DNA of 64,000 nucleotides, taken from NCBI GenBank assembly GCA_030148505.1, contig JASBTI010000034.1, forward strand, positions 1-64,000. Direction: 5' to 3'. The first letter of the stretch is position 1; each line of letters begins with the position of its first letter. The notes under the pieces were generated by a model that saw nothing but the letters and a program-made list of their open reading frames with translations, was not told the origin of the DNA and ran no database searches. This DNA is from Rhodanobacter sp. (lineage in GTDB: Bacteria; Pseudomonadota; Gammaproteobacteria; Xanthomonadales; Rhodanobacteraceae). Shown piece by piece: positions 1-64,000 of the stretch. A program made the translations under genes and the position numbers.

Positions 1-573
1 ACCGGCTCGATCGGCATCTTCGGCATGTATTACTCGGTGCCCGATACCCTGGCCAAACTCGGTGTGAAGAGTGACGGCGTCAGTACCGGTCCGATGGCGG
101 GTGCCTTCGACATCACGCGTCCCCTCGATCCGAAGGTCGGCGCCGTGATCCAGGCCATCATCGACAAGGGCTATCGGGACTTCGTCGGCCAGGTGGCCAA
201 GGCACGCGGCAAGAGTTACGCGGCGGTCGATGCGATCGCTCAGGGGCGTGTATGGACGGGTCAGCAGGCGCTCGATCGCGGTCTGGTCGATCAGCTTGGC
301 GGTCTGCGCGTGGCTGTGGCCGATGCCGCCAAACTGGCCAAGCTCAGCAAGGGTTATCCGGTGCGCTATGTCCAGGCACCGATGGGCGGGTTTGAGCGTT
401 TTCTGGTCGGTCTCGACCGGAGTGCCAGCATTCACATCATGCAGTCCTGGGGCATCCGCCTGCCAAACTGGCTGGCCAAGCTGCCGGCGCTGGCTCCGGA
501 ACTGCAGCTGCTGCGCCATGCCAAGGCCGGTACGCCGAATATCTATGCTGACTGCCTTTGTGCTCCACGGTAG
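1..573 (+). CDS. sppA: Signal peptide peptidase SppA, C-terminal part (truncated by window start)
   Basis: Open reading frame from base 1 (TGSIGIFGMYY...KSYAAVDAIAQGRVWTGQQALDRGLVDQLGGL), characteristic S49 SppA core. Confidence 0.85.
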   Translation, partial: TGSIGIFGMYYSVPDTLAKLGVKSDGVSTGPMAGAFDITRPLDPKVGAVIQAIIDKGYRDFVGQVAKARGKSYAAVDAIAQGRVWTGQQALDRGLVDQLGGLRVAVADAAKLAKLSKGYPVRYVQAPMGGFERFLVGLDRSASIHIMQSWGIRLPNWLAKLPALAPELQLLRHAKAGTPNIYADCLCAPR

Positions 574-614
574 CTGTTTGGCAACCCGTGGAGCGGTGTC
601 GGAGGATGGGGAGG

Positions 615-824
615 CTAGCGCTGTTCCGCCTGGAGCTGCTTGCGTTGCTGCGCCGCCCGGTTGTCGACGATTTTCTGCACATCGCGGGCTTGTTGCTCCT
701 TGGCCTTGAGCGCGTCGAAAGGGGTGGCGGTGGCGGTGGCGGTAGCCTTGGCCTGTGGCTCCGGGGGTTTGCCCGAGCAGGCGCCCAGGACGAGTACACA
801 TAGCAGCATCGGTAATGATTTCAT
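615..824 (-). CDS. Small putative lipoprotein
   Basis: MKSLPMLLCVLVLGACSGKPPEP: signal peptide with lipobox LGAC, then an Ala/Thr repeat and a charged tail. Confidence 0.6.
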   Translation of the reverse strand: MKSLPMLLCVLVLGACSGKPPEPQAKATATATATPFDALKAKEQQARDVQKIVDNRAAQQRKQLQAEQR

Positions 825-961
825 GGCGGGTCTCAGGTTGCGGCAATGAGCGGGAGTGTCCTGCGCGATGCTGGGCCATACAAGCATGGCGTCGATCAAT
901 CCCCGGTTCGCGCGAGCGTGCCGCACTCCTACTAGGCGCATCAGCAATGAGGTTTTAAGCT

Positions 962-1750
962 GTGCCAATGAACAACCGCATCGATGCCTGGCAACTGCAA
1001 GGCCATACCGCGCTGGTCACCGGCGCCAGCAAGGGTATTGGCTACGCCGCTGCGCGCGAGTTGGCCGGTCTGGGCGCGGATCTGCTGCTGGTGGCGCGCG
1101 ACGAGGATCATCTCGAGCAGGTTCGGGTCGAACTGAGCGACGACTTTCCCACGGTCGAGGTGATGGCGTTCGGCGCCGATCTGACCGAAGCGGAGGAGCG
1201 TCTGGCGGTTTTCGACTGGGTTGCCGATCTGGCCGCGCCGCTGTCTTTGCTGATCAACAATGCCGGTGGCAATCAAGCGAAGGCCACGCTGGACTATGCG
1301 GGTGAGGAGGTTCGGGCGATCTTCGAACAGAACCTTTTTTCCGCCTTCGAGATGTGCCGGCTGGCTCATCCGCAGCTGGTGCAGCATGCCCATGCGGCGA
1401 TCGTCAATGTGGGCTCGGTATCGGGCATCACCCATGTACGCACCGGTGCGCCGTACGGCATGAGCAAGGCTGCGCTGCATCAACTCACCCGCAACCTGGC
1501 GGCCGAGTGGGCCGTGGACGGTATCCGCGTCAATGCGGTGGCTCCCTGGTACATCCGTACCCAGCGTTCTGAGCCTGCACTGGCGGATACCGACTATCTC
1601 GATGAGGTGCTCGATCACACGCCACTGCGGCGGATCGGCGAACCGGAGGAGGTGGCGGCGGCGATTGCGTTTCTATGCCTGCCCGCGGCCAGCTATGTCA
1701 CCGGTCAGGTGCTTGCCGTCGATGGCGGTTTCCTCAACGACGGATTCTGA
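962..1750 (+). CDS. SDR family oxidoreductase (tropinone-reductase-like); start GTG 962 or ATG 968
   Basis: TGASKGIG cofactor motif, NNAGG, YGMSK catalytic motif. Confidence 0.9.
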   Translation: MPMNNRIDAWQLQGHTALVTGASKGIGYAAARELAGLGADLLLVARDEDHLEQVRVELSDDFPTVEVMAFGADLTEAEERLAVFDWVADLAAPLSLLINNAGGNQAKATLDYAGEEVRAIFEQNLFSAFEMCRLAHPQLVQHAHAAIVNVGSVSGITHVRTGAPYGMSKAALHQLTRNLAAEWAVDGIRVNAVAPWYIRTQRSEPALADTDYLDEVLDHTPLRRIGEPEEVAAAIAFLCLPAASYVTGQVLAVDGGFLNDGF

Positions 1751-1891
1751 TGGCACCACGCGCAGGCGGACCGTGCCCGCCCTACCTGAGGTCTGTGGTG
1801 CGCAGGCACCCGAGATCGACGTCGAACGATCCGGCTGCCGCCGCTCCCGCAAGACCGGGTAGGGCGGGCACTGCCCGCCGCTGGCGCCATG
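1750..1891. repeat. REP-like inverted repeat (arms ~34-36 nt, imperfect)
   Basis: ATGGCACCACGCGCAGGCGGACCGTGCCCGCCCTACC (1750-1786) pairs imperfectly with GGGTAGGGCGGGCACTGCCCGCCGCTGGCGCCAT (1857-1890). Confidence 0.65.
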
Positions 1892-1959
1892 GAACCGACA
1901 GGGTGGGGCAGCTCGGTGAGTGACCTGGATCGGTCGACGGCAGGCTGTGTGCAACCGCC

Positions 1960-2904
1960 TCAGAACTCGGCGACATGCTCCTCGGCGGCAAAGCCCAGCA
2001 CCACGGCGCCTTCACCCACGTTGACCATGCCGGTGATGCTCATCGGCGCCTCCATCAATTCGGTGCCGGTTTCTTCGCAGGCGTTCCGCAATCCGGCATA
2101 GCCGGGCAAGTTCGGCAGCACACTCAGGTCACCGCCGTAGCTGATGCACATTACCGGGACCAGCAAACCGGCGAGGACGCGCTGGGTAGCGTATCCGAAC
2201 AGAGCTTCGGCCCCCTGCTCGAAGCCGCGGACCTTGCCGACGGGCCCGGTTTCGCCGCGGTAACAACGCAGCAGCGGCTTGATATCCAGCGCCGAACCGA
2301 GCACGGCGCTGACCAAGCTCACGCTGCGGTCGTTCTTCTTTTTGGCGCGCGCGCGCAGATAGTAAAGATCGCGTGGCAGCATGTAGCCGTAACTGTTGTT
2401 GGCGATAAAGGTGAGTCGTTCGCGGATCGCAGCGGGATTGTCGCCAGCGCGGATCATCCGGTTGGCCTCGTAAACGGCGGGGGCGGAGCCGGCAAAAACA
2501 TTGCGTGTATCCACTACGCGCATCATGAACGGCCCGGGGACCTTGGCGTGTTCGCGCACTTGGCGGTAGTTCTTCAGGATCGCGAAACTGGCGCGATTTA
2601 CATGATCGTTGATGGGACTGCGGGTGGCGGTAATGGTCAGGCAGAACACGCAGTCCTGCTCCAGCACCAGCCGTTCGAGAAACAGTTTCTGGACATCTTC
2701 CACCGGGCAGGGTTCGGTTTCCGCCGAGTGGCTGCGGTTGCCGAGATCACTGTCGATGAAACGCTGGATCTCCAGTGGATCGCGGTCGTCCATGAATACC
2801 TTGCCGTCCACTTTGACGGTGATGGGCATCACCGCAATATGGTTTTCCTGCAGGAACGCCTGCGAAAGATCGCAAGCCGCATCGATAGCAAGACCCGTCC
2901 GCAT
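1960..2904 (-). CDS. DegV family protein (fatty-acid-binding type)
   Basis: MRTGLAIDAACDLSQAFLQENHIAVMPITVKVDGKVFMDDRD, typical DegV N-terminus; start at 2904. Confidence 0.85.
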   Translation of the reverse strand: MRTGLAIDAACDLSQAFLQENHIAVMPITVKVDGKVFMDDRDPLEIQRFIDSDLGNRSHSAETEPCPVEDVQKLFLERLVLEQDCVFCLTITATRSPINDHVNRASFAILKNYRQVREHAKVPGPFMMRVVDTRNVFAGSAPAVYEANRMIRAGDNPAAIRERLTFIANNSYGYMLPRDLYYLRARAKKKNDRSVSLVSAVLGSALDIKPLLRCYRGETGPVGKVRGFEQGAEALFGYATQRVLAGLLVPVMCISYGGDLSVLPNLPGYAGLRNACEETGTELMEAPMSITGMVNVGEGAVVLGFAAEEHVAEF

Positions 2905-3370
2905 CACGCACCCCCTGTAAGTGGCCGGCAAAACAATAGCATGCGGCACTGGGGCGCAGTTCGCGGGGAGGTTTGATGAGTAACGCGCGGCCTGCCACGG
3001 ACGGGCATCATTACCACCGGCAAGGCAGAAACTTCCTAACCCCGTGGTGCTGCTCCCACAAGTTGCGTATCTTGGCGTTGAACCGTTCTACCTTGGTTTT
3101 GGGCGAGGATCTGTTTGGGCGCCCCGCTAGCCTCTTTACAGATGTACGTACGCTGAGGAAGCTCGGCTTTTGAACCGTGTAGCTTTCAAGAGTGATATAG
3201 AGCGAAGGGCGTACTTACGGCCAATCGCAAGAAAATCCGACGACTGTTCCTTAGGGTCAGTGTCGCGAAAGACCGTTGCAAAAGGAACTATTCCCAAGAC
3301 GCTACTCTGCCTCCGCTTGGCCGGCGCTGCGCTCAGCTATCGATCGTAAAATCTTGCAGGTTTTCACGCG

Positions 3371-3399
3371 TTGACAAAACATTAAATAAGCGTGATAAC
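3371..3399 (+). promoter_or_regulatory. Putative sigma70-type promoter upstream of TBDR1
   Basis: TTGACA (3371-3376), 17-nt spacer, GATAAC (3394-3399); 266 nt upstream of the TBDR1 ATG. Confidence 0.5.
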
Positions 3400-3636
3400 A
3401 GCGCCCAATGAACACGAGACGCGAGTTTCTGGAAGCGGCGCGCATCGAGCGTACGACGAAAAAACACGCGCACTGAAGCGTCACGGGGCTAGTTCACCTA
3501 GCGTTAGTTAACTGTTAATCTGCGCAGCGTCTGCGCTAGCTATCAGGCGTTTACCAGGTATTGCAACGCGTTCACATCGAAAGTCTTGGGGCAGTTTTTC
3601 GCTGCTCATGTTGGTAACAATTTGGAGGGTCTTTTC

Positions 3637-6603
3637 ATGAAACTTGGGGTCAAGAAACTTTCTACGGCGGTTCGCCTCGGGCTTTCGCTCGGTGCCGTTA
3701 TTGCCGTGGGCGCATCCGGTTCGGCATTCGCCCAAGATACGAGCAATCAGAGCACGGCCAATCCGCCTAGCCAGAAAAAGGCACAGACACTGCAGACGGT
3801 GGTAGTCACCGGCTCGCACATCCGTCGTGTGGATCTGGAAACCTCCAACCCGGTCGTCACCATCGACGCGGCCCAAATCAAGGCAACCGGCAAGTTGACT
3901 CTGGGCGATATCCTGCAGGATCTGCCGGCGGTCACCGGCGGCAACGTCAACCCGCAGGTCAACAACAGCGGCGGTACCGGCGGTTCGACGGTGGGCCTGC
4001 GCGGTCTCGGTGCGCAACGCAGCCTGCTGCTGATCAACGGCAAGCGCATCATCAACCAGGATCCAAATTCGATCCCGGCCGACATGATCGAGCGCGTCGA
4101 AGTGCTGACCACCGGTGCATCCTCAGTCTACGGCTCCGATGCGATCGGCGGCGTGGTCAATTTCATCCTGAAGAAGGACTACCAGGGCGCCCAGTTGACG
4201 TTGAACTATGGCGAGTCCGATCACAACGATGGGGCCAGCCGCGGTTTCCAGTTCACCTTTGGCCAGACCTCGGACAAGGGCAGCATCACAGCCGGCATCG
4301 ACTACAACAAGACCGATGCCGTACTGGCCAGCGCGCGCAAGTTCTCCCAGAACGCGGTGTCGATCTACGGCAGTACCGGTACGCCGATTTACAGCTACAT
4401 CGGTGGCTCCAGCTTCCCGCCGCATGGCCGCATCCAGCTTCCAGCCAATCTGAAGGCCCAGTACGGCTGCTCGAATGTGGCTGCCAATCCCGGTGCCAGT
4501 GGCCAGAACACCTCGACCGATTACCATTGCTTCACCAATGCTGACAAGTACAACTACGCGACCGTCAACCTGATCATGACGCCGCAGGAACGTACCAGCA
4601 TGTTCGTCAACGGCACCTATAATCTGGGTGATCATGTGACGGCGTACATGGATGCCTATCACAACAAGACCACGTCGGGCTTTCAGTTGGCGCCGCCGCT
4701 GTTCGGCACATTGTTTGGCGGCACGATCTCCAAAGACAGCTACTACAATCCGTTCGGCGTGAACTTCTCCTCCTCGAATGGCAACGACTTCCGTGCCCGT
4801 CTGGTCGCGGCCGGTAATCGCAGTGCCAACTACGGCACCGCCACCGATCAGGTGCATGCTGGCCTGAAGGGTGATTTCACGATCTTCAATCAAGATTGGA
4901 ACTACGATGCGGGCATCGGCTACGGTCATATCTCGCAGAGCTTGATTACTCGCGGTCTGCCCAACCAGGCACAGCTCAACAAGGATCTCGGGCCGTCCTA
5001 CATGAATGCCTCCGGGCAGGTCGTCTGCGGTACGCCGGGTGGTCCGACCATTAGTGGCTGCACGCCGTTCAATCCGTTCAACCTGTTTGACCCTAACTCC
5101 GTCAAAGCATTGCAGGCGGCGGCAGTGCCGGCGATCAGCAACAATTACAGCATCCAAAAGGTCTACTCGCTGGACTTGAATGGCGGCCTATTCGATCTGC
5201 CGGCCGGTACGGTGCAACTCGCGGCGGGCGCGTCCTACCGTACCGAGTTCACTAACAGCATTGTCGATCCGTTGCTGTTGATCGATCCGGCGACCGGCAA
5301 CTGCACCCTGGGTAGCCAGTGCGCCTCTGGCCTACGCGGCAACTACAACGTCAAGGAAGGCTACGCCGAGTTGTTCGTGCCGATCCTGTCGAACATGCCG
5401 GGCGTGCAGTCGCTGAACGTCACCATCGGTGACCGCTATTCCAAGTTCAGCACCTTCGGCAGCACCAATAACACCAAGTTTGCCGTCGAATACCGTCCGA
5501 TCAACGACTTGTTGTTGCGCGGTACGGTGGCCGAGGTCTTCCGCGCACCGACCATCAGTGATGTTTACGGTGCGGCGGCCAGCGATGCACCCAAGCTCAG
5601 CAATGATCCCTGCAACGGCTACACCGGCGGTGGCAATCCGGCCTGTGTCAACGTGCCGACCAATGGCACGTTCGTCAACCAGGACGTGGCCTTGGCCCAG
5701 CAGATCAAGGGCATTGCTTCCGGCTCACAATATGCGGGTTTCCCGTTGGGGCCGGAGCAAGGCAAGTCCTTCGACATGGGTTTTGTCTACTCGCCGCACT
5801 ACGTCCAGGGTCTGTCGGTCAGCGCGGATATATGGCGTGTCTATCTGAATAACACCATCGCGCCGATTGGTGCGCAGACGGTACTGAACCTGTGTTATGC
5901 CGGCGTCACCAAGTACTGCCCGCTGATCACGCGTCAGGGCCCCAACAGCTCCAACCCGGGCCAGATTGCCCAGATCGTCGAGCCGACCGGCAACCTGGGT
6001 CGCACCGACGTGAAGGGTGTCGACATGTCGTTGCGCTATCGGCTGCCGCAGTTCTCCTTTGGCAACTTCCTGCTCGGTATCGACGGTACCTATCTGGCAC
6101 GTTACGACCAGCAGACAGCACCAGGGGTGGCAGGCAATGCGATCTATCATGATGCCGGTCACTTCATGCCGTTTGGCTCGTCGCAGGCGGCAGCCTGCCC
6201 GAGCGGCGGCGGTGTCTGCTTGTTCCCGCGCTGGCGAGGGTCGGCCTTCCTGAACTGGAACCTGGGTAACTGGGATGCGTCCTGGCGGATGCGCTACATC
6301 GGCCGTTTCCAGAACGGCTCAAAGAGCCCGTCGCAGGATACCTTCCCGGCTCAGGTTACGTACTATCCGCAGTCACAGCTGCACGGCGTGGTATTCAAGT
6401 ACGGCGCCACGGTCTACAACGACGTGTCGATCGGCTACAACATCGAGCCGTACAACACCCGCGTATCGTTCGGTATCAACAACGCGTTCAACAAACAGCC
6501 GCCGTTCCTGTATGCGAACAACACGCTGAATGCCAACACCGATCCGAGCAACTTCGACCTGTTGGGCCGCTATTTCTGGGGCCGCGTCACGGTGAAGTTC
6601 TGA
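3637..6603 (+). CDS. TonB-dependent receptor (TBDR1)
   Basis: Signal peptide, LQTVVVTGSHIRR, plug motif (LRGLGAQRSLLLINGKRI), C-terminal beta-barrel ending in aromatic FWGRVTVKF; GGAGG upstream of ATG 3637. Confidence 0.9.
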   Translation: MKLGVKKLSTAVRLGLSLGAVIAVGASGSAFAQDTSNQSTANPPSQKKAQTLQTVVVTGSHIRRVDLETSNPVVTIDAAQIKATGKLTLGDILQDLPAVTGGNVNPQVNNSGGTGGSTVGLRGLGAQRSLLLINGKRIINQDPNSIPADMIERVEVLTTGASSVYGSDAIGGVVNFILKKDYQGAQLTLNYGESDHNDGASRGFQFTFGQTSDKGSITAGIDYNKTDAVLASARKFSQNAVSIYGSTGTPIYSYIGGSSFPPHGRIQLPANLKAQYGCSNVAANPGASGQNTSTDYHCFTNADKYNYATVNLIMTPQERTSMFVNGTYNLGDHVTAYMDAYHNKTTSGFQLAPPLFGTLFGGTISKDSYYNPFGVNFSSSNGNDFRARLVAAGNRSANYGTATDQVHAGLKGDFTIFNQDWNYDAGIGYGHISQSLITRGLPNQAQLNKDLGPSYMNASGQVVCGTPGGPTISGCTPFNPFNLFDPNSVKALQAAAVPAISNNYSIQKVYSLDLNGGLFDLPAGTVQLAAGASYRTEFTNSIVDPLLLIDPATGNCTLGSQCASGLRGNYNVKEGYAELFVPILSNMPGVQSLNVTIGDRYSKFSTFGSTNNTKFAVEYRPINDLLLRGTVAEVFRAPTISDVYGAAASDAPKLSNDPCNGYTGGGNPACVNVPTNGTFVNQDVALAQQIKGIASGSQYAGFPLGPEQGKSFDMGFVYSPHYVQGLSVSADIWRVYLNNTIAPIGAQTVLNLCYAGVTKYCPLITRQGPNSSNPGQIAQIVEPTGNLGRTDVKGVDMSLRYRLPQFSFGNFLLGIDGTYLARYDQQTAPGVAGNAIYHDAGHFMPFGSSQAAACPSGGGVCLFPRWRGSAFLNWNLGNWDASWRMRYIGRFQNGSKSPSQDTFPAQVTYYPQSQLHGVVFKYGATVYNDVSIGYNIEPYNTRVSFGINNAFNKQPPFLYANNTLNANTDPSNFDLLGRYFWGRVTVKF

Positions 6604-6634
6604 TCATCTAACGTCGCAAGAGGTTTGTCCTTTC

Positions 6635-6671
6635 GAGCCGTACGAGTATCCTCGTGCGGCTCTTTTTTTTT
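6635..6671 (+). terminator. Intrinsic terminator-like hairpin directly in front of TST1
   Basis: GAGCCGTACGAG-TATC-CTCGTGCGGCTC followed by a T tract ending about 9 nt before ATG 6680. Confidence 0.75.
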
Positions 6672-6679
6672 GAAGGCTT

Positions 6680-8500
6680 ATGACGACTTATTCCACTCAA
6701 GAGGTTTTCGCGGCGCTGCAAGGCGGCCAGTTCGGTCGGGCAGAGCAACTGGCCCGCGAACAGCTGCGACAGCGTCCGAAGGATCAGGATCTCTTATTGT
6801 TGCTGGCGGTCTGTTTGCGGGAACAGCAAAAGCCGGACGAGGCGCTGGCGATATTTGCCGAGCTCACTCAGCTGCAACCGGAAAACGCCGTGCATTGGGG
6901 CAATTACGCGACCGCATTGCGTGATACAGGCTCGATAATGGAGGCGGAAGAGGCTTATATGACCTCCTTGAAGCTTGCGCCCGACAACGCCGAGCAGTGG
7001 CTTAATCTCGGTCTGCTCAAGTTGCAGGACCGGGACTATCTTGGCGCACGCGATGCGTTATTGAATGCGTTTGCGAACGATCCACAATCCCCTGCCATCC
7101 GTATTCACGCGGCACGCGCTTGTTCCGCCTGCCGCGATGACCATCGCGTCGACGAACTGCTGAAACCGTGGCGCCACTGGGTGCCGCTGGAGGCCGAACT
7201 GCAATTCGAGCTGGCCAGCCTGCTATTGGCGTTGGGCGAAGCCAATACGGTGAGGGAGTTACTGGAAGACGCCCTGCGTATGGATCCGTTTCACCAGAAG
7301 GCAAAGCTGCTGCTTGGCAGCGTCTACGAGCGGGTAAATCGCCTGCAGGACGCCGAAAATCTATTGCAAGAAATCATTGCGGCCCACCCAGATCCCGATC
7401 AACAAGTGCGCTTGGAGATTGCTCACCAGCAGGCGACTTTGGCCCAACGCCGGGGTGATCTTGTCACCGCCAGGGCGATCCTGGACCGCGTCGGCCCGCG
7501 CAACCCCGGCGACTATGCCCACTACTACGTGTTGGCGGGTGTTTGCGACAAGCTCGGCGACCTGCCGGCGGCGCTCCAGGCGCTGGAGAAGGCGCACGCC
7601 AGCCAGGTCGAGGAGATGCGGGTGGTGGTGCCCTACCGCTTTGCGCCGGACGCACCGATACTTCCCACGGCCGTTACCCGTGTGAGCGAGGAGGACTATC
7701 GGCGATGGCCTAAGCTGAGCGCGCCGGATGCATCGCAATCGCCGGTGTTCATCGTCGGCTTCCCACGCTCTGGTACTACCTTGCTGGAACAGATGCTAGA
7801 CGCCCATCCGCGGTTGCAGTCGATGGACGAACGCCCCTTTTTCAACATCCTGGTGGACCAGCTGGCGAATCAAGGTTTCCAGTTTCCGCAGGATCTGCAC
7901 AAACTCGACCAGCGCGATTGCGACGAGCTGCGCAAGGCTTACGTCAGCATGGCCTGCAGCAAGGTGCCGCGGCGCTGGGACAGCCAACTGGTCGACAAGA
8001 ATCCAATGAACATGTTGTGGCTGCCGATGATGCATCGGCTGTTTCCGGAGGCCAAGATCATCCTCGCACTGCGCCATCCGTGCGACGTCATCCTCAGCAA
8101 CTATATGCAAAACTTCCGTTCCACCGTGCTGGCAATGGCATGTTCCACTATTGAACGCTTGGCCACCGCCTATGTGACGGCGATGGAATGCTGGCTGGAG
8201 CATGCGGCAGTATTTCACACCAACGTATTTATCTCCCGCTATGAGGATCTTGTCGCCGACACGGCGGGGCGTACCCGGCAGATTGCCGACTTCATCGGCA
8301 TCGAGGATGCTTCGCCGATGCTCAATTTCGATCAGCACGCGCGCGACAAGGGATATATCGCCACGCCGAGTTATGCGCAGGTCATCGTGCCTGTCAACCG
8401 CAAGGGGCTTAACCGCTGGGTTCGCTATCGGGAGGCGCTGGAACCTGCGCTGCCAATTCTGCAGCCGATGCTCGATCACTGGGGATACAGCGTCGACTGA
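6680..8500 (+). CDS. TPR-domain sulfotransferase (TST1)
   Basis: N-terminal TPR-like helices; PVFIVGFPRSGTTLLEQMLDAHP 5'-PSB motif in the C-terminal domain. Confidence 0.85.
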   Translation: MTTYSTQEVFAALQGGQFGRAEQLAREQLRQRPKDQDLLLLLAVCLREQQKPDEALAIFAELTQLQPENAVHWGNYATALRDTGSIMEAEEAYMTSLKLAPDNAEQWLNLGLLKLQDRDYLGARDALLNAFANDPQSPAIRIHAARACSACRDDHRVDELLKPWRHWVPLEAELQFELASLLLALGEANTVRELLEDALRMDPFHQKAKLLLGSVYERVNRLQDAENLLQEIIAAHPDPDQQVRLEIAHQQATLAQRRGDLVTARAILDRVGPRNPGDYAHYYVLAGVCDKLGDLPAALQALEKAHASQVEEMRVVVPYRFAPDAPILPTAVTRVSEEDYRRWPKLSAPDASQSPVFIVGFPRSGTTLLEQMLDAHPRLQSMDERPFFNILVDQLANQGFQFPQDLHKLDQRDCDELRKAYVSMACSKVPRRWDSQLVDKNPMNMLWLPMMHRLFPEAKIILALRHPCDVILSNYMQNFRSTVLAMACSTIERLATAYVTAMECWLEHAAVFHTNVFISRYEDLVADTAGRTRQIADFIGIEDASPMLNFDQHARDKGYIATPSYAQVIVPVNRKGLNRWVRYREALEPALPILQPMLDHWGYSVD

Positions 8501-8509
8501 AGGTGTCGG

Positions 8510-10141
8510 TCATTTGTCGGGGAGCTGCGCCAGCTCGGGGATATGCTCGGCATAGCGCCGCCAGCGTCCCACTGAGCGGGTATGGATCGGCTGGCGTGCT
8601 TGCCACAGGCTGGCGGTACCGATGGCGGTGGTAGGGTAAACGTCGCCGAGGCCGAAAAAGTCGCGCGTCGGCAACGCCAGCCAGGCCGACAACGCGGCGA
8701 AGCAGGCCGCAGGGTCGGCCGTCAATTGCTCGTAGGGTACGCGATAAATCGATGCCGGGTAACGGGTTGTCCAATGTTTCATCAGTCGCCGCGAGCCGTG
8801 GATGAAGGCCGCGATATCGGCAAAATCATAGGCGAACCCCTGGGTTCCCGGCTGAAAGGACTGCATCCACAGCGACAATGCGTTGTCGCGCGCGTTACGC
8901 TCGCAATAGACGATGCGTGCCTGCGGAAACATGCGCAGGATCAGGTCCACATGCATGAAGTTGTGTGGCTGCTTGTCAATGAACCAGTGGGCGTCCGAAT
9001 CGTCCTGCCGCAATTGCGCGGCATATTGATTTGTCGCCGTGGCAAGGCGGGCATGGTAGTCATCCGCCGTACCCGACATCTGTTCCGCCAACATCGGCAG
9101 CCACGGCAGTTCACCGCGGTGACATACCTCGGGGTGGCGAGCCAGCCTTTGGGCGAGCAGCGTCGTGCCTGAGCGCGGCGCACCGACAATGAATACCGGT
9201 ATCCAGTCGATGCGGCCTTCGTGAGCAGCCACGGGGAGATGGCGCGCGAGTCGCGCCTCGACGCTGCGCCGCCATTGCTTGCGCGGCCAGCGCGCTGTGG
9301 CGTTCACGCAGGTGTTGGCCTCGCGCCAATAGCGTGCGGCAGCAGCATATTCACCGATATCGTCATGCGCCTTGCCCATGGCGAATAGCAGGGATGTTCG
9401 CGCCTGCGCACTCAAGTCGGCTTGTTGCAGGCAGGCGTCGAACAGGGCGAAGTCGGGGTGCTCGCGGCTCGCATAACGCTGCAGGTCGGCCAAGCCCTGG
9501 GGTACCTGCCATTCAACGGCCCTGGCGCTGTTGGCGATGGCGAATTCGCGGCGCCGACGGGACAGTTCAAATTGTCCGAGCTGGGACAGTAGCATCCCGG
9601 CGTAGGCATACAGTCGCGGATCCCTCGATCCCTCGGCGATCTCCGCTTCGCAGATGTCGGACGCATCCTGCTTGCGTTCGCAGTCATCGAGTAATTCGAT
9701 GGCGCGAATGACCTGTTCGGGATCATGGCCTGGGTGCCGGAACAAACTTCGCATGACGTCGGCGAGGGCGGCCATCCGGCCTTGCCCCTTCAACACCCCC
9801 GTCAGCAAAAAGGCGGCGGCTGCATGATCCGGATTGTCGGCGAGTACGGCACGCAGCAGCGCTTCTGCGCGTTCTCCGGCGTCGCTCTCCAGCAGCACGC
9901 CGGCAAGGGCCAGTCGCACTTCCGTGGATCTAGGATGTGCGGATACGGCGGCGCTGAGTACCCGCAGCGCCACCGTGATATTTCCGCGCAGAACGAGTTC
10001 CTGGGCACAGGCAAGCCAGTGCTCCTCACCGCCGCCAGCGAGGGTATCGAGCAAGCTGGCGCAACTGCCATCACTATTGTCGTAGGTCATCAACGCAACC
10101 TGTGCAAGCGTCGCTGAAGCGCCATCTCGTGGGGTCGCCAT
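8510..10141 (-). CDS. TPR-domain sulfotransferase (TST2)
   Basis: TPR-like N-terminus; IPVFIVGAPRSGTTLLAQRLARHPEVCHRGELPWLP. Confidence 0.85.
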   Translation of the reverse strand: MATPRDGASATLAQVALMTYDNSDGSCASLLDTLAGGGEEHWLACAQELVLRGNITVALRVLSAAVSAHPRSTEVRLALAGVLLESDAGERAEALLRAVLADNPDHAAAAFLLTGVLKGQGRMAALADVMRSLFRHPGHDPEQVIRAIELLDDCERKQDASDICEAEIAEGSRDPRLYAYAGMLLSQLGQFELSRRRREFAIANSARAVEWQVPQGLADLQRYASREHPDFALFDACLQQADLSAQARTSLLFAMGKAHDDIGEYAAAARYWREANTCVNATARWPRKQWRRSVEARLARHLPVAAHEGRIDWIPVFIVGAPRSGTTLLAQRLARHPEVCHRGELPWLPMLAEQMSGTADDYHARLATATNQYAAQLRQDDSDAHWFIDKQPHNFMHVDLILRMFPQARIVYCERNARDNALSLWMQSFQPGTQGFAYDFADIAAFIHGSRRLMKHWTTRYPASIYRVPYEQLTADPAACFAALSAWLALPTRDFFGLGDVYPTTAIGTASLWQARQPIHTRSVGRWRRYAEHIPELAQLPDK

Positions 10142-10146
10142 CTCGC

Positions 10147-11721
10147 TCAGCCTTGCCAGCCAGGCAGACCGAGAGCCCTGCGCAGCGGATCAAGCAAGGC
10201 GCCATAATGCGCCGTTCGTGCGGTGTCTTTGCGTAGGGGTTGACGTACCTGGGTCGCGCTGGGCGAACGCACTTCACGGGTAATTTCATGAAAACGCAGG
10301 CAAGCTTCTTCGAAAGGCAACTCGCAGAACGCCAGCAGTCGGCGTATCTGAGCCGAGGGGTCCGCCAGCATGGCTTCGTAATCATGCTGCAGGACGCGAT
10401 CCGGAGACAGACCGCTCCAATGCTGCAGGCTGCGATCACAGTCGCGCCAGAAACTTGCCAGATCCTCGAAATCACGCGCGTACTCGTTGTTGTCCATGCG
10501 CTGGCGGTAGCACGAAAAGCACGTCTCTAATGGGTCGCGGCGGCAACCGATGATATGCGCTCCCGGCAACATCGCCCGGATCGCGCCTATATAAATCCAG
10601 TTGCCCGGCAGCTTGTCGGTAAACAAGGGCCGTTCGCGCCGCCAATGCGCAGTGCGCGACAGGTAGCGCTGGCCTAGACGCTCCCAGTCCGCGGGCTCCA
10701 TCGCGTTGACCCAGCGCGGAAACGGCATATTGCGCCGCCGCGACTCCTCGGCGAGCACCTGGGGCAGATCCGCCAGCTCGCCGGCGCCCTGTACCGTCGA
10801 ATGCGAAGCCAGAATCTGCTCGACGAGCGTCGACCCCGAGCGCGGCAGGCCGACGATGAAGATGACCTCGCGACCCAAATCTTCAGTGGCATTGACGGGG
10901 ATTGGCGTAAAGGCCTCAGGGAGCGCATTGCTCGCCGCCGAATAGCCGGTGCGCTTCCATTTCTGGCGCTGCCTCGCCCGGGCATTGGCTTGCCGCAAGG
11001 CATCGAGTGCATCGCTATAGCGGCGGTTGTCGTCGAATGCCTTGGCCAAGGCAAAGCCGATGGCGATCAGATCGTCTGCCGTGGCCGCAGGTTGTCGCAG
11101 TGCAGCCTGCATCTGAAGAATGTCGTTTTCGTCCAGGCGCAGGGTTTTCAGATCGGCCAAACCCCACCAGGCCATCCCGGCCCATGGACGTTCGGCAATC
11201 ATCTGACGATAGGTGCTGGCCGCTGCGACGACATCGCCGCGCATCCGTAACAGGTCGGCCAGCAGCGCCCGCGCATCCATGTGATCGGCCGCCAAATCCA
11301 CCGCGCGCTGCAAGGCCGGCACGGCCTCTTCGTTGCGTACGCAGCGTGTAAGCATGACGCCAAGGTTGTACCAGGCATCCGCCATGTCGGGTTGCAATTC
11401 ACAAGTCAGCCGCAACGTTGTCACGGCCGCATCGTATTGGCCTGCCTGGCCCAGCAAGGTGCCCAAGGTATTGTGGTAGACCGGATCGCCGGGGCGCTTC
11501 GCCAGTGCGCGGCGCATGCAGCTTATCGCGTCCTGATGCTGCCCTCGCATCCCGTGGATTCCGGCCTGCATGCGCAGCGCCTCGGGATGCTCACGCTGTG
11601 CGGCCGGCAGCTCGGCAAGCTGGCGGTCTGCCTCGTCCACGCGCCCTGCATCGAGAGCCGTCGCGACAGCCGTCATGCAGCTCGCCGCTTGCTGACTCAA
11701 CCCTTCCAATCGTGGTGTCAT
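10147..11721 (-). CDS. TPR-domain sulfotransferase (TST3); start placed at 11721 (ORF is open to 11937)
   Basis: TPR repeats (DPVYHNTLGTLLGQAGQYDAAVTTLRLTCELQPDMADAWYNLGVML) then EVIFIVGLPRSGSTLVEQILASHSTVQGAGELADLP. Confidence 0.85.
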   Translation of the reverse strand: MTPRLEGLSQQAASCMTAVATALDAGRVDEADRQLAELPAAQREHPEALRMQAGIHGMRGQHQDAISCMRRALAKRPGDPVYHNTLGTLLGQAGQYDAAVTTLRLTCELQPDMADAWYNLGVMLTRCVRNEEAVPALQRAVDLAADHMDARALLADLLRMRGDVVAAASTYRQMIAERPWAGMAWWGLADLKTLRLDENDILQMQAALRQPAATADDLIAIGFALAKAFDDNRRYSDALDALRQANARARQRQKWKRTGYSAASNALPEAFTPIPVNATEDLGREVIFIVGLPRSGSTLVEQILASHSTVQGAGELADLPQVLAEESRRRNMPFPRWVNAMEPADWERLGQRYLSRTAHWRRERPLFTDKLPGNWIYIGAIRAMLPGAHIIGCRRDPLETCFSCYRQRMDNNEYARDFEDLASFWRDCDRSLQHWSGLSPDRVLQHDYEAMLADPSAQIRRLLAFCELPFEEACLRFHEITREVRSPSATQVRQPLRKDTARTAHYGALLDPLRRALGLPGWQG

Positions 11722-12171
11722 CCGGTCTCCAAGATTTCGCCGCCCCATGCCTACGCGCGACTTCTTCGTGGCGCAGGTAACGTCAGCAATCCGCATCTCG
11801 CCGCCGCACTGGTGTTGGCTACAGGTGGCCATTATGCCCGCTCGTCGGTGGCGAAAGGGTTGGGGGCATTGATGAGCTGCACGTCGCCATCGCTTTCGGT
11901 GCCTCGGGTCCACAGCGCCAGTCTTACTACCGGACAATCGGTAGCCCGACGTCGACTCCGAAGGCCTGACTTGGTCGACAAGAGGGAGTTCTGACTGCGC
12001 GCACCGCCGAGGAGGCCTTCGAAGACTGATCGCTAAATCTTGCGGCTGCGAGGAGACAATGACGATCTTGCGGGGAGATCCCCGAAGAAGGCCGATTTAT
12101 TAGTGCCGAACCGCAGTAAATTTCGCATTGTTGAGCGCATCAATTTGCGATTATACGCAAATAATAACGGG

Positions 12172-12201
12172 TGTTGACTTTTTGTTACGCGACTGTTTAG
12201 T
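12172..12201 (+). promoter_or_regulatory. Putative promoter upstream of TBDR2
   Basis: TGTTGACTTTTTGTTAC (12172-12188), 16/17 identical to the motif upstream of TBDR3; TTGAC is 252 nt upstream of the ATG. -10 not well defined (TTTAGT). Confidence 0.5.
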
Positions 12202-12328
12202 CTCGAGGTCGCTGAACAACGTCTCCGGATACTTGGCAATACGCAAGATATCGTCCACAGGGGCGCAAATATTCGTTGACTTGTAAATCAGCAAAAACGG
12301 GGAAGTAACTTTCTGCGGTTATTAATGC

Positions 12329-12377
12329 GTACCTGCCTTTGAGGCACTAGGTACCTAACACTTTTAGTGTTTTTTTT
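12329..12377 (+). promoter_or_regulatory. Tandem hairpins in TBDR2 leader, the second resembling an intrinsic terminator (candidate attenuator)
   Basis: GTACC-TGCCT-TTG-AGGCA-(CTA)-GGTAC (12329-12354), then AACACT-TTT-AGTGTT plus a T run (12357-12377). Confidence 0.4.
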
Positions 12378-12425
12378 AATCGTAAATTCAAGATATCACG
12401 AGATAAATCGTGCTGGGGAGCCGTT

Positions 12426-15400
12426 ATGTCCATAAAGCGTCAAAGTTATACCAATCTCAGAAAATCCGGGCTGGTGCGCCGCACTGCCTTGACGGTGGCG
12501 GTGACCGCCGCGCTTGCCATGACGGGCCAGGTAGCTGCCCAGTCCACTACGGGTACGATCTTCGGTACGGCCCCAGTGGCCGCCGGCGAAACGGTACTTA
12601 TCACCAACAACTCAGGCATTTCACGTGAAGTGGCGGTGGACGGTGCAGGTCAGTTTCGCGCCGGCAACATGCCCACTGGCGTCTACACGGTCACCTTGAA
12701 GAAAGATGGTGCTGTCGTGGACTCGCGCAAAGGCATCGCGCTGGCGCCCAACGCCGGTTCCTCGGTTTCGTTCGTCGCCAAGCCCACGACCGAAATGTCC
12801 GCCGTCACCGTTACCGCCGGCGTGCTTCCGGCTATCGATGTAACCAGCGTCAACTCGAGTACGGTCATTACGGCGAAGCAACTGCTGCAGTTGCCACTCC
12901 AGCAAAGTGCAGAGGCCATCGCACTGCTGGCGCCGAATACGGCCCAAGGTGCCGGTGCCTACTTTGGTAATCTGGTGTCCTTCGGTGGTTCGGGCGTAGC
13001 TGAGAATTCCTACTACGTCAACGGCTTTTCCACGGGCGACCCGTTCAAGAACCTCGGTGGCTTCCAGCTGCCTTACGGCGCGATCTCCCAACAGGAAACC
13101 CTGAGCGGTGGTTATGGCGCTAAGTACGGTCGTTCCGACGGCGGCGTAATCAACCAGATCGGCAAGAGCGGCACTGATCAGTGGCATTTTGGTGCCCTGT
13201 ATAGCATTGCTCCCGAGTCCTGGTCCGATAGCGTGGACAACCTTAATTATCCAAGCATCAGTCTCACCGCTCCGTATGCCCTCGCTGACCCGACCCTGCC
13301 GGGTACGCTTTACAGCTATGGCGGTAAGACCAACAGCTCAGAAGAGATCAACTCAGCCTATGTCAGCGGCCCGTTGATCAAGGATAAACTGTTCTTTTTC
13401 CTGGGGGTTGAGCACAAAAGGACCCACGGCACCAGTGTGTCCAACATCACGGATGGCCGCTTGCGGGAGTACAGCGACAACACCACCCGCTATTACGGCA
13501 AGGTCAACTGGAATATCGACAACAACAACACCTTGGAAGCGACGGTTCTCGACCAAAAGCAGACCAATGGCACGGGATCGACGTATAACTTCGACTACAA
13601 CACCTTTCAGCGCGGTGCCTTTATCACCCACAACGACAAGGTGCACAACGATGCGCGGTTCCTGATCGCCCACTACACCAGCTATATCAGCGACAACGCC
13701 ACCTTAAGCGTGTTGTGGGGTAAGGGTACGTTCAGTAATCCGACCCAACTGGGCAATCCAAGCACCCTGCCGCGTATCCTCGGTGGCAGATACCAAAATC
13801 CAGCGTTCTGGGCCGCGGGCACGAACCCGAACACCGGTATCACCAATAGTCAGACCAATACCTATGTCGGTTCGCCCGACGCCGCCGATGGCACTCATGG
13901 CCTGCGTGTCGACTTCAGCTACCAGCTGGACAGCCATTTGCTTGGCGTAGGTATCGACAACATGAACTACAGCGCGCATGACCAGGGGCGTCTGACCTCG
14001 GGGCCGAACTACTTCTGGTACTACCGTCCCGGCGGCACCACGGTACGCAAGTACTCGATCTTCGACACTACCAGCATGACAACCAGCCAGAAGGCGTTCT
14101 ACTTGCAGGATATCTGGCAGGTCGCGCAGAACGTCCAGTTGAACATCGGCGTGCGTAATGAGCACTACATCAACAACAACGATCTGGGCCAGGCCTTTGT
14201 CGACATGAAGAACCAGTGGGAGCCGCGCATCGGCGCCAGCTGGGATGTCAACGGAGACTCGACGTTCAAGGTCTATGGCAACCTGGGCCGTTATTACTTG
14301 GCGCTACCCAACAGCGTAGCCAAGCGTGCTGCCAACCGTTCCACCTACGTCGAGACCTGGTACAGCTACACGGGTATCGATCCAACCACCGGTGTGCCGA
14401 CTGGCTTGGCTGTGACACGTCCACAGTATTCGCCGGATGGCGAGGTGGGTACCCCGAAAGATCCCGGGCAGGTGGCCGCGTCCAATCTGCGTCCGCAGTA
14501 CATCGATGAGCTGATCGTCGGCTTCGACAAGCAGTTGAACGAAAAGTGGGTGTACGGCGCCAAGGCGATGTACCGCAAGTTGGGCACGGTAATTGATGAT
14601 GAATGTTCGCCCGGCCAGATTGCCGCCAAGATGACCAAGATGGGTCTGGACCCGAACCAGTACTATGACTCGCTCTACGGTGCCGCCTACTGCCGCCTGA
14701 TCAATCCGGGTCAGAGCAACAGCTTGTCCTTGAAGAAGGCAGACGGCACCTATACCAGCGTCACCATGACTCAGGCCGACTGGGGCTATCTGCAGAAGCC
14801 GAAGCGCAATTACACGTCGCTGAACCTGTATCTGGAGCATCCATTTGATGGCAAGTGGTACGGTCGCGTGGACTACACCTTGACCAACGCCAACGGCAAC
14901 ACCGCAGGTCAGACCCGACCGGACTTCGGCCAGGCCGATATCTCGAAGACCGAAGACTGGGATTCCTGGCAGCTAATGGCCGGCGCGAATGGCCAGCTGA
15001 TGAACAGCCGCAAGCACGTGCTGCGCATGTTTGGTGCCTATCAGCTCACCCCGGAGTGGCTGGTCTCGGCCACGGCGCTGATGCAGTCCGGCGTGGCTGA
15101 GGAGTGTCTGGGCTATTTCGGTGCGGGTTTGACCGATCCGACGGGTTATGGTCCGAACTACCACTTCTGTGCGGGCAAGGAGATTCACCCGGGCTACCAG
15201 CACACACCGTGGACACACACGCTCAACCTCGGTGTGCGGTATACACCGAACTTCGCCGACAAGAAGCTGGCATTCAAGGTTGACATTTACAACGTGTTCA
15301 ACGAGCAGAAGGCGACCCAAACAGATCCTGGGTTCGCGGCCGGCAGCGGTAACACTTCGTATTCCACGGCGGATTACATCGTATCGAACACCTTCCATAT

Positions 15401-15458
15401 CCCGATCTCTCGCGAGATGCCGCGGTATGTTCGCTTCTCGGTGTCGTACGACTACTAA
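12426..15458 (+). CDS. TonB-dependent receptor, Oar-like, with N-terminal carboxypeptidase-regulatory-like domain (TBDR2)
   Basis: Signal peptide; QSTTGTIFGTAPVAAGETVLI...GVYTVTLKKDG domain; plug; barrel ending PRYVRFSVSYDY. Confidence 0.9.
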   Translation: MSIKRQSYTNLRKSGLVRRTALTVAVTAALAMTGQVAAQSTTGTIFGTAPVAAGETVLITNNSGISREVAVDGAGQFRAGNMPTGVYTVTLKKDGAVVDSRKGIALAPNAGSSVSFVAKPTTEMSAVTVTAGVLPAIDVTSVNSSTVITAKQLLQLPLQQSAEAIALLAPNTAQGAGAYFGNLVSFGGSGVAENSYYVNGFSTGDPFKNLGGFQLPYGAISQQETLSGGYGAKYGRSDGGVINQIGKSGTDQWHFGALYSIAPESWSDSVDNLNYPSISLTAPYALADPTLPGTLYSYGGKTNSSEEINSAYVSGPLIKDKLFFFLGVEHKRTHGTSVSNITDGRLREYSDNTTRYYGKVNWNIDNNNTLEATVLDQKQTNGTGSTYNFDYNTFQRGAFITHNDKVHNDARFLIAHYTSYISDNATLSVLWGKGTFSNPTQLGNPSTLPRILGGRYQNPAFWAAGTNPNTGITNSQTNTYVGSPDAADGTHGLRVDFSYQLDSHLLGVGIDNMNYSAHDQGRLTSGPNYFWYYRPGGTTVRKYSIFDTTSMTTSQKAFYLQDIWQVAQNVQLNIGVRNEHYINNNDLGQAFVDMKNQWEPRIGASWDVNGDSTFKVYGNLGRYYLALPNSVAKRAANRSTYVETWYSYTGIDPTTGVPTGLAVTRPQYSPDGEVGTPKDPGQVAASNLRPQYIDELIVGFDKQLNEKWVYGAKAMYRKLGTVIDDECSPGQIAAKMTKMGLDPNQYYDSLYGAAYCRLINPGQSNSLSLKKADGTYTSVTMTQADWGYLQKPKRNYTSLNLYLEHPFDGKWYGRVDYTLTNANGNTAGQTRPDFGQADISKTEDWDSWQLMAGANGQLMNSRKHVLRMFGAYQLTPEWLVSATALMQSGVAEECLGYFGAGLTDPTGYGPNYHFCAGKEIHPGYQHTPWTHTLNLGVRYTPNFADKKLAFKVDIYNVFNEQKATQTDPGFAAGSGNTSYSTADYIVSNTFHIPISREMPRYVRFSVSYDY

Positions 15459-15484
15459 TCGCAGTGGCTGCTACGTGAGCAACT

Positions 15485-15514
15485 AGAACCACCGGCCTCG
15501 CGGCCGGTGGTTCT
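15485..15514. terminator. Strong hairpin between convergent TBDR2 and TST4
   Basis: Perfect 13-bp stem AGAACCACCGGCC / GGCCGGTGGTTCT with a TCGC loop; no long T tract. Confidence 0.6.
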
Positions 15515-15752
15515 CTTGGCACCCAACAACGCATCCTGCGTCTCGGGACAATGAGTTCGCTTGGGCCGGGAGAAGTCGGTACCACGGGTCGTTCGATGAG
15601 CCCCGCAGCCACGGCTACAAACGCTTTCGTCTGGAGAAAATGGCCACACAGCTGGCCGCTACGTTTTGGAAGAGGCTGGTGCACAGAAACGCTGGCCAAG
15701 CTTCCGTCAGGTAATGGAGTTGCAAGCGGCATCCATCGGGCGGGCTGAAACA

Positions 15753-17372
15753 TTAAGCCGACGGCACCTGGGTACATGCTTCTGCAAGCGCCAGTTGCAG
15801 CGGCTCAAGCTGTGCTTCGTAGTGTCGCCACTCGCCGAGACTGCGGGTGTGGACCGCTTCGCGAACCTGTGCGCTGCTGGGTGTGGCTACCGGTGCCGCG
15901 TTGCGTTCCGGGTGCAGGCAGTGCTCCTCAAGCTCCAGTCCGCAGTGCGCCAGAACCCCGCGCAGCGTCGTTTCCGTGTCGGTAACCAGCGCAGTGTAGG
16001 AAACGTCCAGCATCGCATTGGGGAATGCGCTGCGCCAGTGCGCGGTGAGTCGGACGTACTGCGTGTAGTAGTGGGCCAGTGACGGCATGTCGTAGCTATA
16101 TGCCGAAGCAGGACCGAGCATCGCCTTGAGATTGGAGAAACAGGTGTCCATCGGCTCGCGGACCATGTGCAGGATAGGTGCATGCGGTAGCGCGCGGTGG
16201 ATGAAAGGGACCATCCGCACGTTGATCGGCAGTTTGTCGATGTAGTAACGGCGTCCTTGTGCGCGCCATTGCGTCTGCATCAGATAGCGCCTGCCCCATT
16301 CCGCGAAATCAACGATCGGGCTGCGCTCGAGCGCTTTCAGCATGCCTTGCACACCACTTGCAGGAACGTCGGACATCCACAGCAACTGGCGCCGAAAGTC
16401 ATTGATTTCGCCTGCGGAAACAACTTGCGAGTGGCTGGAAATCATGCGATCAAGCAAGGTCGTGCCCGAACGCGGCATGCCAACGATGAAGATCGGGACA
16501 GGACCGACAAAAGCAGTACGCGTCCCGATAGACGCCGTACCGATGGCCTGCGACGCGCGGATAAGCGCTTCAGTCACCGCACTTTCGCCGGCTTCGTCAT
16601 ACGGACTGAGTGCGTGCATCAGCGCGTTGCTGGCTGCCAGTGCTGGCCATGCCTCGGCATACCGGCCAAGGTCGTCAAGCTCCTTGAACCGCGCGGACTC
16701 GAAGTTGGCCCGCGCAAAGCGGTCCGTCGGTAACGAGCTATTCGCCGGGATGCGCCGCAGCTGCGCTTGCAAGGTGTCGAGGTGGTTGCTTGCCGGTGTC
16801 TGCCTGCGCAGATTGGCCTGCGCCACCGCGGCGTCGCCGGAATCAGGCCAGCGATGCAGGTAATCCTGAAGCACGGTATCGGCTTGCCTGATGTCTCCGG
16901 TGTACTGACACAGCATCGCATGCAGGTAGAGCGCGTCCGGCGTGTCGACCCCTGCCGCCAGCGCCTGCTCCATCAGCGCCTTCGCCGACGCCATTTCGCC
17001 GAACATCCAGCGCAATTGGGCCTGGCTGGCCAGCATGGGGGCTGACAGTTGGCGCTTCATCGCAGGGTGATCCATGCAGGCGCGCGCAGCCACGATTTCC
17101 CCGTTGAAGTACAACTGGCGTATCAACTCGACGATCAGTTGAATATCGTCGGGCAGCGTGTTCGCGACCTGCAGCAAGTGATGGAGAGAGGCGCGCAACC
17201 GGCCGCGTTGACGTATCACGCCGGCGAGCTCGACGCGCGCGTGGGCATCGTGCGGGGTCAGCTGCAGCAAAGACTCGAGTGTCGCCTGCGCTGCATCCAG
17301 CAGGCCTGCCGCCAGGTACTGGCTGGCGCGACGGCGAAGACGGCTCTCTGTGGAAATCACATCGGTGGTCAT
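15753..17372 (-). CDS. TPR-domain sulfotransferase (TST4)
   Basis: VPIFIVGMPRSGTTLLDRMISSHSQVVSAGEINDF; N-terminal TPR-like region. Confidence 0.85.
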   Translation of the reverse strand: MTTDVISTESRLRRRASQYLAAGLLDAAQATLESLLQLTPHDAHARVELAGVIRQRGRLRASLHHLLQVANTLPDDIQLIVELIRQLYFNGEIVAARACMDHPAMKRQLSAPMLASQAQLRWMFGEMASAKALMEQALAAGVDTPDALYLHAMLCQYTGDIRQADTVLQDYLHRWPDSGDAAVAQANLRRQTPASNHLDTLQAQLRRIPANSSLPTDRFARANFESARFKELDDLGRYAEAWPALAASNALMHALSPYDEAGESAVTEALIRASQAIGTASIGTRTAFVGPVPIFIVGMPRSGTTLLDRMISSHSQVVSAGEINDFRRQLLWMSDVPASGVQGMLKALERSPIVDFAEWGRRYLMQTQWRAQGRRYYIDKLPINVRMVPFIHRALPHAPILHMVREPMDTCFSNLKAMLGPASAYSYDMPSLAHYYTQYVRLTAHWRSAFPNAMLDVSYTALVTDTETTLRGVLAHCGLELEEHCLHPERNAAPVATPSSAQVREAVHTRSLGEWRHYEAQLEPLQLALAEACTQVPSA

Positions 17373-17556
17373 CGATTTTCGATACCTGTTCTGGTTGCTG
17401 CAAAGCCTATGTCAGCGAAGGGCGGGCTCGATATGCCAGACCGAGATCTCCCGCTGCTGGACACGTCGTAGCCATGGCAGGTCGCGGCGCGCTCCGCGAT
17501 ATGCGTAACGCGTGTGACCCGGGCCGGCATCGTCGTGGCGGTGCCGACAAGAGCTT

Positions 17557-19149
17557 TCAACCGAGCGCCTGCCGCAAGGGCTCCAGCTGCTTGGCGTAGT
17601 GTTCCCATTGACCGACGTTGCGTGTATGGACGGGTTCCCGTACCTGCACGCTGCTTGGCGTGGCGACCGCCGCCGCGTTGCGCTCCGGATGCAGGCAGGC
17701 ATCTTCCATCGCCAGCCCGCAGTGATCCAGTACCCGACCCAGGGTGGCTTCCGGTTCGCTGACCAAAGCGGCGTAGGACACATCGAGCATGCCTCCGGGA
17801 AGGGTGGCATGCACATGGTTTACCAGACGCCTGTACTGCCCGTAGTAGTGCGCCAGTGCCTTCATCTCGTAACAGTAGGCTGAAGCATTGCCGAACATGG
17901 CCTTCAGATTGGAAAAGCACACATCCATCGGCGCACGCACCATATGCAGGATCGGTGCATGCGGCAAGGCACGGCGGATGAAGGAAGCCAGGCGAATGTT
18001 GCTCGGCAGCTTGTCGATGTAATACCTGTGTCCCTGCGCACGCCATTGAGTCTGTCGGAGATAGCGTGCTCCGAGTTCCGCGAAATCCATGTCGGTGAAG
18101 GTCGCAGTTGCCTTCAGCAGACTGTGCACGCCATTTGGCGCAACATCCGCCATCCAGTGCACCTGATGCTGGAAGTCGTGGATCTCGCCGGCGGAAACCA
18201 CATTGGAGTGAGCGGACAGCATGTGGTCTAGAAGGGTTGTGCCTGAACGCGGCAGACCGACAATGAAGATGGGTGTGGGGCCAGTAGGCGCCGGTGTGGT
18301 AGCGGGCGGTAGGGATGCTGCGCCGGGTACCTGCAGCAGTGCATCGGTCAAGGCGGTCTCGCTTGCCGCATCATACGGATTCAGTTCATGCATGGACGCA
18401 TTGCTTCTCGCCATCGCCGCCCACGCTTCGTCGTAACGACCGAGATCGTCGAGGACTTTGAACAGCGCCGATTCGAATTCGGCGCGGACAAACCGTACCC
18501 GCGCATCTGCGGAATTTTCGGGAATCCGCTCAAGGCTTTCGCGCAACACCGCCAAGTCGTTGGCCGTCGGGGTATGCCTGCGCAAATTCGCCAGCACTAC
18601 CGCGGCATCGCCATAGTCCGGCCAGCGCCGCAGACAATCCCGCAGTGTCGCCTCGGCCTCATCGATGCGTCCGCTAAACTGGAACAGCATGGCGTTCAGG
18701 TAATACTCCCCCGCGCTGGCGATGCCTCCCGCCACCGCCCGATCCATGCGTTCCCTTGCGGCGGGTATCTCCCCCAGCATCCAGCGCAACTGGGCCTGCT
18801 CGGTGAGCACCTCGGTAGGTGGGGCGGGTGCACGTTCAAGGTGCGCAGCACAGGCGCGCGCTGCCAGCGTTTCGCCATGGATCGACAAATGCCATGCCAA
18901 TTGCGCGATCAGCGACGTGTCATTGGGCAGCAAGGGTACGGCCTGCAGGAACGCCCGGGTTGCCGCACGCATCTGGCCGCGCCTGAGCAGCACACTGGCA
19001 AGCTCCATGCGCACTGAAACATCGCGTGGTGTGTAGTGCAGGAGTGATTCGAGGGCGTTTTGGGCCGCAACCCATTGCTGCGTGTCGACGTACTGGCGAG
19101 CATCGCGGCGAAGATCGGCTGGCCTCGCGAGGTTGTTCAATGCATCCAT
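17557..19149 (-). CDS. TPR-domain sulfotransferase (TST5); start placed at 19149 (ORF is open to 19338)
   Basis: TPIFIVGLPRSGTTLLDHMLSAHSNVVSAGEIHDF; closely related to TST4 and TST6. Confidence 0.85.
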   Translation of the reverse strand: MDALNNLARPADLRRDARQYVDTQQWVAAQNALESLLHYTPRDVSVRMELASVLLRRGQMRAATRAFLQAVPLLPNDTSLIAQLAWHLSIHGETLAARACAAHLERAPAPPTEVLTEQAQLRWMLGEIPAARERMDRAVAGGIASAGEYYLNAMLFQFSGRIDEAEATLRDCLRRWPDYGDAAVVLANLRRHTPTANDLAVLRESLERIPENSADARVRFVRAEFESALFKVLDDLGRYDEAWAAMARSNASMHELNPYDAASETALTDALLQVPGAASLPPATTPAPTGPTPIFIVGLPRSGTTLLDHMLSAHSNVVSAGEIHDFQHQVHWMADVAPNGVHSLLKATATFTDMDFAELGARYLRQTQWRAQGHRYYIDKLPSNIRLASFIRRALPHAPILHMVRAPMDVCFSNLKAMFGNASAYCYEMKALAHYYGQYRRLVNHVHATLPGGMLDVSYAALVSEPEATLGRVLDHCGLAMEDACLHPERNAAAVATPSSVQVREPVHTRNVGQWEHYAKQLEPLRQALG

Positions 19150-19357
19150 CGATGGATGGTATCCGCATCCTCCGCAGGGTGCCAAATGGCCATTACCCGA
19201 ACGTCGCGCGCCGCGCGCTGTCCTCTGCCGCCGCCGAAACACGCGCACAAGCCGGAACAGATGTAGCCCGCGTCGTGCATCCATGAGGACGCTGTTGGCG
19301 TCCGGGTATTGCTTGATCTGCCTGAGCGTCGCGAACATGCTTCATGACAGCTTGCTG

Positions 19358-20983
19358 CTAGGGCTGCACGCGCGCTGGTTGAAGCGAGCCAGCAAGCGCC
19401 AGCCGCAACGGTTCCAGATGTCGCGCATAGTGCTGCGATTGGGCGAGACCACGCGTGTGAATGGACTCACGTACCTGGGCACTGCTGGGTGTAGCTACCG
19501 GGGCGGCGTTGCGTTCCGGACGCAGACAACTGGCTTCGAACTCCAGCCCGCAATGCTTCAGTACCCTTTGCAGGACGACATCCGGCTTCCGCACCAGCGC
19601 CTCATAGGACACGTCGAGCATTGCGCCGGGCATCGTGGTGTGCCATTGATGCGTCAGACGCGCGTACTGGCCATAGTGTCGGGCGACCGCCTGCATGTCG
19701 TTGCTGTAGGCGGAAACATCGCCAAACATGGCGCGGAAGTTGGAGAAGCACACTTCCATCGGTTCGCGAACCATGTGCAGTAGCGGTGCATGTGGCAAGG
19801 CGCGACGGATAAACGGGACCATCTGGACATTGATCGGCAGCTTGTCGATGTAGAAACGGTGTCCCTCAGCACGCCATTGCGTCTGCTTCAGGTAGCGGGT
19901 GCCGAGTTCGGCGAAGTCGATCTTCGGACTGTGGCGTATCACCCGCAGCATCGCGTCAATGCCGCCGGGGGCGACGTCGGCAGCCCAGTGCAACTGCCGT
20001 ACAAAATCGTTGATCTCACCGGCAGAAACCACGGCCGAATGGCTGGAGAGCATGCGGTCGAGAAGAGTGGTGCCCGACCGCGGCATGCCGACAATGAAGA
20101 TGGGCGTCGGTTCGTCGGCTCCGGTTACCGCAACATCCGGGCCGGCGATGATCGATTCGGACTGGCTGATCAGCGCATCGATCACAGCCGCCTCGCCACT
20201 GGCGTCGTAGGGATTCAAGGTCGACATGATGGCCTTGCTGCGCTCAAGTGCGGGCCACGCTTCGTCGAAACGACCAAGGTCGTCGAGCTCCTTGAATACT
20301 GCCGCTTCAAACTGCGCGCGGGTCAGCTGGCCGCTTGGGTCTGAGGGGTTCGCCGGCATCCGCTGAAGCTGCTCGGACAGAAATGCCAGATGGTTCGATT
20401 CCCGCGTCTGTCTACGCATATTCGCCAAGGACATGACGGCTGTGCCAAAGCGGGGCCAGCGGCGAAGACACGTCTCAAGCATCTGCTCAGCTCGGGAAAC
20501 CTCACCTGTGAACTGGTAGAGCATGGCTTGGGTATGGTGTTCGTTCGGGGTGTCGATCCCGGCCGCGATCGCGCGGTCCATCCAGGTTCTGGCCACCGGA
20601 ATTTCTCCGACCATCCATTTCAAATGAGCTTGCGCTGCGAGTACGGAGGCCTCCGGCGAGGGTAGACGCGCCAGATGGTCCAGACAGGCGCGTGCTGCCA
20701 CCACCTCGCCGCAGTGGAGTAGTTGCTGAGTCAGCTGAATGAGCGGCGCTGGCTCGTCGGGAGGCCTGTCCACGGCCTGCAGCAGGTGGGTGGTCGCCGC
20801 TCGCGGCAGATCGCGCCATAGCAACACCCTGGCGAGATCCATGCGTGCAGGGGTGTCTTCCGGTACGCGTTGTATCAGGGCCTCGAGCGTGGCTTGCGCC
20901 GCCCCCAGTTGCTGGTTGTCAATGTATTGCCGCGCCCGACGGCGAAGACGATTTTCGGCGGTGGAGAGCGTCTGCGAAATCAT
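19358..20983 (-). CDS. TPR-domain sulfotransferase (TST6)
   Basis: TPIFIVGMPRSGTTLLDRMLSSHSAVVSAGEINDF; closely related to TST4 and TST5. Confidence 0.85.
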   Translation of the reverse strand: MISQTLSTAENRLRRRARQYIDNQQLGAAQATLEALIQRVPEDTPARMDLARVLLWRDLPRAATTHLLQAVDRPPDEPAPLIQLTQQLLHCGEVVAARACLDHLARLPSPEASVLAAQAHLKWMVGEIPVARTWMDRAIAAGIDTPNEHHTQAMLYQFTGEVSRAEQMLETCLRRWPRFGTAVMSLANMRRQTRESNHLAFLSEQLQRMPANPSDPSGQLTRAQFEAAVFKELDDLGRFDEAWPALERSKAIMSTLNPYDASGEAAVIDALISQSESIIAGPDVAVTGADEPTPIFIVGMPRSGTTLLDRMLSSHSAVVSAGEINDFVRQLHWAADVAPGGIDAMLRVIRHSPKIDFAELGTRYLKQTQWRAEGHRFYIDKLPINVQMVPFIRRALPHAPLLHMVREPMEVCFSNFRAMFGDVSAYSNDMQAVARHYGQYARLTHQWHTTMPGAMLDVSYEALVRKPDVVLQRVLKHCGLEFEASCLRPERNAAPVATPSSAQVRESIHTRGLAQSQHYARHLEPLRLALAGSLQPARVQP

Positions 20984-21403
20984 CGACAGATACTACCTCA
21001 CTTGCCCCGGAATCCCGTCTCTCAGCCGTTCTTAAGGAGCTTATGTGGTGACATGCCGTGGGCCGTTCAGAGGCTTTCTTTTTATGAACGCGTCAGGCCG
21101 TGCGGCCGCTCGCACCGGCTCAAATCTCTCCGGGACCAGTCTCGGCCTGATTCACTCATCGAAATCCACCGGACAAGCGCAAACAGTCGCGAGGACGCGC
21201 AAAAACTTGTGCGTTGCATGGGGTTTATACGGGTTGACGCCGCGGCCGTAAAATATAGTGCCAGGGTGAATAAATTCCATATAAAACAATAGTAAAGTAG
21301 TTTACGTAATTTGCTAGAGCTTGACCGTAAATACTTGACGTACAAGCCGCAATAAATTGTTGGAAGTAAGCAAGAAAATGTTGTTTTCGAAATTATTAAC
21401 TAT

Positions 21404-21434
21404 TGTTGACTTTTCGTTACCGGAAAACATACCC
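21404..21434 (+). promoter_or_regulatory. Putative promoter upstream of TBDR3
   Basis: TGTTGACTTTTCGTTAC (21404-21420), 16/17 identical to the TBDR2 motif; TTGAC is 255 nt upstream of the ATG. -10 not well defined. Confidence 0.5.
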
Positions 21435-21660
21435 TCAGCGCGCTGCGCGACGTTTTGATGACATTGTCGTGTGGCAGATCTTGCAATTGAAAGTGGTCAG
21501 GGTTTGTGGGTAGGCAAGACCGGAGGATGAATAAATCTATCTGCTTCATGGATTATTATATTCATCACTGATGGCGGCGGTCTTATACCCCGTCGTCAAT
21601 TTTTATCGAGGTCAAACTCAAGCAAGGGTTGCAACACAATTTTCGGGGAGTCATTAGTTA

Positions 21661-24600
21661 ATGAAAAAACATATTTATACCGATACGAGGAGATCCGGGC
21701 TGCTACGCCGCACTGCCTTGACGATGGCGGTTGCTGCTGCCTTTGGCATGACGGGTCAGGTGTTGGCCCAGTCGACCACCGGCACGATCTTTGGTACGGC
21801 ACCCGTCGCTGCCGGCGAAACCGTACTCATCCAGAACGCCAACGGCCTCAACCGTGAAGTGCCAGTGGATTCCAGTGGCCGGTATGCTGCAGGCGCTTTG
21901 CCTCTGGGCACGTATACAGTCACTCTGCGCCAGAACGGCAAGACCGTTGATCAGCGCAACAACGTTACGCTCATCGTGGGTGCAGGCACCAAGGTCTCGT
22001 TTGGGGGCGCCCCGAATACCACCACGCTCAACGCATTGACGGTTACCGCAAGTGCGCTGCCCGCCATCGACGTTAGCCAGGTCGATACCCGCACCGTGGT
22101 GACGTCCCAACAACTTGCCAGGCTGCCGTTGCAGCGCAGCGCGGAAGCCGTTGCCTTGCTGGCACCTGGCGTGAATACCGGCAGCGGCTACTTCACCGGT
22201 CCCACCGGCCAGACTCTGGTGTCGTTCGGTGGTTCTTCAGTGGCGGAGAACGCCTATTACCTTAATGGCTTCAACACTACCGATCTGCTGCACAATTTCG
22301 GCGGCCTGACTTTGCCCTATGGCGCGATCGATCAGGAACAGGTGTTGACGGGTGGCTACGGTGCCGCCTACGGTCGTTCCGACGGTGGTGTACTTAGCCT
22401 CGTGGGCAAGCGCGGCACTAATGAATGGCACTTCGGCGCCAAGGTGTTGTGGCAACCTGATTTCGGCATGGCGGATCCTGCCAACCAGTTCTATCCGAGC
22501 GGCCCGCAATTCAAGGCCAATGCAAACGGCGGCAGGCAGGGGCAAATCTATCGCTACCGAGCCCGCAACAAGTCGTGGGAGCACATTGAAGATGCCTATT
22601 TTGGCGGTCCGCTGATCAAGGACAAATTGTTCATCTTCGGTGCGGTCGAGGCGGATCACATCGTCAGCGGCAACGATGTGGCAAACGTCAACACGCAGAC
22701 GGATACCACCTACAGTTATTCGCGGCCGAAGTGGTACGGCAAGATCGATTGGAACATTAACGACAACAACATCCTTGAATTCACGGGTGCATCAAACAAG
22801 ACGTCGTACTCGGGTAATGTCTACAGCTACACTTATACCCCGGGCCAGAACAGGGGTACGCGAGGTGCGTACTTGTCGCCGGCAACCCATACCAAGGATG
22901 GCGCCGACGCGTATATCGCCAAATACACCGGTTATCTGACCGACAACCTCACGGTTGAGGCCTTGTACGGCAAGATGACCCAGACCAATTATACCCAGGC
23001 GGCCGGTGGACCCGACGCTTACGTCATCAATTCACAGTTCCAGAATCCCGCGTACGCTCCCCCTCCTGGTTATGTGGGTACACAAACCGCCGCGACGGCG
23101 AATGATCCCCGTGCGCACGACAAATCCACCAATCTGCATTTGGACATCAATTACAAGGTGGGCAACCATTCGATCACCGCGGGTATCGACAATCTCGATG
23201 TCCGAGCTATCGATATCGGTACGGCCCCGACCGGACCAGGTTACTTCTGGGTCTATGGTCAGGGCGCGCCGAATCTGCCGATCAGCACACTGCCTGGTGA
23301 GAGTGTCGGTGCGCCAGGTGGTCAGGGCTATTATGTTGCGCAGGAAATTTACTCTAATTCGGCCAGCGTCAGGGTAAAACAGACGGCTCAATACATTGAG
23401 GACAAGTGGCAGGTGAATGATCGTCTGCTTTTGTCGCTCGGCTTGCGCAATGATCAGTTCACCAACTACAACCCGGCGGGTGCGGCATACCTGCGCTTGA
23501 CTAAACCGCAGCTGGCTCCGCGCCTCGGCTTTACCTGGGATGTGTATGGTGATTCCAGCCTTAAGGTCTATGGCAATGCGGGTCGCTACTATTTGGATGA
23601 ACCGGCCAATGTCGCGGTTCGCGGCGCTGCTGGCAGCATCTTCACGGATCAGTATTTCACTTATACCGGCATCGACCCGACCACGGGTGCGCCTACCGGG
23701 CTGACCCAGATCACGCAGAGTCGCTATCCGGGCGTTTCGGCCAACAACGAATTCGGCCAGCCACCTGACCCGAAGACGGTAACCAGCAAGAACGCCAAGG
23801 CGGAATATCAGGACGAGTACATCGCGGGCTTCGACAAGTCACTGAACATGTTCGGGCAGAAGTGGGTGTACGGTGCCAAGGCAACGTTCCGGGTATTGCG
23901 CAACGCGCTCGACGATGTCTGTCAGGGTGATACCCTGGCTGCTGCCGCTACGCAGCAAGGTCTTGATCCGGTTGCGGCTCAGGGTTCGGGCTGCTACATC
24001 ATGAATCCCGGCAGGCTTTCAACCTTCAATGTGCCCAACGCGACCGGCGGCGGATACAGCACCTTGACGGTGCCGTGGTCGGCCTGGGGCATGCCACGAA
24101 TGAAACGTCGGTACGGCGCGCTCGGTCTCTATCTGGAACATCCGTTCGACGGCAAGTGGTTTGGCCGGATCGACTACGTCTGGTCGCACAGCTACGGCAA
24201 TTACGAGGGCTCGGTCCTGTCCTCGATCGGCCAGCAGGATGTGTCCCAGAGTGAAGCGTGGGACAACAGTGGTGTGATGACGTATTCCGGTGGTTCGCAA
24301 GCAAATGATCGTAGGCATCAGCTTAAGGCCTACGGTTACTATCAACTCACGCCCGAGTGGCTTATCGGCGGCAACCTGCAGGTCTTGTCGGGTACCCCGA
24401 AGGTCTGTCTGGGTTACTTCGGTGCGCAGCAGGTGGATCCATTCGGCTACGGCGGTTCCTATCACTTCTGCGGGCCGAACGGCACACCGGCACCTCCGGG
24501 TTCCACCGGACGCACGCCGTGGCAGGAAATCCTCAGCCTGAATGCTGAATACCGGCCGGCGTGGGCGGGCAAGAAGCTGGCGTTCGATGCGATGATCTAC

Positions 24601-24741
24601 AACGTGTTCGATCAACAGAAGATCACCCAGTTCCGGGCCTACTCCGAATCGGGTCCGGGCACCACCAGTGTGAACTATCAGGTCCCGCTCTACATGACGC
24701 AGCCGCGTTACCTGCGGCTTTCGGTCAGCTACGACTTCTGA
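21661..24741 (+). CDS. TonB-dependent receptor, Oar-like, with N-terminal carboxypeptidase-regulatory-like domain (TBDR3)
   Basis: N-terminus nearly identical to TBDR2 (GQVLAQSTTGTIFGTAPVAAGETVLIQN); barrel ending PRYLRLSVSYDF. Confidence 0.9.
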   Translation: MKKHIYTDTRRSGLLRRTALTMAVAAAFGMTGQVLAQSTTGTIFGTAPVAAGETVLIQNANGLNREVPVDSSGRYAAGALPLGTYTVTLRQNGKTVDQRNNVTLIVGAGTKVSFGGAPNTTTLNALTVTASALPAIDVSQVDTRTVVTSQQLARLPLQRSAEAVALLAPGVNTGSGYFTGPTGQTLVSFGGSSVAENAYYLNGFNTTDLLHNFGGLTLPYGAIDQEQVLTGGYGAAYGRSDGGVLSLVGKRGTNEWHFGAKVLWQPDFGMADPANQFYPSGPQFKANANGGRQGQIYRYRARNKSWEHIEDAYFGGPLIKDKLFIFGAVEADHIVSGNDVANVNTQTDTTYSYSRPKWYGKIDWNINDNNILEFTGASNKTSYSGNVYSYTYTPGQNRGTRGAYLSPATHTKDGADAYIAKYTGYLTDNLTVEALYGKMTQTNYTQAAGGPDAYVINSQFQNPAYAPPPGYVGTQTAATANDPRAHDKSTNLHLDINYKVGNHSITAGIDNLDVRAIDIGTAPTGPGYFWVYGQGAPNLPISTLPGESVGAPGGQGYYVAQEIYSNSASVRVKQTAQYIEDKWQVNDRLLLSLGLRNDQFTNYNPAGAAYLRLTKPQLAPRLGFTWDVYGDSSLKVYGNAGRYYLDEPANVAVRGAAGSIFTDQYFTYTGIDPTTGAPTGLTQITQSRYPGVSANNEFGQPPDPKTVTSKNAKAEYQDEYIAGFDKSLNMFGQKWVYGAKATFRVLRNALDDVCQGDTLAAAATQQGLDPVAAQGSGCYIMNPGRLSTFNVPNATGGGYSTLTVPWSAWGMPRMKRRYGALGLYLEHPFDGKWFGRIDYVWSHSYGNYEGSVLSSIGQQDVSQSEAWDNSGVMTYSGGSQANDRRHQLKAYGYYQLTPEWLIGGNLQVLSGTPKVCLGYFGAQQVDPFGYGGSYHFCGPNGTPAPPGSTGRTPWQEILSLNAEYRPAWAGKKLAFDAMIYNVFDQQKITQFRAYSESGPGTTSVNYQVPLYMTQPRYLRLSVSYDF

Positions 24742-24777
24742 TCGCGCATGACATCAACGGCCGAACGTTGATGGAGG

Positions 24778-24816
24778 TAAAAAAGCACCCCCGCCTTTGC
24801 GGGGGTGCTTTTTTTT
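24778..24816 (+). terminator. Intrinsic terminator after TBDR3
   Basis: AAAAAAGCACCCCCGC-CTT-TGCGGGGGTGCTTTTTTTT. Confidence 0.85.
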
Positions 24817-24840
24817 GGAATTCAACACCAGCGAGTCGAC

Positions 24841-25764
24841 TCAATACCGCGGCACGTCCGGATCTATCTCGGCAGCCCAGGCATCCATGCCGCCCTCGAC
24901 GTTATGCACGTTGCTGAAGCCGTGCGCGACGAAGCGTTCGGCCATGCCGCGGCTGGAGATGCCATGGTGGCAGATGAACGCCAGCGGGGTGTCCTTGGGC
25001 AGGGCGGCGAGGCTTTCGTAGCCTTCGTCTTCCAGAATGCGCGCCTGCGACAGCGGCGCGGCCTGGGCACGGCCCTGGGCGGGGCGCACGTCGATCAGGG
25101 TGATATCGCCGGCAGCGAGACGCGCCTGCAACTGCTGCACGCTGAGCGTGGCGATTTCCCGGGCGCCGGGGAATTTCAGGCTGAGCCCTTCGCCCTGCAC
25201 GGTGGACACCCAGTCGATCACGATGCCCTTGGCGCGTTGCGCACTGGCCGGATCGAAGTGCACTTCCAGTCCGTTGGCATGGGTCACGATGTCGTGCTCG
25301 CCGGCGGGGGCCAGCTGGAATCCCGCGCTGTGGTCGGGGCCGATCTCCAGATGCAGGACCACGCCTTGCGCATCGGCGGTGCCCTGGCGAATCGCCTCGG
25401 CGGCGGCGTCGGTGATGGTGATTTCCGGCGGCGTACGGTCGGGCAGCGGTGCGCCGAACAAGGTGTGCAGTTCGCCACTGGTATAGAGCTGGCGGATGAT
25501 GTCGGAACCGCCTATCAGTTCGCCTTCCACGTAGAGCTGTGGAATGGTGGGCCAGTCACCGTAGATCTTGATGCCCTCGCGAATTTCCGGATCTTCCAGC
25601 ACGTTGACGGTTTGATAGTCGGGCAAGAGCTCATTGAGCATATTGGTGGCAGCGGCGGAGAAGCCGCACATCGGCTGTTGCCGGTCGCCTTTCATGAACA
25701 GCACCACGCGGTGTTCGGCGAGCAGGGCATCGATGCGTTGGCGGGTGGCGGGCTCGAGGGACAT
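24841..25764 (-). CDS. Monothiol glutaredoxin (CGFS) - A-type/HesB-like domain - rhodanese fusion protein
   Basis: FMKGDRQQPMCGFS and WPTIPQLYVEGELIGGSDI (Grx4); ITITDAAAEAIRQ...LHLEIGPDHSAGFQL resembles an A-type fold; LIDVRP...FICHHGISSRGMAERF (rhodanese). Start at 25764. Confidence 0.8.
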   Translation of the reverse strand: MSLEPATRQRIDALLAEHRVVLFMKGDRQQPMCGFSAAATNMLNELLPDYQTVNVLEDPEIREGIKIYGDWPTIPQLYVEGELIGGSDIIRQLYTSGELHTLFGAPLPDRTPPEITITDAAAEAIRQGTADAQGVVLHLEIGPDHSAGFQLAPAGEHDIVTHANGLEVHFDPASAQRAKGIVIDWVSTVQGEGLSLKFPGAREIATLSVQQLQARLAAGDITLIDVRPAQGRAQAAPLSQARILEDEGYESLAALPKDTPLAFICHHGISSRGMAERFVAHGFSNVHNVEGGMDAWAAEIDPDVPRY

Positions 25765-25889
25765 GGGTACACTCCGTGGGACACTGGGGATAGATGGGCA
25801 TGATACCGCGCAGGTCAAGCACGCGTCGTAGACAGTTCGGGGCCGGAACGGGGCCTGATGACTTGCCTCCAATACAGGGAGATAACCCG

Positions 25890-26675
25890 ATGAAAACCTC
25901 TTTGGCCGGTCGTACTGCCTTGGTTACCGGCGCATCTGGCGGTCTGGGCGCCGCGTTCGCCCGTGAGCTAGCCATGCATGGTTGCGCGATGGTGCTGGTT
26001 GCGCGTAGCGAAGCCCCGATGGAGGCGCTGGCGCGCGAGCTGCGCGCCAGCGGGACAATCGTTCATGTCCATCCCACCGATTTGGTCGATGCAGCGGCGC
26101 GGGAAGCACTCGCCGCCCGGCTTGCCGCCGAGGGCATCGCGGTGGATGTGCTGGTCAATAACGCCGGTTTCGGGGTGTTCGGCGCATTCGCCGATACGGC
26201 GTGGTCCCGCGTGGAGGCGATGCTTACCGTGGATGTGATGGCGCTAAGCCATCTGACGCGGCTGTTCGTACCGGCGATGCGCACACGGGGTTTCGGCCGG
26301 GTGCTGCAGGTGGCGTCCACGGCAGCCTTCCAGCCAACGCCCGGTTATGCGGCGTACGCGGCAGCAAAATCCTATGTGCTGGAGTTTTCGTACGCGCTCG
26401 ATTGCGAGTTGCGCGGCAGCGGGGTGCGCTGCACCGTGGTTTCCCCGGGCGTTACCGCCACCGGATTTTTCGAGGTGTCCGGTCAGCGTGCCACCTGGTA
26501 TCAGCGACTGACGCGGATGCAGGCCCCTGCCGTGGCGCGGCGCGGTGTTGCCGCGATGCTGGCGGGTCGCGGCGGTACCGTTACGGGTTGGCTCAACGCT
26601 TCGGTGGCCCATGCCACCCGCATGATGCCAAGGCGTCTTTCGGCCAGGGTAGCCGGTTGGCTGATGCGCAACTGA
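25890..26675 (+). CDS. SDR family NAD(P)-dependent oxidoreductase
   Basis: MKTSLAGRTALVTGASGGLGAAFARELA, NNAGFG, YAAAK motifs. Confidence 0.9.
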   Translation: MKTSLAGRTALVTGASGGLGAAFARELAMHGCAMVLVARSEAPMEALARELRASGTIVHVHPTDLVDAAAREALAARLAAEGIAVDVLVNNAGFGVFGAFADTAWSRVEAMLTVDVMALSHLTRLFVPAMRTRGFGRVLQVASTAAFQPTPGYAAYAAAKSYVLEFSYALDCELRGSGVRCTVVSPGVTATGFFEVSGQRATWYQRLTRMQAPAVARRGVAAMLAGRGGTVTGWLNASVAHATRMMPRRLSARVAGWLMRN

Positions 26676-26678
26676 GCG

Positions 26679-27536
26679 TCACGTTGCCGGATGCAGGTCG
26701 GCCAGATCGAGGTGGCGGCAGGCCAGCGGCTCCAATGCCAGCGCGGTAGCCGGTGACGGCAATACAAGTTCACGGCTGGCGCGGCCCAGTAACGCAGGCT
26801 GTTCGCTCCAGTGGATCAGTTGCATCGCGCCGACATGATCCTCGATCAACGCGGTGCAGTGTTCGACCCAGTCGCCGTCGTTGAGGTAGAGCACCCCGTC
26901 GATCCGCCGAACCTGCCCATAGTGGATATGGCCGCAGATGTGCCCATCATAACCGCGGGCAGCGGCGTCGTCGGCGACGCGCTGTTCATAGGCGCGGATA
27001 TAAGCGAGTGCCTGACTGATGCGTGACTTGATCACGATCGACAGCGGCAGATATGGGAGAGCCCTCTGCTGACGCAGTGCGTACAGCCGGCGGTTGCCCC
27101 AGCAGAGCAAGCGGTGCATGGCGTCGCCCAACCACAGTATGCCGTGCCGCCCGTTCGATTCGGGATCGAATTCGTCGCCGTGGCTGACCCGGTAACGGCG
27201 CCCATCGGCACCGATATGGGTAGCATCCAGGGCGATGCGCACGCCACCGACCTGCTGGCCGGCGAGCTGGCGCAATGGCGCATCGTGGTTACCGGGGATG
27301 TAGATGATCTCGATGCCGCGCTGCGCCATCGCCAGCAATTCCGTAACCACGGCGCTATGGGTGCGGTGCCAGCAAAACCGTTTTGTCAGCGCCTCCATGT
27401 CGATGATGTCACCGACCAGATACAAGGTTTCACAATGTAGATGGCGCAGGAAGTCGAGCAGATAGTCGGCTTTGCAGTCGGCTGTACCCAAATGCACATC
27501 GGAGATGAAAGCGCTACGGCAATATACGGTCTTCAT
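26679..27536 (-). CDS. Metallophosphoesterase, UDP-2,3-diacylglucosamine diphosphatase family
   Basis: FISDVHLGTADCKADYLLDFL, LVGDIID, IPGNHD, HGDEFD, GHIHYG motifs. Confidence 0.85.
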   Translation of the reverse strand: MKTVYCRSAFISDVHLGTADCKADYLLDFLRHLHCETLYLVGDIIDMEALTKRFCWHRTHSAVVTELLAMAQRGIEIIYIPGNHDAPLRQLAGQQVGGVRIALDATHIGADGRRYRVSHGDEFDPESNGRHGILWLGDAMHRLLCWGNRRLYALRQQRALPYLPLSIVIKSRISQALAYIRAYEQRVADDAAARGYDGHICGHIHYGQVRRIDGVLYLNDGDWVEHCTALIEDHVGAMQLIHWSEQPALLGRASRELVLPSPATALALEPLACRHLDLADLHPAT

Positions 27537-27646
27537 GGCGCGGATTCCCGGGGGTGCCCGGGGCGTCAGTATTCCGCGCTCGCATCACGCCGCGATGGCG
27601 GGGAGATTGCAGTGCGGTTGCGGTGGCCGGAAAATCCGTGGTCGCA

Positions 27647-28273
27647 CTAGCGCGAAGCGCGGCGCAGGGTCGCGCGAACCACTGGTTCGATCGCCGTTAC
27701 CCACAGCGCGTATTGGTCGGCCGACGGATGCAGGCCATCTTTTGCCACCAGCCCGGGGTGGCGGCGGGACATTCCGGTGATATCGACGAAATGGGCACCG
27801 GCGCGGCTCACCTGATCGCGGGCGATGGCGTTGAAGATATCCAGCTCGTCGGCGATGCGGCTGGCGTCACGGCCGTGGTCGTGCGCGAACGGGGTGACAC
27901 CCCAGTCCGGAATCGAAACCGCAACGACCCGCGTCGCGCGGTCGGCGGATAGTCGGATCGCGCGCGCCAGCAATGCGGTGAACTGGGTACGGTATTCTCC
28001 GGCGGAGCGGCCACGGTACTGGTTGTTGACGCCGATCTGCAGGGTGACAAGATCAAACGCCGGACGTAGTTGCGCGGCATCCATGGCCAGGGCCAGCTCG
28101 TCGGTGGTCCAGCCGGTCACGGCGATGATCTGGGGATCGCCGATGACGGTGCCGCTTCGACGCAGGCGCCGGACCAGTGTTGTCGGCCATCGATCACCGG
28201 CGGCGACGGCTTCGCCGATGGTGTAAGAGTCCCCCAGGGCGAGGTAGCGCAAGGGCTCGGCAGCCTGGATCAT
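27647..28273 (-). CDS. SGNH/GDSL-family hydrolase
   Basis: YLALGDSYTIGE block I, IGVNNQYRG, KDGLHPSADQY block V. Confidence 0.85.
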   Translation of the reverse strand: MIQAAEPLRYLALGDSYTIGEAVAAGDRWPTTLVRRLRRSGTVIGDPQIIAVTGWTTDELALAMDAAQLRPAFDLVTLQIGVNNQYRGRSAGEYRTQFTALLARAIRLSADRATRVVAVSIPDWGVTPFAHDHGRDASRIADELDIFNAIARDQVSRAGAHFVDITGMSRRHPGLVAKDGLHPSADQYALWVTAIEPVVRATLRRASR

Positions 28274-28422
28274 CCGACGTTTCCTTTGAGGCCAATGGTG
28301 TGGCCGTCAGTGTGTCGTACTGACCGCCGGATGGGAACTCAGCGGATAGCCGGATGCCAGTTCATCGTATGGCTACCCTCGAGCAGTGCATAATTACCCC
28401 ACCATGTCGACAGAATGCCCCC

Positions 28423-29478
28423 ATGAGTGACGCCGAAACGATCGAACGTTTGCGCCGTATCGGCTGGCGTGACGACGCCCTGGCGGCGAGCGGCCTGCGA
28501 CTGGCCCGGGTAGTCGCCCAGCACCGTGCAGGCTATCAGTTGCACGATGGCGATGCCTTGTTTGGTGCGCAGCCGGACGGACGTTTTCTCAAGCGCGGCA
28601 TCGATCCCGGCGAGCGTCCGGTGGTCGGGGATTTTGTCGAAGTGGCCGACGGCACGCCACCGCATATTGTGGCGGTGAGACCGCGCCGCACCGTGCTTTC
28701 ACGGGCGGCGGCCGGAGAGCGGTACGAGCGGCAGCTGATCGCCACCAACATCGACTATGTACTGGTGCTGACCGGGCTGGATGGCGATTTCAATGCGGCG
28801 CGGATCGAGCGCTATCTGTCGCTGACTGAAGGCTCCGGTGCGCAGCCGGTGGTCCTTCTCAGCAAGGTCGATACTCGGGACGGTGTGGCCGAGCAGATAG
28901 CCGCCTTGCGTGCGCGTTTGCCTGAGGGCACGCCGATCCACTGCTTGAACGGCAAAGACCCGGCTAGCGTGGTCGTGCTCGCGCCCTACCTGCAGCCTGG
29001 CGACAGCGCGGTACTGGTGGGCTCTTCCGGCGCCGGCAAGTCAACCCTCACCAATACCTTGCTCGGTTCGGCCACCATGGCGACCGCAGCGGTACGCAGT
29101 CACGACAGCCGCGGGCGGCACACCACCACCCACCGCGCCCTGCTGCAGCTGCCCAGCGGCGGGTGCCTGATCGACACCCCGGGGATGCGCGAACTGAAGC
29201 TTACCGGCGATGAAAACCTGGATCTGTTTGCCGATATCGAGGTGCTCGCCGAGCAATGCCGTTTCGCCGACTGCGGACACGGCAGCGAACCGGGTTGCGC
29301 GGTGCAGGTAGCCCTGGATACCGGGGAGCTTGCGCCCGGGCGCTGGCGCAATTATCTCAAGCTGCATGACGAGCGCGAGGAGCAGGCCGCGACACTGGAA
29401 GCGCGCCTACGCAAGCAGCGCGGCGGTAGACCAATCGAACAGCCGCGAGGTCATCGCGGGCAGCGCGAGCGGGACTAG
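28423..29478 (+). CDS. rsgA: Ribosome small subunit-dependent GTPase A
   Basis: Circularly permuted GTPase motifs: LSKVD, GSSGAGKST, DTPGMREL; C-terminal Cys/His zinc finger (CRFADCGHGSEPGC). Confidence 0.92.
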   Translation: MSDAETIERLRRIGWRDDALAASGLRLARVVAQHRAGYQLHDGDALFGAQPDGRFLKRGIDPGERPVVGDFVEVADGTPPHIVAVRPRRTVLSRAAAGERYERQLIATNIDYVLVLTGLDGDFNAARIERYLSLTEGSGAQPVVLLSKVDTRDGVAEQIAALRARLPEGTPIHCLNGKDPASVVVLAPYLQPGDSAVLVGSSGAGKSTLTNTLLGSATMATAAVRSHDSRGRHTTTHRALLQLPSGGCLIDTPGMRELKLTGDENLDLFADIEVLAEQCRFADCGHGSEPGCAVQVALDTGELAPGRWRNYLKLHDEREEQAATLEARLRKQRGGRPIEQPRGHRGQRERD

Positions 29479-29648
29479 TCGCACGCTGCAGCGGTTGGTG
29501 GCGCTATGATGCGACCATCGATTCTTCCGGCTGACTCCATGCGTCGGTGGCCCGTTCCGACTTTTGCTCGCTGCCCGTTGCGGATGCCCGCCATGGCGAT
29601 TCCGCCGGCTGTCCATACAGGTCGCGTTGCGGATGCGCGAGGGCGGTG

Positions 29649-30950
29649 ATGGACATCCCGCTCGCCGTCGTGGCACCCGAGTTACGGCAGTACGCTGCGC
29701 TGGATCAGCGTCTGCTGGCGGCGGCGCGCAGTATCAACATCCTGCCGACCGTGGCGTGGCCGGCGTCGCTGGAATATCGCCTGGTCGAGGCGTATGGTGC
29801 GGGCCGCTTCGTCTTGCCCGAGGTGGTTTACGAACGCCCGGTATTGGCGACCGTGCGGGCCGAACTGGCGCGTATCGAGCAGGAGGCCGGTAGCGGGCAT
29901 CCGCTCGGTGACTACCTGCGCCGCACCGCCGAGTCATGGCAGGTTGCCGCCGAAATGCTGGAGGCTGTCGGTACGGCGGGCGTCACTGCGCCGTCGATCG
30001 CCTTATACGGACGCCCCGGCGACCTGATTCCCGGCAGCGAGCGCAGCAACCTCGATGCGGCCCGCTATTTTGTCGAGCTATCCGACGAGTTGGGTGCGGA
30101 TCTGCTGGCAGACGATCGCGACTGCAAACGGTCGGCTGAGACGTTGCGAGCGGAGCTAGTGCAAACCCTCGACGACTTTTTCGGTGCCGGACAGATCCGC
30201 GTCGAGGTCGACCCGGAGTTGACGGCAAAGGCTGCCGCAGGGGCGACGCGGATTCGTCTGCGTGGGGGTGCCAGCTTCAGCGAATACGACTATCACCAAT
30301 TGCTGGCGCACGAGGCCTTTGTGCATTCACTGACAGCGCTGAATGGACGACGACAGCCCCTGCTGGGTTCACTGGGTCGCACTTCGCCGCGGGTTACCGC
30401 CACCCAGGAGGGCCTGGCAGTGTTCGCCGAACTGATGTCGGGGGCGATCGACATCACCCGGCTCAAGCGCATCAGTCTGCGTATCCTGGCTATCGACATG
30501 GCGCTCAACGGCGCTGATTTCGTCGAGGTCTACCGTTACTTCAGCGGCTGCGGGCAGAGCGTGGCAGACAGCTTCCACTCGACCCAAAGGGTCTTTCGCG
30601 GCGTGCCGCTCGGCGGCGGTGCGGCATTCGCCAAGGACAATGTTTACCTGTCCGGCCTGCTCACCGTGCACACCTTTTTCCGCTGGGCATTGAAGCAGCG
30701 CCGCATGGATCTGCTGCGACATCTGTTTGCCGGCAAGATGGCCCTGCAGGATGTGATCAGCCTGCAACCGTTTTTCGAGTCCGGCGCCATCCTGCCGCCA
30801 TTGTGGCTGCCACCCTGGATGCAGCATGTCCACGGGCTTGCCGGCAAGCTGGCATTTTCGTTGTTTGTCAATCGCATCCAGATGAATCGGGTGCAGGAGG
30901 ACGAACTTCTGCTGGGCAATCCGAGCCCCGACCCGGGTGCCTTTCCGTGA
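29649..30950 (+). CDS. Flavohemoglobin-expression-modulating QEGLA motif protein (DUF1704-like)
   Basis: HQLLAHEAFVHSLTALNGR and TQEGLAVFAELMSGAID motifs. Confidence 0.85.
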   Translation: MDIPLAVVAPELRQYAALDQRLLAAARSINILPTVAWPASLEYRLVEAYGAGRFVLPEVVYERPVLATVRAELARIEQEAGSGHPLGDYLRRTAESWQVAAEMLEAVGTAGVTAPSIALYGRPGDLIPGSERSNLDAARYFVELSDELGADLLADDRDCKRSAETLRAELVQTLDDFFGAGQIRVEVDPELTAKAAAGATRIRLRGGASFSEYDYHQLLAHEAFVHSLTALNGRRQPLLGSLGRTSPRVTATQEGLAVFAELMSGAIDITRLKRISLRILAIDMALNGADFVEVYRYFSGCGQSVADSFHSTQRVFRGVPLGGGAAFAKDNVYLSGLLTVHTFFRWALKQRRMDLLRHLFAGKMALQDVISLQPFFESGAILPPLWLPPWMQHVHGLAGKLAFSLFVNRIQMNRVQEDELLLGNPSPDPGAFP

Positions 30951-31004
30951 GCGAGCGGACTCGGGTACGCGCCGCCCCGGTGCTACCATCACGAACAGTC
31001 ATTC

Positions 31005-33329
31005 GTGGCGAATGACACCCCCTTTCTCAACAAAACACATCCGATGGCCCTCCCCGAAGAATTGCGTCTCGCCGCACTCGAATATCATCGCCTGCCGCGA
31101 CCGGGCAAGATCAAGATCACCCCGACCACCTCGTTGCTGACCCAGCGTGACCTTTCGCTAGCCTATTCGCCGGGAGTGGCGGCTGCCTGTGATGCGATCG
31201 TCGAGGATCCGGGCTCGGCCGCCGAGTACACCGCGCGCGCCAATCTGGTCGCAGTGATCAGCAACGGCACGGCGGTATTGGGGCTGGGCAATATCGGCCC
31301 GCTGGCGGCCAAGCCGGTGATGGAAGGCAAGGGTGTGTTGTTTCAGAAGTTTGCCGGTATCGATGTGTTCGACATCGAGATTGCCGAAAACGACCCGGAC
31401 AAGCTGGTCGAGATCATCGCCTCGATGGAGCCGACCTTCGGCGGCATCAACCTGGAAGACATCAAGGCACCGGAGTGCTTCATCGTCGAGCGCAAGCTGC
31501 GCGAGCGGATGAAGATCCCGGTGTTCCACGATGACCAGCACGGCACCGCGATCATCGTCGGTGCCGCGGTGCTCAATGCGCTGGAGGTAGTCGGCAAGAA
31601 CATCGGGGACGTCAAGCTGGCCACCGCGGGAGCTGGTGCGGCCGGCATTGCCTGTCTGGACATGCTGGTGGCGCTGGGGCTGAAGCCCGAAAATATCCTC
31701 GCTTACGACCGCGAAGGCGTGCTGTATACCGGCCGCGAGCAGCTGGATCCGGACAAGCTGCGTTACGCGCGGGACACCGACAAGCGCACGCTCGCCGAAA
31801 TCGTCGACGGTGCCGATGTGTTTCTCGGTCTCTCTGCCGGTGGCATCCTGAAGCCGGAGATGGTCGCGACGATGGCCGACAGGCCGGTGATCCTGGCCCT
31901 GGCCAACCCCAATTCGGAGATCATGCCGGAGGATGCCAAGCGGGTGCGCCCGGACTGCATCATCGCGACCGGGCGGTCGGACTACCCGAACCAGGTCAAC
32001 AACGCGCTGTGCTTTCCCTACATTTTCCGTGGCGCGCTCGATGTCGGTGCCACCGTGATCAACGAGGCCATGAAGCTGGCTTGCGTGCGCGCGATCGCGG
32101 CGCTGGCGCGGATCGAGGCTTCCGATCTCGGCGGCTATGGCGGCGAGGTACCGTCGTTTGGTCCCGAATACCTGATTCCACGTCCGTTCGATCCACGTCT
32201 TCTGGTGATGCTGGCGCCGGCCGTGGCGCTGGCGGCGATGGAGTCCGGCGTGGCCACACGTCCGATTGCCGACATGGATGCGTACCGCGAGAAACTCGGC
32301 CAGTTCATCTACCGCACCGGTTTGCTGATGAAGCCGGTGTACGAGCGGGCGCGTGCGGATCGCAAGCGCGTCGCTTACGCCGAAGGCGAGGAGGAAAATG
32401 TCCTGCGCGCGGTGCAGACGGTGATCGACGAGCACTTAGCCTTCCCCGTGTTGATCGGACGTCCGGACGTGATTCAGACGCGCATCGAGCGGTTGGGTCT
32501 GCGGATGCGCGAAGGGGTCGACTTCGAGCTGACCAACATCAACGAGGACCCACGATTCAACGAGTACTGGCAGCAGTATCACACGCTGACCGAACGTCGT
32601 GGCGTGACGCCGGCGGCGGCCAAGAACCTGGTGCGCTCGCGGCCGACCCTGATCGCCGCGCTGATGGTCGAGCGGGGCGAGGTCGACGCCATGATCTGCG
32701 GTCTGGTCGGCCGCTATCACAAGAAGCTCGGTTACCTGCGCAGTGTGTTTTCCCTCGATCCGGGGGTGCAGTGCACGTCAGCGATGAGCGGGGTGATCAA
32801 TGACCGGGGTGCCTGGTTTTTCCTCGATACCCATGTGCAGGTCGATCCCACCGCGGAACAGATTGCCGAGGCCACCTTGCAGGCCAGTTACCGCCTCAAG
32901 CAGTTTGGTATCGAGCCGAAGGTAGCGCTGCTGTCGCATTCCAACTACGGCAGCCATGACAACCCGAGTGCCGCGAAGATGCGCAAGGTCTGGCAGATCC
33001 TCAAAGCGCGCGCGCCCAAGTTGGAGGCGGACGGCGAAATGCAGGCCGACACCGCATGGGACGACGTGTTGCGTCAGCGCATGTTTCCGCACACTACGCT
33101 CAGTGGACGCGCCAACTTGTTTGTTATGCCCAATCTGGATGCAGCCAACATCGCCTACAACATGGTGCGGGTGATGACCGATGGTGTGGCGATTGGACCG
33201 ATCCTGATGGGCCTGGACAAGTCGGCACACATTCTGACCTCGGCCTCGACGGCGCGTCGCATCGTCAACATGACGGCGGTGGCGGCGGTCGATGCACAGA
33301 TTCGTGCGGCCAACCGCTCATCGCGTTGA
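31005..33329 (+). CDS. maeB: NADP-dependent malic enzyme with C-terminal phosphotransacetylase-like domain (start 31005 or 31044)
   Basis: Malic enzyme domain ([31 protein letters not shown]) fused to a PTA-like domain ([29 protein letters not shown]). Confidence 0.93.
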
Positions 33330-33394
33330 TCCAGGGAAGGGTCGTATCGCCGACGAGCTCGATCTCGGTACCTGCTAAGCCCGTAGGTGCCTCG

Positions 33395-33412
33395 CCATGC
33401 GTCGACGCATGG
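33395..33412. promoter_or_regulatory. 18-bp perfect palindrome between maeB and aceE
   Basis: CCATGCGTCGACGCATGG is its own reverse complement. Confidence 0.4.
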
Positions 33413-33461
33413 ACGTCTGAATTGGCAGGGTGTGGGTTCAGGAGCTAAACTTGGGCGTTGA

Positions 33462-33487
33462 TCCCGCCACCTTCCCCTGTGGCGGGA
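33462..33487 (+). other. Hairpin upstream of aceE
   Basis: TCCCGCCAC - CTTCCCCT - GTGGCGGGA, 9-bp perfect stem ending 43 nt before ATG 33531. Confidence 0.45.
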
Positions 33488-33530
33488 ATCCCCTCAAGCC
33501 TGACGCCGCAAGGCATCCCGGAGACCTCAC

Positions 33531-36224
33531 ATGGATCAGCTCGACGATATCCTGAATCAGGACATCGACCCCACCGAAACCCGGGAATGGTTGGACTCAC
33601 TCGAGGCGGTCATCCACCACGATGGCACTGAGCGGGCGCACTTTCTGCTGGAGCGAATGGTCGATTCGACGCGCCGCTCCGGCGGCTATCTGCCGTTCGA
33701 TCCGACCACCGAATACGTCAACACGATTGCCCCGGCTAACGAGGCGAAGATGTCAGGCGACCCGGCGATGGAATGGCGCATTCGTTCGTTGATCCGCTGG
33801 AACGCGATGGCCATGGTGGTGCGGGCCAACCGCAAACCCGGTGAGCTGGGTGGGCATATCGCCAGTTTTGCATCGTCGGCAACTCTCTACGACGTAGGCT
33901 TCAATCATTTTTGGCGCGCGCCGTCCGACGATCACCCGGGCGACCTGGTGCTCCACCAGGGTCATTCCAGCCCGGGCATCTATGCGCGCTCGTTCCTCGA
34001 AGGCCGGCTGGCCGAGGATCAGCTCGACCTGTTCCGCATGGAGGTGGCTGGCAAGGGTCGCGCATTGTCGTCGTATCCCCATCCGTGGTTGATGCCGGAT
34101 TACTGGCAGGTGCCGACGGTCTCGATGGGACTGGGTCCGATCCAGGCGATCTACCAGGCGCAGTTCTTCAAGTATCTTGAGCATCGCGGATTGGTTCCCA
34201 AGAGCGACCGCAAGGTATGGTGCTTCCTCGGCGACGGCGAGACCGACGAGCCGGAATCGCTGGGCGCGATCTCGCTGGCCGGGCGCGAAGGTCTGGACAA
34301 CCTGATCTTTGTGATCAACTGCAATCTGCAGCGACTGGACGGTCCGGTGCGTGGCAATGGCAAGATCGTCCAGGAGCTGGAAGGTGAGTTCCGCGGTGCC
34401 GGCTGGAACGCGATCAAGCTGGTCTGGGGCAGCTACTGGGATCCGCTCCTGGCGCGCGACCACAAGGGTGTGCTGCGCAAGCTGATGATGGAAACCGTAG
34501 ACGGCGAGTACCAGGCCTGCAAGGCGTTCGGCGGCGCCTACACCCGGGAGCATTTCTTCGGCAAATATCCGGAGACGCGCGAGATGGTCGCCAACCTCAG
34601 TGACGACGATATCTGGCGGCTGAACCGCGGCGGGCATGATCCGCACAAGGTGTATGCGGCCTACCATGCGGCGGTGAATACCGAGGGTATGCCGACGGTA
34701 ATCCTGGCCAAGACGGTCAAGGGTTATGGCATGGGTTCGGCCGGGGAATCGCAGAACCCGACCCATCAGCAGAAGAAGCTGGATGAGGATTCGGTGCGCC
34801 ACTTCCGCGACCGCTTCCAGATCCCCATCCCCGACGATAAGCTCAAGGACGTACCGTATTACCACCCGGGCAAGGACTCGCCCGAGGTGCAGTACATGCT
34901 GGAACGGCGTCGGGCGTTGGGCGGCGCGCTGCCGCAGCGTCGTCGCAAGGCCGATGCAAAGCTGAAGGCACCGGAGCTTTCGGCGTTCGAGCAGATCACC
35001 AAGGGTACCGGCGAGCGCGAGATATCCACCACCATGGCCTTGGTACGTGGTATCAACCTCTTGCTGCGCGACAAACAGCTGGGCGAGCGCGTGGTACCGA
35101 TCGTGGCCGACGAGGCGCGCACCTTCGGTATGGAGGGAATGTTCCGGCAGATCGGCATTTATGCGCCGTTCGGCCAGAAATACCGGCCGCAGGACTCCGA
35201 TCAGCTGTTGTACTACCGCGAGGACCAGAAGGGCCAGGTACTGCAGCAAGGTATCAGCGAGGCCGGCGGCATGGCTTCGTGGATGGCGGCGGCGACCAGC
35301 TACTCGACCAGTAACCAGGCGATGCTGCCGTTCTTCATCTATTACTCGATGTTCGGTTTCCAGCGCATAGGCGATCTGGCCTGGGCTGCCGGCGATATGC
35401 GTTCGCGCGGCTTCCTGATCGGCGGCACTGCCGGGCGTACCACGCTCAATGGCGAAGGCCTGCAACATGAGGACGGCCAGTCGCACCTGATGTCCGGCGT
35501 GATACCCAATGTGAAGTCGTACGACCCCACGTTTTCCTATGAGGTTGCAGTGATCTTGCACGACGGCGTGCGGCGGATGATGCAGGAGCAGGAGGACATC
35601 TACTACTACATCACCGTGATGAACGAGAACTACAGCCATCCGGATCTGCCCAAAGGCAGCGAGGACGGCATCATCAAGGGCATGTACCTGTTCAAGGACG
35701 GCGGCAAGCCGAAAAAGGCGGAGCCGCGCGTACAGTTGCTCGGTTCCGGCACGATCCTGCGCGAAGTGATTGCGGCGGCCGAACTGCTGGAGAAGGATTT
35801 TGGCGTGAAGTCCGATATCTGGTCGTGCCCGAGCTTCATCGAGTTGCGCCGCGACGGCTTCGACGCCGAGCGCTGGAACCGTCTGCACCCGGAAGCGGAG
35901 CCGCGCGTGCCGTATGTCACCGGTCTGCTCGAAGGACGACAGGGGCCGGCGATCGCCGCCAGCGACTATGTGCGGGAGTTCGCCGACCAGATCCGCGCCT
36001 TCATGCCTGAGGGCATGCGCTACACGGCACTGGGTACAGATGGTTTCGGCCGTTCGGACACGCGGGCGCACTTGCGTGAGTTCTTTGAGGTCGACCGCTA
36101 CTGGATTGCCCATGCGGCCCTGGCAGCCCTGGCGAAAGAGGGCAAGGTCAATGCCAAGGATGTCAGCCGGGCGATCAAGGAATACAAGCTTGATCCGGAA
36201 AAACCGAATCCGCTGACCGTCTGA
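33531..36224 (+). CDS. aceE: Pyruvate dehydrogenase E1 component, homodimeric type
   Basis: Full-length 897 aa; GLGPIQAIYQAQFFKYLEHRG, WCFLGDGETDEPESLGAI (TPP site). Confidence 0.96.
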   Translation: MDQLDDILNQDIDPTETREWLDSLEAVIHHDGTERAHFLLERMVDSTRRSGGYLPFDPTTEYVNTIAPANEAKMSGDPAMEWRIRSLIRWNAMAMVVRANRKPGELGGHIASFASSATLYDVGFNHFWRAPSDDHPGDLVLHQGHSSPGIYARSFLEGRLAEDQLDLFRMEVAGKGRALSSYPHPWLMPDYWQVPTVSMGLGPIQAIYQAQFFKYLEHRGLVPKSDRKVWCFLGDGETDEPESLGAISLAGREGLDNLIFVINCNLQRLDGPVRGNGKIVQELEGEFRGAGWNAIKLVWGSYWDPLLARDHKGVLRKLMMETVDGEYQACKAFGGAYTREHFFGKYPETREMVANLSDDDIWRLNRGGHDPHKVYAAYHAAVNTEGMPTVILAKTVKGYGMGSAGESQNPTHQQKKLDEDSVRHFRDRFQIPIPDDKLKDVPYYHPGKDSPEVQYMLERRRALGGALPQRRRKADAKLKAPELSAFEQITKGTGEREISTTMALVRGINLLLRDKQLGERVVPIVADEARTFGMEGMFRQIGIYAPFGQKYRPQDSDQLLYYREDQKGQVLQQGISEAGGMASWMAAATSYSTSNQAMLPFFIYYSMFGFQRIGDLAWAAGDMRSRGFLIGGTAGRTTLNGEGLQHEDGQSHLMSGVIPNVKSYDPTFSYEVAVILHDGVRRMMQEQEDIYYYITVMNENYSHPDLPKGSEDGIIKGMYLFKDGGKPKKAEPRVQLLGSGTILREVIAAAELLEKDFGVKSDIWSCPSFIELRRDGFDAERWNRLHPEAEPRVPYVTGLLEGRQGPAIAASDYVREFADQIRAFMPEGMRYTALGTDGFGRSDTRAHLREFFEVDRYWIAHAALAALAKEGKVNAKDVSRAIKEYKLDPEKPNPLTV

Positions 36225-36246
36225 CCGCGGGGCCAGCTTTTACCCT

Positions 36247-36271
36247 AAAAGCAGCCCCTCGGGCGGCTTTT
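36247..36271 (+). terminator. Terminator-like hairpin after aceE
   Basis: AAAAGC-A-GCCC-CTC-GGGC-G-GCTTTT. Confidence 0.6.
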
Positions 36272-36327
36272 GGGGTGAACTGGGCAGCAAGCATCCGGCG
36301 GCGCCGCCTGCGCTTGGTCGCGGTCCG

Positions 36328-36660
36328 TTAGGCTTCGTCATCGCCGCGAAAAACGCGGCGCAACAATATGAAGGCGGCGACGGTCCCGGCGACAATTGCC
36401 ACGGTCGCCACCGGGTGCCGATTGACCTGACGACGCAGGCGACGGTAATGATAATTTGCCTCGTCTGCGATATCTTCGGCGGTGGTCGTCAGGCGGCGGC
36501 TGTAGTGGTTGCCGCGGCGGCCGAAACGTTCACCGAGATGGCGGCCGCGATCAATCAGATTCTGCGCTGTAGTACCAGCATCGTCCGCATACTGGCGCGC
36601 CTTCTCGCCAACCTTTGCGCCGACATCCTGCATCTGATGTTTGATCTCACGGTTACGCAT
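36328..36660 (-). CDS. Small DUF883/ElaB-YqjD-like membrane-anchored protein
   Basis: Helical, charged N-terminus, then RQVNRHPVATVAIVAGTVAAFILLRRVFR C-terminal TM segment. Confidence 0.65.
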   Translation of the reverse strand: MRNREIKHQMQDVGAKVGEKARQYADDAGTTAQNLIDRGRHLGERFGRRGNHYSRRLTTTAEDIADEANYHYRRLRRQVNRHPVATVAIVAGTVAAFILLRRVFRGDDEA

Positions 36661-36998
36661 CGGCTTTCTCCTGTCAGTGGCGGACAGAGCGTGGCAGGGT
36701 GGTTGTGAGCGGCATGTGGACACGACGGCACTGTTCCTAGTCACGGTGTGCCGCGCGCCGGAATACCTGCTTGCGCAGCAACGCCGACATCGCAGCGACG
36801 TCGTTGCGCGCATCCTGGACAGAAACTGAGTACGGCGGAGGCATCGCAGTCCGCGAGACATTCGGCCGCGAAAGTGTGGTCATGGAAGGTTTCAGCGGGA
36901 ATCTACGTTCGACCCAGGAGGCTGACGCCGGCACAGTTGCACCGGAACCGCGGCTCGGCCCACTCTATGGGTCTGTTTTCTGTCTTGGTGTGCCGCCG

Positions 36999-37730
36999 AT
37001 GAACCTGTCGTCCCGTTATTTTCTGTCCGCCCTGGCCTGCACGGGGTTGCTGCTGGCCGGTTGTTCACCGTCAGGTGCCCCCGCGCCGTCAGCGGCCCAG
37101 CAGCAGGCGCAGGCCAAAGCTGCAGCCGCAGCGCGCAACCTCGAGACCTACCGCCAGCTGCTGCGCATCGGCAACGATCAGATGGCGATGACCATGGGCA
37201 AGGACATCCTCAGTCGCTTCCCCGACAGCGCGGCGGCCAGCGAGGTGCAAAAAACCTTGCCGGCGATCGAAAAGCGTTATCGTGAAAACAGCGAGAAGCA
37301 ACGGTTGGCCGCACTGTGGTTGTATCAGGTATCGCCGATGGCGGGCGGTACGCAATCGACTGCCACTATCTACAGCAGTCAGCCTTCCGGCAACAGCCGG
37401 GTGCGACTGGTACTGCGTCGGCACACCAGTTGGGGCCTGAATGTATTTCTGTATGGCAGCGGCCATGGGTTCGTCTGTCGCGGCAACTGCACGGTGATTT
37501 CACATGTCGACGGCAAGCTGGAGCATATCAAGGCGTTTGCGCCCTCCACCGGCGAGCCGGCGTTGATGATCCGCGACGGCAAGGCCTTTATCGCCATGCT
37601 GAAGAAAGCCAGCAAGATCACCATGGACGTGACGTTGCGCGACAACGACAAGAAAGAGCAGCTGGTATACGAGGTCGGTGGTTTCAATCCCGATAAGTGG
37701 AAGACACTCGGAAAGCGCTCCAATAAGTAG
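36999..37730 (+). CDS. Hypothetical lipoprotein
   Basis: MNLSSRYFLSALACTGLLLAGCSPSG (lipobox LAGC); family not recognised. Confidence 0.7.
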   Translation: MNLSSRYFLSALACTGLLLAGCSPSGAPAPSAAQQQAQAKAAAAARNLETYRQLLRIGNDQMAMTMGKDILSRFPDSAAASEVQKTLPAIEKRYRENSEKQRLAALWLYQVSPMAGGTQSTATIYSSQPSGNSRVRLVLRRHTSWGLNVFLYGSGHGFVCRGNCTVISHVDGKLEHIKAFAPSTGEPALMIRDGKAFIAMLKKASKITMDVTLRDNDKKEQLVYEVGGFNPDKWKTLGKRSNK

Positions 37731-37777
37731 TAAATCTGTCGCGGGGTTTTATGCTGCCAAGGCGTGCGGGCCTGGGT

Positions 37778-38187
37778 ATGCGTCGATATGTACTGGTTAT
37801 AGGCGTGTCGATGGCTGCTTGCGGTGATCGCCCTCGACCCGCGAATGGCCGCCACCTGCAATGCAGCTGCCGAGTCACCAGTTTTCGGTTTGTCTATCTG
37901 GTATGCGGAGAGAGTCTCGGTGACGACCACCTGGTGGTTCGCACCTTGCCCTCGCGACTGGCTGCTTTCGGTGGAACCCCATTGCCGTGGGCTGAAAGAC
38001 GCGTGGCACTTCGGCGTTGCGGCGGGTTGCGGTGAACCAGGATCGCGTGGTGTTCGATGCTGGCGGACGTCGCGAGGCATGCAATATCGTGCGGATTCGT
38101 CCGGTAAACGTTGGCAAGTTGGTGTCGATGGGATCGGATCTTGCCGCGCAAGCCTATATGCCGCCGATCTATACTCTCCGACGCTGA
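37778..38187 (+). pseudogene. Frameshifted paralogue of the lipoprotein at 38227-38676
   Basis: Three reading frames successively match the intact neighbour: ESLGDDHLVVRT vs ESLGDSQLAVYT; DWLLSVEPHC vs AWLLDVSPHC; VNQDRVV...CNIVRIRPVNVGKL vs VNFDRVI...CAIREIRPIDVARL. Confidence 0.75.
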
Positions 38188-38226
38188 CCCGCGTTTGGCC
38201 ATCGATTCCGTCTCCGGGAGAGTGCC

Positions 38227-38676
38227 ATGAACAATGTTTTCACCCGTATTGCGATGTTGCTCACCGGCATGGTGCTGACTGGCTGTGCCAGCATGCCCTA
38301 TGCGCAACGCCTGCATCAGCGACAACTGGACTATGCGGCCGCCGCCGGCGCGCCAGTGAGGCATTTCAACTTCTTCACGTTGTATTCGTGGGAATCGCTG
38401 GGCGACAGTCAGCTGGCGGTTTATACCAAGCCGAACAAGGCCTGGTTGCTGGATGTCTCGCCGCACTGCCTCCAGCTTGGCTATGGCAACGCCATCGCGG
38501 TGACCTCGTATCTCCATCAGATCTCGGTGAACTTCGACCGGGTGATCGTGGCGGGTTCACCGGTGCCGTGCGCGATCAGGGAGATTCGCCCGATCGACGT
38601 GGCACGCCTGAAGACCTTGCAGCGCGAGCGACATCGTATCGAGAGTCGACCACGGGTACCCGGCGAAGGCCGATAG
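38227..38676 (+). CDS. Small hypothetical lipoprotein
   Basis: MNNVFTRIAMLLTGMVLTGCASM (lipobox LTGC). Confidence 0.75.
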   Translation: MNNVFTRIAMLLTGMVLTGCASMPYAQRLHQRQLDYAAAAGAPVRHFNFFTLYSWESLGDSQLAVYTKPNKAWLLDVSPHCLQLGYGNAIAVTSYLHQISVNFDRVIVAGSPVPCAIREIRPIDVARLKTLQRERHRIESRPRVPGEGR

Positions 38677-38879
38677 CGCTGGTTTGGGCCAACTGGCATC
38701 TGCCAGGGGCCAGTGATCCCAACCGCCGTGCCATGCGTTGACCGGCACGTGGTGCGCTACTGCGTCGCTTGACCATTGGATTGGCGCCGACCGACCTCAT
38801 CTGGTCAGGTCAGACATGTCCCGCGAGACTGTCCGCACCGTGCCCCACCGAATTTCAAACACCACCCATGGAGCCATGC

Positions 38880-39935
38880 ATGATTCCCACACTCAGCTAT
38901 GCCGCCCACGCCGCCAGAGCCCCACTGGCCCCTTACCGCTTCGAACGACGAGAACCGCGCGATCAGGACGTCGTGATCGAGATCCTTTATTGCGGCGTCT
39001 GTCATTCCGATCTGCATACCGTACGCGATGAATGGAGCAAGGGGACGTATCCGATCGTGCCAGGACATGAAATCGTCGGACGGGTAACCCGTGTCGGCAA
39101 GGGGGTGAGCAAATTCAAGCCGGGTGATCTGGCCGGTGTCGGTTGCATGGTCGACTCGTGCCGCGAATGCGCCAATTGCCAGGACGACCTGGAGCAATTC
39201 TGCATGAACGGCGCCACGTTCACATATTCCGGCAAGGATCGTCACGACGGTACGCCGACCCAGGGCGGTTACTCAACCCAGATTGTGGTCGACGAAGCCT
39301 TCGTGCTGCGTGTTTCGGACAAGCTCGACCTCGCCGCAGTAGCGCCGTTGCTGTGCGCCGGCATCACCACGTATTCCCCGCTCAAGCACTGGAAGGTTGG
39401 CAAGGGCAGCAAAGTCGGCGTGGTCGGCTTGGGCGGCCTCGGCCATATGGCCTTGAAGCTGGCGCATGCGTTCGGCGCCAGCGTGGTGCAATTCACTACT
39501 TCGCCGTCCAAACGTGAGGATGCCTTACGCCTGGGCGCCGACGAAGTAGTGCTGTCGAACGATCCGGAACAGATGAAACAGCATGCCGGCAGCTTCGACT
39601 TCATCCTCGACACGGTCTCGGCGCCGCACGACTTGAATGGTTACCTGCAGATGCTCAAGCGCGATGGCACCATGACCCTGGTCGGCCTGCCGGACACACC
39701 GCCCACGATTCACGGCGGTGCCTTGATCTTCGGCCGCCATTCATTGGCCGGATCGCTGATCGGTGGCATCGCGGAAACCCAGGAGATGCTGGATTTCTGC
39801 GCGGAACACGGCATCGTCTCGGATATCGAGAAGATCCGCATCCAGGACATCAACGAAGCCTACGAGCGGATGCTCAAGAGCGATGTGAAGTACCGCTTCG
39901 TGATCGACATGGCTTCGTTGCGCGAAGCTGCCTGA
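38880..39935 (+). CDS. Zinc-dependent NAD(P)-dependent alcohol dehydrogenase (CAD/YahK-like)
   Basis: CGVCHSDLH, GHEIVGRVTRVG, structural zinc CRECANCQDDLEQFC, GLGGLGHMALKLA. Confidence 0.92.
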   Translation: MIPTLSYAAHAARAPLAPYRFERREPRDQDVVIEILYCGVCHSDLHTVRDEWSKGTYPIVPGHEIVGRVTRVGKGVSKFKPGDLAGVGCMVDSCRECANCQDDLEQFCMNGATFTYSGKDRHDGTPTQGGYSTQIVVDEAFVLRVSDKLDLAAVAPLLCAGITTYSPLKHWKVGKGSKVGVVGLGGLGHMALKLAHAFGASVVQFTTSPSKREDALRLGADEVVLSNDPEQMKQHAGSFDFILDTVSAPHDLNGYLQMLKRDGTMTLVGLPDTPPTIHGGALIFGRHSLAGSLIGGIAETQEMLDFCAEHGIVSDIEKIRIQDINEAYERMLKSDVKYRFVIDMASLREAA

Positions 39936-39987
39936 TCGTTGTCGCCTGAAACCGGTTTGCCGGGTGTCGAAATCCGGTGGTGTGCGT

Positions 39988-40404
39988 TCAGCGCACCACC
40001 GTTACCGGCACGTGTGCACGCGCCAGCAAATTGCTGGATACCGAGCCGAGCAGCCAACGCGCCAGCGCTCCGCGCTCGGTGTGGCCGATCACGATGTGAT
40101 CGACGCCATGCTGCTCGACCTGACTGAGCAGAACGTCACCGGGACTGCCATGAATCAGTTCCACATCGACCAGCGTGGCGGCATCCGGCGCCAGGGTGAG
40201 CAGCTCTTTCAGTAGCTCCTGCGCGCGGCTGGTGCCGGAGTCGGCCATCAGCAGGGCACAGGCGTCGGCCCCGGCTTCGGTGACCTGCAGCACCGATACG
40301 ACCCGGACCCGACTCTGGCAGGAGCGGGCCAGCTCGACGGCAAATTGAAACGCCCGTCGGGAGGCCTCGGAACCATCGTAACCGACCAGTGAATAGGTGA
40401 TCAT
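39988..40404 (-). CDS. Universal stress protein family (UspA-like)
   Basis: YSLVGYDGSEASRRAFQFA ... IVIGHTERGALARWLLGSVSSNLLARAHVPVTVVR. Confidence 0.9.
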   Translation of the reverse strand: MITYSLVGYDGSEASRRAFQFAVELARSCQSRVRVVSVLQVTEAGADACALLMADSGTSRAQELLKELLTLAPDAATLVDVELIHGSPGDVLLSQVEQHGVDHIVIGHTERGALARWLLGSVSSNLLARAHVPVTVVR

Positions 40405-40695
40405 CGCGCTTCGCTTGTGGGAACTCGAGGTGCAGGATTTCCAGTCTAGTCCAGCGAGCCGGTGCCACCAAAGCGCCGGCAACGGATGGGTAGCGGCGGA
40501 TTCGACAAGGTTGCCATGGTCTTTCTCAGTGTGAAGACCCCATCACCTACCTGAACAAGAGCGAGGCGTCTGCACACCGTCGTCACCGATGTGCGCACAC
40601 GCTTCACCTCCACGCAACGGCCGTTCACTCCCTTACGGAGCGAGCGGCATTGCGTTGGCAATACTTTCCATTCGCTGAGACTCAAGGAGACGACG

Positions 40696-41166
40696 ATGAT
40701 CAAGCATACTTTCGGGATGGCTGCGCTGGTGCTGGCTTGCGCGGGGGCCGTTACGGTGCTTCCGGTCAACACCGCCAGGGCGGCCGAGGACGCCGGTGAA
40801 GCGCATGTATCGTGCGACATGACCTACAGCCTGTCCGGTTGGTCGCTGATCTACAAGCATGCCGAAGGCCATGGCGTGGTCACCTGCGATAACGGTCAGC
40901 ATGCCAAGGTCAAGATTACCGTGGTAGGGGGCGGGCTTACCGCCGGCAAGTACCACATTGATAATGGCAAGGGCGAGATCAGCCATGTGCGTGGTATCCA
41001 GGACGTTTATGGCGAGTACGTGCAGGCCGGCGCCGAAGCGGGTGTGGTGAAGAGTGCGCAGGCGCAGGTATTGACCAAGGGCACCACCTCGCTCGCCTTG
41101 TCGGGTACCGGTTCGGGTGTAAACCTGGGTATCTCGGTCGGTAAGTTCACCATCAGCCCGCGCTGA
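40696..41166 (+). CDS. Hypothetical exported protein
   Basis: MIKHTFGMAALVLACAGAVTVLPVNTARAAED signal peptide; GGGLTAGKYHIDNGKGEISHVRG. Confidence 0.75.
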   Translation: MIKHTFGMAALVLACAGAVTVLPVNTARAAEDAGEAHVSCDMTYSLSGWSLIYKHAEGHGVVTCDNGQHAKVKITVVGGGLTAGKYHIDNGKGEISHVRGIQDVYGEYVQAGAEAGVVKSAQAQVLTKGTTSLALSGTGSGVNLGISVGKFTISPR

Positions 41167-41234
41167 TTCAGGCTTGCAGGATCGGACTACAGGGTGACCG
41201 TCCCGGTACCGACATCCTGATGCCAGGGTTGATG

Positions 41235-41262
41235 ACGAAGGGCGCCGGGAGGCGCCCTTCGT
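41235..41262. terminator. Perfect hairpin, possible terminator
   Basis: ACGAAGGGCGCC-GGGA-GGCGCCCTTCGT (12-bp stem, 4-nt loop), no T tract. Confidence 0.5.
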
Positions 41263-41461
41263 CTGTGCGCGTAAACTGGCGCCGTCCCGGATACGCCGCT
41301 CAGCTCGATGGAGATCCTGTCATGCCCCACCTTTCCCTGCTACTGATCGTGACATTTCGGGTAGCTCCCGACGCATCGACCCTGGCGACCGCGAGCCTGG
41401 GAAGGCAGTGGCCGCCGGCGCTTCAGCGACACGAGCTGGTGACGTGGAAGGTGGCGTCCTG

Positions 41462-41932
41462 ATGCCCCTGACCGTCCGCACCGTGTCCTCTTCGAGCCGC
41501 CGCTTTGCCGCGTGGGCGATCGGTCCCTGGGTGCTGCTGCTGGTCGCCGCCCTGGGCGGTGTGCAGTACCTGACGCATGCCCACTACATCTACCTCGCGG
41601 CCGCGCTTATGGTCATCGCGGTGTCGGCAGGCTGCATCCTGCGCCAGGGATGGGCGCGTGGGGCGATGCGCTGGATGGCGGCGCTATTGGCGATATGGGC
41701 CGTAATCAGCGGCGCAATGATGCTGCAGCACTGGGGTGATTTCGAGCGCGCACGCCAACAGGCGCTGGCGCAGCCGCAGCTGGGCGAGGTGGTGGTCTGG
41801 ATGATCGACCGGGCGCAACGGACCTGGCAGATCGGATTGCTGCTCAAGGTCATCGCCATCCCGCTGCTGCTCTGGCTTGCGTGGATACTTGGCAAGCCCG
41901 CCGTGCGGTCACAGTTTCGCCAACGACGCTGA
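41462..41932 (+). CDS. Hypothetical integral membrane protein
   Basis: Several hydrophobic segments (WAIGPWVLLLVAALGGVQYL; YIYLAAALMVIAVSAGCIL). Confidence 0.6.
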   Translation: MPLTVRTVSSSSRRFAAWAIGPWVLLLVAALGGVQYLTHAHYIYLAAALMVIAVSAGCILRQGWARGAMRWMAALLAIWAVISGAMMLQHWGDFERARQQALAQPQLGEVVVWMIDRAQRTWQIGLLLKVIAIPLLLWLAWILGKPAVRSQFRQRR

Positions 41933-42039
41933 GCGCCGCGCGTCAGGGTCGGCCGCCTCGCCAGCGGACCGGGCCCAACCCATCGCGGTAAAGCTGGCGC
42001 TACTATGTCCGCGTATTCACTCGCGGGGAGGTGGGGGGA

Positions 42040-42894
42040 ATGAAATACCGGCTGATCAGCATCCTGCTGTTGGGATTTTCCTGTGTGGGGTGGGGCCGCT
42101 CGCCCCCTACGCCGCGTGAACAGGTCGAGGCCAGCATGCTGGTCACCGGCACACTGGTGGTCGCGAGGGAGGGCAGCGTCGCCAGCTATACGCTCGATCA
42201 TCCCGAAAAGCTGCCGGCTGCGGTGGTGCAATTGGCCCAGAACGTCGTACCGCGCTGGCGTTTCCAACCCGTGGTTTTGCATGGTCAGCTGGTACGTGCC
42301 AAGTCGACGATGACCTTGCGTGTGGTTGCCAGGCACTCGGACGCCACCCATTTTGTGGTGGCCATACGTGGGGAGACTTTCGGCTCCAGGGATGAATCCA
42401 AGAATTTGGCGGCCAGCAGAGACCGTTCGATACATTATCCCCGGGACGCCGTGGATGCGGGTGTTTCAGGCACCGTATACCTGCTGGTGAGGGTTGATCG
42501 GCAAGGCGAGGTGGACAAGGTGGCTGCCGAGCAGGTCAATCTGCATGTGATGGGTACCCCGCGGGAGCTGGCACCGTGGCGGAGGATGCTGGCATCGTCG
42601 GCGATCCGCGCTGCACGTCACTGGAGATTCAACTTTTCCACCCAGCCACTTTCGGGGCGTATGGATCACTGGGTTGCCCGCATCCCTGTCAAATTCACGT
42701 TGAACACGTACAACGGACCCCTGCGACCAATCGTCTACGGGCACTGGAATCCCTACATGCCCGGCCCGCATGAGTCGGTGCCATGGGCACCGCAGGGCAA
42801 GCTGCAGGACTCCAGCGCCGATGCCATTTCCGATGGCAGCATTGCCATTGTCGGCCGAGGGTTGCACCTGCTGACGCCATTGGGCAGCAGCTGA
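42040..42894 (+). CDS. Exported protein with TonB-C-terminal-like (energy-transducer) segment
   Basis: YPRDAVDAGVSGTVYLLVRVDRQGEVDKV...SAIRAARHWRF resembles TonB_C. Confidence 0.6.
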   Translation: MKYRLISILLLGFSCVGWGRSPPTPREQVEASMLVTGTLVVAREGSVASYTLDHPEKLPAAVVQLAQNVVPRWRFQPVVLHGQLVRAKSTMTLRVVARHSDATHFVVAIRGETFGSRDESKNLAASRDRSIHYPRDAVDAGVSGTVYLLVRVDRQGEVDKVAAEQVNLHVMGTPRELAPWRRMLASSAIRAARHWRFNFSTQPLSGRMDHWVARIPVKFTLNTYNGPLRPIVYGHWNPYMPGPHESVPWAPQGKLQDSSADAISDGSIAIVGRGLHLLTPLGSS

Positions 42895-42953
42895 TTCAGC
42901 GCAGGTTGGCGGTCATGCGGTTATCGCTGTGCGCTGACCTGCGGACGTTCTCA

Positions 42954-43709
42954 ATGCCTCGTTTGATGCAAACTTTGGGTTTTGCCTGCTGCCTGCTGGC
43001 CATGTGGCCGTTGCATGCGCAGGATCTGGCGGCTACCTGCCATGCCAGCAGCAGCTACGACGTCACCGTCAAACCCGACAGCCTGCTGTTCGATCGAAGC
43101 TCGCCGGAACCGCAGCGGGTCGAGCTACTGCGCGGTGTCTTGCGTACCGACGGTGTTGCAGTACCGTTGAAGGCGGAAGATCGCGATCGGCTGACCCTGT
43201 TCGAACGTGAGCTGCGTGCGCTAGTCCCGCGCGTTCGCACGGTGGCGAGAAACGGCGTGGACATGGCAGTGCAGGCAATCCGGGCGGAGGCGGGTGACAT
43301 GCATCTGAGTGCGTCGACCCGCCGCCAACTTGAGCAGCGTTTGAACACCGATGCCGAGCAACTCAAGCAGCGCATTGCCCGCAGTCACAGCACGCACGAT
43401 TGGCACGGCGAAATCGCCGACCAGTATGCGCGGCAGTTGGCGAGCGATCTGGTGCCCCTGGTCGCTGGGGACCTCGGACAGCAGGCGATCAATGCGGCGC
43501 TCAGTGGCGATCTGCAGAGAGCCACCATGCTGCGTGATCGCGCTACCGAGCTGGCCGCCCACCTGCAGCCACGGTTGCAACAACGGATGCAGGCTTTGCG
43601 CCCGCAGATCGAGGCGTTATGCCCGGCGATCGACCGGCTTGCCGCCTTGCAGCGCGGGGTACGCGGCAGTAACGGCAAGCCCCTGGATTTGTTGCGGATC
43701 GCCCAATGA
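42954..43709 (+). CDS. YggN/DUF2884-like exported protein
   Basis: Signal peptide; internal region resembles YggN-type DUF2884 (YDVTVKPDSLLFD...RVELLRGVLRTDG). Confidence 0.6.
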   Translation: MPRLMQTLGFACCLLAMWPLHAQDLAATCHASSSYDVTVKPDSLLFDRSSPEPQRVELLRGVLRTDGVAVPLKAEDRDRLTLFERELRALVPRVRTVARNGVDMAVQAIRAEAGDMHLSASTRRQLEQRLNTDAEQLKQRIARSHSTHDWHGEIADQYARQLASDLVPLVAGDLGQQAINAALSGDLQRATMLRDRATELAAHLQPRLQQRMQALRPQIEALCPAIDRLAALQRGVRGSNGKPLDLLRIAQ

Positions 43710-43847
43710 CCCCGAGGGAGCCGCTGCTGCCTTGCCGCAACGCCCGCTGACCGCGTCGTAGGAAATTGTGGCGGATTAATCTCTGGCTAAGCGGGCGAGG
43801 GGGAAGATGATGACGCCATTCTTTCATTTTCACCCGAGGAGACGGCT

Positions 43848-44267
43848 ATGGCGCTGCAGGTTTCGCCGTCCAGTTGCCAACGTCTGATTCGGCGCAGCAT
43901 CGATCTGTGCGAGCTGTATCGGCAGGCTGCGGCCGCATGCGAGCCGGGGTTGCGCATGGTACTGGGCGAAAACGTCCATACCCTGACATTATTGATCGAT
44001 GACTTGCAGGCGCAGCTGCGCGGCGAGCAGCATGAGCGCGCCAGCCGGGCAGGCTGGTGGTATCGACGGCTGCTCGCATACAGGCCGCGTGATGAGGCCG
44101 GCTGGATTCGTCTGCTGGCTCGTCACGAGCGCGCCCTGTTGCGGGTGTTTGAACAGTGTATTGCCGTCGCCCCGCCGGACGCTGCGGTGATCCTGCGCCG
44201 CCAGCTGCCACGTCTGCGCAGTATCGATCTGGACATGCTCAGTCTGGTCGGCATGGCGCGCTACTGA
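43848..44267 (+). CDS. Hypothetical helical protein (possible DUF2383-like)
   Basis: Length 139 aa, alpha-helical composition, coding-like ORF; family call tentative. Confidence 0.5.
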   Translation: MALQVSPSSCQRLIRRSIDLCELYRQAAAACEPGLRMVLGENVHTLTLLIDDLQAQLRGEQHERASRAGWWYRRLLAYRPRDEAGWIRLLARHERALLRVFEQCIAVAPPDAAVILRRQLPRLRSIDLDMLSLVGMARY

Positions 44268-44278
44268 CAGGAAAAAGG

Positions 44279-44854
44279 ATGTCGACCGAGGCGCAGCGAC
44301 TGCTTGAATTCTGGTTTTCCGACGAAGCCGCGGTGAACTGGTTTCGTGCCGATACTACCTTCGACGACAGCCTGCGGCGGCGTTTCAGCGCGTTGGCCAA
44401 CGATGCCGCCGAAGGGCACCTGGACCACTGGGGTCAGTCGCCAACGACCTGGTTGGCCATGCTGCTGCTGCTCGACCAGTGCCCGCGCAACCTGTATCGC
44501 CATGACCCCCGCGCCTGGGCGCAGGATGTCAAGGCACAGCGCGTTGCCTTGTCAGGCATTTCCCGTGGTTACGACCGGCAATTGTCGCCGGTGCAGCGCG
44601 TGTTCGCCTACCTGTCGCTGGAACATGCCGAGGATATGGGCTTGCAGGAGCGCTCAGTGGCCTTATTCGAAGGTTTGTGTGCCGAGGTACCCGAGGATCA
44701 GCGGCAACGTTTCAGCATTTTTCTCGATTATGCTCGACGACACCGCAAGGTCATTGCGCGCTTTGGGCGCTTCCCCCACCGCAACGCGGTACTCGGTCGC
44801 ACCAATACGCCGGAGGAAGTGCGGTATCTGACCGAGCCGGACGCCGGTTTCTGA
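44279..44854 (+). CDS. DUF924 family protein
   Basis: LEFWFSDEAAVNWFRAD..FDDSLRRRF, LLLLDQCPRNLYR motifs. Confidence 0.85.
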   Translation: MSTEAQRLLEFWFSDEAAVNWFRADTTFDDSLRRRFSALANDAAEGHLDHWGQSPTTWLAMLLLLDQCPRNLYRHDPRAWAQDVKAQRVALSGISRGYDRQLSPVQRVFAYLSLEHAEDMGLQERSVALFEGLCAEVPEDQRQRFSIFLDYARRHRKVIARFGRFPHRNAVLGRTNTPEEVRYLTEPDAGF

Positions 44855-44924
44855 GGTAGCCGGTGTGTACGGACCAAGGCTGGTTTTCGCGATGTAAGGA
44901 TTGTATTCCGACAAGGAGCGCGTC

Positions 44925-45233
44925 ATGCGTATCGGGTTCAGCATTGTCCTGTTTATGTTCTGCGCCGCCGCACAGGCGTCCAGCACCTTGCGCGTGGGCA
45001 ACCAGGTATTGACGGCTGGCGACAGCGCCACGCGGGTTACCGTCTTACTGGGGAAGCCGTCTTACAAGTCGCGCAGCCGTGGCATGCGTCAGCGCAGCGG
45101 GCGCAGTCGCCGTCACCGCGGGAATCGGGATCGCGCCGCTGGCGAGCATTGGCAGTACCGTCGGGGCGACCATGTGACGACGGTGACGATTGTAGACGGC
45201 ACGGTGACCGACATCGAGGATCGCCGCCTCTGA
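44925..45233 (+). CDS. Small exported DUF2845-like protein
   Basis: Signal peptide; LRVGNQVLTAGDSATRVTVLLGKPSYK. Confidence 0.65.
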   Translation: MRIGFSIVLFMFCAAAQASSTLRVGNQVLTAGDSATRVTVLLGKPSYKSRSRGMRQRSGRSRRHRGNRDRAAGEHWQYRRGDHVTTVTIVDGTVTDIEDRRL

Positions 45234-45352
45234 CTGAGCTCGGCTGTACCACCCAATCCGAGTCCGCGCGCCGGCGCCGCACTCATGCTGCCAAGCCTAT
45301 TTTCATGGCCGGTTTGTTACGCTGAGCTGCCTCATCAAACAGGTAGACACGC

Positions 45353-46204
<852 letters not shown>

Positions 46205-46244
46205 TGCCGCAGCAGCGGCACGGGCTGGCCTCCCGCACCACCAC

Positions 46245-49200
46245 CTAGGGCAGCGTCACCGTCCGACGGTTGTCGTTGGACACCTTGTCGATGAGTTCGT
46301 TGAAGGGATCGATCCCTGCCTCGGCCGGTTTGCTGTCGACGGTGACCGTGATCGTGCTGTCGCCGTCGGGTAGCAGGCGCTTTTGCAGATATAGGGGCTC
46401 GCCGTCTTTGCCGTTGCCGGGTGAGGCGGCGAACACGCCGATCTCGATCGGGATATCCGGTTTGCCCGGGGTTTCCTTGCCGGTGCCATCGACGTAAACC
46501 TTGGCCGCGTGCACCTTCATGGTGACCTGATACTTGCCGTCCGGCAGTTTTTTCGCGGTGGCCGCGATCATGCGGTTGTCGAACAAGGTGATCTTCCAGA
46601 AAAAGTCATTCAACAGCGGCTGCCACTTCGGCCCGATCGCCGTGCTCAGTGCGTCCATGAATTCCTTGGAGGTGGTGTAAGGCGGTTGCTGGAAGCCCTT
46701 GTCGATAAGGAATTGCTTGAGTACCGCATCAAGGGTGTCTTCGCCGATATAGTCCTGCAGCGCGTAGAACACCAGCGAGCCCTTGCGGTAATGGATGTAC
46801 TGCTGGTTCTCGACCTTGGCCAGCGGTTCCTCGGTGATCTTCTCGGTGGCTCGGCCGGTCAGGTAGCCGTCGAGTTCGTACTTGAGGAACTTGCGCATCT
46901 GGTCGGCGCCATACTTGTGCTTCATCACCATCAGCGCGGAATACTGCGCCAGCGACTCGCTAAGCATGGTCGAGCCCTGCATGTTGGCGCCTATCACCCG
47001 GTGCGCCCACCACTGGTGTGCGACCTCGTGCGCAGTGACGTAGTAGACGTAGTCGATCTTCGACGGGTCGCGCAGATCGGCAATGAAGCCGATCGACTCG
47101 GAAAATGGAATAGTGTTGGCGAACGACTGCGCGAACGCGGCATAGCCCGGAAACTCAACGATGCGCAACTGCTTGAACTGGTACGGCGTGAAGTGGCTGT
47201 CGTAGTAGTCCAGAGAGTCCTCGACGCTTTCGATCATCCGCTCGACGTTCCAGGCGTGCGCGGGGTTGTAATAAACACCGATCTTCACGCCTTTCCAGCT
47301 CACCTGTTTTACCGCGTAGCGCGCCGACAGGTAGGAAAAGAAATTCAGCATCGGCTGCTGCATCGTGTAATGGAAGTAGCGCCGGCCGTTGGCCGTCCAT
47401 TCCTTCTGCAACGTGCCCGGTGCCAGGGCGATCTGGTCGGCGGCGGTGGACACCGTGGTATCGAAGCTGATCCAGTCCGCATCGTTGCTGATATAGGTGT
47501 TGGCACGCGCTTTTTCATCGCCAAGTTTGGGCATGCGCGGTACCTCGCCGGTCAGACCGTATTTGCGACGGTCGTTGGGATCGGTGATCTGCACCTTGCT
47601 CTGGTAGCCGAATTGCGGCATCACGCTGTTGTTGAAGAAGGTACCGTTGTGCGCCAGGAAAGTGCCTTGCGGGCTGTTGGTGAAGCCTTTCGGGGCGTAC
47701 GCAAGATCGAAATCGAAACTCATCGATGCACCCGGCGCCAGCGGTGTCTTCAACCGGTAGAGGGTGACGCCGAGGTCCTTGTTCGCGCTGATAATTTCGT
47801 GCGGTGCGAAGTGCAGTGACTTCAGCGTGAAGCCATCGGTGTAGTTCACATACAGCGTGCTGATCGGCGTGCGGTGCTTGTTGACCAGGGTGTAGTGTCC
47901 GCGGATATCCAGTCGGCGGCGGTAGGGATGGATCGCTACGTCGGCGCTCACCGCGGTGATGCGCGGCTGCGGCAGCTCCTTGTACTTGGCGTAGGCCTTT
48001 TCGTAGTTCGCGCGCTGCTGCAGCTTTGCCGTGCTGTTGCGGTAATGGTTGAGCACATGGGTGTTGTAGTAGATCCACCCGCCGCTGGCGGCGAAGGCGA
48101 GCAGCGCAGTGGCAAGGACGAGTGCGGCCGGTCGGCGCAATCGCGCTCGTGCGTCCCGCCAACGTTCGCGCCAAGATTGACCGGTGCCGCGCACCCAGAA
48201 CAACGAAGCCAGCACCAGCAGGGCCACCGCGCAGCACAGCCAATAGAAATCGAACCACAGCGCGGCGCGCAGGAAATGGCCGAAGCCATTCATGTCCGAA
48301 TACGGTGTCGCCGGAGCATTGCCGTAGTTGTAGAGGTTCTGCTCCCAGTGCAGCAGGCCGAAGCCGATCTGTGCGACAAACCACAGGATGGTCAGCAGGT
48401 AGCCGAGAAACTTGTTGTTGGAGATCACCTGCAGGAACAAGGCGAGCGCCGCCAGCAGCACGAACGGCATCGCATTCAGCGCCAGCGTCTCCAGGTAAAG
48501 ACCGGGCTGCAGATGGGTATAGCCATGACCGAGCTGCCAGCCGATGGTCACCAGCGCACCGACCAGCAGGAAACTCGCGATCACCGCCAGCAAGGCGCCC
48601 AGCTTGGCGACCAGGGGAATCCAGTCGGGGAGAGGGAACGCATCGCTGACCTCGGCCGAGCGCTGGCTGCGCTCACGCCAGACCAGTTCGCCGGCATAGA
48701 ACGTGATGATGATGAACAGCAACCATTGGAAGGCTCCCTGGGTCATCTCCAGCATTTGATGGGTCACCGGCCAGGTCGCGGTGCCATAAATCCTGCCGCC
48801 CAACAGCAGCGCGCCGAGCAGGTTCGCCAATCCCAGCGCCAGCATGATCAGGAACGGCACCCCGCGCAGTACCCCGGCGGTGTCGAACAGGAATTGCGCG
48901 CGCAGCTGCAGCAGTTGCGCGCGCCAGTGGTCTGCCAACGCCACCTTGGGCAGCGTCAAAACGCTGCTGGCAGTGTGCGTGCGAAGCATCGGTGGCTCAG
49001 CGCGCTTCTTGCGTCGCGGCAGGTGCAGGCCCTCGCGATTCGGGCGAAACAGCAGCAAGCTGGCACCGAGCATCAACAGGCTCACGCTAATCCACAGCAG
49101 CCGGTTGAACAGCAGCACACCGGTCAGTTCCGGTAGCTGGTGATTGGACTGGAAGGCGGACCAGTAGCGTGTGACCAGTGCCACGGTGCGTCCGCCGAAC

Positions 49201-49829
49201 GGGTCGAACAAGGCGGCGACAAAATGGTTGTTGACGTCCTTGGTCAGCTGGCCGACAACCGCTTGCAACACGAAGAACGCGATCAGCCCGATATAGGTCG
49301 CCAGCAATGAACGGGTGGTACTGGCCAGCAAAAACAGCAGGGCAGCGATGAACAGCATATCCGGCAGCACGATCACCCCAAGCCCCCACGCATAGCCATG
49401 CCAGCTGGCCGGACCGAGCCGGGCCGCATCGATCCAGGGCATCAGACCGCCGAGGGCGATGCCTAGCGCGCAGACCAGCATGATCGCCAGCGCCGCCAGA
49501 TAGCCGGCGGCGAAACGGCCGCCTAGATAGGCGCCGCGACCGACCGGCGTGGTGAAGATCAGCTCCGCGGTGCGCTGGTCGAAATCACGCAGCGCGGCAC
49601 CGGCGACGAACACCGTGACCAGAAAGGTACTGAGCACGGTCAGTACGCTGAGCAGGCGCACGATCACCATCGGCGCGTTGCGCAGCACGTTGCCGCTGGC
49701 GCCACCGATGATCACCGCATCGGTGGTGACCAGGGCGAAGGCCAGCGCGCCGAAGGCGACGGCGATGATCCAGAACAGCGGGGCACGTAGCTGCTGGCGC
49801 CATTCAAATCGTAGTATTTCGAAGAACAT
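46245..49829 (-). CDS. ABC-2 type permease fused to M1-family peptidase domain
   Basis: N-terminal multi-TM permease (~560 aa); C-terminal M1-like domain with HEVAHQWW and a downstream SESLAQY. Confidence 0.85.
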   Translation of the reverse strand: MFFEILRFEWRQQLRAPLFWIIAVAFGALAFALVTTDAVIIGGASGNVLRNAPMVIVRLLSVLTVLSTFLVTVFVAGAALRDFDQRTAELIFTTPVGRGAYLGGRFAAGYLAALAIMLVCALGIALGGLMPWIDAARLGPASWHGYAWGLGVIVLPDMLFIAALLFLLASTTRSLLATYIGLIAFFVLQAVVGQLTKDVNNHFVAALFDPFGGRTVALVTRYWSAFQSNHQLPELTGVLLFNRLLWISVSLLMLGASLLLFRPNREGLHLPRRKKRAEPPMLRTHTASSVLTLPKVALADHWRAQLLQLRAQFLFDTAGVLRGVPFLIMLALGLANLLGALLLGGRIYGTATWPVTHQMLEMTQGAFQWLLFIIITFYAGELVWRERSQRSAEVSDAFPLPDWIPLVAKLGALLAVIASFLLVGALVTIGWQLGHGYTHLQPGLYLETLALNAMPFVLLAALALFLQVISNNKFLGYLLTILWFVAQIGFGLLHWEQNLYNYGNAPATPYSDMNGFGHFLRAALWFDFYWLCCAVALLVLASLFWVRGTGQSWRERWRDARARLRRPAALVLATALLAFAASGGWIYYNTHVLNHYRNSTAKLQQRANYEKAYAKYKELPQPRITAVSADVAIHPYRRRLDIRGHYTLVNKHRTPISTLYVNYTDGFTLKSLHFAPHEIISANKDLGVTLYRLKTPLAPGASMSFDFDLAYAPKGFTNSPQGTFLAHNGTFFNNSVMPQFGYQSKVQITDPNDRRKYGLTGEVPRMPKLGDEKARANTYISNDADWISFDTTVSTAADQIALAPGTLQKEWTANGRRYFHYTMQQPMLNFFSYLSARYAVKQVSWKGVKIGVYYNPAHAWNVERMIESVEDSLDYYDSHFTPYQFKQLRIVEFPGYAAFAQSFANTIPFSESIGFIADLRDPSKIDYVYYVTAHEVAHQWWAHRVIGANMQGSTMLSESLAQYSALMVMKHKYGADQMRKFLKYELDGYLTGRATEKITEEPLAKVENQQYIHYRKGSLVFYALQDYIGEDTLDAVLKQFLIDKGFQQPPYTTSKEFMDALSTAIGPKWQPLLNDFFWKITLFDNRMIAATAKKLPDGKYQVTMKVHAAKVYVDGTGKETPGKPDIPIEIGVFAASPGNGKDGEPLYLQKRLLPDGDSTITVTVDSKPAEAGIDPFNELIDKVSNDNRRTVTLP

Positions 49830-49880
49830 CGGGGCGTTCCCGTCCGTGTCGTGGATGTCGGCCAAAAAAGCGCGGAAGGG

Positions 49881-50765
49881 TCAGCTGGTCCGGATCGTGG
49901 CTTGCGCCCGAAGGCGGCCGAAGTAGACATCCTCCAGGTCCGGCGCGACAGCCTCGAAGCCGGGCTCCGGTAGCGTGTCGGCCAGTACGTGCAACAAGGT
50001 GCGGCCGCCGGCCAGGCGGGTAGACAGAATGTTCATGCGGGCGCGGTAGCCGTCCAGTTCGGCTTTGTCGATGCTGCGTCGCCAGACCCGGCCATCCAGC
50101 GAACGGATCGCTTCAGCCGGCTCGCCGGTGAGCAGCACCTGCCCCTGGCCGATGATCGCCATTCGCGAACACAGGTCGGTGACGTCCTCGACGATGTGGG
50201 TGGACAGCACCACCACCACGCGCTCGCCGATTTCTGCCAGCAAGTTGAGAAAGCGGTTGCGCTCTTCCGGATCGAGGCCGGCGGTGGGCTCGTCGACGAT
50301 GACCAGGCGTGGATCGCCGATCAGCGCCTGGGCGATACCGAAGCGTTGGCGCATGCCGCCGGAGTAGGTGCCGAGCTTGCGCTTGCGCACGTCCCACAGG
50401 TTCACCTGACGCAACAGGGCCTCAACCAGTTCGCGGCGTTCCGCCCTCACCGTGACGCCCTTGAGCACTGCGAAGTGATCGAGCATCGCCTCGGCCGTCA
50501 CCTTCGGGTACACGCCGAACTCCTGCGGCAGGTAGCCGAGAAGGCGGCGGGTCGCCTGCTTGTCGGCCAGCAGGTCCATATCGTCGAGCTTGATCGTGCC
50601 TTGGTCCGGGTCCTGCAGCGTGGCGATTGTGCGCATCAAGGACGACTTGCCTGCACCGTTGGGTCCGAGCAGACCAAACATGCCGTTGGGAATATCCAGC
50701 GATACGTCACGCAAGGCCTTCACGCCGTTCGCATAGGTTTTCGACAGATTGCGAATCGTCAGCAT
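49881..50765 (-). CDS. ABC transporter ATP-binding protein
   Basis: Walker A LLGPNGAGKSSL, signature YSGGMRQRFGIAQAL, Walker B RLVIVDEPTAGLD. Confidence 0.93.
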   Translation of the reverse strand: MLTIRNLSKTYANGVKALRDVSLDIPNGMFGLLGPNGAGKSSLMRTIATLQDPDQGTIKLDDMDLLADKQATRRLLGYLPQEFGVYPKVTAEAMLDHFAVLKGVTVRAERRELVEALLRQVNLWDVRKRKLGTYSGGMRQRFGIAQALIGDPRLVIVDEPTAGLDPEERNRFLNLLAEIGERVVVVLSTHIVEDVTDLCSRMAIIGQGQVLLTGEPAEAIRSLDGRVWRRSIDKAELDGYRARMNILSTRLAGGRTLLHVLADTLPEPGFEAVAPDLEDVYFGRLRAQATIRTS

Positions 50766-50993
50766 GAAAGCGGTTCCTGCAGGGCGGCAACAGCCTTGAT
50801 CGGCTCCACATTAGGTTATTGGGCGCGAGGATGCGTGAGCTCAACGTCATGCATACGCCTGCGCATGGTGAGAGCTGCGACGCAGTGGGGCATACGAATA
50901 GGGCTGGCCTTCGCTATGATTGGGGCTTGGTTTTTTGTTTTCCGCCATCCCCAGGCGGTCCCCTCTCTCATCCAATAATTTGCAGGAATCCTC

Positions 50994-52367
50994 ATGGCCG
51001 ACTTGAAAGAAGCACTCGTCCCCGACATCGGTAGCGACAAGGTGCCGGTGATCGAAGTGATGATCAAGGCCGGCGATCGGGTCGAAAAAGAGCAGAGTCT
51101 GATCACTTTGGAGTCGGACAAGGCCACCATGGAGGTGCCGGCACCGTTTGCCGGCACAGTCAGGGAGGTGAAGGTAAAACTTGGCGACGAAGTGGCCGAG
51201 GGCACCCTGATTGCGATGATCGAAGTGGACGAGGCCGATGCCGGCAACGCCGCCAAGCCTGCCGCGTCGGCCAAGGCCGAGGAAGACGACGCCAAACCCC
51301 AGGCTCCGCCCGCTTCGCCTGCCGTCGAAAAAACGCCCGCCCGACCCACCGATCGACCTGCCGCTCGCGCCGTCCCTGCCGGCAACGTGCCGGAGGGTGA
51401 CGTGGCACCGTCAGCACGCCCGCCGCTGGACGCCACGGTGGTGATGCCGGGTGACGCGCCCTATGCTAGCCCGGCGATCCGCGCGTTCGCCCGCGAGCTG
51501 GGCGTGGACATCGCGCAGGTAAAGGGGAGTGGTCGCAGTGGCCGCATCCAGCGCGATGATGTCAGCGCTTGGGTCAAGCATGCACTGGCGTCGGGCGCGC
51601 GCCCCACCGGTGGGGCGTCCGCCTCCGTCGGCGGTCTCAGTCTGCTGCCATGGCCGAAGATCGATTTCGCCAAGTACGGCGAAATCGAGGAGAAGCCACT
51701 GTCGCGCATCCAGAAGATTTCGGGCGCAAACCTGTCCCGCAATTGGGCGATGATTCCTCACGTCACCCATCACGAAGACGCCGACATCACCGAACTGGAG
51801 GCGTTTCGCAAGCAGCTTGGCGCCGAAAACAAGGACCTGAAGGTTACCCCGCTGGTGTTCCAGATCAAGGCGGTGGTGGCGGCATTGAAGCAATTTCCGC
51901 AATTCAACGCCTCGCTCGACGAGTCGGGCGAAAAATTGATACTGAAGAAGTATTTCCATATCGGTATCGCGGTGGATACGCCGGATGGCCTGGTGGTGCC
52001 GGTGTTGCGCGACTGCGACAAGAAGGGCTTGCTCGAGCTGGCCCGCGAGCTCGGCGAAATCTCGAAGAAAGCGCGCGACAAGAAGCTCGGCCCGGCCGAG
52101 ATGTCGGGTGGATGCTTTTCGATCAGTTCGCTCGGGGGCATTGGCGGTACCGGTTTCACGCCGATCGTCAATGCACCGGAAGTCGCCATTCTCGGCGTCA
52201 CCAAGGCGGCGATGAAGCCGGTATGGAACGGCAAGGAGTTCGCGCCGCGATTGCTGCTGCCGCTGTCGCTGTCCTACGACCACCGGGTGATCGACGGTGC
52301 GTTGGCCGCGCGTTTCGCGGTGTTCCTCGCCACCCAGCTCGGCGATATCCGCCGGCTGCTGCTGTAA
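50994..52367 (+). CDS. aceF: Dihydrolipoamide acetyltransferase, PDH E2 component
   Basis: Lipoyl domain ([15 protein letters not shown]), peripheral-subunit-binding domain ([33 protein letters not shown]), catalytic [10 protein letters not shown]. Confidence 0.94.
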
Positions 52368-52379
52368 CGGGACGCCCGG

Positions 52380-53465
52380 ATGCGCGTTGCGACGCTCGAC
52401 TTCTCCGTGCTGGCGCTGGCCGCGCCTGCACCGCTCCAGCAGGGGATCAAACAGGTGGGGCAGTGGCTCGATCTGGGGGTGAAGTTCGGCGGCGTCAATG
52501 TGACGATCGGCTCGGTGCTGGGCGCGGTGCTGCTGTTTGCGCTGTTCCTGATCGTGTCCACCACGCTGAAACGCCTGCTGCATGGCTATGCGCTGCGCAA
52601 CGAGCATGTCAACCAATCCACCATTTACACTTTCGAGCGATTGCTGCACTACGTGTTGCTGACGGTCGGTGTGCTGTGGGCACTGAGTGTGGCCGGTATC
52701 CCGATGGCCAAGATGACGGTGTTCGCCGGCGCGCTGGGTGTGGGTCTGGGCTTTGGCTTGCAGGCGATCTTCAACAACTTTGTGTCCGGCTTGATTCTAC
52801 TGTTCGATCGCAGCCTCAAGGTGGGCGATTTCGTCGAACTGGCGTCAGGCCTCCACGGCAATGTCCGTGAAATCCGCATCCGCGCCACCTTGATTTCCAC
52901 CAACGACGATATTGACATCCTGGTGCCGAATTCCGAGTTTGTGACTGGTCGGGTCGTCAACTGGACGCTGCGTGAAGTGGCACGGCGGCAGAAAATTCCC
53001 TTTGGCGTGGCGTACGGTACCGACAAGGAGCTGGTCAAGAAGGCAGCGCTGGAGGCCGCTGCCGCCGTGCCGTTCACGCTGAGCCTGGCGGGCCCCTGCG
53101 CACCGCAGGTATGGCTGACCGGTTTCGGCGATTCCTCGCTGGATTTCCAGCTGGTGGTCTGGCTCAACGCCGAGGCCACCCGACGGGTGGGCGCCATCAC
53201 GGCCGCCTACAACTGGGCACTGCATACCGCGCTGGAGAAGTACCACATTGAAATTCCGTTTCCGCAACGCGACCTGCATGTCAAAAGCTGGGTTCAGCCC
53301 GAGCGTGGCACGGACGAGGCAGCCGCCCGCGCGACCGAGGTATCCGATCGTGGCGTAGCCGAAGGCAACGATGCCGCACGCGATGTCGAGCGTGACATTG
53401 CCGAAGAATCGGCAGGTCGAATCGACACCCCATCCCCCGCCAAAGATCCGGGCGCAGCGCGCTGA
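52380..53465 (+). CDS. Mechanosensitive ion channel family protein (MscS)
   Basis: AGALGVGLGFGLQAIFNNFVSGLILLFDRSLKVGDFVEL. Confidence 0.92.
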   Translation: MRVATLDFSVLALAAPAPLQQGIKQVGQWLDLGVKFGGVNVTIGSVLGAVLLFALFLIVSTTLKRLLHGYALRNEHVNQSTIYTFERLLHYVLLTVGVLWALSVAGIPMAKMTVFAGALGVGLGFGLQAIFNNFVSGLILLFDRSLKVGDFVELASGLHGNVREIRIRATLISTNDDIDILVPNSEFVTGRVVNWTLREVARRQKIPFGVAYGTDKELVKKAALEAAAAVPFTLSLAGPCAPQVWLTGFGDSSLDFQLVVWLNAEATRRVGAITAAYNWALHTALEKYHIEIPFPQRDLHVKSWVQPERGTDEAAARATEVSDRGVAEGNDAARDVERDIAEESAGRIDTPSPAKDPGAAR

Positions 53466-53494
53466 CGCCCCGCAACACGAAGGAAAACATCTGC

Positions 53495-55342
53495 ATGAGC
53501 AACACCATCGAGATCAAGGTTCCCGACATCGGCGGGCATGACAATGTGCCGGTGATCGAGGTGCTGGTAAGTGCCGGCGACAGCGTCAGCAAGGATCAGA
53601 GCCTGATCACGCTGGAGTCGGACAAGGCCACCATGGAAATCCCCGCGCCCGTTGCCGGCACAATTCGCGAGATGAAGCTCAAGGTTGGCGATGAAGTATC
53701 CGAAGGTGCGCTGATTGCCCTGCTGGATGTCGCTGGCGAAGCCGACACCACGTCCCCTTCTACCTCCCGGGGAGAAGGCCGGGATGAGGGGACACGGCCG
53801 CCGAAAGCCTCCAATGAAGCGGCCGCGGTCAGCAGCTCTGCCGCGAGCATCCGACCCTCAGCCCAGACCCCGACCCAGGGTGGAGAGGGGGCGAAGGCAC
53901 CGCAAGCGGCGTCATCATCGGGAAGAACTGCCGACATTGAGTGCAAGCTGGTCGTGCTCGGTTCCGGCCCCGGAGGCTATACGGCGGCTTTCCGCGCCGC
54001 CGATCTCGGGGTCGATACCGTGCTGGTGGAGCGCCATCCCACCCTCGGTGGTGTGTGTCTGAATGTCGGCTGCATCCCCTCCAAGGCCTTACTGCATGCC
54101 GCCGGGGTGATCGACGAGGCCGAGGCGATGGCAGCGCATGGCGTCAGCTTCGGCAAGCCGAAGATCGACATCGACAAGCTGCGCGAATTCAAGAACAAGG
54201 TGGTTGGCAGGCTCACCGGCGGGCTCGCCGGCATGGCCAAGCAGCGAAAGGTGCGCACCGTCGAGGGCGTCGGCAGTTTCGTTTCGCCCAACGAAATCGA
54301 AGTGCAGACCAAGGATGGCGTGAAGCTGATTCGCTTCGAGCACGCCATCATCGCCGCGGGTTCGCAGTCGGTGAAGCTGCCGTCGTTCCCGTGGGATGAC
54401 GAGCGCATCGTCGACTCTACCGGGGCGCTCGAACTCAAGGACGTGCCGAAAAAGTTACTGGTCGTGGGTGGCGGCATCATCGGCCTGGAAATGGCCACGG
54501 TGTATGCCGCGCTGGGCAGCGAGGTGACTGTGGTCGAGTTCATGGACCAGTTGATCCCTGGTGCCGATGCCGACCTGATCAAGCCGCTGGCACTGCGCAT
54601 GGGCAAGCGCTTGAAGGGCATCCATCTGAAGACCAAGGTAGTCGAGGCGAAGGCCACCAAGAAAGGTATCGAGGTCAGCTACGAAGGCGACAGCATTCCT
54701 GCGACCACGCTGTTCGACCGGGTGCTGGTATCGGTGGGGCGCTCGCCCAATGGCGGCAAGATCGGCGCCGACAAAGCTGGCGTAATGGTGAGCGAACGCG
54801 GCTTCATCAACGTCGATACGCAGATGCGCACCAACGTGCCGCACATCTTCGCGATCGGTGACCTGGTCGGCCAGCCGATGCTGGCGCACAAGGCCACGCA
54901 TGAGGCGAAGGTCGCGGCCGAAGTCGTCGCCGGGCACAAGAGTCACTTCGATGCGCGGGTGATTCCGTCGGTCGCCTATACCGATCCGGAAATCGCCTGG
55001 GTCGGCGTCACCGAACGTGAGGCGAAGGAGAAGGGGCTGAAAATCGGCGTGGGCAAGTTTCACTGGGCGGCCAGCGGACGTGCCATCGGCCTCGATCGCA
55101 CCGAAGGCTTCACCAAGCTGCTGTTCGACGAGGAAACCCATCGCGTGGTGGGCGGCGGCATCGTCGGCGTGCACGCCGGGGATCTGATTTCCGAAGTCGC
55201 CCTGGCTATCGAGATGGGCAGCGAGGCGGCCGACATCGGCCTCACTATCCATCCCCATCCGACCCTCAGTGAGTCGGTGGGCATGGCTGCGGAGATCTAC
55301 GAGGGCACCATCACCGACCTGTATATGCCGAAGAAGAAATAA
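53495..55342 (+). CDS. lpdA: Dihydrolipoyl dehydrogenase with N-terminal lipoyl domain (PDH E3)
   Basis: Lipoyl domain [18 protein letters not shown] motif LGSGPGGYTAAFRAADLG; redox site GGVCLNVGCIPSKALLH. Confidence 0.95.
   Translation: MSNTIEIKVPDIGGHDNVPVIEVLVSAGDSVSKDQSLITLESDKATMEIPAPVAGTIREMKLKVGDEVSEGALIALLDVAGEADTTSPSTSRGEGRDEGTRPPKASNEAAAVSSSAASIRPSAQTPTQGGEGAKAPQAASSSGRTADIECKLVVLGSGPGGYTAAFRAADLGVDTVLVERHPTLGGVCLNVGCIPSKALLHAAGVIDEAEAMAAHGVSFGKPKIDIDKLREFKNKVVGRLTGGLAGMAKQRKVRTVEGVGSFVSPNEIEVQTKDGVKLIRFEHAIIAAGSQSVKLPSFPWDDERIVDSTGALELKDVPKKLLVVGGGIIGLEMATVYAALGSEVTVVEFMDQLIPGADADLIKPLALRMGKRLKGIHLKTKVVEAKATKKGIEVSYEGDSIPATTLFDRVLVSVGRSPNGGKIGADKAGVMVSERGFINVDTQMRTNVPHIFAIGDLVGQPMLAHKATHEAKVAAEVVAGHKSHFDARVIPSVAYTDPEIAWVGVTEREAKEKGLKIGVGKFHWAASGRAIGLDRTEGFTKLLFDEETHRVVGGGIVGVHAGDLISEVALAIEMGSEAADIGLTIHPHPTLSESVGMAAEIYEGTITDLYMPKKK
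53751..53897. repeat. Intragenic REP-like sequence inside the lpd linker
   Basis: CCCCTTCTACCTCCCGGGGAGAAGGCCGGGATGAGGGG and, ~80 nt on, CCCTCAGCCCAGACCCCGACCCAGGGTGGAGAGGGGG; they resemble the two halves of a common CTCTCCC..GGGAGAGG-type intergenic repeat. Confidence 0.5.
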
Positions 55343-55475
55343 GCGATCGAAACGTGGCAGCTTGGGTGCGCCAGTTCCTTCGCGGACTGCCGCTCCGGTT
55401 GGCTCGGCGGTTGCCGGGTGTGACTGCCGCTTCAGGCATGCCGCGTCACCCCCGCTTCGCACAGGAGGTTGCAAC

Positions 55476-56468
55476 ATGCAATATCGCCGTCTGGGAAAAT
55501 CCGGTCTGCAACTGTCCGCGCTGTCGTTCGGTGCGTGGGTCACCTTTGGCAGGCAGGTCGGCCGGTCGCAGGCACGCGACATGCTGGCACTGGCGCACGA
55601 CCGTGGGGTGAACTTCTTCGACAACGCGGAAACCTATAACAACGGCGTGGCCGAGCAGCTGATGGGCGACGTCCTCGCCGACCTGCGTTTTCCGCGCGAC
55701 AGCTATTGCGTCTCCAGCAAGGTGTTCTTCGGTGCCGTCGACAACCCGCTGCCGACCCAGCGCGGGCTGTCGCGCAAGCATGTGATCGAGGCATGCCATC
55801 AGGCGCTGCAACGCCTGCGGGTAGAACATCTGGACCTGTACTTCTGCCATCGGCCCGATCCGGATACGCCGATCGGCGAAACCGTGGCGGCGATGGACAC
55901 CCTGGTGCGCCAGGGCAAGGTGTTGTACTGGGGCACCAGTGAATGGCCGGGCGATGCGATCCACGAAGCGCATCGCATCGCCAGCGAAAATCATTGGTAT
56001 GCGCCCGTGGTCGAGCAGCCGCAGTACAACCTGTTGCATCGTGAGCGGGTCGAGGTGGAGTACGCCTCATTGTACGAGGCCTATGGCATGGGCATCACGA
56101 TCTGGTCGCCGCTGGCATCCGGTCTACTGAGCGGCAAATACAACGACGGCGTGCCGGCCGGCTCGCGATTGACCCAGCCCGGTTACGAGTGGCTGCGCGA
56201 AAGCGTGCTGGGCAAGAATCAGGAACGTCTCGACAAGGTCCGCGCGCTGCAGCCGATTGCGGAGGAGATGGGTGCCAGCCTGGCGCAGTTGTCGATCGCC
56301 TGGTGCCTGCTCAATCCGCATGTCTCCACGGTGATGCTGGGGGCCAGCCGGCGTGAGCAGCTGGAGCACAATCTCGACGCATTGGCGCTGCTGCCGCGGC
56401 TGGATGAAACGGTTGCCACGCGCATCAAGGAAATTCTCCACACGGACGGAGGGATTGAAAGGCGGTGA
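55476..56468 (+). CDS. Aldo/keto reductase (voltage-gated K+ channel beta-subunit-like)
   Basis: MQYRRLGKSGLQLSALSFGAWVTFG...NFFDNAETYNNGVAEQLMG. Confidence 0.92.
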   Translation: MQYRRLGKSGLQLSALSFGAWVTFGRQVGRSQARDMLALAHDRGVNFFDNAETYNNGVAEQLMGDVLADLRFPRDSYCVSSKVFFGAVDNPLPTQRGLSRKHVIEACHQALQRLRVEHLDLYFCHRPDPDTPIGETVAAMDTLVRQGKVLYWGTSEWPGDAIHEAHRIASENHWYAPVVEQPQYNLLHRERVEVEYASLYEAYGMGITIWSPLASGLLSGKYNDGVPAGSRLTQPGYEWLRESVLGKNQERLDKVRALQPIAEEMGASLAQLSIAWCLLNPHVSTVMLGASRREQLEHNLDALALLPRLDETVATRIKEILHTDGGIERR

Positions 56469-56600
56469 AAAATTCGCCCGCCTGCTGCGACCGCCGTCAG
56501 ATGCCCGTGTCGGCGGTACGCTGTGGCGTTCGATATTTTCCAGGCTCTGAACCGGTTCCCTCAGAGCGCCCTTGATGGTGACCGTCCGCCCGTCCGGCGA

Positions 56601-56614
56601 GTGTCCGCGGACAC
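56601..56614. promoter_or_regulatory. 14-bp palindrome, candidate upstream activator site
   Basis: GTGTCCGCGGACAC perfect palindrome, ~70-80 bp upstream of the sigma-54-like -24 element. Confidence 0.45.
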
Positions 56615-56677
56615 ACTTGTTCGCGCCAGTCTGTGATGCAAGTTACTGATTAAAAGCGTAATTATCGGATGTCCGGT

Positions 56678-56694
56678 TTGGCACGTGGATTGCA
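56678..56694 (+). promoter_or_regulatory. Putative sigma-54 (-24/-12) promoter
   Basis: TTGGCACG-TGGA-TTGCA, matching the TTGGCACG-N4-TTGCW consensus with correct GG/GC spacing, 45 nt upstream of ATG 56740. Confidence 0.75.
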
Positions 56695-56739
56695 AAAGTT
56701 TCTGATGCAGCCGCGCTGTCCGCGGTCAGGGAATGCACG

Positions 56740-58011
56740 ATGATTCGCGACACTTCCGCCACCGACCGCCTGGTCGAAGTCAAGCCCGATCGCAAGCGCC
56801 AACTGATCCTGCTGGCCATCGGCGTGGCGGCGCTGGCACTGCTGGCGTGGCTGGCGCCGGGGATCGGCCGGCTGTTTTCCGCCTCCGGTTCGGTCAGCAG
56901 CTCGCGGCTGGCGTTTGCCACCGTCGAGCGTGGCCCGTTCGTGCGCGATATCGCCGCCGAGGGCAAGGTGGTGGCGGCCAACAGTCCCACTTTGTATGCC
57001 ACCTCCGGCGGTGCGGTGACGCTCAAGGTGCACGCTGGCGACACGGTGAAGATCGGTCAGGTGCTGGCGACCATCGTCAGTCCCGAATTGCTCAACAAAC
57101 TGGCACAGGAGCAATCCAACGCCGACGCGATGGAAGTGAACTATCAGCGCGCGAAGATCGACGCACGCAAGCAGCGCTCGTTGTTGAGGGTGGCGTACGA
57201 GAACGCACAGATCGATATGCAGACGGCTACGCGCAACTTCGATCGCTACCAGAAAGCCTTCAAAGAAGGGGCTGTCCCGCGGATGGACGTGGATCGCGCC
57301 GTGGATGCGCTGGACAAGGCGAAGATCGCCTTGCGGCACGCCAAGAGCGATCTGGGCATGGACAACGACAGCCTGAATTTCGACATCGAATCGAAAAAGC
57401 TCGCGCATGCGTGGCAGCTGCTGCTGGTACAGGACCTGCAGCGCCAGGTGGACAATCTGGCGGTGAAGTCGCCGGTCGACGGCCAGGTCGGCCAGCTGTT
57501 CATTGCCGAACGCGCCACCGTGGCCAAGGACGCGAAGTTGCTCAGCGTGATCGACCTGTCCGCACTGGAAGTGCAGGTCAAGGTGCCGGAAAGTTTCGCC
57601 CGCGACCTGGGTATCGGCATGACCGGCGAAATCAGCGGCAACGGCAAGACCTGGAAAGGTATCGTCAGCGCGATCTCGCCCGAAGTGGTCAATGGTGAAG
57701 TGGCCGCGCGGGTGCGCTTTGCCGGAACTGCGCCGAAACAACTGCGCCAGAACCAGCGCCTGTCAGTACGCATCCTGCTCGACCATCGGGAGAACGTGCT
57801 GACCGTGCAGCGTGGTTCCTTCGTCGACGAATCCGGTGGCAGCTATGCCTATGTGGTGCGCGACGGCATCGCCGTCAAGACGCCGATCCGCGTTGGCGCA
57901 TCGAGCATCGACAAGGTGGAAATCCTGCAGGGCCTGAAAGCCGGCGATCGCATCGTGATTTCCGGTACCGACAATTTCAAGGGCGCCGCGCGGGTCGCGA
58001 TCAGCAATTGA
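56740..58011 (+). CDS. Periplasmic adaptor subunit (HlyD/MacA-like)
   Basis: N-terminal TM; barrel-sandwich, coiled coil, VKSPVDGQVGQLFIAERATV; C-terminal VGASSIDKVEILQGLKAGDRIVISG. Confidence 0.88.
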   Translation: MIRDTSATDRLVEVKPDRKRQLILLAIGVAALALLAWLAPGIGRLFSASGSVSSSRLAFATVERGPFVRDIAAEGKVVAANSPTLYATSGGAVTLKVHAGDTVKIGQVLATIVSPELLNKLAQEQSNADAMEVNYQRAKIDARKQRSLLRVAYENAQIDMQTATRNFDRYQKAFKEGAVPRMDVDRAVDALDKAKIALRHAKSDLGMDNDSLNFDIESKKLAHAWQLLLVQDLQRQVDNLAVKSPVDGQVGQLFIAERATVAKDAKLLSVIDLSALEVQVKVPESFARDLGIGMTGEISGNGKTWKGIVSAISPEVVNGEVAARVRFAGTAPKQLRQNQRLSVRILLDHRENVLTVQRGSFVDESGGSYAYVVRDGIAVKTPIRVGASSIDKVEILQGLKAGDRIVISGTDNFKGAARVAISN

Positions 58012-58061
58012 CAGGACCGGACTTTCCCACCTAACCGACACACCACCACCGAGGAACCACC

Positions 58062-58784
58062 ATGCTGAAGATGAACCATCTGTCCAAGGTCTACCGCACC
58101 GAAGTGGTGGAGACCTACGCGCTACGCGATTTCAATATCGACGTGAAAGAAGGCGAGTTTGTCGCCGTCACCGGGCCGTCCGGCTCCGGCAAGACCACCT
58201 TTCTCACCATTGCCGGTCTACTGGAAACCTTCAGTGGCGGCGAATACCACCTCGACGGGATCGAGGTAAGCCAGCTCAACGACAACGCGCGCTCGAAGAT
58301 CCGCAACGAGAAGATCGGCTTTATCTTTCAGGCGTTCAATCTGATCCCCGACCTCAACGTCTACGACAATATCGAGGTGCCGCTACGCTATCGCGGCATG
58401 AAAGGCGCCGAGCGCAAGCAACGCATCATGGATTCGCTGGAACGGGTGGGTCTATCCTCGCGCGCCAAGCACTACCCGGCCGAACTTTCCGGCGGTCAGC
58501 AACAGCGCGTGGCCATTGCCCGGGCGCTGGCGGGCTCGCCGCGCCTGCTACTGGCCGACGAGCCGACCGGCAACCTGGATACCCAGATGGCCCGTGGCGT
58601 GCTGGAGCTGATCGAGGACATCCACCGCGATGGCGCCACCATCGTGATGGTCACCCATGACCCGGAACTGGCCGCGCGCGCCCAGCGCAACGTGCACATC
58701 ATCGATGGGCAGGTGGTGGACCTGTCGGAGGAGCCGCGCTTCCACGCGCATGCCGGCGAAGCCGCACAAGGCCAAACCTTGTAG
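58062..58784 (+). CDS. ABC transporter ATP-binding protein (MacB/LolD-like)
   Basis: GPSGSGKTT, LSGGQQQRVAIARAL, LLLADEPTGNLD. Confidence 0.94.
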   Translation: MLKMNHLSKVYRTEVVETYALRDFNIDVKEGEFVAVTGPSGSGKTTFLTIAGLLETFSGGEYHLDGIEVSQLNDNARSKIRNEKIGFIFQAFNLIPDLNVYDNIEVPLRYRGMKGAERKQRIMDSLERVGLSSRAKHYPAELSGGQQQRVAIARALAGSPRLLLADEPTGNLDTQMARGVLELIEDIHRDGATIVMVTHDPELAARAQRNVHIIDGQVVDLSEEPRFHAHAGEAAQGQTL

Positions 58785-58882
58785 GAGCGCACCTCGCACA
58801 AGAGGGGGCTTGCTCCGGTCGTGTGCGAGATCTTTGTCACGTAGCCGAAAAGCATTCGCGCACAGGGTGCGCTCCTACAAGG
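58777..58882. repeat. REP-like inverted repeat, 17-nt perfect arms
   Basis: CCTTGTAGGAGCGCACC (58777-58793) and GGTGCGCTCCTACAAGG (58866-58882). Confidence 0.8.
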
Positions 58883-58915
58883 TTGCTGACGAACACCACT
58901 GCACAGGTATTTCGA

Positions 58916-60226
58916 ATGTTCGCTTATTACCTCCAACTCGGCCTGCGCAGCCTGCGCCGCAATCCGGCGCTGACCGCGTTGATGGTGATCGCGATCGGCT
59001 TCGGTGTGGCCGCGTCGATGACCACCTATGCGGTATTCCGGGCGGTATCGGGTGATCCGATCCCGTGGAAGTCGGATCAGTTGTTCGTGCCGCAGATCGA
59101 TAGCTGGGGCCCGGCTCAGGGCCGGCAGGCCGGCGATCTGCCGGATGCGTTGAGCTATACCGATGCGATGGCGCTGATGCGCGCACACGTCGGCCATCGG
59201 CAAACCGCGATCTATCCGGTGGGCTTGTCGCTGATTCCGCCCGGGCAGACCGCCAAACCCATCGCGGCTCACGGCTACGCCACCTATACCGACTTTTTCA
59301 GCATGTTCGACGTGCCGTTCCAGTACGGCAGCAGCTGGCCGGTGTCGGACGATACCGGGCGCGGCAATGCCGTGGTGATCACCCGCAAGCTCAACCAGCG
59401 TCTGTTCGGTGGCGCCGACAGCGTCGGCAAGGTGATCAACCTCGATGGTAGCGACTACCGCGTGAGTGGCGTGATCCGGGACTGGAATCCCAAGCCACGC
59501 TTCTTCGACGTGGCCAACGGCAGCGGGTTCGGTGGCGAAGCGGACTTCTATATGCCGTTCACCCGGGCCATCGATTTGCAGATCGGTACCGGTGGCAACA
59601 ACAACTGCACCAAGGTGGCGGCTGCCGGCTGGGACGGCTGGCTGCATTCGAGTTGCGTGTGGATTGCGTATTGGGTGGAGTTGCCAACGGCCGCGGCGGT
59701 CACGCGCTATCGCAACTATCTCAAGGGCTACGCCGCCGACCAGCGCAAGTCGGGTCGCTTCGACTGGACTCCAGCGGTGCGATTGAGCGATGTACCGCAA
59801 TGGCTGAACCTCCAACACGTGGTGCCGCCGGAGACGCGAGTATCGATGCTTATCTCGCTGGGCTTCCTGGTGGTGTGCCTGGTCAACACGATCGGCCTGC
59901 TGCTGGCCAAGTTCATGCGCCGCGCACCGGAGATCGGCGTGCGTCGCGCATTGGGGGCGTCGCGGCGCGAAATCTACAAGCAGTTTTTGCTGGAGGCGGC
60001 TGCCGTGGGGTTAGTCGGCGGTGTTCTGGGTCTGTTGCTGACAGGCGTCGGCATGCTGGGCGTGGGGCTGGTATTCGAAGCGGACGTCGCCCGACTGGCG
60101 CACATGAACCTGTCGCTGGTGATGCTGACCGTGCTGGTGGCCGTGGTCGCCACGCTGCTGGCGGCGCTCTACCCGACCTGGCGCGCGGCCAGCGTGCAGC
60201 CGGCCTGGCAGCTGAAATCCAACTGA
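58916..60226 (+). CDS. ABC transporter permease (MacB-like), pair 1 subunit A
   Basis: MFAYYLQLGLRSLRRNPALTALMVIAIGFGVAASMTT; APEIGVRRALGASRREIYKQFLLEAA. Confidence 0.88.
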   Translation: MFAYYLQLGLRSLRRNPALTALMVIAIGFGVAASMTTYAVFRAVSGDPIPWKSDQLFVPQIDSWGPAQGRQAGDLPDALSYTDAMALMRAHVGHRQTAIYPVGLSLIPPGQTAKPIAAHGYATYTDFFSMFDVPFQYGSSWPVSDDTGRGNAVVITRKLNQRLFGGADSVGKVINLDGSDYRVSGVIRDWNPKPRFFDVANGSGFGGEADFYMPFTRAIDLQIGTGGNNNCTKVAAAGWDGWLHSSCVWIAYWVELPTAAAVTRYRNYLKGYAADQRKSGRFDWTPAVRLSDVPQWLNLQHVVPPETRVSMLISLGFLVVCLVNTIGLLLAKFMRRAPEIGVRRALGASRREIYKQFLLEAAAVGLVGGVLGLLLTGVGMLGVGLVFEADVARLAHMNLSLVMLTVLVAVVATLLAALYPTWRAASVQPAWQLKSN

Positions 60227-60243
60227 CGGCGAGGAGATCGACC

Positions 60244-61467
60244 ATGCAGATCAAACCGATTCTCACCGCCCTGCGTCATCACAAGGCCGGCACCGTATTG
60301 ATCGCGGTGCAGATCGCGCTGACCCTGGCGATCGTCTGCAACGCGCTATTCATCATCCATCAGCGCGTAACCCAACTGTCCCAACCCAGTGGCCTCGACG
60401 AGGCGCACCTTATCCGGATCCAGAACCAGTGGGTGGGCAAAGCCGACGACAAGGCCTACGGCTCGTTGATGGCAACCGATCTGGCTACCTTGCGAAAGCT
60501 GCCCGGTGTCGCCGATGCCTATGCCACCAACTCGGTACCCTTGAGCGGCGGCGGCTGGTCGATGTCGCTGCGGCTCAAGGCTGATCAATCGGCACCGAGC
60601 GCGCAGACGGCCATCTATTTCTCCGACGACCACACACTCTCCACCCTGGGCCTGAAGTTGGTGGCAGGGCGCAACTTTCGCGCCGATGACATTCGCCCGA
60701 TGAGCGCCAAGGAAGATCTACTGCACCCGGCCGTGATCATCGTCACCCGGGCGTTGGCCGACAAGCTGTTTCCGACGTCCAGGGCCGTGGGGCAGACGGT
60801 CTACCTGGCCAACCATTTGAGCACCATCATCGGCGTGGTCGAACGCATGCAAACCCCCTGGGTGGGCATGAGCTGGGGCAGTGCCGCGTCGACACTGGTG
60901 CCATTCCGGCTGCTCACCGGTGGTACCAATTACGTGATCCGTACCCAGCCCGGGCAGCCCGACAGGGTGCGACGCAGCGCACCGGATGCCTTGTTTGCGC
61001 AAAACCGGATGCGGGTGATCCCCGACCAGCATGGGGTGGAGACGTTCCGGCAGATTCGCGCCGATGCCTATGCCAGCGATCGCGGCATGGCGATCCTGAT
61101 GGGGGTGATTTGTGTCGTGCTGCTGGCGATTACCGCCGCGGGTATTGTCGGACTGACCAGCTTCTGGGTCGGTCAGCGCCGCAAACAGATCGGTGTGCGG
61201 CGTGCACTCGGCGCCACCCGCGGCGACATTCTCAGTTACTTCCTCACCGAAAACCTGCTCATCGGCATGGGCGGGGTGTTGCTTGGTATCGCCCTGGCGA
61301 TCGGCCTGAACCTGTGGATGGTGACCCGCTTCGAGATGCAGCACCTGTCGCTGTGGTACGTGCTGGCCGGTGCCGTCGCGCTGCTGCTGCTCGGCCAGGG
61401 CGCGGTGCTGGCGCCGGCACTGCGCGCGTCGCGGGTGTCGCCGGTAGAAGCGACGAGGTCCGTGTGA
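60244..61467 (+). CDS. ABC transporter permease (MacB-like), pair 1 subunit B
   Basis: MQIKPILTALRHHKAGTVLIAVQIALTLAIVCNALF; GQRRKQIGVRRALGATRGDILSYFLTENLL. Confidence 0.88.
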   Translation: MQIKPILTALRHHKAGTVLIAVQIALTLAIVCNALFIIHQRVTQLSQPSGLDEAHLIRIQNQWVGKADDKAYGSLMATDLATLRKLPGVADAYATNSVPLSGGGWSMSLRLKADQSAPSAQTAIYFSDDHTLSTLGLKLVAGRNFRADDIRPMSAKEDLLHPAVIIVTRALADKLFPTSRAVGQTVYLANHLSTIIGVVERMQTPWVGMSWGSAASTLVPFRLLTGGTNYVIRTQPGQPDRVRRSAPDALFAQNRMRVIPDQHGVETFRQIRADAYASDRGMAILMGVICVVLLAITAAGIVGLTSFWVGQRRKQIGVRRALGATRGDILSYFLTENLLIGMGGVLLGIALAIGLNLWMVTRFEMQHLSLWYVLAGAVALLLLGQGAVLAPALRASRVSPVEATRSV

Positions 61468-61481
61468 CGAACAAGGAACCC

Positions 61482-61556
61482 GTAGGAGCGCACCCTGTGC
61501 GCGATTGCTCTTCGCGCAATGCAATCAAGAGCATCGCGCACAGGGTGCGCTCCTAC
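61482..61556. repeat. REP-like inverted repeat, ~30-nt arms with one bulge
   Basis: GTAGGAGCGCACCCTGTGCGCGATTGCTCTT (61482-61512) vs AAGAGCATCGCGCACAGGGTGCGCTCCTAC (ending 61556). Confidence 0.85.
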
Positions 61557-61594
61557 CGGATAGCGTCGGTTTTGTTGGTTGACGGGGGCATGTA

Positions 61595-62899
61595 ATGTTT
61601 GGCTATTACCTGGAACTGGCGCTGCGCAGCCTCAAACGCAACAAGGTGCTGACGACGTTGATGGTGCTGGCGCTGGCACTGGGCATCGGCGCCACCATCA
61701 CCACGCTGACCGTGCTGCGGCTGTTGTCGGGCGATCCGCTGCCGCAGAAGAGCGCGCGGTTGTTCTATCCGCAGGTCGATCCAAATTCGAAGCAGGGTTA
61801 CGTCGAGGGCCAAACCAAGCCGGACGCGCTCATGACGTATCCCGATGCGATGAACCTGCTGCGCGCCCACCGTGGCACGCATCAGGCGGCAATGGCGTTG
61901 ACTCAGGCCAAGATTCTGCCGAAAAAAGCCAACGCCAACCCGTTCTTCAGCGACGCGGTGATGACCACGGCGGATTTTTTCGCGATGTTCGATACGCCGT
62001 TCAAGTACGGCAGCGGTTGGACCGCGGCGGATGATGACAATCGCGCACAACTGGTAGTGATCGCCGGCTTTCTCAACGACAAGCTGTTCGGCGGTGCCAA
62101 TAGCGTGGGTCGAACGATCCACATTGACGATCACGATTACCGCATCGTCGGCGTACTGAAGAAGTGGGCGCCACAGCCGCGCTTCTACGCTGTGGACCTG
62201 GGCGGGCGTAGCTACGGTGATGGTGACGCGGTGTTCTTGCCGTTGCACACGGCGCGGTCGATGAAGATGCGGCCGCAGGACACCGAGTGCTATGCCGCAG
62301 TGCCGGACATCCTGAATCTGGAGACGGCACCGTGCGAGTGGCTGGGCGTCTGGGTCGAGCTGGATAGCGCCGCTGCCGTGGCCCGCTACAAGGCGTTCCT
62401 CGATGGTTACGCGAAACAGCAGGTGGCGCTGGGGCGGTTCCATCGCACCGACACCTCGCTGCTGAACCTGATGGGCTGGCTGCGACAGGAGCAGGTAGTG
62501 CCTGACGACGTGCGTCTGCAGGCTGGCCTGGCGTTCGGCTTCCTGCTGATCTGCGTGGTCAATACGGTGGGCCTACTGCTGGCCAAATGCCTGCGCCGTT
62601 CGCGCGAGATCGGCGTGCGTCGTGCGTTGGGTGCGACTCGCCGCGAGATCTTCACCCAGTTCATGGTCGAGGCAGGAATTGTGGGACTGGCGGGCGGCGT
62701 GCTCGGGCTGTTGTTCGCCGAACTGGGGCTGTTCGGCATCCGCCATCAACCTGCCGAGTACGCCAGCCTCGCGCATCTCGATCTATCGATGTTCGCATTC
62801 ACCTTCGTGGTGGCTCTGGTGGCCAGTCTCGTCGCCGGCATCCTGCCGGCCTGGCGCGCCAGCGTGCTGGCGCCCGCCCCCCAACTGAAAGCAGCCTGA
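61595..62899 (+). CDS. ABC transporter permease (MacB-like), pair 2 subunit A
   Basis: MFGYYLELALRSLKRNKVLTTLMVLALALGIGATITT; SREIGVRRALGATRREIFTQFMVEAG. Confidence 0.88.
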   Translation: MFGYYLELALRSLKRNKVLTTLMVLALALGIGATITTLTVLRLLSGDPLPQKSARLFYPQVDPNSKQGYVEGQTKPDALMTYPDAMNLLRAHRGTHQAAMALTQAKILPKKANANPFFSDAVMTTADFFAMFDTPFKYGSGWTAADDDNRAQLVVIAGFLNDKLFGGANSVGRTIHIDDHDYRIVGVLKKWAPQPRFYAVDLGGRSYGDGDAVFLPLHTARSMKMRPQDTECYAAVPDILNLETAPCEWLGVWVELDSAAAVARYKAFLDGYAKQQVALGRFHRTDTSLLNLMGWLRQEQVVPDDVRLQAGLAFGFLLICVVNTVGLLLAKCLRRSREIGVRRALGATRREIFTQFMVEAGIVGLAGGVLGLLFAELGLFGIRHQPAEYASLAHLDLSMFAFTFVVALVASLVAGILPAWRASVLAPAPQLKAA

Positions 62900-62906
62900 G
62901 GTCATC

Positions 62907-64000
62907 ATGGCAATCCGATCGACCGAAATTCGTCCGATCCTGGCCAGTCTGCGCAAGCATCGCATTCCCGCGCTGTTGATCGTGCTGGAGATCGCACTGG
63001 CCTGCGCGGTGCTGTGCAACGCCGTCTTCATGATCAGCCAGCGGGTGAGCGACATCCAGCTGCCCAGCGCGATCGACCAGCAGGGGCTCGTCACAGTAAG
63101 CCTGCGTGGTACCGATGACAAGCTGGTCGGCAGCGACATCCCGCGCAATCTCGCCGCCTTGCGCGGAATTGCCGGGGTGCAGCAGGCGGCTGTCACCACC
63201 TCCCTGCCGTTGAGTCACAACAACTGGGGCTGGAGCTTCGGAGTGAGTCCGGATTCAGCCGTTGCCAACCGGAAAAATATCAATGTCTCGCTGTATTTCC
63301 TCGGCGAGGGGGGCGGCAAGGCGCTGGGCTTGCATGTGCTGCAGGGCCGTTTCTTCAACGCGGACGAATTTGCCGGCAGCAAGTTCGATACCGCAGCGCT
63401 GCCCGAGACCCATGTGGTGGTCATGACACGCACGGCGGCCAGCCGTTTCTGGCCCGGACAATCGGCGTTGGGCAAGACGATCTACTCCAAACCCTTTTAC
63501 TACACCGTCGTCGGCGTGGTCGACGACGTGCTGCGACCCAACGTGTATACCCAGAACACCAGCAAGTCGTATGACGCCATCTATTTCCCGATGAGCGCCG
63601 CCGGCAGCAAGGGCGCTTTCAGCTATTACATCCTGCGTGGTGCGCCGAAGGACCGCGACCGGATCATGCGCGAGGCCGAGCAGAAGCTGGCCGAGCTCAA
63701 TCCCGGTGCGGTGGCCAAGGGCAAGATCTACATGGATATCCGCAACGATTATTTCGCCGACATGCGCTCCATGGCCTGGATGCTGGTACTGGTTTGCGCG
63801 GTGATGTTGGCGGTGACTGCCTTCGGCATTGTCGGCCTGACCAGTTTCTGGGTCGGTCAGCGGCGCCGGCAGATCGGTATCCGTCGTGCCGTCGGCGCCA
63901 CGCGCGGGCAGATTCTTGGCTATTTCCGTACCGAAAATTTCCTGCTCAGCACGGCCGGCGTGTTGATCGGCATGCTGCTGGCGTTCGGCATCAACCTCTA
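62907..64000 (+). CDS. ABC transporter permease (MacB-like), pair 2 subunit B (truncated by window end)
   Basis: Own translation from ATG 62907: MAIRSTEIRPILASLRKHRIPALLIVLEIALACAVLCNAVFMISQRV; open to the window end. Confidence 0.8.
   Translation, partial: MAIRSTEIRPILASLRKHRIPALLIVLEIALACAVLCNAVFMISQRVSDIQLPSAIDQQGLVTVSLRGTDDKLVGSDIPRNLAALRGIAGVQQAAVTTSLPLSHNNWGWSFGVSPDSAVANRKNINVSLYFLGEGGGKALGLHVLQGRFFNADEFAGSKFDTAALPETHVVVMTRTAASRFWPGQSALGKTIYSKPFYYTVVGVVDDVLRPNVYTQNTSKSYDAIYFPMSAAGSKGAFSYYILRGAPKDRDRIMREAEQKLAELNPGAVAKGKIYMDIRNDYFADMRSMAWMLVLVCAVMLAVTAFGIVGLTSFWVGQRRRQIGIRRAVGATRGQILGYFRTENFLLSTAGVLIGMLLAFGINL

Follow-up and report, generated by a model that had tools for sequence, protein, structure and literature searches.

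A recurring neighbourhood of TonB-dependent receptors and TPR-sulfotransferases in Rhodanobacter suggests chemical decoration of bacterial outer-membrane receptors

Several described enzymes provide the background for the proteins considered here. Animal AspH couples TPRs to a PF05118-type domain and hydroxylates secretory proteins. OGT (O-GlcNAc transferase) and SPINDLY (an O-fucosyltransferase) follow a protein-modifying logic in which a TPR superhelix precedes a transferase domain. The eukaryotic tyrosylprotein sulfotransferases TPST1 and TPST2 (PDB 3AP1, 5WRJ, and 8W5Z), enzymes of the kind that sulfates protein tyrosines in animals, are held by a Golgi type II membrane anchor, and the catalytic residues of TPST2 are R78, E99, K158, and S285 (PMC5562738). 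RaxST of Xanthomonas is a PAPS-dependent sulfotransferase that modifies a polypeptide in the cytosol before its export (PMC6637879). As far as the literature was searched, no function is reported for the TPR-sulfotransferase architecture, nothing on point was found on such enzymes together with TonB-dependent receptors or with hydroxylases, and the searches brought up no description of sulfation on an outer-membrane receptor.

The locus described here lies in Rhodanobacter sp. (assembly GCA_030148505.1, contig JASBTI010000034.1, positions 1-64,000 of the forward strand); this whole stretch of 64,000 nt is referred to as the window. Three TonB-dependent receptors (TBDR) and six TPR-sulfotransferases (TST) form nine intact genes between 3.6 and 24.7 kb. 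ORF calls confirm the order and orientation given in the first-pass annotation (TBDR1>, TST1>, <TST2, <TST3, TBDR2>, <TST4, <TST5, <TST6, TBDR3>), and its observation that no unrelated large gene interrupts these ~21 kb also holds, as the interval contains only TBDR and TST genes. The features are as follows.

3586..6603, plus strand: TBDR1, classical TonB-dependent receptor; likely start about 3637; Pfam Plug 1e-21, beta-barrel 4e-25
6680..8500, plus strand: TST1, TPR-sulfotransferase; PF13469 2e-37 and TPRs; AlphaFold2 pLDDT 91.7
8510..10141, minus strand: TST2, TPR-sulfotransferase; PF13469 1.3e-35, TPR
10147..11937, minus strand: TST3, TPR-sulfotransferase; likely start near 11721; PF13469 8.5e-41, TPR
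12426..15458, plus strand: TBDR2, Oar-like TonB-dependent receptor; PF25183, Plug, CarboxypepD_reg
15753..17372, minus strand: TST4, TPR-sulfotransferase; PF13469 3.7e-43, TPR
17557..19338, minus strand: TST5, TPR-sulfotransferase; likely start near 19149; PF13469 9.9e-44, TPR
19358..20983, minus strand: TST6, TPR-sulfotransferase; PF13469 6.8e-43, TPR
21661..24741, plus strand: TBDR3, Oar-like TonB-dependent receptor; PF25183, Plug; carboxypeptidase-regulatory domain
24841..25872, minus strand: glutaredoxin-rhodanese protein (Pfam), right border outside the module; border kept in relatives

TST1 starts 76 bp after TBDR1 in the same direction, TST4 is convergent with TBDR2, and TST4, TST5, and TST6 form a tandem triplet (57% identity). 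The genome encodes seven PF13469 proteins, six of them within the locus, and 23 TBDR Plug domains. The probability of at least three TBDRs in 21 kb is about 3.5e-4, a post hoc figure in which TBDR2 and TBDR3 are paralogues. All three receptors combine a Plug domain with a 22-strand-type barrel, as a TonB-dependent receptor should, the barrel being PF00593 in TBDR1 and PF25183 in TBDR2 and TBDR3 (Pfam).

PF13469 is above the cut-off in all six TSTs (E 1e-35 to 1e-43), each of which also has TPRs. The PAPS-binding P-loop that had been read in these proteins (PRSGTT/PRSGST, the 5'-PSB loop) occurs in six of six, and inspection agrees with the earlier reading that none has an evident signal peptide. 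According to Pfam, the proteins have a TPR N-terminus and no membrane anchor, and the AlphaFold2 model of TST1 consists throughout of TPRs and a catalytic domain. By sequence and fold comparison, the TPR part finds its best structural matches in OGT and SPINDLY, whose transferase is a glycosyltransferase, whereas that of the TSTs is a sulfotransferase. The TPSTs are the nearest solved relatives of the catalytic domain (profile 1e-33, with agreement of the fold), and the four TPST2 residues named above have equivalents in TST1 (R363, E384, K440, and S564, respectively) that are invariant across 39 TSTs. In contrast to the Golgi-anchored TPSTs, the TSTs are predicted to be cytosolic and are fused to TPRs; TPST R101, which binds acidic substrates, has no conserved counterpart in them. 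Based on this TPR and TPST-like architecture, the TSTs look like protein modifiers.

The first-pass annotation had proposed that the sulfotransferases and receptors belong together, and had called for neighbourhood statistics across relatives. These are strongly positive, and trees and synteny also support the proposal. TBDRs account for 26 of 125 genes within 1.5 kb of a TST in the genus and for 16 of 72 in the order, as against 10 of 687 genes in control stretches (1.5% versus about 21% around TSTs in relatives). The control stretches and the Plug count of the genome rule out chance arising from TBDR abundance. Most adjacent pairs are codirectional (69 of 85), with median gaps of 57-77 bp. 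Six further families of the order show the pairing, as do named families ranging from Halieaceae to Caulobacteraceae, the evidence for Caulobacterales and Sphingomonadales being single named loci. The association is thus real beyond the window and has an operon-like geometry. TST profile matches occur in 193 of 200 sampled Pseudomonadota genomes, a part of which can be expected to be TPR-only matches.

The receptors differ in how closely they follow the enzymes. TBDR1 orthologues of at least 75% identity, found in ten genomes, lie near a TST in all ten. Relatives of TBDR2 (55-58%) accompany TST4-6-like enzymes and adjoin nagA/nagB-II, and this type of pair co-occurs at two different genomic sites. 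TBDR3 is the least secure member of the set: a relative (66%) in locus L252 lies directly upstream of a TST1 orthologue, and its closest relative (74%, genome G015) has no TST nearby. In the tree, one receptor subclade drawn from several families has a TST adjoining each of its 26 members.

Synteny shows a site with a common border and a changing content. The glutaredoxin-rhodanese border is shared by six related loci (L046, L038, L036, L018, L027, and L047). TST2 has an orthologue at the equivalent place in L046, and TST3 is syntenic in L046, L038, L018, L027, and L246. Between the glutaredoxin-rhodanese and FabI-like genes the content varies by species, as would be expected if a variable locus simply gathered receptor and TST cassettes through transfer and tandem duplication, their proximity being non-functional. 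The recent triplication of TST4-6 fits such gathering, as does the fact that 88 of 201 TSTs (about 44%) have no TBDR adjoining their run. It is nevertheless an improbable account, as tight codirectional pairing reappears in distant families and at sites with no relation to one another.

The present analysis adds a partner that was invisible to the earlier reading and that changes the picture. A TPR-Asp/Asn beta-hydroxylase (TPR and PF05118) is common to many TBDR-TST loci in relatives, including the syntenic place in L046, L038, L036, L018, and L027. When loci of this hydroxylase were picked regardless of TBDRs, a TBDR or TST lay at most two genes away in 14 of 19. It shares its domains with animal AspH, from which it differs in being bacterial, in adjoining TBDR and TST genes, and in being sometimes fused to a sulfotransferase. 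These hydroxylase-sulfotransferase fusions exist alongside split neighbouring versions, and some fused hydroxylases retain the HxD...H pattern. The AlphaFold2 model of a fusion reached a pLDDT of 51 from five sequences, which are too few. Neither the TPR-hydroxylase nor the fusion is present in the window; the TPR-hydroxylase is also absent from this Rhodanobacter genome, where the fusion is represented by its hydroxylase half alone (G000:C32:4514-5494).

What the enzymes act on was approached from the gene context. The first-pass annotation had offered sulfation of the receptors or of co-secreted peptides, as RaxST does for RaxX, and sulfation of a small ligand. Sulfation of the receptor, or of a protein that accompanies it, fits better than ligand synthesis because the locus holds no biosynthetic genes (Pfam, all genes 3.6-24.7 kb) and no conserved precursor genes. 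A small molecule, glycan, or lipid as the TST substrate, with a sulfated product that the receptors recognize or re-import, would accord with the many sulfotransferases that use small molecules and glycans, with the CurM-type enzymes that rank next after the TPSTs among PDB relatives, and with the import of ligands by TBDRs. It is unlikely, however, since biosynthetic genes were not found as a common enriched neighbour of TBDR-TST pairs either, TPR domains suggest that the partners are proteins, and in relatives the TBDR2/TST4-type pair sits within a GlcNAc-catabolism locus, whose nutrient is expected to be taken up from the environment, whereas PAPS and the TSTs are cytosolic.

RaxST is, like the TSTs, a bacterial sulfotransferase of the same order, but no TPR is described for it, and the TSTs neighbour receptors instead of raxX, raxA, and raxB. 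These three genes were not found in the locus, and among 990 short ORFs near pairs the only families resemble conserved upstream DNA, so that a RaxX-like system, with its co-secreted peptide, is ruled out here. That the substrate is another protein or peptide of this kind, secreted or at the surface, encoded elsewhere or missed, and imported or sensed by the receptor, is quite unlikely: the 57-77 bp gaps are too tight for an intervening gene, and the locus has no exporter or protease gene. The two chemistries may nonetheless act on peptides, given a published list in which a sulfotransferase and an aspartyl beta-hydroxylase are numbered beside lasso-peptide genes (PMC10040529). Conserved columns and residue contents of the paired receptors revealed no specific acceptor site or motif, and the best upstream motif matches fell in the end of the preceding gene.

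The locus is best explained as an enlarged version of a module that recurs, in which a TBDR is accompanied by at least one cytosolic TPR-sulfotransferase and, in many relatives, also by a hydroxylase or fusion. The TSTs, with hydroxylases where present, quite possibly act in the cytosol on the receptor precursor or on a protein that works alongside it. There the TPR superhelix would bind a still unfolded polypeptide, which the catalytic domain would sulfate with PAPS as donor; the likeliest candidate is the adjacent receptor's precursor prior to its export by Sec. Where a hydroxylase is present, both modifications could fall on the same protein, and perhaps the new hydroxyl is the sulfate acceptor. 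Several TSTs per receptor may mean several sites or several receptors, and modification would alter the receptor's exposure, its stability, or the way it recognizes ligands. Weighing against this explanation are the missing acceptor motif, the TSTs that adjoin no TBDR, the loss of a TPST R101 counterpart, the absence of the TPR-hydroxylase from this genome, the lack of published sulfated receptors, and the TST-free surroundings of TBDR3's closest relative. A broader proposal, which we consider possible though on the doubtful side, is that Proteobacteria possess cytosolic machinery devoted to hydroxylating and sulfating outer-membrane receptors ahead of export, possibly sulfating the installed hydroxyl, with TPRs selecting the substrate. 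Such a system would be a counterpart of the eukaryotic secretory-pathway modification of surface receptors.

The neighbourhood suggests, and does not prove, that bacteria chemically decorate their own receptors, the putative substrates. The genomic tie to TBDRs and the fusion-linked hydroxylase turn an orphan enzyme family into a hypothesis that can be put to the test: sulfation and hydroxylation of bacterial outer-membrane receptors, marks that are easily lost in routine proteomics. If the hypothesis is true, such modification could tune nutrient uptake, the specificity of receptors, and sensitivity to phages and bacteriocins.

The locus at 3.6–24.7 kb contains three TonB-dependent receptor genes (TBDR1-3) and six TPR-sulfotransferase genes (TST1-6), and all nine are present as the first-pass annotation described them. 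TBDR1 is a classical receptor, and TBDR2 and TBDR3 are Oar-like (44.5% identity between them). TST4-6 form a tandem triplet (57% identical); TST1, TST2, and TST3 share about 25–31% identity among themselves and with the triplet. The genome (3.68 Mb, 49 contigs) encodes seven PF13469 proteins, six of them at this locus, and 23 Plug domains. Thus, all but one of the genome's sulfotransferases of this family lie in the window, along with three of its 23 receptors. The regions upstream of TBDR2 (window 12173–12189) and TBDR3 (upstream of 21661) have TGTTGACTTTTNGTTAC in common, possibly a common promoter, and GTTGACA occurs at a similar position upstream of TBDR1. Elsewhere in the window (29547–30950, plus strand), a bacterial protein strongly matches (3e-107) the microtubule-associated tyrosine carboxypeptidase MATCAP (PF08014).

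Neighborhoods were compared in 60 sulfotransferase-centred 20-kb stretches, 40 from the same genus and 20 from other families of the order, and in 40 control stretches from other parts of the same contigs; gene calls came from a simple GC-frame caller and receptor detection from profiles built in this analysis. Within 1.5 kb of TSTs, TBDRs account for 26/125 genes in the genus set and 16/72 in the order set; no bin beyond 4.5 kb contains more than one, and the figure for the control stretches is 10/687. This enrichment over the controls bears out the neighborhood comparison suggested in the first-pass annotation. In a separate set of 80 named loci, chosen by TST pattern only, TBDRs account for 40/252 genes within 1.5 kb versus 3/386 beyond 4.5 kb. 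P-values for the association, inflated by orthology, range from 1e-11 to 1e-15. Six further families within the order show the association too, as do Halieaceae, Woeseiaceae, Steroidobacteraceae, Alteromonadaceae, Sphingomonadaceae, Caulobacteraceae, and Hyphomonadaceae. Directly adjacent pairs are mostly codirectional (69/85), with a median gap of 77 bp when the TBDR is first and 57 bp when the TST is first. Adjacency is clustered on both the TST tree (35 changes versus 66 when shuffled) and the TBDR tree (27 versus 49, at least 16 changes being forced). All 26 members of one receptor subclade adjoin a TST, a figure favored by the sampling of receptors near TSTs. In five loci (L009, L010, L012, L013, L039), TBDR-less TSTs adjoin genes resembling heme A synthase and heme O synthase, where their role may be different.

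Ten further genomes of the genus carry TBDR1 orthologues (≥75% identity), all with a PF13469 domain within ~2.2 kb, and a paralogue caught in a control stretch (L075) is also adjoined by a TST. TBDR2-like receptors and TST4-6-like enzymes lie beside nagA and nagB-II in relatives and here in the locus bordered by a glutaredoxin-rhodanese gene (GrxRhod) instead; receptor and enzymes thus relocate together. The least secure member of the pairing is TBDR3: its closest relative (74%, genome G015) has no TST nearby, although a 66% relative (L252) lies directly upstream of a TST1 orthologue. TBDR-TST pairs lack biosynthetic genes and one pair type lies in a GlcNAc locus, which makes synthesis of a sulfated small ligand by TSTs the less probable reading.

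The structure of TST1, predicted with high confidence (pLDDT 91.7, pTM 0.87), combines about nine TPR helix pairs with an alpha/beta sulfotransferase domain. In matching of this structure, the TPR part resembles SPINDLY and OGT, and the catalytic part resembles tick and human TPSTs. A catalytic-domain profile search finds TPSTs at ~1e-30 to 1e-33, and all its other matches score no better than 1e-18. Four residues that do not vary among 39 TSTs (R363, E384, K440, and S564 in TST1) align with R78, E99, K158, and S285 of TPST2, which are reported as its catalytic residues (PMC5562738); TPST R101 is not retained. The TSTs are members of PF13469 and not of TPST proper, from whose topology they depart. 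The reaction would be TPST-type, with TPR-guided protein modification as in OGT and SPINDLY. The predicted active site points to O-sulfation from PAPS and the architecture to a protein substrate; neither names the residue. Two very large ORFs, L150:9527-14605 (1692 aa) and L152:1018-6228 (1736 aa), include a TST-like domain.

A TPR family with an Asp/Asn beta-hydroxylase domain (AspH, PF05118) is enriched beside TSTs. When loci are picked by the TPR-hydroxylase only, a TBDR lies within two genes in 10/19 and a TBDR or TST in 14/19; for control genes, the TBDR figure is 4.6%. Neither occurs in 30 short stretches (0/30) round the best PF05118 matches, mostly short proteins. In the closest syntenic relative (L046; TBDR1> TST1> <TST2 <TST3 TPR-AspH> <GrxRhod), the hydroxylase gene has the place occupied in the window by TBDR2> <TST4-6 TBDR3>. 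Single-chain PF05118-PF13469 fusions occur in the same clusters (L018:7331-9313, L027:10957-12927, L155:11473-13404) and elsewhere (L260:8637-12512), and a genome search yields ten full-length fusions in seven genomes. The halves are side-by-side genes in G022 and G027, and of the two the window's genome has retained the hydroxylase alone (G000:C32:4514-5494). This pattern of fusion and fission ties both activities to a single process. Nine loci, among them L169:10728-11657 and L142:14225-15163, encode within two genes of a TST a ~307 aa protein that resembles a beta-propeller and matches no Pfam or NCBIfam entry; several of these loci also have a short hydroxylase and a TBDR.

The proposal of the first-pass annotation that sulfotransferases and receptors work together is partly supported and is extended by the hydroxylase link. 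Counted against modification of the receptors are the 88/201 TSTs without a TBDR adjoining their run, the failure to find a modified site when 42 receptors from the paired subclade were aligned, and the lack of a published sulfated outer-membrane receptor in the literature searched. A separate peptide is a possible TST substrate. The RaxX-RaxST system was rejected for this locus, which has no precursor and no exporter. A published list (PMC10040529) numbers a sulfotransferase and an aspartyl beta-hydroxylase next to lasso-peptide genes, which, as read from the table, hints at joint action of both chemistries on peptides. The strongest reading, which we hold tentatively, is a receptor hydroxylation/sulfation system. 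In the cytosol, the TPRs would bind the receptor precursor while it is unfolded, or else an exported protein associated with the receptor, and the bound protein would be sulfated by the catalytic domain. Where the hydroxylase is present, hydroxylation and sulfation would occur on the same protein, the sulfate perhaps being placed on the newly made hydroxyl.
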